A stretch of DNA of 64,000 nucleotides, taken from Styela clava (taxonomy: Eukaryota; Chordata; Ascidiacea; Stolidobranchia; Styelidae). Below, in pieces: positions 1-64,000 of the stretch. Position numbers and translations under genes: made by a program. The notes below the pieces were generated by a model that was not told the origin of the DNA, ran no database searches, and saw only the letters and a list, made by a program, of their open reading frames with translations. Position 1 is the first letter of the stretch; every line of letters starts with the position of its first letter. Location of the stretch: contig NC_135259.1 of the NCBI RefSeq assembly GCF_964204865.1, positions 18,424,974-18,488,973 of the forward strand, written 5' to 3'.

Positions 1-570
1 CTTTCAGCTCATATTGAATTACTTCCGTAGCTATTGTATAACCATAATTATAGCAAAATATGCAATCCTACGACTTTGTGTCGGATGAACAAGTTCAATA
101 AGCAGCCATGGCGTACTGATTACGTAGCTACGCAATAGCGATCACGTGTCTGGCGCCACGAAGACGGGACTACGTGCAGTCGAGAAGACTTGCGTAGCAA
201 ATTGCGTGAGATGACAATTTCGGAAAATCGTGTTCTTGACAGATCAACTGACGAATTTCGATGAAGCTTTAAACCTTTTTATTATGTCAACTTAGAGACA
301 CCGGATGCGTATAATGAATATTGAAATTGCATTTGGAAATACTTCATTTGCACGCCAATATTAGTTCAAATATCCACACAAATAAGTATTTGCTCGCTAT
401 AAATACCAGATTGAATGAAATGTTTGCCGAGGCAAGTAAAGACTTCGAATTTCAACGTTTACTGACTGAACCCACCAAATCTGGAAGCGCCCGACGAAAA
501 CTCAGGAGCAATACTAAGATACAAACGCACCTGAAATGTATTACGCATGTTTCGGTATTATCCGACACAT

Positions 571-902
571 CAGTCGTAGGTGAAAGAACTCACCTACACA
601 TGCGTATCTTGTCGGAATTGCTCTCTCATGCTATTATAACATAAGTTGGAGATAACTTGTCTTGATCTCTCATTGCGATAAAGATTCAATTCGAACATTT
701 TATTCAGCAATCAGAATCATTTTATTATACGAAAATATCAAATTCGAACAAAGAAAACAAAATCGCTTACTAGCATAAAAATATATCCTTCATTCGCTAT
801 ATATTCCAATAACATTAATAATGGCCAATTATTGTCACTCACAAGGATAACATATTGCAAAATAAACAAAGTAGTCACATTGCATATTCATACAACTGTA
901 AC
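571..902. repeat. Left arm of 332-bp internal inverted repeat (copy 1)
   Basis: Reverse complement of 1219-1550 with few differences and equal length. The arms flank a ~316-bp centre. Near the outer end is a nested 8-bp hairpin, GTAGGTGA/TCACCTAC. Confidence 0.85.
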
Positions 903-1218
903 ACATATGTACTTGAAACATACGAACATAGTAAATTTATTATCGAGCTTCCATATCGGAATTCATTATAAAAAATTAATGTGCAGTATGGTGGTGCATA
1001 AAATAATACATCAATCGAGGAATTTGTCAAAAACGCTATGGAATCACAGACGTAGTCAATATGTTGCCTCATTCGAATTATGGTTTGGTGAAGTTAGCGT
1101 CTACCATGCACTAAACTATCAACATATCTAGCTTGGCCGATGAATCGCAAATAGAAATATAAAAAATATGTGCGGAGTCCGATTGGCGCTAACGCACCTG
1201 GATTTTAACTTTGCTACA

Positions 1219-1550
1219 GTTACAGTTGTATGAATATGCAATGTGACTACTTTGTTTATTTTGCAATATGTTATCCTTGTGAGTGACAATAATTGGCCAT
1301 TATTAATGTTATTGGAATATATAGCGAATGAAGGATATATTTTTATGCTAGTAAACGATTTTGTTTTCTTTGTTCAAATTTGATATTTTCGTATAATAAA
1401 ATGATTCTGATTGCTGAATAAAATGTTCGAATTGAATCTTTATCGCAATGAGAGATCAAGACAAGTTATCATCAACTTATGTTATAATAGCATGAGAGAG
1501 CAATTCCGACAAGATACGCGTGTGTAGGTGAGTTCTTTCACCTACGACTG
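1219..1550. repeat. Right arm of 332-bp internal inverted repeat (copy 1)
   Basis: Reverse complement of 571-902; with it forms a fold-back structure inside the transposon. Confidence 0.85.
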
Positions 1551-1790
1551 AAGTGCCGGAATGAACGATAACTGATGACACCGCTGGGTTCGCCCCTTTC
1601 CCGATGAATCAAAAACTAAATACGAGAGAGAATGAATAGGAGAGAACTCTCTCGTTTTCACCTCGGCACGGAACGGTAAAATTGAAAAAACTGATCTTGG
1701 CATCGAAAGTGTTAATTAAACTACAAGGATATTAATTCAGTGGTGCAAAAATAAGTAAAACACCAATTAATTTTTAAAATGTTTATCAAC

Positions 1791-1853
1791 GGTTAGGGGT
1801 TAGGATTCCTGGCTTTCACCCAGGCGCCCCGTGTTCGATTCCCGGTCTGGGAA
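1791..1853 (+). pseudogene. tRNA-Glu pseudogene, Glu-X (TTC)
   Basis: 63 nt from the D arm to the discriminator. The 5' acceptor strand is missing, so no acceptor stem can form. Loop CTTTCAC is intact. The T stem is damaged (CCGTG against CCCGG). TTTTT follows. Confidence 0.85.
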
Positions 1854-2164
1854 CCTTTTTATCCAGCAAAGATCCGTCAGTGTTCGTTTCGAAACGCCAG
1901 AAAGTAAATGATGGAAGAAAGAATATGGAAGCAAAATAAATAAATTATCTGCTTACAGAATGCAGAAATACATATGAAAGCTTTACACTACAGGCTATAT
2001 TCATAAAGCGACTTAAAAATAAGGTAGCAAAACTGGAACGTTTCGAGTGGGCCATTAGTGACCTTTTATTTGATGATGAAACTTGCACGGATATTAATTC
2101 AGTGGTGCTAAAATATTTTAACATTAATTCATTTTTAAAATAGGTATTTGCTTATGAATTCATA

Positions 2165-2235
2165 TCTCAGATGGTCTAAGGGTTAGGATTCCTGGCTTTT
2201 ACCCATGCGGCCCGGATTCGATTCCCGGTCCGGAA
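2165..2235 (+). pseudogene. tRNA-Glu-like, Glu-K (anticodon TTT)
   Basis: Glu body whose anticodon loop reads CTTTTAC, giving TTT (lysine AAA). The 5' strand TCTCAGA faces a 3' strand shortened by 1 nt (TCCGGAA), anticodon stem CCTGG/CCATG is imperfect, and B box G53 is A. Same lesions recur in other Glu-K copies. Confidence 0.8.
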
Positions 2236-2451
2236 CCTTTTTATCCAGCAAAGATCCTGTAAGTGTTCGTTTCGAAAAGCCAGAATATAAATGATGGTAG
2301 CTTCACACTACAGTCTATATACATATAGCGACTTAAGAATGTGGTAGCAGAATAAATAAATTAGCTGCTTACAGAAGGCAGAAATACATAAAGTGTTTTA
2401 AATACTGACGTTGTAAACTACTTAAATATTAATTCAGTAGTGCTAAAATAA

Positions 2452-2467
2452 GTTAACAATTGTTAAC
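2452..2467. repeat. 16-bp perfect palindrome
   Basis: GTTAACAATTGTTAAC, followed by a further GTTAAC; recurs before the Asn-A genes in block A (for example near 6994, 9074 and 16291). Function unknown. Confidence 0.8.
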
Positions 2468-2589
2468 GAAGTGAAGTTAACGAACTATTTCTCAAAAAAA
2501 GTGGATTTCTCCCAAGGGAACACAACGAGAGAGAGAGAAAAAAATTACAATCTATTAATTTTGTAAAAATACAGTATAGAACAAGATAA

Positions 2590-2681
2590 CGTCCCTGGGT
2601 GGGCTCGAACCACCAACCTTTCGGTAACCCTCACAATGTGAGATAACAGCCGAACGCGCTGACCAATTGCGCCACAGAGAC
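2590..2681 (-). tRNA. tRNA-Asn(GTT) with 18-nt intron, Asn-A
   Basis: 92 nt. Minus strand begins GTCTCTG and ends CAGGGAC plus discriminator G. The anticodon arm is TTCGG CTGTTA, then an 18-nt insertion after position 37, then A CCGAA; removing it gives a standard 74-nt tRNA-Asn. The intron folds on itself (CTCAC/GTGAG, loop ATT). B box GGTTCGAGCC is intact. First T5 lies ~20 nt downstream. Confidence 0.9.
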
Positions 2682-2768
2682 GGACGGGAGTTAGGACATG
2701 TTAAGTTGCAATATAATACAATTGAGCTATCAATTCTATTTGTTAATCTGTAACATAGGTTTGTAGTG

Positions 2769-2806
2769 ACACCCAGACGGCCCGGGTTCGATTTCCGGTC
2801 TGGGAA
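2769..2806 (+). pseudogene. tRNA-Glu 3' half, Glu-H
   Basis: Starts in the anticodon loop (CACCCAG) and runs through the T arm to TCTGGGAA; the 5' half is absent. B box kept, followed by GTTTTTG. Confidence 0.8.
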
Positions 2807-3194
2807 CGTTTTTGTCGAGCAAATTTCTGTCAGTTTTTCTTGCGAAACGCTAGGAAGTGAATGATGAAAGCTTTACACAACAGTCTATATACATAAAGCG
2901 ACTATCAAGAATGTGGTAGTGAAATAAATAAATTAGCTGCTTACAGAAGGCAGAAATACATAAAGAATTTTAAACTACATGGATATTAATTTAGTGGTGC
3001 TAAAATAAGTTAAAACTAACTCATTTTTAAAATATTTATCAGCCTAAGAATTCATATCCCATATGGTACTAAAATATTTTAACACTAATTCATTTTAAAA
3101 ATATTTATCAGCCTAAGAATTCATATTCCAGATGGTACTAAAATAAGTTAACACTAATTCATTTTCAAAAAATTCATCAGCACATGAATTCATA

Positions 3195-3266
3195 TCCCAG
3201 ATGGTCTAAAGGTTAGAATTCCTGGCTTTCACCCAGGCGGCCCGGGTTCGATTCCCGGTCTGGGAA
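3195..3266 (+). tRNA. tRNA-Glu(TTC), Glu-T
   Basis: Complete: acceptor TCCCAGA/TCTGGGA, loop CTTTCAC in a paired CCTGG/CCAGG stem, T loop TTCGATT, then CCTTTTT. D arm has GTCTAAAGG and AGAATT changes. Confidence 0.85.
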
Positions 3267-3561
3267 CCTTTTTATCCAGCAATAATCTGTTCAATTTTTG
3301 TTGCAAAACTCTATGAAATGAATAATGGAAGCTTTACACTATAGTCTATATACATAGAGCGACTATTAAGAATATGGTAGCGAAATAAATGAATTAGCTA
3401 CTTACAGAAGGCAGAAATACATAAAGCGTTTTAAACTACTAGAATATTAATTCAGTGGTGCTAAAATAAGTTAACACCAATTCATTTTAAAAATATTTAT
3501 GGTAGTAAAATAGGTTAATACTGATTCATTTTTAAAATAATTATCAGCGTGTGAATTCATA

Positions 3562-3633
3562 TTCCAGATAGTCGAGGGGTTAGAATTCCTGGCTTTCACC
3601 CAGGCGGCCCGGATTCGATTCCCGGTCTGGGAA
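3562..3633 (+). tRNA. tRNA-Glu(TTC), Glu-G
   Basis: Acceptor starts TTCCAGA (T2-G71 wobble). D arm is GTCGAGG and G53 is A, which breaks the G53-C61 pair and alters both promoter boxes. TTTTT follows. Confidence 0.7.
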
Positions 3634-3811
3634 CCTTTTTATCCAGCAAAGATCCTGTCAGTGTCAGTTTCGAAAAGCCAGAAAGTAAATGATGGAAGTT
3701 TCACCTTACAGTCTATATGCATAAAGCGACTAAAGAATATGGTAGCAAAATAAATAATTTAGCTGCTTACAGAAGGCAGAAATACATAAAGCGTTCACTT
3801 TCGATGCCAAG

Positions 3812-3882
3812 GACGTATATATACGTCATTTGGCGCCAACCGTTCCGTGCCATCAATGCAAAATGACGTATATATACGTCAT
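3812..3882. repeat. Two subterminal palindromes in the transposon
   Basis: GACGTATATATACGTC occurs at about 3813 and again within ATGACGTATATATACGTCAT at about 3863, both perfect palindromes ~50 bp apart near the left end. They could be transposase binding sites; that is speculation. Confidence 0.7.
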
Positions 3883-5112
3883 TCGAAAAGAAAAAAGTTT
3901 AATAGATAGAAGAAGGTCAAGTTCAGATATTTGCCGTCTTTTTTCTTCTCTCTCTCTTGTTGTCAAGTTGGGGGGAAAGAATGACGTCGTCAGCCAATCG
4001 CGTCATTCAAGAAATACCAAGATGGAAGGAGGGTCTGCCATGAAGTAAATTTTCAACTTATTTAGCATGGCCGAGGTACATATTAGCCGCAAATTATCAT
4101 CAAAAATTTGTACGAGACCGACTGACGCCAACACACGGTTTCAACTTTTTACGGTGAAATGATTGAAAGGTGTGAGGAGAGATGATAATATTATCAATCA
4201 TGTTACGAAGATGTAGAAAAACATTACTAAACCGGGAAATAATTCGAATATTTTTATATGCATGATCGTCGTCTTATTGGCAGGACGATGAAATGATTCA
4301 AAATGTTGGTATTTTTGAACGTTTTTTTAATTTTTTATCATTTTTGGGTAACGGATTGACGGACATCTGCAACGAAAGCAAATTTTATCGTCCTGAGAGG
4401 TGAAATGTTACATTTTGAAATAATAAAGTGAGAAATTGATATTATTCGGAACATATATTTTTCTACTTGTCAGTGAGATATGATCCATGATATAGTAATT
4501 TAGTGGGAAATATATTACCAATAACACAGAGCCCCTCGTATGCTTTCAGCTCATATTGAATTACTTCCGTAGCTATTGTATAACCATAATTATAGCAAAA
4601 TATGCAATCCTACGACTTTGTGTCGGATGAACAAGTTCAATAAGCAGCCATGGCGTACTGATTACGTAGCTACGCAATAGCGATCACGTGTCTGGCGCCA
4701 CGAAGACGGGACTACGTGCAGTCGAGAAGACTTGCGTAGCAAATTGCGTGAGATGACAATTTCGGAAAATCGTGTTCTTGACAGATCAACTGACGAATTT
4801 CGATGAAGCTTTAAACCTTTTTATTATGTCAACTTAGAGACACCGGATGCGTATAATGAATATTGAAATTGCATTTGGAAATACTTCATTTGCACGCCAA
4901 TATTAGTTCAAATATCCACACAAATAAGTATTTGCTCGCTATAAATACCAGATTGAATGAAATGTTTGCCGAGGCAAGTAAAGACTTCGAATTTCAACGT
5001 TTACTGACTGAACCCACCAAATCTGGAAGCGCCCGACGAAAACTCAGGAGCAATACTAAGATACAAACGCACCTGAAATGTATTACGCATGTTTCGGTAT
5101 TATCCGACACAT

Positions 5113-5444
5113 CAGTCGTAGGTGAAAGAACTCACCTACACATGCGTATCTTGTCGGAATTGCTCTCTCATGCTATTATAACATAAGTTGGAGATAACTT
5201 GTCTTGATCTCTCATTGCGATAAAGATTCAATTCGAACATTTTATTCAGCAATCAGAATCATTTTATTATACGAAAATATCAAATTCGAACAAAGAAAAC
5301 AAAATCGCTTACTAGCATAAAAATATATCCTTCATTCGCTATATATTCCAATAACATTAATAATGGCCAATTATTGTCACTCACAAGGATAACATATTGC
5401 AAAATAAACAAAGTAGTCACATTGCATATTCATACAACTGTAAC
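5113..5444. repeat. Left arm of internal inverted repeat (copy 2)
   Basis: Same as 571-902; pairs with 5761-6092. Confidence 0.85.
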
Positions 5445-5760
5445 ACATATGTACTTGAAACATACGAACATAGTAAATTTATTATCGAGCTTCCATATCG
5501 GAATTCATTATAAAAAATTAATGTGCAGTATGGTGGTGCATAAAATAATACATCAATCGAGGAATTTGTCAAAAACGCTATGGAATCACAGACGTAGTCA
5601 ATATGTTGCCTCATTCGAATTATGGTTTGGTGAAGTTAGCGTCTACCATGCACTAAACTATCAACATATCTAGCTTGGCCGATGAATCGCAAATAGAAAT
5701 ATAAAAAATATGTGCGGAGTCCGATTGGCGCTAACGCACCTGGATTTTAACTTTGCTACA

Positions 5761-6092
5761 GTTACAGTTGTATGAATATGCAATGTGACTACTTTGTTTA
5801 TTTTGCAATATGTTATCCTTGTGAGTGACAATAATTGGCCATTATTAATGTTATTGGAATATATAGCGAATGAAGGATATATTTTTATGCTAGTAAACGA
5901 TTTTGTTTTCTTTGTTCAAATTTGATATTTTCGTATAATAAAATGATTCTGATTGCTGAATAAAATGTTCGAATTGAATCTTTATCGCAATGAGAGATCA
6001 AGACAAGTTATCATCAACTTATGTTATAATAGCATGAGAGAGCAATTCCGACAAGATACGCGTGTGTAGGTGAGTTCTTTCACCTACGACTG
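5761..6092. repeat. Right arm of internal inverted repeat (copy 2)
   Basis: Same as 1219-1550. Confidence 0.85.
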
Positions 6093-6332
6093 AAGTGCCG
6101 GAATGAACGATAACTGATGACACCGCTGGGTTCGCCCCTTTCCCGATGAATCAAAAACTAAATACGAGAGAGAATGAATAGGAGAGAACTCTCTCGTTTT
6201 CACCTCGGCACGGAACGGTAAAATTGAAAAAACTGATCTTGGCATCGAAAGTGTTAATTAAACTACAAGGATATTAATTCAGTGGTGCAAAAATAAGTAA
6301 AACACCAATTAATTTTTAAAATGTTTATCAAC

Positions 6333-6395
6333 GGTTAGGGGTTAGGATTCCTGGCTTTCACCCAGGCGCCCCGTGTTCGATTCCCGGTCTGGGAA
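6333..6395 (+). pseudogene. tRNA-Glu pseudogene, Glu-X (TTC)
   Basis: Identical to 1791-1853. Confidence 0.85.
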
Positions 6396-6706
6396 CCTTT
6401 TTATCCAGCAAAGATCCGTCAGTGTTCGTTTCGAAACGCCAGAAAGTAAATGATGGAAGAAAGAATATGGAAGCAAAATAAATAAATTATCTGCTTACAG
6501 AATGCAGAAATACATATGAAAGCTTTACACTACAGGCTATATTCATAAAGCGACTTAAAAATAAGGTAGCAAAACTGGAACGTTTCGAGTGGGCCATTAG
6601 TGACCTTTTATTTGATGATGAAACTTGCACGGATATTAATTCAGTGGTGCTAAAATATTTTAACATTAATTCATTTTTAAAATAGGTATTTGCTTATGAA
6701 TTCATA

Positions 6707-6777
6707 TCTCAGATGGTCTAAGGGTTAGGATTCCTGGCTTTTACCCATGCGGCCCGGATTCGATTCCCGGTCCGGAA
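6707..6777 (+). pseudogene. tRNA-Glu-like, Glu-K (TTT)
   Basis: Identical to 2165-2235. Confidence 0.8.
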
Positions 6778-7131
6778 CCTTTTTATCCAGCAAAGATCCT
6801 GTAAGTGTTCGTTTCGAAAAGCCAGAATATAAATGATGGTAGCTTCACACTACAGTCTATATACATATAGCGACTTAAGAATGTGGTAGCAGAATAAATA
6901 AATTAGCTGCTTACAGAAGGCAGAAATACATAAAGTGTTTTAAATACTGACGTTGTAAACTACTTAAATATTAATTCAGTAGTGCTAAAATAAGTTAACA
7001 ATTGTTAACGAAGTGAAGTTAACGAACTATTTCTCAAAAATAGTGGATTTCTCCCAAGGGAACACAACGAGAGAGAGAGAAAAAAATTACAATCTATTAA
7101 TTTTGTAAAAAAACAGTATAGAACAAGATAA

Positions 7132-7223
7132 CGTCCCTGGGTGGGCTCGAACCACCAACCTTTCGGTAACCCTCACAATGTGAGATAACAGCCGAACGCG
7201 CTGACCAATTGCGCCACAGAGAC
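7132..7223 (-). tRNA. tRNA-Asn(GTT), Asn-A, intron
   Basis: Same sequence as 2590-2681, intron included. Confidence 0.9.
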
Positions 7224-7310
7224 GGACGGGAGTTAGGACATGTTAAGTTGCAATATAATACAATTGAGCTATCAATTCTATTTGTTAATCTGTAACATAG
7301 GTTTGTAGTG

Positions 7311-7348
7311 ACACCCAGACGGCCCGGGTTAGATTTCCGGTCTGGGAA
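7311..7348 (+). pseudogene. tRNA-Glu 3' half, Glu-H
   Basis: As 2769-2806, but the T loop reads TTAGATT, so C56 of the B box is lost. Confidence 0.8.
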
Positions 7349-7736
7349 CGTTTTTGTCGAGCAAATTTCTGTCAGTTTTTCTTGCGAAACGCTAGGAAGT
7401 AAATGATGGAAGCTTTACACAACAGTCTATATACATAAAGCGACTATTAAGAATGTGGTAGCGAAATAAATAAATTAGCTGCTTACAGAAGGCAGAAATA
7501 CATAAAGAATTTTAAACTACATGGATATTAATTTAGTGGTGCTAAAATAAGTTAAAACTAACTCATTTTTAAAATATTTATCAGCCTAAGAATTCATATC
7601 CCATATGGTACTAAAATATGTTAACACTAATTCATTTTAAAAATATTTATCAGCCTAAGAATTCATATCCCAGATGGTACTAAAATAAGTTAACACTAAT
7701 TCATTTTCAAAATATTCATCAGCACATGAATTCATA

Positions 7737-7808
7737 TCCCAGATGGTCTAGGGGTTAGGATTCCTTGCTTTCACCCAGGCGGCCCGGGTTCGATTCCCGG
7801 TCTGGGAA
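7737..7808 (+). tRNA. tRNA-Glu(TTC), Glu-T
   Basis: Complete with clean D and T arms; anticodon stem is CCTTG, a mismatch at position 30. Confidence 0.8.
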
Positions 7809-8103
7809 CCTTTTTATCCAGCTATAATCTGTTCAGTTTTTGTTGCAAAACTCTATGAAATGAATAATGGAAGCTTTACACTATAGTCTATATACATAGA
7901 GCGACTATTAAGAATATGGTAGCGAAATAAATGAATTAGCTACTTACAGAAGGCAGAAATACACAAAGCGTTTTAAACTACTAGGATATTAATTCAGTGG
8001 TGCTAAAATAAGTTAACACCAATTCATTTTAAAAATATTTATGGTAGTAAAATAGGTTAATACTGATTCATTTTTAAAATAATTATCAGCGTATGAATTC
8101 ATA

Positions 8104-8175
8104 TTCCAGAAGGTCGAGGGGTTAGAATTCCTGGCTTTCACCCAGGCGGCCCGGATTCGATTCCCGGTCTGGGAA
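8104..8175 (+). tRNA. tRNA-Glu(TTC), Glu-G
   Basis: Starts TTCCAGA; GTCGAGG D arm and G53A. Confidence 0.7.
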
Positions 8176-8412
8176 CCTTTTTATCCAGCAAAGATCCTGT
8201 CAGTGTCCGTTTCGAAAAGCCAGAAAGTAAATGATGAAAGTTTCACCTTACAGTCTATATGCATAAAGCGACTAAAGAATATGGTAGCAAAATAAATAAT
8301 TTAGCTGCTTACAGAAGGCAGAAATACATAAAGCGTTTTAAACTACAAGGATATTAATTCAGTGGTGCAAAAATAAGTAAAACACCAATTCATTTTTAAA
8401 ATGTTTATCAAC

Positions 8413-8475
8413 GGTTAGGGGTTAGGATTCCTGGCTTTCACCCAGGCGCCCCGTGTTCGATTCCCGGTCTGGGAA
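8413..8475 (+). pseudogene. tRNA-Glu pseudogene, Glu-X (TTC)
   Basis: Third copy of the 5'-truncated form; keeps the CCGTG T-stem lesion. Confidence 0.85.
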
Positions 8476-8786
8476 CCTTTTTATCCAGCAAAGATCTGTC
8501 AGTGTTCGTTTCGAAACGCCAGAAAGTAAATGATGGAAGAAAGAATATGGAAGCAAAATAAATAAATTATCTGCTTACAGAATGCAGAAATACATATGAA
8601 AGCTTTACACTACAGGCTATATTCATAAAGCGATTTAAAAATAAGGTAGCAAAACTTGAACGTTTCGAGTGGGCCATTAGTGACATTTTATTTGATGATG
8701 AAACTTGCACGGATATTAATTCAGTGGTGCTAAAATATTTTAACAGTAATTCATTTTTAAAATAGGTATTTGCTTATGAATTCATA

Positions 8787-8857
8787 TCTCAGATGGTCTA
8801 AGGGTTAGGATTCCTGGCTTTTACCCATGCGGCCCGGATTCGATTCCCGGTCCGGAA
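8787..8857 (+). pseudogene. tRNA-Glu-like, Glu-K (TTT)
   Basis: Same shortened acceptor and CTTTTAC loop as the other Glu-K copies. Confidence 0.8.
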
Positions 8858-9211
8858 CCTTTTTATCCAGCAAAGATACTGTAAGTGTTCGTTTTGAAAA
8901 GCCAGAATATAAATGATGGTAGCTTCACACTACAGTCTATATACATATAGCGACTTAATAATATGGTAGCAGAATAAATAAATTAGCTGTTTACAGAAGG
9001 CAGAAATACATAAAGTGTTTTAAATACTGACGTTGTAAACTACTTAAATAATAATTCAGTAGTGCTAAAATAAGTTAACAATTGTTAACGAAGTGAAGTT
9101 AACGAACTATTTCTCAAAAATAGTGGATTTCTCCCAAGGGAACACAACGAGAGAGAGAGAAAAAAATTACAATCTATTAATTTTGTAAAAATACAGTATA
9201 GAACAAGATAA

Positions 9212-9303
9212 CGTCCCTGGGTGGGCTCGAACCACCAACCTTTCGGTAACCCTCACAATGTGAGATAACAGCCGAACGCGCTGACCAATTGCGCCACAGA
9301 GAC
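9212..9303 (-). tRNA. tRNA-Asn(GTT), Asn-A, intron
   Basis: No change from the Asn-A type sequence seen. Confidence 0.9.
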
Positions 9304-9390
9304 GGACGGGAGTTAGGACATGTTAAGTTGCAATATAATACTATTGAGCTATCAATTCTATTTGTTAATCTGTAACATAGGTTTGTAGTG

Positions 9391-9428
9391 ACACCCAGAC
9401 GGCCCGGGTTCGATTTCCGGTCTGGGAA
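9391..9428 (+). pseudogene. tRNA-Glu 3' half, Glu-H
   Basis: T loop TTCGATT intact. Confidence 0.8.
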
Positions 9429-9816
9429 CGTTTTTGTCGAGCAAATTTCTGTCAGTTTTTCTTGCGAAACGCTAGGAAGTGAATGATGGAAGCTTTACAC
9501 AACAGTCTATATACATAAAGCGACTATTAAGAATGTGGTAGTGAAATGAATAAATTAGCTGCTTACAGAAGGCAGAAATACATAAAGAATTTTAAACTAC
9601 ATGGATATTAATTTAGTGGTGCTAAAATAAGTTAAAACTAACTCATTTTTAAAATATTTATCAGCCTAAGAATTCATATCCCATATGGTACTAAAATATG
9701 TTAACACTAATTCATTTTAAATATATTTATCAGCCTAAGAATTCATATCCCAGATGGTACTAAAATAAGTCAACACTAATTCATTTTTAAAATATTCATC
9801 AGCGTATGAATTCATA

Positions 9817-9888
9817 TCCTAGATGGTCTAGGGGTTAGGATTCCTGGCTTTCACCCAGGCGGCCCGGGTTCGATTCCCGGTCTTGGAA
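9817..9888 (+). tRNA. tRNA-Glu(TTC), Glu-T
   Basis: Acceptor TCCTAGA/TCTTGGA gives one T-T mismatch at the fourth pair; otherwise intact. Confidence 0.8.
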
Positions 9889-10182
9889 CCTTTTTATCCA
9901 GCAATAATCTGTTCAGTTTTTGTTGCAAAACTCTAGGAAATGAATAATGGAAGATTTACACTATAGTCTATATACATAGAGCGACTATTAAGAATATGGT
10001 AGCGAAATAAATGAATTAGTACTTACAGAAGGCAGAAATACATAAAGCGTTTTAAACTACTAGGATATTAATTCAGTGGTGCTAAAATAAGTTAACACCA
10101 ATTCATTTTAAAAATATTTATGGTAGTAAAATAGGTTAATACTAATTCATTTTTGAAATATTTATCAGCGTATGAATTCATA

Positions 10183-10254
10183 TCCCAGAAGGTCGAGGGG
10201 TTAGAATTCCTGGCTTTCACCCAGGCAGCGCGGATTCGATTCCCGGTCTGGGAA
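10183..10254 (+). tRNA. tRNA-Glu(TTC), Glu-G
   Basis: GTCGAGG D arm; variable/T-stem region reads CAGCGCGGA, weakening the T stem further. Confidence 0.6.
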
Positions 10255-10491
10255 CCTTTTTATCCAGCGAAGATCCTGTCAGTGTTCGTTTCGAAAAGCC
10301 AGAAAGTAAATGATGGAAGTTTCACCTTACAGTCTATATGCAAAAAGCGACTAAAGAATATGGTAGCAAAATAAATAAATTAGCTGCTTACAGAAGGCAG
10401 AAATACATAACGCGATTTAAACTACATGGATATTAATTCAGTGGTGCAAAAATAAGTAAAACACCAATTCATTTTTAAAATATTTATCAAC

Positions 10492-10554
10492 GGTTAGGGG
10501 TTAGGATTCCTGGCTTACACCCAGTCGGCCCGGGTTCGATTCCCGGTCTGGGAA
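10492..10554 (+). pseudogene. tRNA-Glu pseudogene, Glu-X with anticodon TAC
   Basis: 5'-truncated. Loop CTTACAC gives TAC (valine GUA) in stem CCTGG/CCAGT. The same combination recurs at 17708. Confidence 0.75.
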
Positions 10555-10770
10555 CCTTTTTATTCAGCAGAGATCTGTCAGTGTTCGTTTCGAAACGCCA
10601 GGAAGTAAATGATGGAAGAAAGAATATGGTAGCAAAATGAATAAATTAGCTGCTTACAGAAGGCAGAAATACATAAAGCGTTTTTAAACTACATGGATAT
10701 TAATTCAGTGGTACTGAAATAAGTTAACACTAATTCATTTTTAAAATACTTATCAGCCTAATAATTCATA

Positions 10771-10842
10771 TCCCAGATGGTCTAGGGGTTAGGATTCCTG
10801 GCTCTCACCCAGGCGGCCCGGGTTTGATTCCCTGTATGGGAA
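10771..10842 (+). tRNA. tRNA-Glu(CTC), Glu-C, degraded
   Basis: Loop CTCTCAC. T loop TTTGATT loses C56, and the T-stem/acceptor 3' side reads CCTGTATGGGA. Probably poorly functional. Confidence 0.6.
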
Positions 10843-11039
10843 CATTTTAATCCAGAAAAGATCTGTCAATTTTTGTTGCGAAACTCTATTAAATGAATAT
10901 GGGAGCTTTACACTATAGTCTATATACAGAAGGCAGAAATACATAAAGCGTTTTAAACTACATTGATATTAATTCAGTGGTGCTAAAATAAGTTAACACC
11001 TATTCATTTTTAAAATATTTATTAGCGTATGAATGCGTA

Positions 11040-11056
11040 TCCCAGATGGTCTAGGG
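11040..11056 (+). pseudogene. 5' piece of hAT-interrupted tRNA-Glu
   Basis: First 17 nt of a tRNA-Glu, ending in the target duplication GTCTAGGG (11049-11056). The gene continues at 13431. Confidence 0.9.
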
Positions 11057-11079
11057 CAGCGGTTCCCAACCTTTGCAAC

Positions 11080-11545
11080 CTGGCGGACCGGTAAAATTGA
11101 ACAAAATGTACTCGCGGACCGGCAAAAAATTGAAATGATATAGTAACATATATTTTCGTAATAAATGCATTGACGGGCACTCACTATGTTTCTAGGTAAA
11201 AAGGCACACAGAAAACTTTTTAAATGAAAAAAACAAAAACAAATAAATAATAATGTACCGGCCAAAAATTGGAACGGATGGAACATAACAATAAAAAAAC
11301 AATTACGTAATATATTTGCGTAATAAAATGCAGTGCTGGGCCCCATTACGCGTATAAAAAGGCACACAGAAAACTTTTTGGATAAAAAAAAATCTTTCAA
11401 ATAATGTACCGGCCAAAAATTGAAACGGGTGGAACATAACAATAGCAAAACAATAACGTAATATATTAGCGTGATAAAATGCAGTGCTGGGCACCCATTA
11501 TACGTAATAAAGGCACACAGAAAACTTTTTGAATGAAAAAAAAAA
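11080..11545. repeat. Three tandem ~130-150-bp subterminal repeats in the hAT element
   Basis: Three diverged units, each with an ACCGGC(C)AAAAATTG-like start and GGCACACAGAAAACTTTTT near the end. They lie downstream of the transposase reading frame. Confidence 0.8.
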
Positions 11546-11547
11546 TA

Positions 11548-12836
11548 TTAAATACAATTAAACTTTAATGAGAACTTTGCTGCTGTTTCGTTTCTAATAT
11601 AAGATGCAAACGAGGAATCAAAGAAGTTTCTGCTACACGTAGCTCTGCAGCGGCGTCCAGTCGATTTCTCTGCTTCGTTTTGATTAAAACTAAGGATGAA
11701 AAACTTTTTCGCATAAGTAGCTGGTTGAAAATACGGACAACAGTTTGATTGCTCGATCACTTAGCGATGGGTATTCGTTATAAAGAGATATCCAGAATTG
11801 TGACAATGATTCCTTTTTAAATCTGGACTTTAAAGTAGAATCACAACACAGTTCAAGCAAACTTTCTTTTTCATCAGGTTTGAGGTTACATGTATCCACA
11901 TCTTCGTAAAATGGATTGTTGATCCAAAGATTTCCTTGTCGGGGATCCTCATTTTGCTGGAAATGATGATCAAAATTGTTCCGCAATTCGTTCAAGTTAA
12001 CATCAACACTTGACATATAATCGTTCAAAGTTGGGAACATGACTATATTTTCTTCGAGTACATAACGATTCCACATAGCCAGCTTCTTCTTGAATGCATC
12101 AGTCTTATTTCTCAGCACAAAAATATTAGTGCAAGCGCCTTGTAGGGATGTATTGAGTTCATTCAAGCGACCAAATATATCTGCCAGATAAGCAAGCTTG
12201 CACAACCACGTTTCATCCGTTAACTGCTTCAGCGCCCAAAATCTCTTCAGCTGCAGATAAGATGCACGGCTTTACTAACTCTTCCCCAATTGTGTACGGT
12301 TTTCTTGTTTTAGCGATTTGAAGAGAAATTTGATATGATGCACGAAGAGGAGATTTTTCTGAGGTTGTTATATTTTTCAGTTGCTTCTTCTGGTTGTTCA
12401 TGTCGATGAGAAGTCGTTCAAAAAATTCAACAGGCTTGCCTTTGAGATTGCTGTGCTTTGAGTGAAAATGTCGAGCAAGTTTTGAAGGTTTCATAGCATC
12501 ATTGGAAAGAACTTGGGCACAAACTAAACATAAAGGCCGTGGTGATTGTTCACTACCAGGAGCTACAGTAAAAGCAAGTTCCATTTATTTTTCATCGTAT
12601 TTCCTTACAAATTCGAACTTTTTCTTCTTGCTTTCTCTTGTGACAGTTAACGTATCTTGGCATGTTCTTTTCTTGGCTCGTTTAACATTTGCATTATTTG
12701 TACTCGCTTCGTCTCCTTTTTGAGATTTATCTGATCCGGAAGAAGACCTATTCTCCTTGTCAAAAAACATCAAAATACTTTGTTGGTTGGCTGATTTCAT
12801 ATTAATCTCTCTGTAGTTGATCGACGCCTCAAACAA
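11548..12836 (-). pseudogene. hAT transposase relic (BED-finger type)
   Basis: Read from 12836 downward. An 83-codon N-terminal part ends in an in-frame stop at 12585-12587. The next codon starts a 123-codon part with a BED zinc finger: C-X2-C (LCLVC), then H-X4-H (HFHSKH) 16 residues on. Near 12213 the frame jumps to the C-terminal third, so the catalytic core is deleted. The rest (to 11690) holds the hAT dimerisation signature FW..L..EYP.LS and STSYLCE, and a frameshift near 11700 separates the last ~50 residues. It resembles domesticated ZBED5/SCAND3-type proteins in metazoans (family knowledge). It cannot make an active transposase. Confidence 0.88.
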
Positions 12837-13430
12837 AATGAATTTGGGTTACAATGACAAGGTCGTCGTTAACTTTGCACTAGGCTCAAGATCCTGCTGT
12901 GCAACACCTGGAAAAGATCTCTGCGGCCCATGCTACTGTTGCGCGTCTCGTGACCACCTGCAGGGTCGCAACAAGTTCATTACTTACTGGATGGATGTCA
13001 AGACGAAGCCGTGGTATATTATACTGTTTTTGACTGTTTTTGTATGGCGTCACGTATGAACAAAGAAATATTCATAAACTTTTATTTGGATGGTCATATT
13101 TAGCAGCAAAATTATACAGAACCGAGCCGGTTTTTACGTTTCTGAATCTTGAGAGGGTTAACGGAGCGCTCTCGCGGTAGATCGCAATCGGGAAAGCGAA
13201 AAGGTAATCAATCGGCGCCAAGATGTCGCCAGGCGGCACTTATCAAACAGCAATATGACGACGGAAGAGAAATTGCGTAATAAACTAACGCAACTTCAAC
13301 TTTTTGGCTTCGGTTAAGCGATTGAAACGGCATATAGAACAAAACGAGGAAATCTCTCGCGGACCGGCAAAAAAGCTTCGCGGACCGGTGCCGGTCCGCG
13401 GACCGGCGGTTGGGAACCACTGGTCTAGGG

Positions 13431-13485
13431 GTAAGGATTCCCGGCTTTCACCCAGGTGGCCCGGGTTCGATTCCCGGTCTGGGAA
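13431..13485 (+). pseudogene. 3' piece of hAT-interrupted tRNA-Glu(TTC)
   Basis: Continues from the target duplication 13423-13430 through loop CTTTCAC to TCTGGGAA. Anticodon stem CCCGG has one mismatch. Confidence 0.9.
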
Positions 13486-13736
13486 CCTTTTTCTCCAGCA
13501 CAGAGCTGTCAGTTTTTGTTGCGAAACTCTAGATAATGAATGATGGAAGCTTTACATTATAGTCTATATACATAGAGCGACTATTAGGAATATGGTAGCA
13601 AATTAAATAAATTAGCTGCTTACAGAAGGCAGAAATACATAAAGCGTTTTTAAACTACATGAATATTAATTCTGAGGTACTGAAATAAGTTGACACGAAT
13701 TCATTTTTAAAATATTTATCAACCTATGAATTCATA

Positions 13737-13808
13737 TCCCAGATCGTCTAGGGGTTAGGATTCCTGGCTTTCACCCAGGCGGCCCGCGTTCGATTCCCGG
13801 TCTGGGAA
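13737..13808 (+). tRNA. tRNA-Glu(TTC), Glu-T
   Basis: Complete; T stem reads CCGCG, a mismatch at position 52. D arm starts CGTCTAGG. Confidence 0.75.
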
Positions 13809-14153
13809 CTATTTTCTCCAGCAAAGATCTGTCAGTTTTTGTTGCGAAACTCTAGGAAATGAATGCTGGAATCTTTACATTATAGTCTATATATATAGAG
13901 CGACTATTAAAAATATGGTAGCAAAATAAATAAATTATCTGTTTACAGAATGCAGAAATACATATGAAAGCTTTACACTACAGGCTATATTCATAAAGCG
14001 ACTTAAAAATAAGGTAGCAAAACTGGAACGTTTTGAGTGGGCCATTAGTGACATTTCATTTGATGATGAAACTTGCACGGATATTAATTCAGTGGTGCTA
14101 AAATAATTTAACAGTAATTCATTTTAAAATAGTTACTAGCTTATGAATTCATA

Positions 14154-14224
14154 TCTCAGATGGTCTAGGGGTTAGGATTCCTGGCTTTTATCCATGCGGC
14201 CCGGATTCGATTCCCGGTCCGGAA
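14154..14224 (+). pseudogene. tRNA-Glu-like, Glu-K (TTT)
   Basis: Loop CTTTTAT: anticodon TTT with position 38 also changed. Shortened acceptor TCCGGAA. Confidence 0.8.
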
Positions 14225-14398
14225 CCTTTTTATCCAGCAAAGATCCTGTAAGTGTTCGTTTCGAAAAGCCAGAATATAAATGATGGTAGCTTCACACTAC
14301 AGTCTATATACATATAGCGACTTAAGAATATGGTAGCAGAATAAATAAATTAGCTGCTTACAGAAGGCAAAAATACATAAAGTGTTTAGGAATACATA

Positions 14399-14470
14399 TC
14401 CCAGATGGTCTAGGGGTTAGGATTCGTGGCTTTCACCCAGGCGGCCCGGGTTCGATTCCCGGTCTGGGAA
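14399..14470 (+). tRNA. tRNA-Glu(TTC), Glu-T
   Basis: Complete; anticodon stem CGTGG has one mismatch. Confidence 0.8.
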
Positions 14471-14765
14471 CCTTTTTATCCAGCAATAATCTGTTCAGTT
14501 TTTGTTGCAAAACTCTATGAAATGAATAATGGAAGCTTTACACTACAGTCTATATACATAGAGCGACTATTAAGAATATGGTAGCGAAATAAATGAATTA
14601 GCTACTTACAGAAGGCAGAAATACATAAAGCGTTTTAAACTACTATGATATTAATTCAGTGGTGCTAAAATAAGTTAACACCAATTCATTTTAAAAATAT
14701 TTATGGTAGTAAAATAGGTTAATACTAATTCATTTTCAAAATAATTATCAGCGTATGAATTCATA

Positions 14766-14837
14766 TCCCAGAAGGTCGAGGGGTTAGAATTCCTGGCTTT
14801 CACCCAGGCGGCCCGGATTCGATTCCCGGTCTGGGAA
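14766..14837 (+). tRNA. tRNA-Glu(TTC), Glu-G
   Basis: Acceptor perfect; GTCGAGG and G53A. Confidence 0.7.
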
Positions 14838-15071
14838 CCTTTTTATCCAGCAAAGATCCTGTCAGTGTTCGTTTCGAAAAGCCAGAAAGTAAATGATGGA
14901 AGTTTCACCTTACAGTCTATATGCATAAAGCGAATAAAGAATATGGTAGCAAAATAAATAAATTAGCTGCTACAGAAGGCAGAAATACATAAAGCGTTTT
15001 AATACATGGATATTAATTCAGTGGTGCAAAAATAAGTAAAACACCAATTCATTTTTAAAATATTTATCAAC

Positions 15072-15134
15072 GGTTAGGGGTTAGGATTCCTGGCTTTCAC
15101 CCAGGCGGCCCGGATTCGATTCCCGGTCTGGGAA
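15072..15134 (+). pseudogene. tRNA-Glu pseudogene, Glu-X (TTC)
   Basis: 5'-truncated; also carries G53A. Confidence 0.85.
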
Positions 15135-15350
15135 CCTTTTTCACCAGCAAAGATCTGTCAGTGTTCGTTTCGAAACGCCAGAAAATAAATGATGGAAGAA
15201 AGAATAAGGTAGCAAAATGAATAAATTAGCTGCTTACAGAAGGCAGAAATAAATAAAGCGTTTTTAAACTACATGGATATTAATTCAGTGGTACTGAAAT
15301 AAGTTACCACTAATTCATTTTTAAAATACTTATCAGCCTAATAATGCATA

Positions 15351-15422
15351 TCCCAGATGGCTTAGGGGTTAGGATTCCTGGCTCTCACCCAGGCGGCCCG
15401 GGTTCGATTCCCTGTCTGGGAA
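15351..15422 (+). tRNA. tRNA-Glu(CTC), Glu-C
   Basis: Acceptor perfect, loop CTCTCAC; A-box region is GCTTAGG and T stem 3' side CCTGT is mismatched. Confidence 0.75.
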
Positions 15423-15619
15423 CATTTTTATCCAGCAAAGATCTGTCAATTATTGTTGCGAAACTCTATTAAATGAATATGGAAGCTTTACACTATAGTC
15501 TATATACAGAAGGCAGAAATACATAAAGCGTTTTAAACTACATTGATATTAATTCAGTGGTGCTAAAATAAGTTAACACCTATTCATTTTTAAAATATTT
15601 ATCAGCGTATGAATTCGTA

Positions 15620-15691
15620 TCCCAGATGGTCTTGGGGTTAGGATTCCTGGCTTTTACCCAGGCGCCCCGTGTTCGATTCCCGGTCTGGGAA
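15620..15691 (+). tRNA. Full-length Glu-body tRNA with anticodon TTT
   Basis: Unlike Glu-K, this copy has a perfect TCCCAGA/TCTGGGA acceptor and a paired CCTGG/CCAGG stem around CTTTTAC, so the lysine anticodon TTT is well presented. T stem CCGTG/CCCGG is imperfect, as in Glu-X at 1791. Confidence 0.7.
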
Positions 15692-16002
15692 CCTTTTTAT
15701 CCAGCAAAGATCTGTCAGTGTTCGTTTCGAAACGCCAGAAAGTAAATGATGGAAGAAAGAATATGGAAGCAAAATAAATAAATTATCTGCTTACAGAATG
15801 CAGAAATACATATGGAAGCTTTACACTACAGGCTATATTCATAAAGCGACTTAAAAATAAGGTGGCAAAACTTGAACGTTTCGAGTGGGCCATTAGTGAC
15901 ATTTTATTTGATGATGAAACTTGCACGGATATTAATTCAGTGGTGCTAAAATATTTTAACAGTAATTCATTTTTAAAATAGGTATTTGCTTATGAATTCA
16001 TA

Positions 16003-16073
16003 TCTCAGATGGTCTAAGAGTTAGGATTCCTGGCTTTTACCCATGCGGCCCGGATTCGATTCCCGGTCCGGAA
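16003..16073 (+). pseudogene. tRNA-Glu-like, Glu-K (TTT)
   Basis: Shortened acceptor, D loop CTAAGAG. Confidence 0.8.
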
Positions 16074-16427
16074 CATTTTTATCCAGCAAAGATCCTGTAA
16101 GTGTTCGTTTCGTAAAGCCAGAATATAAATGATGGTAGCTTCACACTACAGTCTATATACATATAGCGACTTAAGAATATGGTAGCAGAATAAATAAATT
16201 AGCTGCTTACAGAAGGCAGAAATACATAAAGTGTTTTAAATACTGACGTTGTAAACTACTTAAATATTAATTCAGTAGTGCTAAAATAAGTTAACAATTG
16301 TTAACGAAGTGAAGTTAACGAGTTATTTCTCAAAAATAGTGGATTTCTCCCAAGGGAACACAACGAGAGAGAGAGAAAAAAGTTACAATCTATTAATTTT
16401 GTAAAAATACGGTATAAAACAAGATAA

Positions 16428-16519
16428 CGTCCCTGGGTGGGCTCGAACCACCAACCTTTCGGTAACCCTCACAATGTGAGATAACAGCCGAACGCGCTGA
16501 CCAATTGCGCCACAGAGAC
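16428..16519 (-). tRNA. tRNA-Asn(GTT), Asn-A, intron
   Basis: Type sequence, 18-nt intron present. Confidence 0.9.
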
Positions 16520-16606
16520 GGACGGGAGTTAGGACATGTTAAGTTGCAATATAATACAATTGAGCTATAAATTCTATTTGTTAATCTGTAACATAGGTTT
16601 GTAGTG

Positions 16607-16643
16607 ACACCCAGACGTCCCGGGTTCGATTTCGGTCTGGGAA
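16607..16643 (+). pseudogene. tRNA-Glu 3' half, Glu-H
   Basis: One base shorter than its relatives in the T stem. Confidence 0.75.
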
Positions 16644-17031
16644 CGTTTTTGTCGAGCAAATTTCTGTCAGTTTTTATTGCGAAACGCTAGGAAGTGAATG
16701 ATGGAAGCTTTACACCACAGTCTATATACATAAAGCGACTATTAAGAATATGGTAGTGAAATAAATAATTTAGCTGCTTACAGAAGGCAGAAATACATAA
16801 AGAATTTTAAACTACATGGATATTAATTTAGTGGTGCTAAAATAAGTTAAAACTAAATCATTTTTAAAATATTTATCAGCCTAAGAATTCATATCCCATA
16901 TGGTACTAAAATATCTTAACACTAATTCATTTTAAATATATTTATCAGCCTAAGAATTCATATCCCAGATGGTACTAAAATAAGTTAACACCAATTCATT
17001 TTTAAAATATTCATCAGCGTATTAATTCATA

Positions 17032-17103
17032 TTCCAGATGGTCTAGGGGTTAGCATTCCTGGCTTTCACCCAGGCGGCCCGGGTTCGATTCCCGGTCTGG
17101 GAA
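17032..17103 (+). tRNA. tRNA-Glu(TTC), Glu-T
   Basis: Starts TTCCAGA (wobble with TCTGGGA); D stem has TAGCATT. Anticodon and T arms intact, TTTTT follows. Confidence 0.85.
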
Positions 17104-17398
17104 CCTTTTTATCCAGCAATAATCTGTTCAGTTTTTGTTGCAAAACTCTAGGAAATGAATAATGGAAGCTTTACACTATAGTCTATATACATAGAGCGAC
17201 TATTAAGAATATGGTAGCGAAATAAATGAATTAGCTACTTACAGAAGGCAGAAATACATAAAGCGTTTTAAACTACTAGGATATTAATTCAGTGGTGCTA
17301 AAATAAGTTAACACCAATTCATTTTAAAAATATTTATGGTAGTAAAATAGGTTAATACTAAGTCATTTTTAAAATATTTATCAGCGTATGAAATCATA

Positions 17399-17470
17399 TC
17401 CCAGAAGGTCGAGGGGTTAGAATTCCTGGCTTTCACCCAGGCGGCCCGGATTCGATTCCCGGTCTGGGAA
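17399..17470 (+). tRNA. tRNA-Glu(TTC), Glu-G
   Basis: Acceptor perfect; GTCGAGG and G53A. Confidence 0.7.
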
Positions 17471-17707
17471 CCTTTTTAACCAGCAAAGATCCTGTCAGTG
17501 TTCGTTCCGAAAAGCCAGAAAGTAAATGATGGAAGTTTCACCTTTCAGTCTATATGCATAAAGCGACTAAAGAATATGGTAGCAAAATAAATAAATTAGC
17601 TGCTTACAGAAGGCAGAAATACATAAAGCGTTTTAAACTACATGGATATTAATTCAGTGGTGCAAAAATAAGTAAAACACCAATTCATTTTTAAAACGTT
17701 TATCAAC

Positions 17708-17770
17708 GGTTAGGGGTTAGGATTCCTGGCTTACACCCAGTCGGCCCGGGTTCGATTCCCGGTCTGGGAA
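17708..17770 (+). pseudogene. tRNA-Glu pseudogene, Glu-X with anticodon TAC
   Basis: Second copy of the 10492 form: loop CTTACAC, stem CCTGG/CCAGT. Confidence 0.75.
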
Positions 17771-17986
17771 CCTTTTTCTCCAGCAAAGATCTGTCAGTGT
17801 TTGTTTCGAAACGCCAGGAAGTAAATGATGGAATAAAGAATATGGTAGCAAAATGAATAAATTAGCTGCTTACAGAAGGCAGAAATACATAAAGCGTTTT
17901 TAAACTACATGGATATTAATTCAGTGGTACTGAAATAAGTTAACACTAATTTATTTTTAAAATACTTATCAGCCTAATATTTCATA

Positions 17987-18058
17987 TCCCAGATGGTCTA
18001 GGGGTTAGAATTCCTGGCTCTCACCCAGGCGGCCCGGGTTCGATTCCCGGTCTGGCAA
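17987..18058 (+). tRNA. tRNA-Glu(CTC), Glu-C
   Basis: 3' acceptor strand TCTGGCA has one mismatch; the rest is intact. Confidence 0.8.
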
Positions 18059-18230
18059 CATTTTTATCCAGCAAAGATCTGTCAATTTTTGTTGCGAAAC
18101 TCTATTAAATGAATATGGGAGCTTTACACTATAGTCTTATACAGAACAATTCAATTTAAAAATATTTATGGTAGTAAAATAGGTTAATACTAATTCATTT
18201 TTAAAATATTTGGCAGCGTATGAATTCATA

Positions 18231-18302
18231 TCCCATAAGGTCGAGGGGTTAGAATTCCTGGCTTTCACCCAGGCGGCCCGGATTCGATTCCCGGTCTGGG
18301 AA
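18231..18302 (+). tRNA. tRNA-Glu(TTC), Glu-G
   Basis: 5' strand TCCCATA gives one acceptor mismatch; GTCGAGG and G53A. Confidence 0.65.
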
Positions 18303-18552
18303 CCTTTTTATCCAGCAAAGATCCTGTCAGTGTTCGTTTCGAAAAGCCAGGAAGTACATGATGGAAGTTTCACCTTACATTCTATATGCATAATGCGACT
18401 AAAGAATATGGTAGCAAAATAAATAAATTAGCTGCTTATAGAAGGCAGAAATACATAAAGCGTTTTTAAACTACATGGATATTATTTCAGTGGTACTGAA
18501 ATAGGTTAACACGAATTCATTTTTAAAATATTTATCAACCTATGAATTTATA

Positions 18553-18623
18553 TCCCAGATCGTCTAGGGGTTAGGATTCCTGGCTTTTACCCATGTGGCC
18601 CGAATTCGATTCCCGGTCCGGAA
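18553..18623 (+). pseudogene. tRNA-Glu-like, Glu-K (TTT)
   Basis: 5' strand TCCCAGA but 3' side TCCGGAA; T stem reads CCGAA. Confidence 0.8.
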
Positions 18624-18977
18624 CCTTTTTATCCAGCAAAGATCCTGTAAGTGTTCGTTTCGAAAAGCCAGAATATAAATGATGGTAGCTTCACACTACA
18701 GTCTATATACATATAGCGACTTAAGAATATGGTAGAAGAATAAATAAATTAGCTGCCTACAGAAGGCAGAAATACATAAAGTGTTTTAAATACTGACGTT
18801 GGCAACTCCATAAATATTAATTCAGTAGTGCTAAAATAAGTTAACAATTGTTAACGAAGTGAAGTTAACGAACTATTTCTCAAAAATAGTGGATTTCTCC
18901 CAAGGGAACACAACGAGAGAGAGAGAAAAAAATTACAATCTTTTACTTTTGTAAAAATACAGTATAGAGCAAGTCAA

Positions 18978-19069
18978 CGTCCCTGGGTGAGCTCAAACCA
19001 CCAACCTTTCGGTAACCCTCACAATGTGAGATAACAGCCGAACGCGCTGACTAATTGCGCCACAGAGAT
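18978..19069 (-). tRNA. tRNA-Asn(GTT), Asn-A, diverged
   Basis: First base is A instead of G (ATCTCTG), D loop has TTAGTC, and the T arm reads GGTTTGAGCTC, losing C56. Intron unchanged. Possibly inactive. Confidence 0.75.
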
Positions 19070-19156
19070 GGACGGGAGTTAGGACATGTTAAGTTGCAAT
19101 ATAATACACTTGAGCTATCAATTCTGCTTGTTAATCTGTAACATAGGTTTGTAGTG

Positions 19157-19194
19157 ACACCCAGACGGCCCGGGTTCGTTTCCCGGTCTTGGAA
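19157..19194 (+). pseudogene. tRNA-Glu 3' half, Glu-H
   Basis: T loop TTCGTTT (A58 lost), end TCTTGGAA. Confidence 0.75.
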
Positions 19195-19487
19195 CGTTTT
19201 TGTCGAGCAAATTTCTGTCAGTTTTTCTTGCGAAGCGCTAGGAAGTGAATGATGGATGCTTTACACCACAGTCTATATACATAAAGCGACTATTAAGAAT
19301 ATGGTAGCGAAATAAATGAATTAGCTACTTACAGAAGACAGAAATACATAAAGCATTTTAAACTACTAGGATATTAATTCAGTGGTGCTAAAATAAGTTA
19401 ACACCAATTCATTTTAAAATATTCATGGTAGTAAAATAGGTTAATACTAATTCATTTTTAAAATAATTATCAGCGTATGAATTCATA

Positions 19488-19559
19488 TCCCAGAAGGTCG
19501 AGGGGTCAGAATTCCTGGCTCTAACCCAGGCGGCCCGGATTCGATTCCCGGTCTGGGAA
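19488..19559 (+). tRNA. Glu-body tRNA with anticodon CTA (amber-reading), Glu-G type
   Basis: Acceptor TCCCAGA/TCTGGGA and stem CCTGG/CCAGG are perfect. The 7-nt loop is CTCTAAC, so positions 34-36 read CTA, complementary to the stop codon UAG. D arm GTCGAGG and G53A are shared with other Glu-G copies. Whether it is transcribed or charged cannot be told. Confidence 0.7.
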
Positions 19560-19795
19560 CCTTTTTATCCAGCAAAGATCCTGTCAGTGTTCGTTTCGAA
19601 AGCCAGACAGTAAATGATGGAAGTTTCACCTTACAGTCTATATGCATAAAGCGACTAAAGAATATGGTAGCAAAATAAATAAATTAGCTGCTTACAGAAG
19701 GCAGAAATTCATAAAGCGTTTTAAACTACATGGATATTAATTGAGTGGTGCAAAAATAAGTAAAATACCAATTCATTTTTAAAATATTTATCAAC

Positions 19796-19858
19796 GGTTA
19801 GGGGTTAGGATTCCTGGCTTTCACCCAGGCGGCCCGGGTTCGATTCCCGGTCTGGGAA
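19796..19858 (+). pseudogene. tRNA-Glu pseudogene, Glu-X (TTC)
   Basis: 5'-truncated; everything from the anticodon arm onward is clean. Confidence 0.85.
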
Positions 19859-20074
19859 CCTTTTTCTCCAGCAAAGATCTGTCAGTGTTCGTTTCGAAAC
19901 GCCAGAAAGTAAATGATGGAAGAAAGAATAAGGTAGCAAAATGAATAAATTAGCTGCTTACAGAAGGCAGAAACACATAAAGCGTTTTTAAACTACATGG
20001 ATATTAATTCAGTGGTACCGAGATAAGTTAACACTAATTCATTTTTAAAATACTTATCAGCCTAATAATTCATA

Positions 20075-20146
20075 TCCCACATGGTCTAGGGGTTAGGATT
20101 CCTGGCTCTCACCCAGGCGGCCCGGGTTCGATTCCAGGTCTGGGAA
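20075..20146 (+). tRNA. tRNA-Glu(CTC), Glu-C
   Basis: 5' strand TCCCACA and T-stem CCAGG changes each add a mismatch. Confidence 0.75.
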
Positions 20147-20343
20147 CATTTTTATCCAGCAAAGATCTGTCAATTTTGGTTGCGAAACTCTATTAAATGA
20201 ATATGGAAGCTTTACACTATAGTCTATATACAGAAGGCAGAAATACATAAAGCGTTTCAAACTACATTGATATTAATTCAGTGGTGCTAAAATAAGTTGA
20301 CACCTATTCTTTTTTAAAATATTTATCAGCGTATGGATTCGTG

Positions 20344-20415
20344 CCCCAGATGGTCTAGGGGTTAGGATTCTAGGCTTTCACCCAGGCGGCCCGGGTTCGA
20401 TTCCCGGTCTGGGAA
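20344..20415 (+). tRNA. tRNA-Glu(TTC), Glu-T
   Basis: First base C (C1-A72 mismatch) and anticodon stem CTAGG; T arm and terminator intact. Confidence 0.7.
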
Positions 20416-20726
20416 CCTTTTTATCCAGCAAAGATCTGTCAGTGTTCGTTTCGAAACGCCAGAAAGTAAATGATGGAAGAAAGAATATGCTAGTAAAATA
20501 AATAAATTATCTGCTTACAGAATGCATAAATACATATGAAAGCTTTACACTACAGGCTATATTCATAAAGCGACTTAAAAATAAGGTAGCAAAACTGGAA
20601 CGTTTCGAGTGGGCCATTAGTGACATTTTATTTGATGATGAAACTTGCACGGATATTAATTCAGTGGTGCTAAAATATTTTAACAGTAATTCATTTTTAA
20701 AATAGGTATTAGCTTATGAATTCATA

Positions 20727-20797
20727 TCTCAGATGGTCTAAGGGTTACGATTCCTGGCTTTTACCCATGCGGCCCGGATGCGATTCCCGGTCCGGAA
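20727..20797 (+). pseudogene. tRNA-Glu-like, Glu-K (TTT)
   Basis: T loop TGCGATT adds damage to the shortened acceptor. Confidence 0.8.
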
Positions 20798-21152
20798 CCT
20801 TTTTATCCAGCAAAGATCCTGTAAGTGTTCGTTTCGGAAAGCCAGAATATAAATGATGGTAGCTTCACACTACAGTCTATATACTTAGAGCGACTTAAGA
20901 ATATGAGTAGCAAAATAAATAAATTGGCTGCTTACAGAAGGCAGAAATACATAAAGTGTTTTAAATACTGACGTTGTAAACTACATAAATATTAATTCAG
21001 TAGTGCTAAAATAATTTAACAATTGTTAACGAAGTGAAGTTAACGAACTATTTCTCAAAAATAGTGGATTTCTACCAAGGGAACACAACGAGAGAGAGAG
21101 AAAAAAATTACAATCTTTTAATTTTGTAAAAATACAGTATAGAACATGATTA

Positions 21153-21244
21153 CGTCCCTGGGTGGGCTCGAACCAGCAACCTTTCGGTAACCCTCACAAC
21201 GTGAGATAACAGCCGAACGCACTGACTAATTGCGCCACAGAGAC
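21153..21244 (-). tRNA. tRNA-Asn(GTT), Asn-A, intron
   Basis: Minor changes: intron TCTCACGTTGTGAGGGTT keeps its CTCAC/GTGAG self-pairing; D loop TTAGTC. Confidence 0.85.
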
Positions 21245-21331
21245 GGATGGAAGTTAGGACATTTTAAGTTGCAATATAATACAATTGAGCTATCAATTCT
21301 ATTTGTTAATCTCTAACATAGGTTTGTAGTG

Positions 21332-21369
21332 ACGCCCAGACGGCCCGGGTTCGATTCCAGGTCTGGGAA
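21332..21369 (+). pseudogene. tRNA-Glu 3' half, Glu-H
   Basis: T-stem 3' side CCAGG; T loop intact. Confidence 0.8.
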
Positions 21370-21758
21370 CGTTTTTGTCGAGAAAATTTCTGTCAGTTTT
21401 TTTTGCGAAACGCTAGGAAGTAAATGATGGAAGCTTTACACCACAGGCTATATACATAAAGCGGCTATTAAGAATATGGTAGTGAAATAAAAAAAATTAG
21501 CTGCTTACAGAAGGCAGAAATACATAAAGAATTTTAAACTACATGGATATTAATTTAGTGGTGCTAAAATAAGTTAAAACCAATTCATTTTTAAAATATT
21601 TATCATCCTAAGAATTCATATCCCATATGTTACTAAAATATGTTAACACTAATTCATTTTAAATGTATTTATCAGCCTAAGAATTCATATCCCAGATGGT
21701 ACTAAAACAAGTTAACACTAATTCATTTTTAAAATATTCATCAGCGTATGAATTCATA

Positions 21759-21830
21759 TCCCAGATGGTCTAGGGGTTAGGATTCCTGGCTTTCACCCAG
21801 GCGGCCCGGGTTCGATTCCCGGTCTGGGAA
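21759..21830 (+). tRNA. tRNA-Glu(TTC), Glu-T, consensus
   Basis: Exact consensus: all stems paired, loop CTTTCAC, A and B boxes intact, terminator CCTTTTT. A good reference copy. Confidence 0.93.
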
Positions 21831-22125
21831 CCTTTTTATCCAGCAATAATCTGTTCAGTTTTTGTTGCAAAACTCTAGGAAATGAATAATGGAAGCTTTA
21901 CACTATAGTCTATATACATAGAGCGACTATTAAGAATATGGTAGCGAAATAAATGAATTAGCTACTTACAGAAGGCAGAAATACATAAAGCGTTTTAAAC
22001 TACTAGGATATTGATTCAGTGGTGCTAAAATAAGTTAACACCAATTCATTTTAAAAATATTTATGGTAGTAAAATAGGTTAATACTAATTCATTTTTAAA
22101 ATATTTATCAGCGTATGAAATCATA

Positions 22126-22197
22126 TCCCAGAAGGTCGAGGGGTTAGAATTCCTGCCTTTCACCCAGGCGGCCCGGATTCGATTCCCGGTCTGGGAA
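22126..22197 (+). tRNA. tRNA-Glu(TTC), Glu-G
   Basis: Anticodon stem CCTGC loses its last pair; GTCGAGG and G53A. Confidence 0.65.
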
Positions 22198-22413
22198 CCT
22201 TTTTCTCCAGCAAAGATCAGTCAGTGTTCGTTTCGAAACGCCAGAAAGTAAATGATGGAGGAAAGAATTAGGTAGCAAAATGAATAAATTAGCTGCTTAC
22301 AGAAGGCAGAAATACATAAAGCGTTTTTAAACTACATGGATATTAATTCAGTGGTACTGAGATAGGTTAACACTAATTCATTTTTAAAATACTTATCAGC
22401 CTAATAGTTCATA

Positions 22414-22485
22414 TCCCAGATGGTCTAGGGGTTAGGATTCCTGGCTTTCACCCAGGCGGCCCGGGTTCGATTCCCGGTCTGGGAA
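22414..22485 (+). tRNA. tRNA-Glu(TTC), Glu-T, consensus
   Basis: Consensus sequence in a spacer context that elsewhere carries CTC copies (for example 23657), so the anticodon first base may have been switched by mutation or conversion. Confidence 0.93.
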
Positions 22486-22682
22486 CATTTTTATCCAGCA
22501 AAGATTTGTCAATTTTGGTTGCGAAACTCTATTAAATGAATATGGAAGCTTTACACTATAGTCTATATACAGAAGGCAGAAATACATAAAGCGTTTTAAA
22601 CTACATTGATATTAATTCAGTAGTGCTAAAATAAGTTAACACCTATTCTTTTTTAAAATATTTATCAGTGTATGAATTCGTC

Positions 22683-22754
22683 TCCCAGATGGTCTAGGGG
22701 TTAGGATTTCTGGCTTTCACCTAGGCGACCCGGGTTCGATTCCCGGTCTGGGAA
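22683..22754 (+). tRNA. tRNA-Glu(TTC), Glu-T
   Basis: Anticodon stem TCTGG/CTAGG uses G-T wobbles; T arm intact. Confidence 0.8.
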
Positions 22755-23046
22755 CCTTTTTATCCAGCAAAGATCCTGTCAGTGTTCGTTTCGAAAGCCA
22801 GACAGTAAATGATGGAAGTTTCACCTTACAGTCTATATGCATGAAGCGACTAAAGAATATGGTAGCGAAATAAATGAATTAGCTACTCACAGAAGGCAGA
22901 AATGCATAAAGCGTTTCAAACTACTAGGATATTAATTCAGTGGTGCTAAAATAAGTCAACACCAATTCATTTTAAAAATATTTATGGTAGTAAAATAGGT
23001 TAATACTAATTCATTTTTAAAATATTTATCTGCGTATGAATTCATA

Positions 23047-23118
23047 TCCCAGAAGGTCGAGGGGTTAGGATTCCTGGCTTCCACCCAAGCGGCCCGGATT
23101 CGATTCCCGGTCTGAGAA
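23047..23118 (+). tRNA. Glu-body tRNA with anticodon TCC, Glu-G type
   Basis: Loop CTTCCAC gives TCC (glycine GGA). Anticodon stem CCTGG/CCAAG has a mismatch, acceptor 3' strand is TCTGAGA, and G53 is A. Likely degenerate. Confidence 0.65.
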
Positions 23119-23368
23119 CCTTTTTATCCAGAAAAGATCCTGTCAGTGTTCGTTTCGAAAAGCCAGAAAGTAAATGATGGAAGTTTCACCTTACAGTCTA
23201 TATGCATAAAGCGACTAAAGAATATGGAAGCAAAATAAATAAATTAGCTACTTACAGAAGGCAGAAATACATAACGCGTTTTAAACTACATGGATATTCA
23301 TTCAGTGGTGCAAAAATAAGTAAAACACCAATTCATTTTTTAAATATTTATCACCGTATGAATTCATT

Positions 23369-23440
23369 TCCCAGATGGCCTAGTGGTTAGGTAATTAGGC
23401 TTTCACCCAGGCGGCCCGGGTCCGATTCCCGGTCTGGGAA
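23369..23440 (+). tRNA. tRNA-Glu(TTC), Glu-T, diverged
   Basis: D loop CTAGTGG, stem TTAGG and T loop TCCGATT are changed; acceptor perfect. Confidence 0.7.
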
Positions 23441-23656
23441 CCTTTTTCCCCAGCAAAGATCTGTCAGTGTTCGTTTCGAAACGCCAGAAAGTAAATGATG
23501 GAAGAAAGAATATGGTAGCAAAATAAATAAATTAGCTGCTTACAGATGGCAGAAATACATAAAGCGTTTTTAAACTACATGGATATTAATTCAGTGGTAC
23601 TGAAATAAGTTAACACTAATCCATTTTTAAAATACTTATCAGCTTAATAATTCATA

Positions 23657-23728
23657 TCCCAGATGGTCTAGGGGTTAGGATTCCTGGCTCTCACCCAGGC
23701 GGCCCGGGTTCGATTCCCGGTCTGGGAA
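23657..23728 (+). tRNA. tRNA-Glu(CTC), Glu-C, consensus
   Basis: All stems paired, loop CTCTCAC, both boxes intact, TTTTT after the gene. Confidence 0.93.
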
Positions 23729-23925
23729 CATTTTTATCCAGCAAAGATCCGTCAGTTTTTGTTGCAAAACTCAATTAAATGAATATGGAAGCTTTACACT
23801 ATAGTCTATATACAGAAGGCAGAAATACATAAAGCGTTTCAAACTACATTGATATTAATTCAGTGGTACTAAAATAAGTTAACACCAATTCATTTTTAAA
23901 ATATTCATCAGCGTATTAATTTATA

Positions 23926-23995
23926 TCCCAGATCGTCTAGGGGTTAGGATTCCTGGCTTTTACCCATGCGGCCGGATTCGATTCCCGGTCCGGAA
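23926..23995 (+). pseudogene. tRNA-Glu-like, Glu-K (TTT)
   Basis: 70 nt, a further base lost in the variable region. Confidence 0.75.
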
Positions 23996-24334
23996 CATTT
24001 TTATCCAGCAAAGATCATGTAAGTGTTCGTTTCGAAAAGCCAGAATATAAATGATAGTAGCTTCACACTACAGTCTATATACATATAGGGACTTAAGAAT
24101 ATGGTAGCAGAATAAATAAATTAGCTGCTTACAGAAGGCAGAAATACATAAAGCGTGTTAAACTACATGGATATTAATTCAGTAGTGCTAAAATAAGTTA
24201 ACAATTGTTAACGAAGTGAAGTTAACGAACTATTTCTCAAAAATAGTGGATTTCTCCCAAGGGAACACAACGAGAAAGAGAGAAAAAAACTACAATCTAT
24301 TAATTTTGTAAAAATACAGTATAGATCAAGATAA

Positions 24335-24426
24335 CGTCCCTGGGTGGGCTCGAAGCCTCAACCTTTCGGTAAACCTCACAATGTGAGATAACAGCCGAAC
24401 GCGCTGACCAATTGCGCCACAGAGAC
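24335..24426 (-). tRNA. tRNA-Asn(GTT), Asn-A, diverged
   Basis: T-stem/loop reads GAGGCTTCGAGCC, breaking T-stem pairs, and the intron 3' end is changed (GGTTT). Probably a pseudogene. Confidence 0.7.
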
Positions 24427-24513
24427 GGACCGGAGTTAGGACATGTTAAGTTGCAATATAATACAATTGATCTATCAATTCTATTTGTTAATCTGTAACA
24501 TAGGTTTGTAGTG

Positions 24514-24551
24514 ACACCCAGACGGCCCGGGTTCGATTCCCGGTCTGGGAA
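24514..24551 (+). pseudogene. tRNA-Glu 3' half, Glu-H
   Basis: T arm matches the functional consensus. Confidence 0.8.
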
Positions 24552-24937
24552 CGTTTTTGTCGAGCAAATTTCTGTCAGTTTTTCTTGCGAAACACTAGGA
24601 AGTGAATGATAGAAGCTTTACACCACAGTCTATATACATAAAGCGACTATTAGGAATATGGTAGTGAAATAAATAAATTAGCTGCTTACAGAAGGCAGAA
24701 ATACATAAAAATTTTAAACCACATAGATATTAATTTAGTGGTGCTAAAATAAGTTAACACCAATTCATTTTTAAAATATTTATCAGCCTAAGAATTCATA
24801 TCCCATATGGTACTTAAATATGTTATCATAATTCATTTTAAAAATATTTATCAGTCTAAGAATTCATATCCCAGATGGTACTAAAATGAGTTAACACTAA
24901 TTCATTTTTAAAATATTCATCAACGTATGAATTGATA

Positions 24938-25009
24938 TCCCAGATGGTCTATGGGTTAGGATTCCTGGCTTTCACCCAGGCGGCCCGGGTTCTATTCCCG
25001 GTCTGGGAA
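24938..25009 (+). tRNA. tRNA-Glu(TTC), Glu-T
   Basis: D loop CTATGGG; T loop TTCTATT (purine 57 lost), as in block B Glu-P genes. Confidence 0.75.
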
Positions 25010-25329
25010 CCTTTTTATCCAGCAAAAATATGTTCAGTTTTTGTTGCAAAACTCTAGAAAATGAATAATGGAAGCTTTACATTATAGTCTATATACATAG
25101 AGCGACTATTAAGAATATGGTAGCGAAATAAATGAATTAGCTACTTACAGAAGGCAGAAATACATAAAGCGTTTTAAACTACATGGATATTAATTCAGTG
25201 GTACTGAAATAAGTTAACACTAATTCATTTTAAAAATATTTATCAGCCTAAGAATTCATATCCCAGATGGTACTAAAATGAGTTAACACTAATTCATTTT
25301 TAAAATATTCATCAGCGTATGAATTGATA

Positions 25330-25401
25330 TCCCAGATGGTCTATGGGTTAGGATTCCTGGCTTTCACCCAGGCGGCCCGGGTTCGATTCCCGGTCTGGGA
25401 A
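25330..25401 (+). tRNA. tRNA-Glu(TTC), Glu-T
   Basis: Near-duplicate of 24938 (392 bp apart, same CTATGGG D loop) but with a normal TTCGATT loop. Confidence 0.88.
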
Positions 25402-25652
25402 CCTTTTTATCCAGCAATAATATGTTCAGTTTTTGTTGCAAAACTCTAGGAAATGAATAATGGAAGCTTTACATTATAGTCTATATACATAGAGCGACTA
25501 TTAAGAATATGGTAGCGAAATAAATGAATTAGCTACTTACAGAAGGCAGAAATGCATAAAGCGTTTTAAACTACTAGGATATTAATTCAGTGGTGCTAAA
25601 ATAATTTAACACCAATTCATTTTAAAAATATTTATCAGCGTATGAATTCATA

Positions 25653-25724
25653 TCACAGAAGGTCGAGGGGTTAGGATTCCTGGCTTTCTCCCAAGCGGCC
25701 CGGATTCGATTCCCGGTCTGGGAA
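25653..25724 (+). tRNA. tRNA-Glu(TTC), Glu-G, degraded
   Basis: 5' strand TCACAGA, loop CTTTCTC (A37 to T), stem CCAAG. Likely inactive. Confidence 0.6.
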
Positions 25725-25974
25725 CCTTTTTATCCAGCAAAGATTCTGTCAGTGTTCGTTTCGAAAAGCCAGAAAGTAAATGATGGAAGTTTCACCTTAC
25801 AGTCTTTATGCATAAAGCGACTAAAGAATATGGTTGCAAAATAAATAAATTAGCTGCTTACAGAAGGCAGAAATACATAAAGCGTGTTAAACTACGTGGA
25901 TATTAATTCAGTGGTGCAAAAATAAGTAAAACACCAATTCATTTTTAAAATATTTATCACCGTATGAATTCATA

Positions 25975-25991
25975 TCCCAGATGGTCTAGGG
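25975..25991 (+). pseudogene. 5' piece of a second interrupted tRNA-Glu
   Basis: 17 nt ending GTCTAGGG (25984-25991), exactly where the first hAT inserted. Confidence 0.85.
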
Positions 25992-26485
25992 CATAGGTTC
26001 TCAAAGTGCTCCGTACGGAGCCCCAGGGCTCCGCGAGAGAAACCCAGGGGCTCCGCGAGCTATTCGGTTACTTTTTAAAATACCGACTTGGCTAATTTAA
26101 AACTGTTCCTAGAAGCAATAACAGCTTTAATAAAATTTGACAACAATATAGCCTAGAAATATGGCAAAGTGGCGGAATTAAAAAATGACATTATTTATAA
26201 GCAGGAGCGCAGCCAGGATTCTTAAGAGGGAGGAGGTTAAAAATTGGAATCGGAAATTTACGCGTAACATTCTTGGCGATTCAAAAAAAAACGGATAACG
26301 AGATTTCTGTTGCGTAAAATATTCCATTCATGTCCGATGCGAGCATTTAAAGTATCTTGTCGTAATAATTTAATTGTGCTCATCGTTACTCACGTTCGAT
26401 TCGAGATTACTATTAGGATTACTATAATGAAAAAATTCTATTCTAAAATAACATAAACTGTGTGATAAACTGCCAACTATTGGCA
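25992..26485. mobile_element. Truncated hAT-like element fragment
   Basis: Starts CATAGGTTCTCAAAGTG with repeated GGGGCTCCGCGAG motifs, typical of hAT ends. No matching right terminus: the insert ends with the hairpin CTGCCAA CTA TTGGCAG and joins directly to the last 17 nt of a tRNA-Glu, so about 40 bp of the gene is lost. A motif GGAGCGCAGCCAGGATTCTT at ~26205 may be the edge of another element. No coding sequence. Confidence 0.7.
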
Positions 26486-26502
26486 GATTCCCGGTCTGGG
26501 AA
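26486..26502 (+). pseudogene. 3' remnant of the interrupted tRNA-Glu
   Basis: GATTCCCGGTCTGGGAA, T-arm 3' side and acceptor only. Confidence 0.8.
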
Positions 26503-26751
26503 CCTTTTTATCCAGCAAAGATCCTGTCAGTGTTCGTTTCGAAAAGCCAGAAAGTAAATGAACGAAATTTCACCTTTCAGTCTATATGCATAAAGCGAAT
26601 AAAGAATATGGTAGCAAAATAAATAAATTAGCTGCTTACAGAAGGCAGAAATACATAAAGCGTTTTAAACTACATGGATATTAATTCAGTGGTACTAAAA
26701 TAAGTTAACACCAGTTCATTTTAAAAATATTTATCAGCGTATGAATTCATA

Positions 26752-26823
26752 TCCCAGATGGTCTAGGGCTTAGGATTCCTGGCTTTCACCCAGGCGGCCC
26801 GCGTTTGATTCCCGGTCTGGGAA
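26752..26823 (+). tRNA. tRNA-Glu(TTC), Glu-T
   Basis: D loop CTAGGGC; T arm GCGTTTGATT has two changes, including C56. Confidence 0.65.
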
Positions 26824-27092
26824 CTTTTTTATCCAGCAAAGATAGGATCCTGTCAGTGTTCGTTTTGAAAAGCCAGAAAGTAAATGATCGAAATTTCACC
26901 TTACAGTCTATATGCATAAAGCGAATAAAGAATATGGTAGCAAAATAAATAAATTAGCTGCTTACAGAAGGCAGAAATACATAAAGCGTTTTAAACTACA
27001 TGGATATTAATTCAGTGGTACTAAAATAAGTTAACACCAATTCATTTTTAAAATATTTATCATTTATTAATATTTATTTATATTAATCGTTT

Positions 27093-27165
27093 TCCCAGAT
27101 GGTCTAGGGGTTAGGATTCCTGGCTTTCACCCAGACGGCCCGGGTTCGATTCCCGGCCTGGGGAA
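27093..27165 (+). tRNA. tRNA-Glu(TTC) at the block A to block B border
   Basis: Upstream spacer is block A-like and AT-rich; downstream spacer is block B type (CAAACAAAGATCAGG). An extra G in the 3' acceptor strand makes it 73 nt. Confidence 0.75.
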
Positions 27166-27477
27166 CTTTTCTCCAAACAAAGATCAGGTCAGTTTTAGTT
27201 TTGAAACGTCAGAAAGATAATGGTGAAGTTTTACACTTTAGGCTGTATTTCTCGAGTGACTAAAGAATATATTACCCTAACAAAAACTTTCAAGAATGTG
27301 ATTAGTGGGGTTCAACCGGATAATTTATCGATTTAACTGTTGTAGTTGTTAAGGAGGATGATCGTAAAGATGCATGCAAATATGGGAATGTCACGAGTAC
27401 AATAATATAACAGCACAACACTTTCACCTAACTTCAAGTCACGTGTCATTCTATGCGATTAACGGTTAAAAAGACAC

Positions 27478-27551
27478 TGGCCAGTACGGGGAACGAACCC
27501 GCGACATTCGCGTTATTAGCACGACGCTCAAACCAACTGAGCTAACCGGCC
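27478..27551 (-). tRNA. tRNA-Ile(AAT), T-loop variant
   Basis: 74 nt. Minus strand GGCCGGT/ACTGGCC acceptor, loop CTAATAA gives AAT. T loop TTCGTTC replaces A58 with T, so the B box is damaged; D loop also changed. T5 follows within ~6 nt. Confidence 0.75.
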
Positions 27552-27998
27552 ATATGTTCTATTGAATATACTCAGCCAATTTCATTAAGACTCTTAGAGT
27601 AATTGTCTTCAAGAAGGAAGTTGTGAAATGTTATTTTTTTAACTAAGAAATTCATTTTTTCACACGAGTCAAAAGCGCTGATAGGAAAGTACTAAAATCG
27701 CCGTTGGGCTATTCCTTATTGAAAAGTGGAATTCGTCTAAGCATATAGAGTGAGGGAGAAGTTTTTCATTTGATATTTTAATCACCATCGATTAATTGTG
27801 TGAAGAAACAGTAGAGGAACGAGATAGCATCTTTCAGTTACGAAGTACTAAATTCTGTCAGCGACATTTGTTTTTGTAGTATCTGTTTGACTCTAGGAAA
27901 CAGAAATTAAAGATAGACTTGCTATTCCTTAATATTAAATGGATTTCATCCAAGGGAACACACAGATAAAAAGGATTCATTTTGTAAATAATAGACAG

Positions 27999-28090
27999 CG
28001 TCCCTGGGTGGGCTTGAACCACCAACCTTTCGGTACCCATCAGTATAAGAGGTAACAGCCGAACGCGCTGACCGATTGCGCCACAGAGAC
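27999..28090 (-). tRNA. tRNA-Asn(GTT), Asn-B, 18-nt intron
   Basis: Body as Asn-A, but T loop TTCAAGC and a different intron of equal length, CCTCTTATACTGATGGGT, at the same site after position 37. The first downstream T5 (in GATAAAAAGG) is ~35 nt away. Confidence 0.9.
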
Positions 28091-28315
28091 CGACACGGAC
28101 TATGGTTTATTATTTTGTTTTTATAAAAGATTCGAAATGTTCTAAATTATTTGGTAATCTGCATTAAATTACATTGGTTTCAAATGATTTTATCAACACA
28201 ACAAAACACATAATTTATACATTTAAGAAAGAATTACATGAAGTATTTAAAATACTGACCTCGATGACAGCATGGATATTAGTTCAGTAGAGAGAGTAGG
28301 TAATTTCTGCCGATA

Positions 28316-28387
28316 TCCCAGATGGACTAGGCGTTATGATTTAAGGCTCTCACCCATGCGGCCCGGGTTCTATTCCCGGTCTGGGAA
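28316..28387 (+). pseudogene. tRNA-Glu(CTC)-like, Glu-P
   Basis: Acceptor TCCCAGA/TCTGGGA is perfect, but the anticodon stem faces CCATG with two or more mismatches, D loop is CTAGGCG and T loop TTCTATT. No run of four T follows (CTCTTTATA). Confidence 0.8.
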
Positions 28388-28390
28388 ACT

Positions 28391-28812
28391 CTTTATACCA
28401 AATATTTTAAATTTTTGATTTCTTTCAGAAGGATCATTAGTGAGGTTTTCATATTTCAAATCATTGGTTGTTACAGTTGTAAAAGCGACAGTGACTGGGT
28501 AGGTTGTTCGTGAAGAACCATGTGGCCATTACAGTGTCAGCTTTATAAATAATTAATTTTGAATAGGAATAGTTTTTCAGTGATATTTCCAACATAATAC
28601 ACTTTATACCAAATATTTTAAATTTTTGATTTCTTTCAGAAGAATCATTAGTGAGGTTTTATATGTCAAATCATTGATTGTTACAGTTGTAAAAGCGACA
28701 GCGACTGGGTAGGTTGTTCGAGAAGAACCATGTGGCCATTACAGTGTCAGCTTTATAATAAATTAATTGTGAATACCAATAGTTTTTCAGTGATATTTCC
28801 AACATAAAACAA
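28391..28812. repeat. Tandem duplication of a ~211-bp spacer segment
   Basis: Two copies starting CTTTATACCAAATATTTTA at 28391 and 28602. Also present at ~31902 and ~33765, single-copy in other units; explains the 1.65 against 1.86 kb unit lengths. Confidence 0.85.
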
Positions 28813-28954
28813 AGACATCAGCTGTATACAGAAGACAGAAGTACATGAAGTATTTCAAATACTGACGAAGAAAACTACGCGGATATTACTTCAGTAGCGC
28901 TACATTGAGGTAACACCAATTTATTAGATAATACTTCTGCCAAAGTAATCGTAT

Positions 28955-29026
28955 TTCCAGATGGTCTAGGGGTTAGGATTCCTGGCTCTCACCCAGGCGG
29001 CTCGGGTTCGATTCCCGGTCTGGGAA
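28955..29026 (+). tRNA. tRNA-Glu(CTC), Glu-C
   Basis: 5' strand TTCCAGA makes a T2-G71 wobble; T stem CTCGG/CCCGG region has one change. Ends GAAAGTTTTC. Confidence 0.8.
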
Positions 29027-29339
29027 AGTTTTCTACAAACAAAGATCAGGTCAGTTTTAGTTTTGAAACGTCAGAAAGATAATGGTGAAGTTTTACACTT
29101 TAGGCTGTATTTCTCGAGTGACTAAAGAATATATTACCCTAACAAAAACTTTCAAGAATGTGATTAGTGGGGTTCAACCGGATAATTTATCGATTTAACT
29201 GTTGTAGTTGTTAAGGAGGATGATCGTAAAGATGCATGCAAATATGGGAATGTCACGAGTACAATAATATAACAGCACAACACTTTCACCTAACTTCAAG
29301 TCACGTGTCATTCTATGCGATTAACGGTTAAAAAGACAC

Positions 29340-29413
29340 TGGCCAGTACGGGGAACGAACCCGCGACATTCGCGTTATTAGCACGACGCTCAAACCAACT
29401 GAGCTAACCGGCC
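29340..29413 (-). tRNA. tRNA-Ile(AAT), T-loop variant
   Basis: Same A58T and D-loop changes as 27478. Confidence 0.75.
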
Positions 29414-29860
29414 ATATGTTCTATTGAATATACTCAGCCAATTTCATTAAGACTCTTAGAGTAATTGTCTTCAAGAAGGAAGTTGTGAAATGTTATTTTT
29501 TTAACTAAGAAATTCATTTTTTCACACGAGTCAAAAGCGCTGATAGGAAAGTACTAAAATCGCCGTTGGGCTATTCCTTATTGAAAAGTGGAATTCGTCT
29601 AAGCATATAGAGTGAGGGAGAAGTTTTTCATTTGATATTTTAATCACCATCGATTAATTGTGTGAAGAAACAGTAGAGGAACGAGATAGCATCTTTCAGT
29701 TACGAAGTACTAAATTCTGTCAGCGACATTTGTTTTTGTAGTATCTGTTTGACTCTAGGAAACAGAAATTAAAGATAGACTTGCTATTCCTTAATATTAA
29801 ATGGATTTCATCTGAGGGAACACACAAATAGAAAGGATTCATTTTGTAAATAATAGACAG

Positions 29861-29952
29861 CGTCCCTGGGTGGGCTTGAACCACCAACCTTTCGGTACCC
29901 ATCATTATAAGAGGTAACAGCCGAATGCGCTGACCGATTGCGCCACAGAGAC
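29861..29952 (-). tRNA. tRNA-Asn(GTT), Asn-B, intron
   Basis: Intron has one change (ATAATGATG). GATAAAAAGG is replaced by AATAGAAAGG, so the nearby T5 terminator is absent. Confidence 0.85.
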
Positions 29953-30176
29953 CGACACGACTACGGTTTGTTAATTTGTTTTTATAAAAGATTCAAAATG
30001 TCCAATATTTTTTGGTAATCTGCATTAAATTAGTTTGGTTTTAAATGATTTTCTCAACACAACAAAACACATAAATTATATATTTAAGACAGAAATACAT
30101 GAAGTATTTAAAATACTGACCTCGAAGACAATATGGATATTAGTTCATTAGAGAGAGTAGATCACTTCTGCCGATA

Positions 30177-30248
30177 TCCCAGATGGACTAGGCGTTAAAA
30201 TTTCAGGCTCTCACCCATGCGGCCCGGGTTCTAATCCCGGTCTGGGAA
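30177..30248 (+). pseudogene. tRNA-Glu(CTC)-like, Glu-P
   Basis: T loop TTCTAAT; broken anticodon stem as in 28316. Confidence 0.8.
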
Positions 30249-30604
30249 ACTCTTTATATCAAATATTTAAAATTTTTGTTTTCTTTCCGAAGGATCATTA
30301 GTGAGGTTTTATATGTCAAATCATTGATTGTTACAGTTGTAAAAGCGACAGTGACTGGGTAGGTTGTTCGTGAAGAACCATGTGGCCATTACAGTGTCAG
30401 CTTTATAATAAATTAATTTTGAATAGGAATAGTTTTTCAGTGATATTTCCAACATAAAACAAAGACATCAGCTGTATACAGAAGACAGAAGTACATGAAG
30501 TATTTCAAATACTGACGAAGAAAACTACGCGGATATTACTTCAGTAGCGCTACATTGAGGTAACACCAATTTATTTGAATATACTTCTGCCAAAGTAATC
30601 GTAT

Positions 30605-30676
30605 TCCCAGATGGTCTAGGGGTTAGGATTCCTGGCTTTCACCCAGGCGGCCCGGGTTCGATTCCCGGTCTGGGAA
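30605..30676 (+). tRNA. tRNA-Glu(TTC), Glu-T, consensus
   Basis: Identical body to the block A consensus at 21759 although the flanks differ; terminator ACTTTTC. Confidence 0.93.
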
Positions 30677-30989
30677 ACTTTTCTCCAAACAAAGATCAGG
30701 TCAGTTTTAGTTTTGAAACGTCAGAAAGATAATGGTGAAGTTTTACACTTTAGGCTGTATTTCTCGAGTGACTAAAGAATATATTACCTTAACAAAAAAT
30801 TTCAAGAATGTGATCAGTGGGGTTTAACCTGATAATTTATCGATTTAACTGTTGTAGTTGTTAAGGAGGATGATCGTAAAGATGAATGCAAATATGGGAA
30901 TGTCACGAGTACAATAATATAACAGCACAACACTTTCACCTAACTTCAAGTCACGGGTCATTCTTTGAGATTAACGGTTAAAAAGACAC

Positions 30990-31063
30990 TGGCCAGTACG
31001 GGGATCGAACCCGCGACATTCGCGTTATTAGCACGACGCTCTAACCAACTGAGCTAACCGGCC
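30990..31063 (-). tRNA. tRNA-Ile(AAT), consensus
   Basis: All stems and T loop TTCGATC intact, loop CTAATAA, T5 downstream in the minus direction. Confidence 0.93.
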
Positions 31064-31509
31064 ATATGTATTATTGAATATACTCAGGCAATTTCATTAA
31101 GACTCTTACAATAATTGTCTTCAAGAAGGAAGTTGTGAAATGTTATTTTTTTAGCCAAGAAAGTACTTTTTTCACACGAGTCAAAAGCGCTGATAGGAAA
31201 GTACTAAAATCGCCGTTGGACTATTCCTTATGGAAAAGAGGAATTCGTCTAAGCATATAGAGTGAGGGAGAAGTTTTTCAATTGATATTTTAGTCACCAT
31301 CGATTAATTGTGCGAAGAAACAGTCGAGGAACGAATAGCATATTTTAGTTACGAAGTACTAAATTCTGTCAGCGACATTTGTTTTTGTAGTATCTCTTTG
31401 ACTCTAGGAAACAGAAATTAAAGATAGACTTGCTATTCCTTAATATTAAATGGATTTCATCCAAGGGAACACACAGATAAAAAGGATTCATTTTGTAAAT
31501 AATAGACAG

Positions 31510-31601
31510 CGTCCCTGGGTGGGCTTGAACCACCAACCTTTCGGTACCCATCAGTATAAGAGGTAACAGCCGAACGCGCTGACCGATTGCACCACAGAGA
31601 C
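31510..31601 (-). tRNA. tRNA-Asn(GTT), Asn-B, intron
   Basis: GTGGTGCAATC: one change in the A-box region. Downstream T5 kept. Confidence 0.88.
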
Positions 31602-31826
31602 CGACACGGACTATGGTTTATTATTTTGTTTTTATAAAAGATTCGAAATGTTCTAAATTATTTGGTAATCTGCATTAAATTACATTGGTTTCAAATGATT
31701 TTATCAACACAACAAAACACATAATTTATACATTTAAGAAAGAATTACATGAAGTATTTAAAATACTGACCTCGATGACAGCATGGATATTAGTTCAGTA
31801 GAGAGAGTAGGTAATTTCTGCCGATA

Positions 31827-31898
31827 TCCCAGATGGACTAGGCGTTATGATTTCAGGCTCTCACCCATGCGGCCCGGGTTCTATTCCCGGTCTGGGAA
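31827..31898 (+). pseudogene. tRNA-Glu(CTC)-like, Glu-P
   Basis: Matches the class type, including TTCTATT. Confidence 0.8.
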
Positions 31899-32465
31899 AC
31901 TCTTTATACCAAATATTTTAAATTTTTGATTTCTTTCAGAAGGATCATTAGTGAGGTTTTCATATTTCAAATCATTGGTTATTACAGTTGTAAAAGCGAC
32001 AGTGACTGGGTAGGTTGTTCGTGAAGAACCATGTAGCCATTACAGTGTCAGCTTTATAAATAATTAATTTTGAATAGGAATAGTTTTTCAGTGATATTTC
32101 CAACATAATACACTTCATACCAAATATTTTAAATTTTTGATTTCTTTCAGAAGGATCATTAGTGAAGTTTTATATGTCAAATCATTGATTGTTACAGGTG
32201 TAAAAGCGACAGCGACTGGGTAGGTTGTTCGCGAAGAACCATGTGGCCATTACAGTGTCAGCTTTATAATAAATTAATTGAGAATACCAATAGTTTTTCA
32301 GTGATATTTCCAACATAAAACAAAGACATCAGCTGTATACAGAAGACAGAAGTACATGAAGTATTTCAAATACTGACGAAGAAAACTACGCGGATATTAC
32401 TTCAGTAGCGCTACATTGAGGTAACACCAATTTATTAGATAATACTTCTGCCAAAGTAATCGTAT

Positions 32466-32537
32466 TTCCAGACGGTCTAGGGGTTAGGATACCTGGCTCT
32501 CACCCAGGCGGCTCGGGTTCGATTCCCGGTCTGGGAA
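32466..32537 (+). tRNA. tRNA-Glu(CTC), Glu-C
   Basis: TTCCAGA start, GACGG D arm; anticodon arm intact. Confidence 0.8.
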
Positions 32538-32850
32538 AGTTTTCTACAAACAAAGATCAGGTCAGTTTTAGTTTTGAAACGTCAGAAAGATAATGGTGAA
32601 GTTTTACACTTTAGGCTGTATTTCTCGAGTGACTAAAGAATATATTACATTAACAAAAAATTTCAAGAATGTGATCAGTGGGGTTTAACCTGATAATTTA
32701 TCGATTCAACTGTTGTAGTTGTTAAGGAGGATGATCGTAAAGATGAATGCAAATATGGAAATGTCACGAGTACAATAATATAACAGCACAACACTTTCAC
32801 CTAACTTCAAGTCACGTGTCATTCTTTGAGATTAACGGTTAAAAAGACAC

Positions 32851-32924
32851 TGGCCAGTACGGGGATCGAACCCGCGACATTCGCGTTATTAGCACGACGC
32901 TCTAACCAACTGAGCTAACCGGCC
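32851..32924 (-). tRNA. tRNA-Ile(AAT), consensus
   Basis: No difference from 30990 seen inside the gene. Confidence 0.93.
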
Positions 32925-33371
32925 ATACGTATTATTGAATATACTCAGGCAATTTCATTAAGACTCTTACAATAATTGTCTTCAAGAAGGAAGTTGTGAA
33001 ATGTTATTTTTTTAGCCAAGAAAGTACTTTTTTCACACGAGTCAAAAGCGCAGATAGGAAAGTACTAAAATCGCCGTTGGACTATTCCTTATGGAAAAGA
33101 GGAATTCGTCTAAGCATATAGAGTGAGGGAGAAGTTTTTCATTTGATATTTTATTCACCATCGATTAATTGTGCGAAGAAACAGTAGAGGAACGAGATAG
33201 CATCTTTTAGTTACGAAGTACTAAATTCTGTCAGCGACATTTGTTTTTGTAGTATCTCTTTGACTCTAGGAAACAGAAATTAAAGATAGACTTGCTATTC
33301 CTTAATATTAAATGGATTTCATCCAAGGGAACACACAGATAAAAAGGATTCATTTTGTAAATAATAGACAG

Positions 33372-33463
33372 CGTCCCTGGGTAGGCTTGAACCACCAACC
33401 TTTCGGTACCCATCAGTATAAGAGGTAACAGCCGAACGCGCTGACCGATTGCGCCACAGAGAC
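33372..33463 (-). tRNA. tRNA-Asn(GTT), Asn-B, intron
   Basis: T-stem GCCTACCC has one change; T5 kept downstream. Confidence 0.88.
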
Positions 33464-33688
33464 CGACACGGACTATGGTTTGTTATTTTGTCTTTATGAA
33501 AAATTCGAAATGTTCTAAATTATTTGGTAATCTGCATTAAATTACATTGGTTTTAAATGATTTTATCAACACAACAAAACACATAATTTATACATTTAAG
33601 AAAGAATTACATGAAGTATTTAAAATACTGACCTCGATGACAGCATGGATATTAGTTCAGTAGAGAGAGTAGGTAATTTCTGCCGATA

Positions 33689-33760
33689 TCCCAGATGGAC
33701 TAGGCGTTATGATTTCAGGCTCTCACCCATGCGGCCCGGGTTCTATTCCCGGTCTGGGAA
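33689..33760 (+). pseudogene. tRNA-Glu(CTC)-like, Glu-P
   Basis: Class type sequence. Confidence 0.8.
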
Positions 33761-34327
33761 ACTCTTTATACCAAATATTTTAAATTTTTGATTTCTTTCA
33801 GAAGGATCATTAGTGAGGTTTTCATATTTCAAATCATTGGTTGTTACAGTTGTAAAAGCGACAGTGACTGGGTAGGTTGTTCGTGAAGAACCATGTGGCC
33901 ATTACAGTGTCAGCTTTATAAATAATTAATTTTGAATAGGAATAGTTTTTCAGTGATATTTCCAACATAATACACTTTATACCAAATACTTTAAATTTTT
34001 GATTTCTTTCAGAAGGATCATTAGTGAGGTTTTATATGTCAAATCATTGATTGTTACAGTTGTAAAAGCGACAGCGACTGGGTAGGTTGTTCGAGAAGAA
34101 CCATGTTGCCATTACAGTGTCAGCTTTATAATAAATTAATTGTGAATACCAATAGTTTTTCAGTGATATTTCCAACATAAAACAAAGACATCAGCTGTAT
34201 ACAGAAGACAGAAGTACATGAAGTATTTCAAATACTGACGAAGAAAACTACGCGGATATTACTTCAGTAGCGCTACATTGAGGTAACACCAATTTATTAG
34301 ATAATACTTCTGCCAAAGTAATCTTAT

Positions 34328-34399
34328 TTCCAGATGGTCTAGGGGTTAGGATTCCTGGCTCTCACCCAGGCGGCCCGGGTTCGATTCCCGGTCTGGAAA
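34328..34399 (+). tRNA. tRNA-Glu(CTC), Glu-C, compensated acceptor
   Basis: Acceptor TTCCAGA/TCTGGAA: the T2 change seen as a wobble at 28955 and 32466 is here matched by A71, restoring a Watson-Crick pair. Confidence 0.85.
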
Positions 34400-34703
34400 A
34401 CTTTTCTTCAAACAAAGATCAGGTCAGTTTTAGTTTTGAAACGTCAGAAAGATAATGGTGAAGCTTTACACTTTAGGCTGTATTTCTAGAGTGACTAAGG
34501 AATATATTACCTTAACAAAAACTTTCCAGAATGTGATTAGTGGGGTTTAACCTGATAATTTATCGATTTAACTGTTGTATTTGTTAAGGAGTATGATGCA
34601 TGCAAATATGGGAATGTCACGAGTACAATAATATAACAGCACAACACTTTCACCTAACTTCAAGTCACGTGTCATTCTTTGAGATTAACGGTTAAGAAGA
34701 CAC

Positions 34704-34777
34704 TGGCCAGTACGGGGATCGAACCCGCGACATTCGCGTTATTAGCACGACGCTCTAACCAACTGAGCTAACCGACT
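34704..34777 (-). tRNA. tRNA-Ile(AAT), damaged acceptor
   Basis: 5' strand AGTCGGT instead of GGCCGGT; the first pair is lost and the third becomes a wobble. Anticodon and T arms intact. Confidence 0.75.
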
Positions 34778-35224
34778 ATATGTTCTATTGAATATACTCA
34801 GCCAATTTCATTAGGACTCTTACAATAATTGTCTTCAAGAAGGAAGTTGTGAAATGTTATTTTTTTAACTAAGAAATTCATTTTTTTACACGAGTCAAAA
34901 GCGCTGATAGGAAAGTACTAAAATCGCCGTTGGGCTATTCCTTATTGAAAAGTGGAATTGGTCTAAGCATATAGAGTGAGGGAGAAGTTTTTCATTTGAT
35001 ATTTTATTCACCATCGATTAATTGTGTGAAGAAACAGTAGAGGAACGAGATAGCATCTTTCAGTTACGAAGTACTAAATTCTGTCAGCGACATTTGTTTT
35101 TGTAGTATCTGTTTGACTCTAGGAAACAGATATTAAAGATAGACTTGCTATTTCTCAATATTAAATGGATTTCATCTGAGGGAACACACAGATAGAAAGG
35201 ATTCATTTTGTAAGAAATGGACAG

Positions 35225-35316
35225 CGTCCCTGGGTGGGCTTGAACCACCAACCTTTCGGTACCCATCTGTATAAGAGGTAACAGCCGAACGCGCTGACCG
35301 ATTGCGCCACAGAGAC
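35225..35316 (-). tRNA. tRNA-Asn(GTT), Asn-B, intron
   Basis: Intron carries ATACAGATG. No T4 in the first ~100 nt downstream by eye. Confidence 0.85.
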
Positions 35317-35541
35317 CCACACGGACTACGGTTTGTTAATTTGTTTTTATAAAAGATTCAAAATGTCCAATATTTTTTGGTAATCTGCATTAAATTAGTT
35401 TGGTTTTAAATGATTTTCTCAACACAACAAAACACATAATTTATATATTTAAGACAGAAATACATGAAGTATTTAAAATACTGACCTCGAAGACAGTATG
35501 GATATTAGTTCATTAGAGAGAGTAGGTCACTTCCGCCGATA

Positions 35542-35613
35542 TCCCAGATGGACTAGGCGTTAAGATTTCAGGCTCTCACCCATGCGGCCCGGGTTCTAAT
35601 CCTGGACTGGGAA
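35542..35613 (+). pseudogene. tRNA-Glu(CTC)-like, Glu-P
   Basis: T loop TTCTAAT and T-stem/acceptor CCTGGACTGGGA add further mismatches. Confidence 0.8.
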
Positions 35614-35969
35614 ACTCTTTATATCAAATATTTAAAATTTTTGATTTCTTTCAGAAGGATCATTAGTGAGGTTTTATATGTCAAATCATTGATTGTTACA
35701 GTTGTAAAAGCGACAGTGACTGGGTAGGTTGTTCGTGAAGAACCATGTCGCCATTACAGTGTCAGCTTTATAATAAATTAATTTTGAATAGGAATAGTTT
35801 TTCAGTGATATTTCCAACATAAAACAAAGACATCAGCTGTATACAGAAGACAGAAGTACATGAAGTATTTCAAATACTGACGAAGAAAACTACGCGGATA
35901 TTACTTCAGTAGCGCTACATTGAGGTAACACCAATTTATTTGAATATACTTCTGCCAAAGTAATCGTAT

Positions 35970-36041
35970 TCCCAGATGGTCTAGGGGTTAGGATTCCTGG
36001 CTTTCACCCAGGCGGCCCGGGTTCGATTCCCGGTATGGGAA
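35970..36041 (+). tRNA. tRNA-Glu(TTC), Glu-T
   Basis: 3' acceptor strand TATGGGA has one mismatch; otherwise consensus. Confidence 0.85.
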
Positions 36042-36354
36042 ACTTTTCTCCAAACAAAGATCAGGTCAGTTTTAGTTTTGAAACGTCAGAAAGATAATGG
36101 TGAAGTTTTACACTTTAGGCTGTATTTCTCGAGTTACTAAAGAATATATTACCTTAACAAAAAATTTCAAGAATGTGATCAGTGGGGTTTAACCTGATAA
36201 TTTATCGATTTAACTGTTGTAGTTGTTAAGAAGGATGATCGTAAAGATGAATGCAAATATGGGAATGTCACGAGTACAATAATATAACAGCACAACACTT
36301 TCACCTAACTTCAAGTCACGTGTCATTCTTTGAGATTAACGGTTAAAAAGACAC

Positions 36355-36405
36355 TGGCCAGTACGGGGATCGAACCCGCGACATTCGCGTTATTAGCACG
36401 ACGCT
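36355..36405 (-). pseudogene. 3' part of LINE-interrupted tRNA-Ile(AAT)
   Basis: Contains the anticodon arm, T arm and 3' acceptor. Ends at the target duplication GCACGACGCT (36396-36405), where the LINE poly(A) tail begins. Confidence 0.92.
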
Positions 36406-36428
36406 TTTTTTTTTTTTTTTTTTTTTTT
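36406..36428 (-). other. Poly(A) tail of the LINE (T23 on + strand)
   Basis: An uninterrupted run of 23 T directly at the target duplication; lack of interruptions suggests a recent insertion. Confidence 0.92.
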
Positions 36429-36910
36429 ATTGCGGATCAGAATTTTTTCAGTAGCTCGGATCAGTGTCTTGAAGACACGTCATATCCGAGTCATATCGGT
36501 ATAACGCTTCATAAGCATGCCACTGCGTGAGCAGCAGTCATATACTTATGGAGGCTTCAGTATTTGCTGCGCCACTGCAAGACACAAACTTCCACCCCGG
36601 GGTTCGGCATATGCTGTTTGCCACAGCATTGCTTTATTCCGGGGCTTCTGTCTATGCCACGCAGAGCACAACACAACTTCCGCCACTCCCGGCTTCCGTA
36701 CATACTGCGTAAAACTGCACACAGCATGCCATCCACCGCGAAGCTTCCGATTCATCACATCCGCTAAGTGGGAGATGGTATTTCTTAGTGTTTAAAAGGG
36801 CTAAAAGCTGTAGTTACTAAGCCGAAAGGTATGCTATTGTTTGTGGTGGTTGAAAATTTTTCCATTTCGGGAAAAGTTTTAACGTTGACCAGATGGTAGA
36901 GAGGAAAGCG
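36429..36910 (-). other. LINE 3' UTR
   Basis: Non-coding between the ORF2 stop and the poly(A). Short frames overlap here in several phases and are not credible genes. Confidence 0.8.
36553..36755. repeat. Degenerate 42-51-bp tandem repeat in the LINE 3' UTR
   Basis: GGCTTC or close variants recur at 36553, 36601, 36643, 36691 and 36742 with related sequence between. Might be the RNA structure recognised by the element's reverse transcriptase (speculation). Confidence 0.55.
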
Positions 36911-39900
36911 TTAGGTCAGCAAATACCCATTCAGGATCTCCTTCCAATTGACCAGCAGCCCCAAAAACAGTAGATCTTTGTGCTTGTTTTCCATTATGTT
37001 CAAAAATTGTGCAATCTTTACTGTCGTTGATTGGATTATACTTTTGTCAGTGGGGGCCAAATATCTGTTTTCAATATCCAGTTTGATCTTTTGTTGAATT
37101 ATGGTGGTTTTTATCAGTACGAAGCATTTTATAGTAATAATCTGGTGCGGTCCATTGTAGCTGTTGTAGAAAATTTCGTCCTTTGTTATTTGTATTGGAC
37201 TGTAGAGTATTTTGTTGAGGATTTGTGTTATTTCTGAAATGTAAGCTTTTACGACACTGCAGTAAAAAAACAGGTGTTTGGTACTATCTGAATTGTTATT
37301 ACAAAATTTACAGTTAAGTATTTTTTGAACGCCGGATGTTCCAAACCTGAGGGTCATACCCCTCATCCTATCCCCGAATACATATCCTTCCCTGGCAATT
37401 CTGTAAGTAACAACTCTTTCAGCATTGGAGAAAAATGACCTAGTGACGTTTTTCCGTAGATGGACATCCTCCCAATTTGCATCTTCCGATTGCGGGTCAG
37501 GATAAAGGTTTTTAAGTTTTTGATAAAGGTGTTTTCGTTTTGAGGTTTGCCAGTCCTCATGCGAAAAGTTTAAAGTCCAGAAAATTTCTAAGATATATTT
37601 CCAATAATGCGGTACTACAGGAGCGTGGGGCATTGAGTTGCTGTATAGTTTTTTATTTATTGTGTTGATTTTGGAGCCCAAAGCGTATAAGGCTTCGATG
37701 TGCCAAAATTGATCAAGTGTTCTGCCGTCTACAAATGCTTTCATTTTCTCGACCTGGCAGGCTTTTACCTTTGCTTGGACGTCGATTAAGTTTATTCCTC
37801 CCCGAGTCCATGGTAGCTGCAACTTTTTTCTACCTACGGATTCAATTTTTTCAGGATACCACAAAAATTTGCATATCGAATTTTGGATTTTCTTAATCTC
37901 TCCCAATGACATTGATTTAGTTCTCGCATGAAATATAATAATTGACATAACCAAGGAATTTATGATCACCAATTTTCCATACCAGGTGAGCTGTCTAGTT
38001 TTTAAGTAATTTAGTGTCCGGGTAAGTTTGGTTCCAATTTCGTCCCACATTTTAGCTAGTGTTTTTTTTCCGAAATTTATACCGAGTATTTTTACGTCAT
38101 CTTTGATATATCGAACAAGAGAAGAGTTGGATATTGATCTGCGTGAGGATTCCGTGATACATAAAATTTCAGTTTTATCTTTATTAATTGTTTGTCCAGA
38201 TGCCAGTTTGAAGTTATCTAATTCTTTGAATATTTCTTTGATGGAAGGTTGGTCGGTTACTGCAAATGTGATGTCATCGGCATATTGATCAATCTTATGA
38301 TGGTATGTCCCCAATTTTATACCGTGAATGTTATTATTTGAAAAGACGGATCTAGCAAGAGGCTCTACACATATTGCATATAACAACATGCTCAGCGGGC
38401 ATCCTTGCCTTATGCCACGCTTTATGGTGACTGTATTAGACAACTTACCATTGACATCTATCTGCGATTTAATGTTAAGATACATATTTTTTATGACTTT
38501 TAAGGTCTTGTCCCCAAGTCCAATTTGTTCCAGAATATCAAACAGAAATTTATGATTCACATTATCGAACGCCTTTAAATTATCGATTAGGATCAGCGCC
38601 CCCGGGATGTTTTTAGATCGGCAATATCGCAAAATGGCGTCGGTGTTATAATGAATATCATTCATACTCCGGTGCAATAAGGAGCATTTTTGTGAATTAC
38701 TTATTATTTTGGATATAACCGGCTCTAGCCGTCTTACTATAATTTTTGCTATAATTTTATAGTCCATGTTAAGAGTCGTTATAGGTCTCCAATTTTTCAG
38801 TTCCGTCTCGTCGTTTTTCTTGTATAATAACTTAACTTTTGCGGTTGCTGATGATTTTGGAAAGGGGCCGAAATAAATGACGTTATTGATGAGCTGGGTA
38901 AATGACGTTTTTATTGTGTTCCAAAAAGTCATATAAAATTCTTTGCTAAGTCCATCTATGCCGGGTGATTTGTTGTTTCCAAGTAACTTGATTGCACTGT
39001 AAATCTCACCGCTGGTAACCGGTTGTTCCAATAAAAAGTTTTCTTGCTCAGATATTTGGGTTGAGCTCATTAATGATAGATATTGTCGCTGATAGTGGTC
39101 GTTCGTTTCATGTTCTTTACCCCATAAATCCCCATAGAAGTCTTCAACTATAGACATGATCGCACCCTCTTCTGTCACTACCTGGTTGTTTGCCGTTTTT
39201 AACCTCACTATTGTGGTTTGTTTTGCTCGCTGTTTGATTTTCGAGTAAAAACTTGTGGTTGGTTTTTCATTCTCTTCCAGGTCAGTCAGGTTAGCCATTA
39301 ATGCATCTAATCTGTACTTCTCATTTTGTAGAGATCTTAATTGGGATTTAAGGTTTTCAATTTGCAATAGATTTTCGGCTTTCCCTTCATTAATGAGTTT
39401 GTCTAAATTTTTCCGAATTAGAGTTGTCTGGTTCCTTTTATCTTTGACGACAGTTTTAGAGTATGCGACTGTAGTTTTTTTAATTTTAAGCTTCAATTTG
39501 TCCCACCAGTCTTGAATTTGATAGAAATTTCCCAGTTCAGTCAGAGTAGATTCGAAGGTGTTGTTTATGATTTCTACGTAGGTTGGATCTTTATATAGAG
39601 ACAAGTTGTTGCGCCACGTTCCTTTTCCCCAGCGGACTTTTTGGGTTTTTCTAAGTTGGATTACCGGACATAGCAGATGATCGGCTACGGTGTTTGATGT
39701 GTGCGATATAGAGGCAATGAGGTGTTCCATGCTTTTTGAGTTAAATATATTGTCAATACGGCTGCCGTGTGATCCAGTATGATAGGTAAAAATTTGTTTT
39801 AGTGGGTACTTCTTCCGAAAAGTGTCCTGTATGTTATTTTCTTGGATGTAATTTATAAAAAGTTTTTCTGGGGGTCGAAGTTTAAATTTTCTGGGGTCCA

Positions 39901-40384
39901 GGATGTCAGTTTGTTTCAGAACGAAATTAAAGTCGCCCACTAATAATAAGGTTTGACTATTACCGTAATATGTTAACAGATTGATCAAATTTTTAAAAAA
40001 TTCAGTTTTTCCCGGTCCATTTTGTGCTGGCGCATATATGTTAAATATTTTCATGACTTTACCGTCTATCTGAATCTCCACGCTGTCGCATCAATTTTTG
40101 ATATGGGCATTGTACGTATTCGGTACTATCGGGTTTTCTATCTTTACTAAGATTGCGGTTCCCTGCCAAAATCGACTATGATGTTTATCCGTTATATCGA
40201 GAGTGTTGAAATAAATATTATATCCCAGCATATTGGCCCAGTTTGTCGAAGATTTTTTATCTATCCTATGAACTTCCTGTACGCAGAGTATATTGGGGTT
40301 CTCATGCTGGATGAAACTTTTCATTTCACTCAAGTGTTTATGAAAGCCGTTTGCATTTAAGGAGATTAGCTTTATGAGGGCCAT
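36911..40384 (-). pseudogene. LINE ORF2: endonuclease-reverse transcriptase, one premature UGA
   Basis: Starts at the ATG at 40384 (MALIKLISLNANGF) and stays in one frame to the stop at 36911, about 1157 codons, broken only by TGA at 40091-40093 (codon 98). APE endonuclease residues: NANG and QEVH before the stop; GDFN, SRID and ADH after it. Numbering from 40081 (GTG), RT motifs are: SPGIDGLSKEF ~372-382, NWRPITTLN ~430, motif A IDNLKAFD ~499-506, RQGCPLS ~558, and catalytic YADD ~600-603. A CX2C...HX4C-like cluster (CKFC, HLFFYC) lies near the C-terminus. RT core residues are intact; the UGA would stop translation inside the endonuclease unless read through. Confidence 0.93.
40091..40093 (-). 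other. In-frame UGA in LINE ORF2
   Basis: The frame on both sides is continuous (…YNAHIKN, stop, CDSVEIQIDG…). The only lesion noticed in a ~3.5 kb frame. Confidence 0.9.
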
Positions 40385-40516
40385 GACTTACATTAATGTG
40401 TAAAAAGGGAAAAAATTCGAGCTACCGTTTGTGGTAGTTGGATATTTGGTCACCTTAGTTTAAATAAATATTGTTCATTTACGGGTTTATAGCAGAACAA
40501 AGAAGTTTCACTTACA
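40385..40516 (-). other. Gap between LINE ORF1 and ORF2
   Basis: 132 bp, non-coding; no overlap between the frames, so ORF2 must be translated by reinitiation, internal entry or from its own start. Confidence 0.75.
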
Positions 40517-42007
40517 TCATTTTTTCTTCTTTCCTATGATCCCCTTGTCCAATGATGACTCGGAAGATGTTGTTTCCTGTCTGTTTCTCTTGTTGTTGTA
40601 GTCCTTATTTTCCATAAATGATTCATTTATATCCAAATTCAGTTTGTTCGGCAGAGGAGTACTTTCTTCTAGATATGCGGGGGCGGAATGAATTTCTAAT
40701 GGTGAGGTAGAGAAACAGGACGATGGTGTGTCCTGTTGTTCAATATTGTGGACCATCACCTTAACATATGCCCTGCCCTTTGATGGCGGGTTATAGGGCG
40801 TATTGCCAATCGTTGAGGTTTTTTTCAGTCGTGACGTCTGCCTGGTATTGATGCATTTCGGCGGTGTCTTGATGATTGGGCTAATTACATTCTCGATTTC
40901 TTCACACTCCGACCAATTAGATATCTCTTTTAAATTGCTTGTTGGTGATTCCACTGCGGAGGAAGAGAATTCTGATATATCAATTTGTACAGGTTCTTGA
41001 GTGTCTTCCAATTGTATGATGCCTTTGTTTTGATTTTGCTCTGCGTTTCGTTCTTTCTCACCATTTTGTTTCGGTTCATTGATTTTTCGTTCGTCTTCCA
41101 CAGGGTTGTTCGGCCGTTCATTGTATTCTTGAGGAATTCCCTTGTTTGTGCCTATTTCGGGCGACTTTGATGGCATTGTTGCGTCTTCTTCACGTCCATT
41201 GCATTGTACAGGTTGAGTACTTGTTGGTACGAGGTTTTCAGAGGCGTTTTGAACAGTTGTTGGTTGTTCTCTACGTCTGGGTGCAGACCATGCGTCGCTG
41301 GGGTTGCGTTGGAGTGTGGGATATTCCTTCTCTCGCTGGTCGCAGTTCCTTCGAAGGTGACCCGATTTCTTGCAGTGTCTGCAAACGGGGTCATTTTCAC
41401 ATTCATTGAAGATGTGGCCCGTCTGCAGACATCTGCCACACGTAGGCGTATATAGTTCTCGTGGTAGAAACGTTTTGCATCTTCGGCCATTGATGTTAAC
41501 GAAGTCCGGCAATTTTTCTTTATTGAAATCTTCCATTAAAAACGAAGTATATCCATTGTATATTTGTGTTCCTCTATAAAAGTTACGAACAGCACTTTGA
41601 ATCTTTCCACAACCAAGGTTATTCACGGTTGCTGCGGCCTTGGAAAATATCGTTTCGTATATAATTCCCCTTATGGAGATACGAACAGGTGGTTTGTTTG
41701 GCATCGATACTTCTATCTCTACTCCATCTGCTCTGATCAACCCACCAGTAGCTTTGAAGAATTCGTCGCGGCAGCTTTTTCCATCTACTTCGGCAAAGGA
41801 GAGTAACCATGAGCCCTTTCGGGACTCAAATAACCCCCTTATTTGGTCGCAGAATTTCTGTGTTCTTTCGTTTTTTTTCAGTAAGTCCAATAAAGTGGCG
41901 AAATCCATGTCTTGCTTTGTGTTCAGGTATACTGTCAGCGGTTGCGTGTTTACAGGTGAATTTGTTGATTCCGTTGGTGGTGTTGCTGCAGCTGCGGAGT
42001 AACCCAT
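40517..42007 (-). CDS. LINE ORF1: CCHC zinc-knuckle nucleic-acid-binding protein
   Basis: 496 codons, intact, ATG at 42007 (MGYSAAAATPP). N-terminal ~180 residues are globular. Two zinc knuckles follow: C190-X2-C193-X4-H198-X4-C203 and C209-X2-C212-X4-H217-X4-C222. The C-terminal half is polar, rich in E, N, P and S, and ends in GKKKK. This fits the ORF1 of Tx1-type LINEs, an RNA-binding protein that packages the element RNA (family knowledge). No nuclease or helicase motif. Confidence 0.92.
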   Translation of the reverse strand: MGYSAAAATPPTESTNSPVNTQPLTVYLNTKQDMDFATLLDLLKKNERTQKFCDQIRGLFESRKGSWLLSFAEVDGKSCRDEFFKATGGLIRADGVEIEVSMPNKPPVRISIRGIIYETIFSKAAATVNNLGCGKIQSAVRNFYRGTQIYNGYTSFLMEDFNKEKLPDFVNINGRRCKTFLPRELYTPTCGRCLQTGHIFNECENDPVCRHCKKSGHLRRNCDQREKEYPTLQRNPSDAWSAPRRREQPTTVQNASENLVPTSTQPVQCNGREEDATMPSKSPEIGTNKGIPQEYNERPNNPVEDERKINEPKQNGEKERNAEQNQNKGIIQLEDTQEPVQIDISEFSSSAVESPTSNLKEISNWSECEEIENVISPIIKTPPKCINTRQTSRLKKTSTIGNTPYNPPSKGRAYVKVMVHNIEQQDTPSSCFSTSPLEIHSAPAYLEESTPLPNKLNLDINESFMENKDYNNKRNRQETTSSESSLDKGIIGKKKK

Positions 42008-42139
42008 TTTATTGAATTGTAATCCAGGCAGTCAAGTATACTTTCTAGTTCTTTCCTGATTTATACTCGAATGACACTATAGATTTCCTGTCTGAGACGC
42101 GTCGACATTTGCAGACATCTCAAACTACGCTCCACTCGC
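42008..42139 (-). other. LINE 5' UTR
   Basis: ~132 bp from the target duplication to the ORF1 ATG. It would hold any internal promoter; none is recognisable. Confidence 0.7.
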
Positions 42140-42149
42140 GCACGACGCT

Positions 42150-42172
42150 CTAACCAACTGAGCTAACCGGCC
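42150..42172 (-). pseudogene. 5' part of LINE-interrupted tRNA-Ile
   Basis: Acceptor 5' strand and D arm (GGCCGGTTAGCTCAG...). With 36355-36405 it makes one consensus tRNA-Ile once the LINE and one target copy are discounted. Confidence 0.92.
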
Positions 42173-42619
42173 ATATGTATTATTGAATATACTCAGGCAA
42201 TTTCATTAAGACTCTTACAATAATTGTCTTCAAGAAGGAAGTTGTGAAATGTTATTTTTTTAGCCATGAAAGTACTTTTTTCACACGAGTTAAAAGCGCT
42301 GATAGGAAAGTACTAAAATCGCCGTTGGACTATTCCTTATGGAAAAGAGGAATTCGTCTAAGAATATAGAGTGAGGGAGAAGTTTTTCATTTGATATTTT
42401 ATTCACCATCGATTAATTATGCGAAGAAACAGTAGAGGAACGAGATAGCATATTTTAGTTACGAAGTACTAAATTCTGTCAGCGACATTTGTTTTTGTAC
42501 TATCTCTTTGACTCTAGGAAACAGAAATTAAAGATAGACTTGCTATTCCTTAATATTAAATGGATTTCATCCAAGGGAACACACAGATAAAAAGGATTCA
42601 TTTTGCAAATAATAAACAG

Positions 42620-42711
42620 CGTCCCTGGGTGGGCTTGAACCACCAACCTTTCGGTACCCATCAGTATAAGAGGTAACAGCCGAACGCGCTGATAGATTGC
42701 GCCACAGAGAC
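42620..42711 (-). tRNA. tRNA-Asn(GTT), Asn-B, intron
   Basis: D loop CAATCTATCAG, two changes. T5 kept downstream. Confidence 0.82.
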
Positions 42712-42936
42712 CGACACGGACTATGGTTTGTTATTTTGTTTTTATAAAAGATTCGAAATGTTCTAAATTATTTGGTAATCTGCATTAAATTACATTGGTT
42801 TTAAATGATTTTATCAACACAACAAAACACATAATTTATACATTTAAGAAAGAATTACATGAAGTATTTAAAATACTGACCTCGATGACAGCATGGATAT
42901 TAGTTCAGTAGAGAGAGTAGGTAATTTCTGCCGATA

Positions 42937-43007
42937 TCCCAGATGGACTAGGCGTTATGATTTCAGGCTCTCACCCATGCGGCCCGGTTCTATTCCCGGT
43001 CTGGGAA
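42937..43007 (+). pseudogene. tRNA-Glu(CTC)-like, Glu-P
   Basis: 71 nt: one G lost from the T stem in addition to the class lesions. Confidence 0.8.
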
Positions 43008-43363
43008 ACTCTTTATACCAAATATTTTAAATTTTTGATTTCTTTTAGAAGGTTCATTAGTGAGGTTTTATATGTCAAATCATTGGTTGTTACAGTTGTA
43101 AAAGCGACAGTGACTGGGTAGGTTGTTCGTGAAGAACCATGTGGCCATTACAGTGAAAGCTTTTTAATAAATTAATTTTGAATAGGAATAGTTTTTCAGT
43201 GATATTTCCAACATAAAACAAAGACATCAGCTGTATACAGAAGACAGAAGTACATGAAGTATTTCAAATACTGACGAAGAAAACTACGCGGATATTACTT
43301 CAGAAGCGCTACATTGAGGTAACACCTATTTATTACATAATACTTCTGCCAAAGTAATCGTAT

Positions 43364-43435
43364 TCCCAGATGGTCTAGGGGTTAGGATTCCTGGCTTTCA
43401 CCTAGGCGGCCCGGGTTCGATTCCCGGTCTGGGAA
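43364..43435 (+). tRNA. tRNA-Glu(TTC), Glu-T
   Basis: CCTAGG in the anticodon stem gives a G-T wobble; otherwise consensus. Confidence 0.9.
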
Positions 43436-43670
43436 ACTTTTATCCAAACAAAGGTCAGGTCAGTTTTAGTTTTGAAACGTCAGAAAGATAATGGTGAAGT
43501 TTTACACTTTAGGCTGTATTTCTCGAGTGACTAAAGAATATATTACCTTAACAAAAACTTTCAAGAATGTGATTAGTGGGGTTTAACCTGATAATTTATC
43601 GATTTAACTGTTGTAGTTGTTAAGGAGAATGATCGTAAAGATGCATGCAAATATGGGAATGTCACGAGTA

Positions 43671-43944
43671 CAATAACATAACAGCACAACACTTTCACCT
43701 AACTTCAAGTCACGTGTCATCCTTTGAGATTAACGGTTAAAAAGAAACTGGCCAGTACGGGGATCGAACCCGCGACATTCGCGTTATTAGCACGACGCTC
43801 TAACCAACAATAACATAACAGCACAACACTTTCACCTAACTTCAAGTCACGTGTCATCCTTTGAGATTAACGGTTAAAAAGAAACTGACCAGTACGGGGA
43901 TCGAACCCGCGACATTCGCGTTATTAGCACGACGCTCTAACCAA
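43671..43944. repeat. 137-bp tandem duplication cutting a tRNA-Ile
   Basis: 43671-43807 and 43808-43944. The break falls inside the first tRNA-Ile, leaving it without D arm and 5' acceptor. Confidence 0.9.
43749..43808 (-). pseudogene. Truncated tRNA-Ile(AAT)
   Basis: Anticodon and T arms present; the 5' end of the gene is replaced by duplicated spacer. Confidence 0.88.
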
Positions 43945-43959
43945 CTGAGCTAACCGGCC
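43886..43959 (-). tRNA. tRNA-Ile(AAT)
   Basis: Complete partner of the truncated copy. 3' acceptor ACTGGTC makes one wobble pair. Confidence 0.88.
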
Positions 43960-44405
43960 ATATGTTCTATTGAATATACTCAGCCAATTTCATTAAGACT
44001 CTTACAGTAATTGTCTTCAAGAAGGAAGTTGTGAAATGTTATTTTTTTAACTAAGAAATTCATTTTTTCACACGAGTCAAAAGCGCTGATAGGAAAGTAC
44101 TAAAATCGCCGTTGGGCTATTCCTTATTGAAAAGTGGAATTGGTCTAAGCATATAGAGTGAGGGAGAAGTTTTTCATTTGATATTTTAATCACCATCGAT
44201 TAATTGTGTGAAGAAACAGTAGAGGAACGAGATAGGATCTTTCAGTTACGAAGTACTAAATTCTGTCAGCGACATTTGTTTTTGTAGTATCTGTTTGACT
44301 CTAGGAAACAGAAATTAAAGATAGACTTGCTATTCCTTAATATTAAATGGATTTCATCCGAGGAACACACAGATAGAAAGGATTCATTTTGTAAATAATA
44401 GACAG

Positions 44406-44497
44406 CATCCCTGGTTGGGCTTGAACAACCAACCTTTCGGTACCCATCAGTATAAGAGGTAACAGCCGAGCGCGCTGACCGATTGCGCCACAGAGAC
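44406..44497 (-). tRNA. tRNA-Asn(GTT), Asn-B, degraded
   Basis: Mismatches in acceptor (GGATGC end) and T stem (GTTGTTCAAGCCCAACC); CGCGCTCGG in the anticodon arm. Intron intact. No close T4. Possibly a pseudogene. Confidence 0.7.
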
Positions 44498-44722
44498 CGA
44501 CACGGACTGTGGTTTGTTAATTTGTTTTTAAAAAAGATTCGAAATGTCCAATATTTTTTGGTAATCTGCATTAAATTACATTGGTTTTAAACCTTTTTCT
44601 CAACACAACAAAACACATAATTTATACATTTAAGAAAGAATTACATGAAGTATTTTAAATACTGACCTCGATGACAGCATGTATATTAGTTCAGTAGAGA
44701 GAGTAGGTCATTTCTGCCGATA

Positions 44723-44794
44723 TCCCAGATGGACTAGGCGTTATGATTTCAGGCTCTCACCCATGCGGCCCGGGTTCTATTCCCGGTCTGGGAA
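44723..44794 (+). pseudogene. tRNA-Glu(CTC)-like, Glu-P
   Basis: Immediately downstream, AAACTGGGACCATTACAGG marks a spacer deletion shared with 48789-48860. Confidence 0.8.
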
Positions 44795-45009
44795 ACTGGG
44801 ACCATTACAGGGTCAGCTTTTTAATAAATTAATTTTGAATAGGAATAGTTTTTCAGTGATATTTCCAACATAAAACAAAGACATCAGCTGTATACAGAAG
44901 ACAGAAGTACATGAAGTATTTCAAATACTGACGAAGAAAACTACGTCGATATTACTTCAGTAGCGCTACATATATTTATTAGATAATACTTCTGCCAAAG
45001 TAATCGTAT

Positions 45010-45081
45010 TCCCAGATGGTCTAGGGGTTAGGATTCCTGGCTTTCACCCAGGCGGCCCGGGTTCGATTCCCGGTCTGGGAA
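45010..45081 (+). tRNA. tRNA-Glu(TTC), Glu-T, consensus
   Basis: No deviation; ACTTTTC terminator. Next Glu only 261 bp away. Confidence 0.93.
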
Positions 45082-45270
45082 ACTTTTCTTCAAACAAAGA
45101 TCGGGTCAGTTTCGGATATTTCCAACATAAAACAAAGACATCAGCTGTATACAGAAGTACATGAAGTATTTCAAATACTGACGAAGAAAACTACGCGGAT
45201 ATTACTTCAGTAGCGCTACATTGAGGTAACACCAATTTATTAGATAATACTTCTGCCAAAGTAATCGTAT

Positions 45271-45342
45271 TCCCATATGGTCTAGGGGTTAGGATTCCTG
45301 GTCCTCACCCAGGCGGCCCGGGTTCGATTCCCGGTCTGGGAA
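45271..45342 (+). tRNA. tRNA-Glu(CTC), U33 lost
   Basis: Loop TCCTCAC: anticodon CTC but the universal U33 is C. 5' strand TCCCATA has one mismatch. Confidence 0.75.
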
Positions 45343-45845
45343 ACTTTTCTTCAAGCAAAGATCAGGTCAGTTTTAGTTTTGAAACCTCAGAAAGATAATG
45401 GTGAAGCTTTACACTTTAGGCTGTATTTCTAGAGTGACTAAGGAATATATTACCTTAACAAAAATTTTCCAGAATGTGATTAATGGGGTTTAACCTGATA
45501 TTTTATCGATTTAACTGTTGTAGTTGTTAAGGAGAATGATCGTAAAGATGCATGCAAATATGGGAATGTCACGAGTACAATAATATAACAGCACAACACT
45601 TTCACCTAACTTCAAGTCACGTGTTATTCTTTGAGATTAACGGTTAAAAACGGTTAATTTTGAATAGCAATAGTTTTTCAGTGATATTTCCAACATAAAA
45701 CAAAGACATCAGCTGTATACAGAAGACAGAAGTACATGAAGTATTTCAAATACTGACAAAAAAAACTACGCGGATATTACTTCAGTAGCGCTACATTGAG
45801 GTAACACCAATTTATTAGATAATACTTCTGCCAAAGTAATCCTAT

Positions 45846-45917
45846 TCCCAGATGGTCTAGGGTTTAGGATTCCTGGCTTTCACCCGGGCGGCCCGGGTTC
45901 GATTCCCGGTCTGGGAA
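45846..45917 (+). tRNA. tRNA-Glu(TTC), Glu-T
   Basis: D loop CTAGGGTTT; anticodon stem CCTGG/CCGGG has one mismatch. Confidence 0.85.
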
Positions 45918-46230
45918 ACTTTTCTTCAAGCAAAGATCAGGTCAGTTTTAGTTTTGAAACCTCAGAAAGATAATGGTGAAGCTTTACACTTTAGGCTGTA
46001 TTTCTAGAGTAACTAAAGAATATATTACCTTAACAAAAATTTTCCAGAATGTGATTAATGGGGTTTAACCTGATATTTTATCGATTCAACTGTTGTAGTT
46101 GTTAAGGAGGATGATTGTAAAGATGCATGCAAATATGGGAATGTCACGAGTACAATAATATAACAGCACAACACTTTCACCTAACTTCAAGTCACGTGTC
46201 ATTCTTTGAGATTACCGGTCAAAAAGACAC

Positions 46231-46304
46231 CGGCCAGTACGGGGATCGAACCCGCGACTTTCGCGTTATTAGCACGACTCTCTAACCAACTGAGCTAACC
46301 GGCT
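46231..46304 (-). tRNA. tRNA-Ile(AAT), variant
   Basis: 5' end AGCCGGT loses the first pair; discriminator is G and GAGAG replaces GAGCG at the D/anticodon junction. Confidence 0.75.
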
Positions 46305-46579
46305 ATATGTTCTATTGAATATACTCAGCCAATTTCATTGAGACATTTCATTTGATATTTTAGTCACCATCTATTAATTGTGTGAAGAAACAGTAGAGGA
46401 ACGAGATAGCATCTTTCAGTTACGAAGTACTAAATTCTGTCAGCGACATTTGTTTTTGTAGTATCTGTTCGACTATAGGAAACAAAAATTAAAGATAGAC
46501 TTGCTATTCCTTAATATTAAATGGATTTCATCCGAGGAACAAACAGATAGAAAGGATTCATTTTGTAAATAATAGACAG

Positions 46580-46671
46580 CGTCCCTGGGTGGGCTTGAAC
46601 CACCAACCTTTCGGTATCCATCAGTATAAGAGGTAACAGCCGAACGCGCTGACCGATTGCGCCACAGAGAC
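46580..46671 (-). tRNA. tRNA-Asn(GTT), Asn-B, intron
   Basis: Intron GGATACC boundary has one change; body intact, no close T4. Confidence 0.85.
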
Positions 46672-46896
46672 CGACACGGACTGCGGTTTGTTAATTTGTT
46701 TTTAAAAAAGATTCGAAATGTCCAATATTTTTTGCTAATCTGCATTAAACTACATTGGTTTTAAACGTTTTTCTCAACACAACAAAACACATAATTTATA
46801 CATTTAAGAAAGAATTACATGAAGTATTTTAAATACTGACCTCGATGACAGCATGTATATTAGTTCAGTAGAGAGAGTAGGTCATTTCTGCCGATA

Positions 46897-46968
46897 TCCC
46901 AGATGGACTAGGCGTTATGATTTCAGGCTCTCACCCATGCGGCCCGGGTTCTATTCCCGGTCTGGGAA
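46897..46968 (+). pseudogene. tRNA-Glu(CTC)-like, Glu-P
   Basis: Class type sequence. Confidence 0.8.
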
Positions 46969-47313
46969 ACTCTTTATACAAAAAATTTTAAATTTTTGAT
47001 TTCTTTCAGAAGGATCATTAGTGAGGTTTTATATGTCAAATCATTGATTGTTACAGTTGTAAAAGCGACAGTGACTGGGTAGGTTGTTCGTGAAGAACCA
47101 TGTGGCCATTACAGGGTCAGCTTTTTAATAAATTAATTTTGAATAGGAATAGTTTTTCAGTGATATTTCCAACATAAAACAAAGACATCAGCTGTATACA
47201 GAAGACAGAAGTACATGAAGTATTTCAAATACTGACGAAGAAAACTACGTTGATATTACTTCAGTAGCGCTACATCTATTTATTAGATAATACTTCTGCC
47301 AAAGTAATCGTAT

Positions 47314-47385
47314 TCCCAGATGGTCTAGGGGTTAGGATTCCTGGCTTTCACCCAGGCGGCCCGGGTTCGATTCCCGGTCTGGGAA
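47314..47385 (+). tRNA. tRNA-Glu(TTC), Glu-T, consensus
   Basis: No deviation seen; next Glu-like locus 261 bp on. Confidence 0.93.
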
Positions 47386-47574
47386 ACTTTTCTTCAAACA
47401 AAGATCGGGTCAGTTTCGGATATTTCCAACATAAAACAAAGACATCAGCTGTATACAGAAGTACATGAAGTATTTCAAATACTGACGAAGAAAACTACGC
47501 GGATATTACTTCAGTAGCGCTACATTGAGGTAACACCAATTTATTAGATAATACTTCTGCCAAAGTAATCGTAT

Positions 47575-47646
47575 TCCCATATGGTCTAGGGGTTAGGATT
47601 CCTGGCTTTGACCCAGGCGGCTCGGGTTCGATTCCCGGTCTCGGAA
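47575..47646 (+). tRNA. Glu-body tRNA with anticodon TTG, damaged acceptor
   Basis: Loop CTTTGAC gives TTG (glutamine CAA). Acceptor TCCCATA/TCTCGGA has two mismatches, so activity is doubtful. Confidence 0.7.
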
Positions 47647-47951
47647 ACTTTTCTTCAAACAAAGATCGGGTCAGTTTTAGTTTTGAAAGGTCAGAAAGAT
47701 AATGGTGAAGCTTTACACTTTAGGCTGTATTTCTAGAGTGACTAAAGAATATATTACCTTAACAAAATCTTTCCAGAATGTGATTAATGGGGTTTAACCT
47801 GATAATTCATCGATTTAACTGTTGTAGTTGTTAAATCGTAAAGATGCATGCAAATATGGTAATGTCACGAGTACAATAATATAACAGCACAACACTTTCA
47901 CCTACCTTCAAGTCACGGGTCATTCTTTGAGATTAACGGTTAAATAGACAT

Positions 47952-48025
47952 TGGCCAGTACGGGGATCTAACCCGCGACATCCGCGTTAATAGCACGACG
48001 CTCTAACCAACTGAGCTAATCGGCC
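47952..48025 (-). tRNA. Ile-body tRNA with anticodon ATT, damaged T loop
   Basis: Loop CTATTAA gives ATT (asparagine AAU). T loop TTAGATC loses C56. Probably a pseudogene. Confidence 0.7.
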
Positions 48026-48471
48026 ATACGTTCGTTTGAATATACTCAGCCAATTTCATTAAGACTCTTACAGTAATTGTCTTCAAGAAGGAAGTTGTGA
48101 AATGTTATTTTTTAACTAAGAAATTACTTTTTTCACACGAGTCAAAAGCGCTGATAGGAAAGTACTAAAATCGCCGTTGGGCTATTCCTCATGGAAAAGT
48201 GGAATTCGTCTAAGCATATAGAGTGAGGGAGAAGTTTTTCATTTGATATTTTAGTCACCATCTATTAATTGTGTGAAGAAAGAGTAGAAGAACGAGATAG
48301 CATCTTTCAGTTACGAAGTACTAAATTCTGTCAGCGACATTTGTTTTTGTTGTATCTGTTTGACTCTAGGAAACAGAAATTAAAGATAGACTTGCTATTC
48401 CTTAATATTAAATGGATTTCATCCGAGGGAACACACAGATTGAAAGGATTCATTTTTTAAATAATAGACAG

Positions 48472-48563
48472 CGTCCCTGGGTGGGCTTGAACCACCAACC
48501 TTTCGGTACCCATCAATATAAGAGGTAACAGCCGAACGCGCTGACCGATTGCGCCACAGAGAC
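48472..48563 (-). tRNA. tRNA-Asn(GTT), Asn-B, intron
   Basis: Intron with ATATTGATG; body consensus. GATTGAAAGG downstream, so no T5. Confidence 0.86.
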
Positions 48564-48788
48564 CGACACGGACTATGGTTTATTAATTTGTTTTTATAAA
48601 AGATTCGAAATATCCAATATTTTTTGGTAATCTGCATTAAATTACATTGGTTTTAAACGTTTTTCTCAACACAACAAAACACATAATTTATACATTTAAG
48701 AAAGAATTACATGAAGTATTTTAAATACTGACCTCGATGACAGCATGTATATTAGTTCAGTAGAGAGAGTAGGTCATTTCTGCCTATA

Positions 48789-48860
48789 TCCCAGATGGAC
48801 TAGGCGTTATGATTTCAGGCTCTCACCCATGCGGCCCGGGTTCTATTCCCGGTCTGGGAA
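48789..48860 (+). pseudogene. tRNA-Glu(CTC)-like, Glu-P
   Basis: Same downstream deletion junction as 44723. Confidence 0.8.
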
Positions 48861-49075
48861 ACTGGGACCATTACAGGGTCAGCTTTTTAATAAATTAATT
48901 TTGAATAGGAATAGTTTTTCAGTGATATTTCCAACATAAAACAAAGACATCAGCTGTATACAGAAGACAGGAGTACATGAAGTATTTCAAATACTGACGA
49001 AGAAAACTACGTCGATATTACTTCAGTAGCGCTACATATATTTATTAGATAATACTTCTGCCAAAGTAATCGTAT

Positions 49076-49147
49076 TCCCAGATGGTCTAGGGGTTAGGAT
49101 TCCTGGCTTTCACCCAGGCGGCCCGGGTTCGATTCCCGGTCTGGGAA
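49076..49147 (+). tRNA. tRNA-Glu(TTC), Glu-T, consensus
   Basis: No deviation seen. Confidence 0.93.
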
Positions 49148-49343
49148 ACTTTTCTTCAAACAAAGATCGGGTCAGTTTCGGATATTTCCAATATAAAACA
49201 AAGACATCAGCTGTATACAGAAGACAGAAGTACATGAAGTATTTCAAATACTGACGAAGAAAACTACGCGGATATTACTTCAGTAGCGCTACATTGAGGT
49301 AACACCAATTTATTAGATAATACTTCTGCCAAAGTAATCGTAT

Positions 49344-49415
49344 TCCCATATGGTCTAGGGGTTAGGATTCCTGGCCCTCACCCAGGCGGCCCGGGTTCGA
49401 TTCCCGGTCTGAGAA
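49344..49415 (+). tRNA. tRNA-Glu(CTC), U33 lost
   Basis: Loop CCCTCAC: C33. 5' strand TCCCATA and 3' strand TCTGAGA give mismatches. Confidence 0.7.
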
Positions 49416-49918
49416 ACTTTTCTTCAAGCAAAGATCAGGTCAGTTTTAGTTTTGAAACCTCAGAAAGATAATGGTGAAGCTTTACACTTTAGGCTGTATT
49501 TCTAGAGTGACTAAGGAATATATTACCTTAACAAAAATTTTCCAGAATGTGATTAATGGGGTTTAACCTGATATTTTATCGATTTAACTGTTGTAGTTGT
49601 TAAGGAGGATGATCGTAAAGATGCATGCAAATATGGGAATGTCACGAGTACACTAATATAACAGCACAACACTTTCACCTAACTTCAAGTCACGTGTTAA
49701 TCTTTGAGATTAACGGTTAAAAACGGTTAATTTTGAATAGCAATAGTTTTTCAGTGATATTTCCAACATAAAACAAAGACATCAGCTGTATACAGAAGAC
49801 AGAAGTACATGAAGTATTTCAAATACTGACAAAAAAAACTACGCGGATATTACTTCAGTAGCGCTACATTGAGGTAACACCAATTTATTAGATAATACTT
49901 CTGCCAAAGTAATCCTAT

Positions 49919-49990
49919 TCCCAGATGGTCTAGGGTTTAGGATTCCTGGCTTTCACCCAGGCGGCCCGGGTTCGATTCCCGGTCTGGGAA
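49919..49990 (+). tRNA. tRNA-Glu(TTC), Glu-T
   Basis: D loop CTAGGGTTT as in 45846; everything else consensus. Confidence 0.9.
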
Positions 49991-50303
49991 ACTTTTCTTC
50001 AAGCAAAGATCAGGTCAGTTTTAGTTTTGAAACCTCAGAAAGATAATGGTGAAGCTTTACACTTTAGGCTGTATTTCTAGAGTAACTAAAGAATATATTA
50101 CCTTAACAAAAATTTTCCAGAATGTGATTAATGGGGTTTAACCTGATATTTTATCGATTCAACTGTTGTAGTTGTTAAGGAGGATGATTGTAAAGATGCA
50201 TGCAAATATGGGAATGTCACGAGTACAATAATATAACAGCACAACACTTTCACCTAACTTCAAGTCACGTGTCATTCTTTGAGATTACCGGTCAAAAAGA
50301 CAC

Positions 50304-50377
50304 CGGCCAGTACGGGGATCGAACCCGCGACTTTCGCGTTATTAGCACGACTCTCTAACCAACTGAGCTAACCGGCT
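50304..50377 (-). tRNA. tRNA-Ile(AAT), variant
   Basis: Identical changes to 46231, its higher-order partner. Confidence 0.75.
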
Positions 50378-50619
50378 ATATGTTCTATTGAATATACTCA
50401 GCCAATTTCATTGAGACATTTCATTTAATATTGTAGAGGAACGAGATAGCATCTTTCAGTTACGAAGTACTAAATTCTGTCAGCGACATTTGTTTTTGTA
50501 GTATCTGTTTGACTCTAGGAAACAAAAATTAGAGATAGACTTGCTATTCCTTAATATTAAATGGATTTCATCCGAGGAACACACAGATAGAAAGGATTCA
50601 TTTTGTAAATAATAGACAG

Positions 50620-50711
50620 CGTCCCTGGTTGGGCTTGAACCACCAACCTTTCGGTACCCATCAGTATAAGAGGTAACAGCCGAGCGCGCTGACCGATTGC
50701 GCCACAGAGAC
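50620..50711 (-). tRNA. tRNA-Asn(GTT), Asn-B, intron
   Basis: CGCGCTCGG in the anticodon arm and one T-stem change (CCCAACC). Confidence 0.8.
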
Positions 50712-50936
50712 CGACACGGACTGTGGTTTGTTAATTTGTTTTTAAAAAAGATTCGAAATGTCCAATATTTTTTGGTAATGTGCATTAAATTACATTGGGT
50801 TCAAACCTTTTTCTCAACACAACAAAACACATAATTTATACATTTAAGAAAGAATTACATGAAGTATTTTAAATACTGACCTCGATGACAGCATGGATAT
50901 TAGGTCAGTAGAGAGAGTAGGTCATTTCTGCCGATA

Positions 50937-51008
50937 TCCCAGATGGACTAGGCGTTATGATTTCAGGCTCTCACCCATGCGGCACGGGTTCTATTCCCGG
51001 TCTGGGAA
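50937..51008 (+). pseudogene. tRNA-Glu(CTC)-like, Glu-P
   Basis: T stem GGCACGGG has one further change. Confidence 0.8.
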
Positions 51009-51365
51009 ACTCTTTATACCAAATATTTTAGATTTTTGATTTCTTTTAGAAGGATCATTAGTGAGGTTTTATATGTCAAATCATTGATTGTTACAGTTAT
51101 AAAAGCGATAGTGACTGGGTAGGTTGTTCGTGAAGAACTATGTGGCCATTACAGTGTCAGCTTTATAATAAATTAATTTTAAATAGGAATAGTTTTTCAG
51201 TGATATTTCAAACATAAAACAAACACATCAGCTGTATACAGAAGACAGAAGTACATGAAGTATTTCAAATACTGACGAAGAAAACTATGCGGATATTACT
51301 TCAGTAGCGCTACATTGAGGTAACACCAATTTTATTAGATAATACTTCTGCCAAAGTAATCGTAT

Positions 51366-51437
51366 TCCCAGATGGTCTAGGGGTTAGGATTCCTGGATCT
51401 CACCCAGGCGGCCCGGGTTCGATTCCCGGTCTGGGAA
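51366..51437 (+). tRNA. tRNA-Glu(CTC), Glu-C
   Basis: Loop ATCTCAC (position 32 is A); all stems paired. Confidence 0.88.
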
Positions 51438-51750
51438 ACTTTTCTTCAAACAAATATCGGGTCAGTTTTAGTTTTGAAACGTCAGAAAGATAATGGTGAA
51501 GCTTTACACTTTAGGCTGTATTTCTCGAGTGACTAAAGAATATATTACCTTAACAAAAACTTTCCAGAATGTGATTAGTGGGGTTTAACATGATAATTTA
51601 TCGATTTACCTGTTGTAGATGTAAAGGAGGATGATCGTAAAGATGCATGCAAATATGGGAATGTCACGAGTACAATAATATAACAGCACAACACTTTCAC
51701 CTAACTTCAAGTCACGTGTCATTATTTGAGATTAACGGTTAAAAAGACAC

Positions 51751-51824
51751 TGGCCAGTACGGGGATCGAACCCGCGACATTCGCGTTATTAGCACGACGC
51801 TCTAACCAACTGAGCTAACCGGCC
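51751..51824 (-). tRNA. tRNA-Ile(AAT), consensus
   Basis: No deviation seen; T5 follows. Confidence 0.93.
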
Positions 51825-52272
51825 ATATGTTCTATTGAATATACTCAGCCAATTTCATTAAGACTCTTACAGTAATTGTCTTCAAAAAGGAAGTTGTGAA
51901 ATGTTATTTTTTTAACTAAGAAAGTACTTTTCTCACACGAGTCAAAAGCGCCGATAGGAAATTACTAAAATCGCCGTTGGGCTATTCCTTATGGAAAAGT
52001 GGAATTCGTCTAAGCATATAGAGTGAGGGAGGAGTTTTTCATTTGATGTTTTAGTCAATATCGATTAATTGTGTGAAGAAACAGTAGAGGAACGAGGTAG
52101 CATCTTTCAGTTACGAAGTACTAAATTCTGTCAGCGAAATTTGTTTTTTGTAGTATCTGTTTGACTCTAGGAAACAGAAATTAAAGATAGACTTGCTATT
52201 CCTTAATATTAAATGGATTTCATCCGAGGGAACACACAGATAGAAAGGATTCATTTTGTAAATAATAGACAG

Positions 52273-52364
52273 CGTCCCTGGGTGGGCTTGAACCACCAAC
52301 CTTTCGGTACCCATCAGTATGAGAGGTAACAGCCTAACGCGCTGACCGATTGCGCCACAGAGAC
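52273..52364 (-). tRNA. tRNA-Asn(GTT), Asn-B, intron
   Basis: Anticodon stem TTAGG (one mismatch); intron CCTCTCATACTGATGGGT. Confidence 0.82.
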
Positions 52365-52730
52365 CGACACGGACTATGGTTTGTTAATTTGTTTTTATAA
52401 AAGATTCGGAGATAGGAAATTACTAAAATCGCCGTTGGGCTATTCCTTATGGAAAAGTGGAATTCGTCTAAGCATATAGAGTGAGGGAGGAGTTTTTCAT
52501 TTGATGTTTTAGTCAATATCGATTAATTGTGTGAAGAAACAGTAGAGGAACGAGGTAGCATCTTTCAGTTACGAAGTACTAAATTCTGTCAGCGAAATTT
52601 GTTTTTTGTAGTTTCTGTTTGACTCTAGGAAACAGAAATTAAAGATAGACTTGCTATTCCTTAATATTAAATGGATTTCATCCGAGGGAACACACAGATA
52701 GAAAGGATTCATTTTGTAAATAATAGACAG

Positions 52731-52822
52731 CGTCCCTGGGTGGGCTTGAACCACCAACCTTTCGGTACCCATCAGTATGAGAGGTAACAGCCTAACGCGC
52801 TGACCGATTGCGCCACAGAGAC
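52731..52822 (-). tRNA. tRNA-Asn(GTT), Asn-B, intron
   Basis: Duplicate of 52273-52364 with the same stem mismatch. Confidence 0.82.
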
Positions 52823-53024
52823 CGACACGGACTATGGTTTGTTAATTTGTTTTTATAAAAGATTCGAAATGTCCAATATTCTTAGGTAATCTGCATTAAA
52901 TTACATTGGTTTTGAATGATTTTCTCAACACAACAAAACACATAATTTATACATTTAAGAAAGAATTCAATGAAGTATTTAAAATACTGACCTCGAAGAC
53001 AGCATGGATATTAGTTCAGTAAAG

Positions 53025-53092
53025 AGATGGACTAGGTGTTAGGATTTCAGGCTCTCACTCATGCGGCCCGGGTTCTAATCCCGGTCTGGGAA
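53025..53092 (+). pseudogene. Glu-P with deleted 5' end
   Basis: A deletion upstream removes the 5' acceptor strand; remainder as class, T loop TTCTAAT. Confidence 0.8.
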
Positions 53093-53451
53093 ACTCTTTA
53101 ATACCAAATATTATAAATTTTTGATTTCTTTCAGAAGGATCATTAGTGAGGTTTTCATATGTCAAATCATTGATTGTTACAGTTGTAAAAGCGACAGTGA
53201 CTGGGTAGGTTGTTCGTGGAGAACCATGTGGCCATTACAGTGTCAGCTTTATAATAAATTAATTTTGAATAGCAATAGTTTTTCAGTGATATTCTCCAAC
53301 ATAAAACAAAGACATCAACTGTATACAGAAGACAGAAGTACATGAAGTATTTCAAATACTGACGAAGAAAACTACGCGGATATTACTTCAGTAGCGCTAC
53401 ATTGAGGTAACACCAATTTAATAGATAATACTTCTGCCAAAGTAATCGTAT

Positions 53452-53523
53452 TCCCAGATGGTCTAGGGGTGAGGATTCCTGGCTTTCACCCAGGCGGCCC
53501 GGGTTCAATTCCCCGTCTGGGAA
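53452..53523 (+). tRNA. tRNA-Glu(TTC), Glu-T
   Basis: T loop TTCAATT (allowed purine 57) and T stem 3' side CCCCG, one mismatch. Confidence 0.85.
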
Positions 53524-53836
53524 ACTTTTCTTCAAACAAAGATCAGGTCAGTTTTAGTTTTGAAACGTCAGAAAGATAATGGTGAAGCTTTACACTTTAG
53601 GCTGTATTTCTCGAGTGAATAAAGAATATATTACCCCAACAAAAACTTTCCAGAATGTGATTAGTGGGGTTTAACCTGATAATTTATCGATTTAACTGTT
53701 GTAGATGTAAAGGAGGATGATCGTAGAGATGCATGCAAATATGGGAATGTCACGAGTACAATAATATAACAGCACAACACTTTCACCTAACTTCAAGTCA
53801 CGTGTCATTCTTTGAGATTAACGGTTAAAAAGACAC

Positions 53837-53910
53837 TGGCCAGTACGGGGATCGAACCCGCGACATTCGCGTTATTAGCACGACGCTCTAACCAACTGAG
53901 CTAACCGGCC
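53837..53910 (-). tRNA. tRNA-Ile(AAT), consensus
   Basis: No deviation seen. Confidence 0.93.
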
Positions 53911-54173
53911 ATATGTCCTATTGGATATACTCAGCTAATTTCATTTGATATTTTAGTCACCATCTATTAATTGTGTGAAGAAACAGTAGAGGAACGAGAC
54001 AGCATCTTTCAGTTATGAAGTACTAAATTCTGTCAGCGACATTTGTTTTTGTAGTATCTGTTTGACTCTAGGAAACAGAAATTAAATATAGACTTGCTAT
54101 TCCTTAATATTAAATGGATTTCATCCGAGGGAACACACAGATAGAAAGGATTCATTTTTTAAATAATAGACAG

Positions 54174-54265
54174 CGTCCCTGGGTGGGCTTGAACCACCAA
54201 CCTTTCGGTACCCATCAATATAAGAGGTAACAGCCGAACGCGCTGACCGATTGCGCCACAGAGAC
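54174..54265 (-). tRNA. tRNA-Asn(GTT), Asn-B, intron
   Basis: Body consensus, intron with ATATTGATG. Confidence 0.87.
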
Positions 54266-54490
54266 CGTCACGGACTATGGTTTGTTAATTTGTTTTTATA
54301 AAAGATACGAAATATCCAATATTTTTTGGTAATCTGCATTAAATTACATTGGTTTTAAATGATTTTCTCAACACAACAAAACACATAATTTATAGATTTA
54401 GGAAAGAATTGCATGAAGTATTCAAAATACTGACCTCGAAGACAGCATGGATATTAGTTCAGTGGAGAGAGTAGGTCATTTCTGCCGATA

Positions 54491-54562
54491 TCCCAGATGG
54501 ACTAGGCGTTAGGAATTCAGGCTCTCACCCATGCGGCCCGGGTTCGATTCCCGGTCTGGGAA
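54491..54562 (+). tRNA. Chimeric tRNA-Glu(CTC) at the block B to block A border
   Basis: 5' half is Glu-P type (GGACTAGGCG, CCATG stem), while T loop TTCGATT and the downstream CCTTTTTATCCAGC are block A type. It is a recombination joint within the gene. Confidence 0.85.
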
Positions 54563-54857
54563 CCTTTTTATCCAGCAATAATCTGTTCAGTTTTTGTTGC
54601 AAAACTCTAGGAAATAAATAATGGAAGCTTTACACTATAGACTATATACATAGAGCGACTATTTGGAATATGGTAGCGAAATAAATGAATTAGCTACTTA
54701 CAGCAGGTAGAAATACATAAAGCGTTTCAAACTACTAGGATATTAATTCAGTGGTGCTAAAAAAAGTTAACACCAATTCATTTTAAAAATATTTATGGTA
54801 GTAAAATAGGTTAATACTAATTCATTTTTAAAATATTTATCAGCGTATGAAATCATA

Positions 54858-54929
54858 TCCCAGAAGGTCGAGGGGTTAGAATTCCTGGCTTTCACCCAGG
54901 CGGCCCGGATTCGATTCCCGGTCTTGAAA
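54858..54929 (+). tRNA. tRNA-Glu(TTC), Glu-G, degraded
   Basis: 3' strand TCTTGAA gives two acceptor mismatches; GTCGAGG and G53A. Confidence 0.6.
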
Positions 54930-55165
54930 CCTTTTTATCCAGCAAAGATCCTATCAGTGTTCGTTTCGAAAAGCCAGAAAGTTAATGATGGAAGTTTTAC
55001 CTTACAGTCTATATGCATAAAGCGACTAAAGAATATGATAGCAAAATAAATAAATTAGCTGCTTACAGAAGGCAGAAATACATAAAGCGTTTTAAACTAC
55101 ATGGATATTAATTCATTGGTGCAAAAATAGGTAAACACCAATTCATTTTTAAAATATTTATCAAC

Positions 55166-55227
55166 AGTTAGGGGTTAGGATTCCTGGCTTTCACCCAGGC
55201 GGCCCGGATTCGATTCCCGGTCTGGAA
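55166..55227 (+). pseudogene. tRNA-Glu pseudogene, Glu-X (TTC)
   Basis: 5'-truncated and one base shorter at the 3' end. Confidence 0.8.
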
Positions 55228-55477
55228 CCTTTTTATCCAGCAAAGATCCTGTCAGTGTTCGTTTCGAAAAGCCAGAAAGTAAATGATGAAAGTTTCACCT
55301 TACAGTCTATATGCATAAAGCGACTAAAGAATATGGTAGCAAAATGAATAAATTAGCTGCTTACAGAAGGCAGAAATACATGAAGCGTTTTTAAACTACA
55401 TGGATATTAATTCAGTGGTACTGAAATAAGTTAACACTAATTTATTTTTAAAATACTTATCAGCCTAACAATTCATA

Positions 55478-55549
55478 TCCCAGATGGTCTAGGGGTTAGG
55501 ATTCCTGGCTCTCACCCAGGCGGCCCGGGTTCGTTTCCCGGTCTGGGAA
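55478..55549 (+). tRNA. tRNA-Glu(CTC), Glu-C
   Basis: T loop TTCGTTT loses A58; stems intact. Confidence 0.75.
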
Positions 55550-55744
55550 CATTTTTATCCAGCAAAGATCTGTCAATTGTTGTTGCGAAACTCTATTAAA
55601 TGAATATGGGAGCTTTACACTATAGTCTATATACAGAAGGCAGAAATACATACAGCGTTTTAATACATTGATATTAATTCAGTGGTGCTAAAATAAGTTA
55701 ATACCTATTCATTTTTAAAATATTTATCAGCGTATGAATTCGTA

Positions 55745-55816
55745 TCCCAGATGGTCTAGGTGTTGGGATTCCTGGCTTTCACCCAGGCGGCCCGGGTTCG
55801 ATTCCCGGCCTGGGAA
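55745..55816 (+). tRNA. tRNA-Glu(TTC), Glu-T
   Basis: D loop CTAGGTGTTG; acceptor 3' strand CCTGGGA gives one mismatch. Confidence 0.82.
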
Positions 55817-56171
55817 CCTTTTTCTCCAGCAAGGCTATCTGTCAGTGTTCGTTTCGAAACGCCAGGAAGTAAATGATGGAAGAAAGAATATGGTAGCAAA
55901 ATGAATAAATTAGCTGCTTACAGAAGGCAGAAATACATAAAGCGTTTTAAACTACATGGATATTAATTCAGTGGTACTGAAAAAAGTTAACACTAATTCA
56001 TTTTTAAAATATTTATCAACCTATGAACTCATATCCCATACGGTACTAAAATATGTTAACACTAATTCATTTTAAAAATATTTATCAGCCTTAGAATTCA
56101 TATCCCAGATGGTACTAAAATAAGTTAACACTACTTCATTTTTAAAATATTCATTAGCGCATGAATTCATA

Positions 56172-56243
56172 TCCCAGATGGTCTAGGGGTTAGGATTCCT
56201 GGCTTTCAGCCAGGCGGCCCGGGTTCGATTGCCGGTCTGGGAA
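56172..56243 (+). tRNA. tRNA-Glu(TTC), Glu-T
   Basis: Loop CTTTCAG (position 38), T-stem GCCGG. Confidence 0.75.
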
Positions 56244-56538
56244 TCTTTTTATCCAGCAATAATCTGTTCAGTTTTTGTTGCAAAACTCTAGGAAATAAAT
56301 AATGGAAGCTTTACAATATAGTCTACATACATAGAGCGACTATTAAGAATATGGTAGCGAAATAAATGAATTAGCTACTTACAGAAGGCAGAAATACATA
56401 GAGCGTTTTAAACTACTAGGATATTAATTCAGTGGTGCTAAAATAAGTGAACACCAATTCATTTTAAAAATATTTATGGTAGTAAAATAGGTTAATACTA
56501 ATTCATTTTTAAAATAATTGGCAGCGTATGAATTCATA

Positions 56539-56610
56539 TCCCAGAAGGTCGAGGGGTTAGAATTCCTGGCTTTCACCCAGGCGGCCCGGATTCGATTCCC
56601 GGTCTGGGAA
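56539..56610 (+). tRNA. tRNA-Glu(TTC), Glu-G
   Basis: Class type sequence. Confidence 0.7.
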
Positions 56611-56860
56611 CCTTTTTATCCAGCAAAGATCCTGTCAGTGTTCGTTTCGAAAAGCCAGAAAGTAAATGACGGAAGTTTCACCTTACAGTCCATATGCATA
56701 AAGCGACTAAAGAATATGGTAGCAAAATAAATAAATTAGCTGCTTATAGAAGGCAGAAATACATAAAGCGTTTTTAAACTACATGGATATTAATTCAGTG
56801 GTACTGAAATAAGTTAACACGAATTCATTTTTAAAATATTTATCAACCTATGAATTCATA

Positions 56861-56932
56861 TCCCAGATCGTCTAGGGGTTAGGATTCCTGGATTTCACCC
56901 AGGCGGCCCGGGTTCGATTCCCGGTCTGGGAA
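56861..56932 (+). tRNA. tRNA-Glu(TTC), Glu-T
   Basis: Loop ATTTCAC (position 32 is A); all stems paired. Confidence 0.87.
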
Positions 56933-57279
56933 CCTTTTGTTCCAGCAAAGATCTGTCAGTGTTTGTTGCGAAACTCTAGAAAAATGAATGATGGAAGCTT
57001 TACCTTATAGTCTATATATATAGAGCGACTATTAAGAATATGGTAGCAAAATAAATAAATTATCTGTTTACAGAATGCAGAAATACATATGAAAGCTTTA
57101 CACTACAGGCTATATTCATAAAGCGACTTAAAAATAAAGTAGCAAAACTGGAACGTTTCGAGTGGGCCATTAGTGACATTTTATTTGATGATGAAACTTG
57201 CACGGATATTAATTCAGTGGTGCTAAAATATTTTAACAGTAATTCATTTTTAAAATAGGTTTTAGCTCATGAATTCATA

Positions 57280-57351
57280 TCTCAGATGGTCTAAGGGTTA
57301 GTATTCCTGGCATTCACCCAGGCGGCCCGGGTTCGATTCCCGGTCTGGGAA
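57280..57351 (+). tRNA. tRNA-Glu(TTC), U33 lost
   Basis: Loop CATTCAC: U33 is A. 5' half is Glu-K-like (TCTCAGA, CTAAGGG), 3' half is Glu-T, suggesting a joint inside the gene. Confidence 0.75.
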
Positions 57352-57567
57352 CATTTTTCTCCAGCAAAGATCTGTCAGTGTTCGTTTCGAAACGCCAGAA
57401 AGTAAATGATGGAAGAAAGAATAAGGTAGCAAAATGAATAAATTAGCAGCTTACAGAAGGCAGAAATACATAAAGCGTTTTTAAACTACATGGATATTAA
57501 TTCAGTGGTACTGAAATAAGTTAACACTAATTCATTTTTAAAATACTTATCAGCCTAATAATTCATA

Positions 57568-57639
57568 TCCCAGATGGTCTAGGGGTTAGGATTCCTGGCT
57601 CTCACCCAGGCGGCCCGGGTTCGATTCCCGGTTTGGGAA
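57568..57639 (+). tRNA. tRNA-Glu(CTC), Glu-C
   Basis: 3' strand TTTGGGA, one acceptor mismatch. Confidence 0.85.
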
Positions 57640-57836
57640 CATTTTTATCCAGCAAAGATCTGTCAATTTTGGTTGCGAAACTCTATTAAATGAATATGGA
57701 AGCTTTACACTATAGTCTATATACGGAAGGCAGAAATACATAAAGCGTTTTAAACTACATTGATATTAATTCAGTGGTGCTAAAATAAGTTAACACCTAT
57801 TCATTTTTAAAATATTTATCAGCGTATGAATTCGTG

Positions 57837-57908
57837 TCCCAGATGGTCTAGGGGTTAGGATTCCTGGCTTTCACCCAGGCGGCCCGGGTTTGGTTCCCGG
57901 TCTGGGAA
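57837..57908 (+). tRNA. tRNA-Glu(TTC), Glu-T, T-loop damaged
   Basis: T loop TTTGGTT loses C56 and A58. Confidence 0.7.
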
Positions 57909-58296
57909 CCTTTTTATCCAGCAAAGATCTGTCAGTGTTCGTTTCGAAAAGCCAGAAAGTAAATGATGGAAGTTTCACCTTACAGTCTATATGCATAAAG
58001 CGACTATTAAGAATATGGTAGTGAAATAAAAAAATTAGCTGCTTACAGAAGGCAGAAATACATAAAGAATTTTAAACTACATGGAAATTAATGTAGTGGT
58101 GCTAAAATAAGTTAAAACCAATACATTTTTAAAATATTTATCAGCCTAAAAATTCATATCCTATATGGTACTAAAATATGCTAATACTAATTCATTTTAA
58201 ATATATTTATCAGCCTAAGAATTCATATCCCAGATGGTACTAAAATAAGTTAACACTAACTCATTTTTGAAATATTCATCAGCGCATGAATTCATA

Positions 58297-58368
58297 TCCC
58301 AGATGGTCTAGGGGTTAGTATTCCTGGCTTTCACCCAGGCGGCCCGGGTTCGATTCCCGGTCTGGGAA
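58297..58368 (+). tRNA. tRNA-Glu(TTC), Glu-T
   Basis: One D-stem change (TTAGTATT); all else consensus. Confidence 0.87.
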
Positions 58369-58663
58369 TCTTTTTATCCAGCAATAATCTGTTCAGTTTT
58401 TGTTGCAAAACTCTAGGAAATGAATAATGGAAGCTTTACACTATAGTCTATATACATAGAGCGACTATTAAGAATATGGTAGCGAAATAAATGAATTAGC
58501 TACTTACAGAAGGCAGAAATACATAAAGCGTTTTAAACTACTAGGATATTAATTCAGTGGTGCAAAAATAAGTTAACATCAATTCATTTTAAAAATATTT
58601 ATGGTAGTAAAATTGGTTAATACTAATTCATTTTTAAAATATTTATCAGCGTATGAATTCATA

Positions 58664-58735
58664 TCCCAGAAGGTGGAGGGGTTAGAATTCCTGGCTTTCA
58701 CCCAGGCGGCCCGGATTCGATTCCCGGTCTGGGAA
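58664..58735 (+). tRNA. tRNA-Glu(TTC), Glu-G
   Basis: D arm GTGGAGG, one step beyond the class sequence; G53A. Confidence 0.65.
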
Positions 58736-58842
58736 CCTTTTTATCCAGCAAAAATCTGTCGGGTGTTAGGACATGTTAAGTTCAATATAATACAATTGAG
58801 CTATCAATTCTATTTGTTAATCTGTAACATAGGTTTGTAGTG

Positions 58843-58880
58843 ACACCCAGACGGCCCGGGTTCGATTCCCGGTCTGGGAA
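58843..58880 (+). pseudogene. tRNA-Glu 3' half, Glu-H, without its Asn neighbour
   Basis: The upstream tRNA-Asn has been deleted; the junction lies near 58757. Confidence 0.8.
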
Positions 58881-59130
58881 CGTTTTTGTCGAGCAAATTT
58901 CTGTCAGTTTTTCTTGCGAAACGCTAGGAAGTGAATGATGGAAGCTTTACACCACAGTCTATATACATAAAGCGACTATTAAGAATATGGTAGTGAAATA
59001 AATAAATTAGCTGCTTACAGAAAGCAGAAATACATAAAGAATTTTAAACTACATGGATATTAATTTAGTGGTGCTAAAACAAGTTAACACCAATTCATTT
59101 TTAAAATATTCATCAGCGTATAAATTCATA

Positions 59131-59202
59131 TCCCAGATGATCCAGGGGTTAGGATTCCTGGCTTTCACCCAGGCGACCCGGGTTCGATTCCCGGTCTGGG
59201 GA
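59131..59202 (+). tRNA. tRNA-Glu(TTC), Glu-T
   Basis: D arm GATCCAGG; last acceptor base changed (TCTGGGG then A). Confidence 0.75.
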
Positions 59203-59454
59203 CCTTTTTGTCCAGCAAAGATCTGTCGGTTTTTGTTGCGAAACAATAGAAAATGAATGATGGAAGCTCGTTACACTACAGTCTATATATAGAGAGCGAC
59301 TATTGGGAATATTGTAGCGAATTAAATAAATTAGCTGCTTACAGAAGTCAGAAATACATAAAGAATTTAAAACTACATGGGTACTATTTCAGTGGTACTG
59401 AAATAAGTTAACACTAATTCATTTTTAAAATATTTATCAGCCTATGAATTCATA

Positions 59455-59526
59455 TCCCAGATGATCTAGGGGTTAGTGTTCCTGGCTCTCACCCAGGCGG
59501 CCCTGGTTCAATTCCCGGTCTGGGAA
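59455..59526 (+). tRNA. tRNA-Glu(CTC), Glu-C
   Basis: D stem TTAGTGTT and T stem CCTGG/TTCAATT changed. Confidence 0.75.
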
Positions 59527-59677
59527 CCATTTTAATCCAGAAAAGATCGGAAAGTTTTTGTTGCAAAACTCTAGGAAATGAATGATGGAAGCTCTACATT
59601 AGAGTCTATATACATAGAGCGGCTATTAAGAATATGGTAGCAAAATAAATGAATTAGCTACTTACTAAATTAGCTAC

Positions 59678-59692
59678 TTCCCGGTCTGGGAA
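59678..59692 (+). pseudogene. 15-nt tRNA-Glu 3' fragment
   Basis: TTCCCGGTCTGGGAA only, followed by a normal spacer; left by deletion of most of a gene. A similar fragment is at 63841. Confidence 0.7.
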
Positions 59693-59860
59693 CCTTTTTG
59701 TCGAGCAAATATCTTTCAGTATTTGTTGCGAAACGATAGGAAGTGAATGATGGAAGCTTTACACCACAGTCTTTGTACATAAGGCGATATTAGTTCAGTG
59801 GTACTGAAATGAGGAAACACCAATTCATTTTTAAAATATTTATCAGCCTAACAATTCATA

Positions 59861-59932
59861 TCCCAGATGGTCTGGGGGTTAGGATTCCTGGCTCTCACCC
59901 AGGCGACCCGGGTTCGATTCCCGGTCTGGGAA
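59861..59932 (+). tRNA. tRNA-Glu(CTC), Glu-C
   Basis: D loop CTGGGGG and GCGACCC in the variable region; stems intact. Confidence 0.87.
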
Positions 59933-60129
59933 CATTTTTATCCAGCAAAGATCTATCAATTTTTGTTGCGAAACTCTATTAAATGAATATGGAAGCTTTA
60001 CACTATAGTCTATATACAGAATGCAGAAATACATAAAGTGTTTTAAACTACATTGATATTAATTCAGTGGTGCTAAAATAAGTTAACACCTATTCATTTT
60101 TAAAATATTTATCAGCCTATGAATTCGTA

Positions 60130-60201
60130 TCCCAGATGGTCTAGGGGTTAGGATTCCTGGCTTTCACCCAGGCGGCCCGGGTTCGATTCCCGGTCTGTGA
60201 A
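60130..60201 (+). tRNA. tRNA-Glu(TTC), Glu-T
   Basis: 3' strand TCTGTGA, one acceptor mismatch. Confidence 0.85.
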
Positions 60202-60417
60202 CCTTTTTATCCAGCAAATACCTGTCAGTGTTCGTTTCGAAACGCCAGAAAGTAAATGATGGAAGAAAGAATATGGTAGCAAAATGAATGAATTAGCTGC
60301 TTACCGAAGGCAGAAATACATAAAGCGTTTTTAAACTACATGGATATTAATTCAGTGATACTGAAATAAGTTAACACTAATTCATTTTTAAAATACTTAT
60401 CAGCTTAATAAGTCATA

Positions 60418-60489
60418 TCCCAGATGGTCTAGGGGTTAGGATTCCTGGCTCTCACCCAGGCGGCCCGGGTTCGATTCCCGGTCTGGGAA
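60418..60489 (+). tRNA. tRNA-Glu(CTC), Glu-C, consensus
   Basis: No deviation seen. Confidence 0.93.
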
Positions 60490-60725
60490 CATTTTTATTC
60501 AGCAAAGATCTGTCAGTTGTTGTTGCAAAACTCTATTAAATGAATATGGAAGCTTTACACTATAGTCTATATACATAGAGCATGGTAGCGAAATAAATAA
60601 ATTAGCTACTTACAGAAGGCAGAAATACATAAAGCGTTTTAAACTACATTGATATTAATTCAGTGGTGCTAAAATAAATTAACACCAATTCATTTTTAAA
60701 ATATTCATCAGCGTATGAATTCATA

Positions 60726-60797
60726 TCCCAGATGGTCTATGGGTTAGGATTTCTGGCTTTCACCCAGGCGGCCCGGGTTCGATTCCCTGTCTGGGAA
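60726..60797 (+). tRNA. tRNA-Glu(TTC), Glu-T
   Basis: D loop CTATGGG, stem TCTGG (wobble), T stem CCTGT (mismatch). Confidence 0.8.
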
Positions 60798-60965
60798 CAT
60801 TTTTATCCAGCAAAGATCTGTCAGATGTTGTTGCGAAACTCTAGGAAATAAATGATGGAAGCTTTACACCACAGTCTTTGTACATAAGGCGATATTAGTG
60901 CAGTGGTACTGAAATGAGTTAACACCAATTCATTTTTAAAATATTTATCCGCTTAATAGTTCATA

Positions 60966-61037
60966 TCCCAGATGGTCTAGGGGTTAGGATTCCTGGCTCT
61001 CACCCAGGCGGCCCGGGTTCGATTCCCGGTCTGGGAA
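60966..61037 (+). tRNA. tRNA-Glu(CTC), Glu-C, consensus
   Basis: No deviation seen; CCTTTTT terminator. Confidence 0.93.
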
Positions 61038-61253
61038 CCTTTTTATTCAGCAAAGATCTGTCAGTGATCGTTTCGAAACGCCAGAAAGTAAATGATGGAA
61101 GAAAGAATATGGTAGCAAAATAAACAAATTAGCTTCTTACAGAAGGCAGAAATACATAAAGCGTTTTTAAACTACATGGATATTAATTCAGTGGTACTGA
61201 AATAAGTTAACACGAATTCATTTTTAAAATATTTATCAACCTATGAATTCATA

Positions 61254-61270
61254 TCCCAGATCGTCTAGAG
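61254..61270 (+). pseudogene. 5' piece of a third interrupted tRNA-Glu
   Basis: 17 nt ending in GTCTAGAG (61263-61270), the left target copy. Confidence 0.9.
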
Positions 61271-61630
61271 CAGTGTTTTTCAACCTTTTTCGAGCCAAGG
61301 CACCCTTTTTCCAGTGAGAAAATCCCGCGGCACACCACCAGCTGAAAATATGGCGAAAATACCTAATATTCACAATATAAGTGTTATATTGTTAATATAA
61401 CATTGAAGAAAGATGTTGAATTGGACATCTTGAATAGTAATCAAATAAAAACAAAGACAAAAAAAAATCGCCACCAGATGCTGCCACGGTCTGATATAGA
61501 ACAGTACCACACGATTACTCTGCCGGACGCTACACCGCATAGACACACAACTTGGAGAATTTCCCACGGCACCCCTGACAATATTTAACGGCACACCGGT
61601 GTGCCGCGGCACCCCGGTTGAAAAACACTG
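61271..61630. mobile_element. 360-bp hAT-type MITE
   Basis: Perfect 15-bp inverted ends CAGTGTTTTTCAACC, with GGCACACC/GGTGTGCC-rich subterminal sequence. Flanked by GTCTAGAG and GTCTAGGG (one mismatch in 8 bp). No coding sequence. A different family from the element at 11057, as the ends differ. Confidence 0.92.
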
Positions 61631-61638
61631 GTCTAGGG

Positions 61639-61693
61639 ATTAGGATTCCTGGATTTCACCCAGGAGGCCCAGGTTCGATTCCCGGTCTGGGAA
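61639..61693 (+). pseudogene. 3' piece of the third interrupted tRNA-Glu(TTC)
   Basis: Follows the right target copy (61631-61638). Loop ATTTCAC, T stem CCAGG with one mismatch. Confidence 0.9.
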
Positions 61694-62039
61694 CCTTTTG
61701 TTCCAGCAAAGATCTGTCAGTTTTTGTTGCGAAACTCTAGGAAATGAATGATGGGAGCTTTACATTATAGTCTATATATATAGAGCGACTATTAAGAATA
61801 TGGTAGCAAAATAAAAAAATTATCTGTTTACAGAATGCAGAAATACATATGAAAGCTTTACACTACAGGCTATATTCATAAAGCGACTTAAAAATAAGGT
61901 AGCAAAACTGGAACGTTTCGAGTGGGCCATTAGTGACATTTCATTTGATGATGAAACTTGCTCGGATATTAATTCAGTGGTGCTAAAATCATTTAACAGT
62001 AATTCATTTTTAAAATAGATATTAGCTTATGAATTCATA

Positions 62040-62110
62040 TCTCAGATGGTCTAGGGGTTAGGATTCCTGGCTTTTACCCATTCCGCCCGAATTCGATTCC
62101 CGGTCCGGAA
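62040..62110 (+). pseudogene. tRNA-Glu-like, Glu-K (TTT)
   Basis: CCATTCCG in the anticodon/variable region, T stem CCGAA; shortened acceptor. Confidence 0.78.
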
Positions 62111-62464
62111 CATTTTTATCCAGCAAAGATCCTGTAAGTGTTCGTTTCGAAAAGCCAGAATATAAATGATGGTAGCTTCACTCTACAGTCTATATACATA
62201 TAGCGACTTAAGAATATGGTAGCAGAATAAACAAATTAGCTGCTTACAGAAGGCAGAAATACATAAAGTGTTTTAAATACTGACGTTGGCAACTACATAA
62301 ATATTAATTCAGTAGTGCTAAAATAAGTTAACAATTGTTAACGAAGTGAAGTTAACGAACTATTTCTCAAAAATACTGGATTTCTCCCAAGGGAACACAA
62401 CAAGAGAGAGAGAAAAAAATTACAATCTTCTAATTTTGTAAAAATACAGTATAGAACAAGTCAA

Positions 62465-62556
62465 CGTCCCTGGGTGAGCTCGAACCACCAACCTTTCGGT
62501 AACCGTCACAATGTGAGATTACAGTCGAACGCGCTGACCAATTGCGCCACAGAGAC
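62465..62556 (-). tRNA. Asn-body tRNA with anticodon GTA, intron
   Basis: Anticodon arm TTCGA CTGTAA then the intron: 34-36 read GTA (tyrosine). The last stem pair is lost and the intron has GTGACGG, breaking its hairpin. Likely degenerate. Confidence 0.7.
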
Positions 62557-62643
62557 GGACGGGAGTTAGGACATGTTAAGTTGCAATATAATACAATTGA
62601 GCTTTCAATTCTATTTTTTAATCTGTAACATAGGTTTGTAGTG

Positions 62644-62681
62644 ACACCCAGACGGCCCGGGTTCGATTCTCGGTCTTGGAA
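62644..62681 (+). pseudogene. tRNA-Glu 3' half, Glu-H
   Basis: T stem TCTCGG and end TCTTGGAA changed. Confidence 0.75.
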
Positions 62682-62974
62682 CGTTTTTGTCGAGCAAATT
62701 TCTGTCAGTTTTTCTTGCGAAATGCTAGGAAGGGAATGATGGAAGCTTTACACCACAGTCTATATACATAAAGCGACTATTGAGAATATGGTAGCGAAAT
62801 AAATGAATTAGCTACTTACAGAATGCAGAATACATAAAGCGTTTTAAACTACTAGGATATTAATTCAGTGGTGCTAACATAAGCTAACACCAATTCATTT
62901 ATAAAATATTTATGGTAGTAAAATAGGATAACACTAATTCATTTTTAAAATATTTATCAGCGTATAAATTCATA

Positions 62975-63046
62975 TTCCAGATGGTCTCGGGGTTAGGATT
63001 CCTGGCTTTCACTCAGGCGGCCCGGGTTCGAGTTCCGGTCTGGGAA
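62975..63046 (+). tRNA. tRNA-Glu(TTC), Glu-T
   Basis: TTCCAGA start, D loop CTCGGGG, T loop TTCGAGT; anticodon stem CTCAGG wobble. Confidence 0.8.
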
Positions 63047-63295
63047 CCTTTTCATTCAGCAAAGATCATGTCAGTGTTCGTTTCGAAAAGCCAAAAAGTA
63101 AAAAATGGAAGTTTCACCTTACAGTCTATATGCATGAAGCGACTAAAGAATATGGTAGCAAAATAAATAAATTAGCTGCTTATAGAAGGCTGAAATACAT
63201 AAAGCGTTTTAAACTACATGGATATTAATTCAGTGGTACTAAAATAAGTTAACACCTATTCATTTTTAAAATATTTATCAGCGTGTGAATTCATA

Positions 63296-63367
63296 TTCCA
63301 GATGGTCTAGGGGTTATGATTCCTGGCTTTCACCCAGACGACCCGGGTTCGATTCCCGGTCTGGTAA
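63296..63367 (+). tRNA. tRNA-Glu(TTC), Glu-T
   Basis: TTCCAGA/TCTGGTA acceptor with one mismatch and one wobble; other arms intact. Confidence 0.8.
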
Positions 63368-63615
63368 CCTTTTTATCCAGCAAAGATCTGTCAGTGTTCG
63401 TTTCGAAACGCCAGAAAGTAAATGATGGAAGTTTCACCTTACGGTCTATATGCATAAAGCGACTAGAGAATATGGTTGCAAAATAAATAAATTAGCTGCT
63501 TACTGAAGGCAGAAATACATAAAGCGTTTAAAACTACATGAATATTAATTCAGGGGTACTGAAATAAGTTAACACTACTTTATTTTTAAAATATTTATCA
63601 GCCTATGAATTCATA

Positions 63616-63687
63616 TTCCAGATCGTCTAGAGGCTAGGATTCCTGGCTCTCACCCAGGCTTCCCGGGTTCGATTCCCGGTCTGGGAA
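63616..63687 (+). tRNA. tRNA-Glu(CTC), Glu-C
   Basis: D loop CTAGAGGCT; variable region GCTTCCC; T arm and terminator intact. Confidence 0.82.
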
Positions 63688-63840
63688 CCATTTTTATCCA
63701 GCAAAGATCTGAAAGTTTTTGTTGCGAAACTCTAGGAAATGAATGATGGAAGCTTTACATTATAGTCTATATACATAGAGCAACTATTAAGAATATGGTA
63801 GCAAAATAAATGAATTAGCTACTTACTGAATTAGCTACTT

Positions 63841-63852
63841 CCGGTCTGGGAA
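63841..63852 (+). pseudogene. 12-nt tRNA-Glu 3' fragment
   Basis: CCGGTCTGGGAA after a duplicated GAATTAGCTACTT; same deletion type as 59678. Confidence 0.6.
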
Positions 63853-64000
63853 CCTTTTTGTCGAGCGAATATCTTTCAGTTTTTGTTGCGAAACGATAGG
63901 AAGTGAATAATGGAAGCTTTATACCACAGTCTTTGTACATAAATCTATATTAGTTCAGTGGTACTGAAATAAGTTAACACCAATTCATTTTTAAAATATT

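Follow-up and report, generated by a model that had tools for sequence, protein, structure and literature searches.

DNA transposons of the Dada type are found within tRNA genes, some of them in the A box (nt 8-13); in the accounts cited here they produce 6-7-bp duplications and are described as specific to tRNA, snRNA or 5S genes (PMC3706591, PMC8869645). Among Pol III-directed elements, TRE5-A is described as integrating at a distance from the tRNA gene and not inside it (PMC3706591), and for the Mu and P elements the cited account gives no enrichment at rRNA/tRNA genes (PMC7337890). Within the hAT superfamily, the Buster-type elements TcBuster and Mar are reported to have 8-bp, TA-centred duplications and short ends starting with CAG (PMC3499496, PMC3517528); of the 27,985 TcBuster integrations reported from human cells, 26,871 were TA-centred (PMC3499496). 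Hermes, an Ac-type hAT, shares the 8-bp duplication and the hAT mechanism, but in the cited report it prefers nTnnnnAn and not a TA centre (PMC10368747).

The insertions described here are located in tRNA-Glu genes that form a large tandem array in the 376.6-Mb genome of Styela clava. They resemble the Buster-type elements in duplication and ends, and differ from them in that tRNA-Glu happens to be the site of some of the copies. In contrast with Dada, they have 8-bp duplications and dispersed copies, and in contrast with Pol III-directed elements of the Ty1/TRE5-A type they lie inside the gene, at one octamer.

Insertions at one octamer of tRNA-Glu

The window, i.e. the whole 64,000-nucleotide stretch of DNA that was analysed, contains 91 tRNA-Glu 5' halves (scan with up to three mismatches), of which 88 are followed by a 3' half at normal spacing and three are split. 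A first-pass annotation had placed three hAT-type insertions after nt 17 of tRNA-Glu, and all three split copies are indeed broken there, at GTCTAGRG, by a 2,366-bp element (hAT1), a one-ended fragment (hAT2 family) and a 360-bp MITE, respectively.

Element hAT1 occupies positions 11057-13422 on the minus strand, with ends CAGCGGTTCCCAACC and GGTTGGGAACCACTG. The plus-strand tRNA-Glu that it breaks is represented by its 5' part (nt 1-17, positions 11040-11056), in which nt 10-17 read GTCTAGGG; this octamer forms the left (11049-11056) and right (13423-13430) target-site duplication, both on the plus strand, and the tRNA-Glu remainder then runs to about 13485. The element has internal 151-bp tandem repeats at 11198-11544, and its coding remains, on the minus strand, are short and broken. 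A 193-aa ORF (11690-12271, minus strand) gave a weak match to PF05699, the hAT C-terminal dimerisation domain (E 0.0018; 18.5 bits against a curated cut-off of 21.4), and a 123-aa ORF (12213-12584, minus strand) a weak match to the zinc finger PF18658 (E 0.0067, also below cut-off). Comparison of one ORF with solved structures returned no hAT match and two unrelated weak matches.

The hAT2-family fragment (25992-26485, plus strand; end CATAGGTTCTCAAAG) is preceded by GTCTAGGG at 25984-25991 on the plus strand, corresponding to tRNA-Glu nt 10-17. Because its right end is absent and tRNA sequence is met again no earlier than about 26486, within the 3' part of the gene, no duplication is demonstrable for this copy. 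The MITE (61271-61630, plus strand; ends CAGTGTTTTTCAACC and GGTTGAAAAACACTG) lies between the target-site duplications GTCTAGAG (61263-61270) and GTCTAGGG (61631-61638), both on the plus strand and alike at seven of eight letters, and is followed by the tRNA-Glu remainder.

Two further insertions at the same octamer were found on the same contig, namely L009 (771 bp), with a perfect GTCTAGGG duplication, and L011 (2,304 bp), which is related to the hAT2 fragment, is full-length and has the opposite orientation. The 8-bp duplication characteristic of the hAT superfamily is complete (8/8 letters) in hAT1, L009 and L011, and reaches 7/8 in the window MITE; among other MITE copies, 18/20 have all eight letters, and other copies of hAT1, hAT2 and the L009 family were read on one flank only. 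Short inverted ends of the CAG..CTG type, likewise a superfamily feature, are present, the hAT2 family having CATAG at one end and CAGGG at the other.

In a 225-kb stretch of the array that includes the window (scan with up to four mismatches), 345 of 355 tRNA-Glu 5' halves are intact, and the four that are split by hAT-type elements are all split after nt 17. Octamer starts make up only 0.17% of array positions, so that uniform chance is excluded.

It had also been proposed that the insertions are independent because their ends differ. Judged from their sequences, they are separate events: ends and families are different, and the hAT2 family is present at the octamer in both orientations. Inserts can be duplicated within the array, as four copies of a 2.45-kb block show, and one could imagine a single ancestral insertion that was multiplied with the array repeats and then diverged. 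This has practically no chance of being correct, as the inserts are unlike in sequence and ends; that none has a second copy in the part of the array examined, and that hAT2 occurs in both orientations, rules it out.

Seven stretches of at least 60 bp are without a second copy in the 225-kb part (an eighth was left out because of its position before the array). Four are hATs at the tRNA-Glu octamer, one is a LINE in tRNA-Ile, one starts in the tRNA-Glu T arm, and one is a hAT-like fragment in the spacer. Such a distribution might arise by retention, if insertions took place array-wide and survived where the tRNA copies were redundant, and many variant or truncated tRNA-Glu copies are in fact present in the array. 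The spacer, however, should tolerate inserts at least equally well, yet holds only one of the seven, and retention leaves the single fixed nucleotide unexplained; it appears very unlikely as the cause.

Target preference of the families

The first-pass annotation had suggested the nnnTAnnn preference of the Buster group, and this was borne out by the window families' own copies: 64 of 71 independent flanks are TA-centred (hAT2 33/34, MITE 19/20, hAT1 12/17). The pooled consensus, GTCTAGAG, is one letter apart from the tRNA-Glu D arm/A box, GTCTAGGG, which itself does not occur in exact form among the 71 independent octamers. The target word of MER1/Charlie is NTCTAGAN. Re-use of an octamer was also seen outside tRNAs, five of the 71 independent copies having theirs directly beside the apparent end of another hAT (hAT2 3/34, MITE 1/20, hAT1 1/17). 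As for the L009 family, a TA centre was found in 1/20 left flanks, of copies whose duplications are unverified, and T at position 2 with A at position 7 in 1/20; it thus fits neither the Buster-type preference nor that reported for Hermes well (PMC10368747).

Within the window, the TA dinucleotide alone is insufficient to account for the shared site, as 74 of 5,076 TA sites lie at nt 10-17 (P = 3e-6 for three out of three). A CTAG core does suffice, with 63 of 134 occurrences at nt 10-17 (P = 0.10). Of the 11 perfect TCTAGA words in the window, the nine that are not part of the tRNA-Glu octamer are free of insertions, which counts mildly against a pure word preference. The octamer holds 51% of the array target weight for hAT2, 28% for the MITE and 5% for hAT1; the joint chance that all three lie at the octamer, given insertion in the array, is 0.008 with family-wise matrices and 0.05 with the pooled matrix. 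For the L009 family alone, P is ~0.0003.

Expected and observed numbers

Genome-wide, the counts of GTCTAGGG on the two strands are 1,352 and 1,021; from the excess of 331, it is estimated that ~14% of the copies lie in tRNA-Glu. The word continues as GTCTAGGGGTTAGGATT, the tRNA-Glu reading, at 262 sites. For the three window families, ~2.7 insertions in tRNA-Glu are expected, a value calculated from unverified first-look candidate counts, with hAT1 copies that are largely clonal, and at least four were seen (P ~0.29). It should be noted that four is a lower bound because the junction pattern missed known cases, and the true excess could be larger. The right-junction pattern gave seven matches, namely the real junction of the MITE and six tRNA-Glu starts that are uninterrupted at the octamer site and have C at position 5.

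With the copies in the array set aside, 137 flanks were sampled, none of which had the tRNA-Glu reading, and a T-arm test for other tRNA genes on 40-50 bases of flank gave 0/97 and 0/40. By the letters around their copies, the window families are not tRNA-specific. According to the first-pass annotation, its reading would be refuted by a lack of enrichment at the octamer or at tRNA genes; for the three window families, these counts come close to such a lack once sequence is allowed for.

Dedicated targeting of the Dada kind would agree with the point of entry, which lies within the A box of a tRNA gene present in many copies and matches what is described for several Dada families (PMC3706591, PMC8869645). 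The duplications, however, are of 8 bp and not 6-7 bp, the ends are hAT-type, and the sampled flanks are free of tRNA-Glu. Such targeting is extremely improbable, duplication length and dispersed copies being sufficient to rule it out.

Viral contigs were also scanned. Five stretches matched the peptide pattern of the hAT ORF, none of which was confirmed, and the tRNA-Glu/hAT junction pattern had no match there.

Origin of the shared site

The insertions are probably ordinary hAT insertions, mostly from TA-centred (Buster-type) families, and for these there is no need to assume targeting directed at tRNA genes or Pol III. The tRNA-Glu array offers GTCTAGGG, a near-match to the preferred GTCTAGAG, hundreds of times; the octamer itself would be recognised by the transposases, landings in tRNA-Glu would roughly follow its share of good sites, and the loss of single copies would presumably be tolerated, given the high redundancy of the gene. 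A Buster-type preference can be enough where matching sites are densely packed in an array, and guidance by Pol III is therefore not required. What counts against an explanation by sequence only is that L009, from a TA-indifferent family, is found at the octamer, and that hAT1, with 5% of the array weight, fits least. The low joint chance for the three window families within the array and the absence of an exact GTCTAGGG from their 71 octamers point the same way.

The first-pass annotation had put forward that open chromatin or TFIIIC/Pol III at the A box may guide the elements. Such guidance is unnecessary for the window families, but the L009 copy leaves room for it, its family being without TA preference. 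The tRNA-Glu A box might then be a true hot spot for TA-centred and TA-indifferent hATs alike, where the octamer is made accessible by open chromatin, by TFIIIC/Pol III or by the local shape of the DNA, so that features of the tRNA gene other than these eight letters help to choose the site. The predominance of hATs at the octamer among the single-copy stretches, along with the LINE in tRNA-Ile and the stretch from the tRNA-Glu T arm, would agree with this. On the other hand, the window families are near the number expected from sequence alone, one single-copy stretch is in the spacer, and entry is at a fixed word within the gene and not at a distance. We regard a hot spot of this kind as unlikely; if it were real, unrelated hAT transposons would share a safe haven in tRNA-Glu arrays.

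If ordinary hAT insertion is the correct explanation, a transposon with a short and mild target preference can appear to aim strictly at one gene, if that gene is highly amplified and carries the preferred word in a conserved promoter element. Accordingly, a genome-wide denominator is needed before repeated insertions in tRNA genes are ascribed to guidance by Pol III. A mild preference for a promoter word is also a plausible first step towards true tRNA targeting as in Dada, and the array provides hundreds of near-identical sites at which hAT target choice can be measured.

A LINE within tRNA-Ile

Separate from the hAT set, the window contains a non-LTR retrotransposon (36405-42139, minus strand) within a minus-strand tRNA-Ile, flanked by the duplication GCACGACGC at 36396-36404 and 42140-42148. 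An Rfam search of LINE flanks gave two irrelevant weak matches. Non-LTR elements with a site choice inside tRNA genes, like this one, have been reported, namely LIN25_SM (tRNA-Glu), LIN15_SM (tRNA-Arg) and NeSL-1_TV (tRNA-Pro), which the cited account describes as NeSL-clade related (PMC4640811) and which are not hATs; the window LINE gave weak AP-type endonuclease matches. Five of 20 relatives of the window LINE adjoin tRNA parts, and the family is found in several different tRNA genes.

Insertions in the tRNA-Glu array

The window (C13:18424974-18488973) lies within a tandem tRNA array, where ARAGORN called 97 tRNAs, 69 of them tRNA-Glu (counted from the list). Together with the stretches fetched on either side, it forms a continuous 259 kb of the 376.6 Mb genome (379 contigs). 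The tRNA-Glu genes start near position 18334167 of contig C13 (NC_135259.1) and are still present at 18558973, where the fetched sequence stops. The gene sequence begins TCCCAGATGGTCTAGGGGTTAGG..., and nucleotides (nt) 10-17, in the D arm and A box, read GTCTAGGG in 165 of the 345 intact copies of the larger array stretch. In the window, 88 of 91 tRNA-Glu copies are intact, and the remaining three are split, all after nt 17. The larger stretch has 355 tRNA-Glu 5' halves: 345 intact, four interrupted after nt 17 by a hAT-type element, four truncated or with an internal deletion, one whose end is replaced from the T arm onward, and one cut by the stretch end. The replacement consists of 1.2 kb of foreign DNA (C13:18521255-18522471, in the fetched stretch L028), and has neither clean ends nor a duplication.

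The first-pass annotation had proposed that three hAT-type elements entered tRNA-Glu after nt 17 in independent events, and both proposals were borne out. The 2366 bp element hAT1 (11057-13422, minus strand) and the 360 bp MITE (61271-61630, plus strand) carry both duplications; for the one-ended fragment of the hAT2 family (25992-26485, plus strand) the left junction was seen at the tRNA-Glu site, and is the only one present. A left-junction pattern run genome-wide gave three matches, namely hAT1 and two additional insertions at the same octamer. The first, the L009 element (L009 1514-2284, i.e. C13:18334804-18335574; 771 bp), sits after tRNA-Glu nt 17, has CAGTGGCGTAGC/GCTACGCCACTG as its ends and is flanked by a perfect duplication of GTCTAGGG. 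The second, the L011 element (C13:18716904, on the same contig as the window; 2304 bp), also has a perfect duplication, and its right end matches the left end of the window fragment in reverse complement, so that the hAT2 family is found at the octamer in both orientations. At least five events and at least four families are therefore represented at the octamer. Five is a minimum, because the pattern by construction misses the window fragment and the MITE.

It should be noted that a hAT-like fragment with one end only (CAGGCCTGCACAACATACGGCCCGCGGGCC..., C13:18529971-18530618, L029) lies in a spacer, and is a counterexample to insertion in tRNAs only. Furthermore, one tRNA-Glu copy (C13:18376953, L019), itself truncated further downstream, reads GTCTAG-TCTAGGGG; this could be the trace expected after excision of an octamer-duplicating element, but a single case proves nothing. 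A block of about 2.45 kb, found in the window at 1-1705 and at 3798-6247, with ends CACTTTCGATGCCAAG / CTTGGCATCGAAAGTG and 342 bp inverted repeats inside, occurs in four copies in C13:18415146-18431220, multiplied with the array, and is probably another DNA transposon, in the spacer.

Target preference of the families

A first look gave 117 candidates for the MITE, 1045 for the hAT1 right end, 1800 for hAT2 and 321 for the L009 family; 40 candidates per family, array copy included, were scored. Apart from the array copy, 39 scored copies remained in each family. From these, both flanks were retrieved for 20 of the MITE, the right flank for all 39 of hAT1, and the left flank for 38 of hAT2 and 20 of the L009 family. 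Collapsing copies with alike neighbourhoods reduced hAT1 from 39 to 17 and hAT2 from 38 to 34; many hAT1 right-end copies (flanks within L063-L096) share near-identical outer flanks in two large groups, which suggests that larger repeats have multiplied with hAT1 inside them.

TA stands at the octamer centre in 12/17 hAT1, 33/34 hAT2 and 19/20 MITE copies of the collapsed set, the pooled consensus being GTCTAGAG. The suggested Buster-type nnnTAnnn preference thus holds for the three window families, judging from the octamers of their other copies, and these families are dispersed in the genome: none of the 137 flanks (117 copies of the four families, array copies excluded) reads as tRNA-Glu. 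Exact GTCTAGGG was found in none of the 71 octamers of the three window families. The L009 family showed TA in 1/20 left flanks, i.e. no Buster-type preference in this sample.

Outside tRNAs, the octamer directly adjoins the apparent end of another hAT element in 5/71 independent copies (e.g. ..GGGAACCACTG-GTCTAGAC-CATAGG..), hAT2 being called by a strict pattern and the loose MITE and hAT1 matches being judged by eye; the loose counts are 6/34 for hAT2, 3/20 and 2/20 for the two MITE sides and 2/17 for hAT1. L130, another case of this kind, had been removed from the independent set by the neighbourhood filter. In the flanks L057, L072, L129, L130, L131 and L133, precisely one octamer separates the ends of different hAT elements, as if the duplication left by one insertion had served as target for the next. 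In a study of TcBuster in human cells, TA was at the centre of 26 871 of 27 985 integrations (PMC3499496). Together with this TA centre, the re-use of octamers by unrelated hAT families supports recognition of the word itself.

Is an effect of the tRNA gene needed?

The first-pass annotation had also considered guidance by open chromatin or Pol III. When every array position was weighted by each family's own octamer matrix, the tRNA-Glu octamer received 51% (bootstrap 33-65%) of the target weight for hAT2, 28% (12-43%) for the MITE and 5% (2-12%) for hAT1, compared with 0.17% under uniform choice. The chance of one insertion of each at the octamer is 0.008 by family and 0.05 with a pooled matrix, which is small, not extreme.

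Genome-wide, GTCTAGGG occurs 1352 and 1021 times on the two strands, and the strand excess of 331, about 14%, was taken to represent tRNA-Glu. If the 262 sites continuing as GTCTAGGGGTTAGGATT are used instead, the share is 11%. The product of candidate number, matrix probability of GTCTAGGG and the 14% share predicts 2.7 tRNA-Glu insertions for the window families together versus at least 4 seen (P 0.29), i.e. 2 versus 2.6 for hAT2, 1 versus 0.09 for hAT1 and 1 versus 0.07 for the MITE. These expectations are rough, the candidate numbers being unverified copies and the matrices deriving from 17-34 octamers; the observed 4 is a minimum, and these cases came to notice through the window itself. 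By both calculations, rough as they are, guidance by the tRNA gene is not needed for hAT1, hAT2 and the MITE.

The L009 copy leaves room for it. Its presence at the octamer is unexpected, because the 20 sampled flanks of its family (duplications checked on one side only) show no TA preference; P is about 0.0003 for this family alone, although, with many hAT families in existence, a coincidence of this kind somewhere among them is more likely than that figure. In addition, the window has 11 perfect TCTAGA words, 9 of which are not part of the tRNA-Glu octamer and are free of insertions. Both observations leave room for a hot-spot component. The hAT-like fragment in spacer points the other way.

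Mechanistically, the insertions are mostly of the Buster type of hAT. Beyond the observed position, duplications, independence, octamer preference and numbers, the transposase would bind and cut the octamer directly, the array would offer several hundred copies of it, and gene disruption may be tolerated through tRNA-Glu redundancy. Dada elements were ruled out: according to two publications (PMC3706591, PMC8869645), they make 6-7 bp duplications and insert specifically in RNA genes, whereas the present hAT families use an 8 bp octamer and are dispersed. No description of hAT insertions recurring at tRNA-Glu was found among the matches listed in the open-licence literature, outside which most subscription papers fall.

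A LINE in tRNA-Ile

A non-LTR retrotransposon (LINE; window 36405-42139, minus strand) is inserted in the anticodon arm of a minus-strand tRNA-Ile and flanked by a 9 bp duplication, GCACGACGC. It has a strong RT match, while the AP-type endonuclease and CCHC matches are below curated cut-offs. Among 183 candidate relatives, the 3' flanks of 20 of the 39 other scored copies were read: a sense-strand tRNA T arm lies just past the poly(A) in five and is absent in 15, compared with a mean of 0.07/20 in shuffled flanks. The same test gave 0/97 for hAT and 0/40 for MITE flanks, which are just 40-50 bases long. On reading, the five flanking tRNAs appear to differ in isotype (Pro-, Cys-, Val- and Ser/Leu-like, the fifth ambiguous). 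The LINE family probably has a broad taste for tRNA genes, to which it is not confined.
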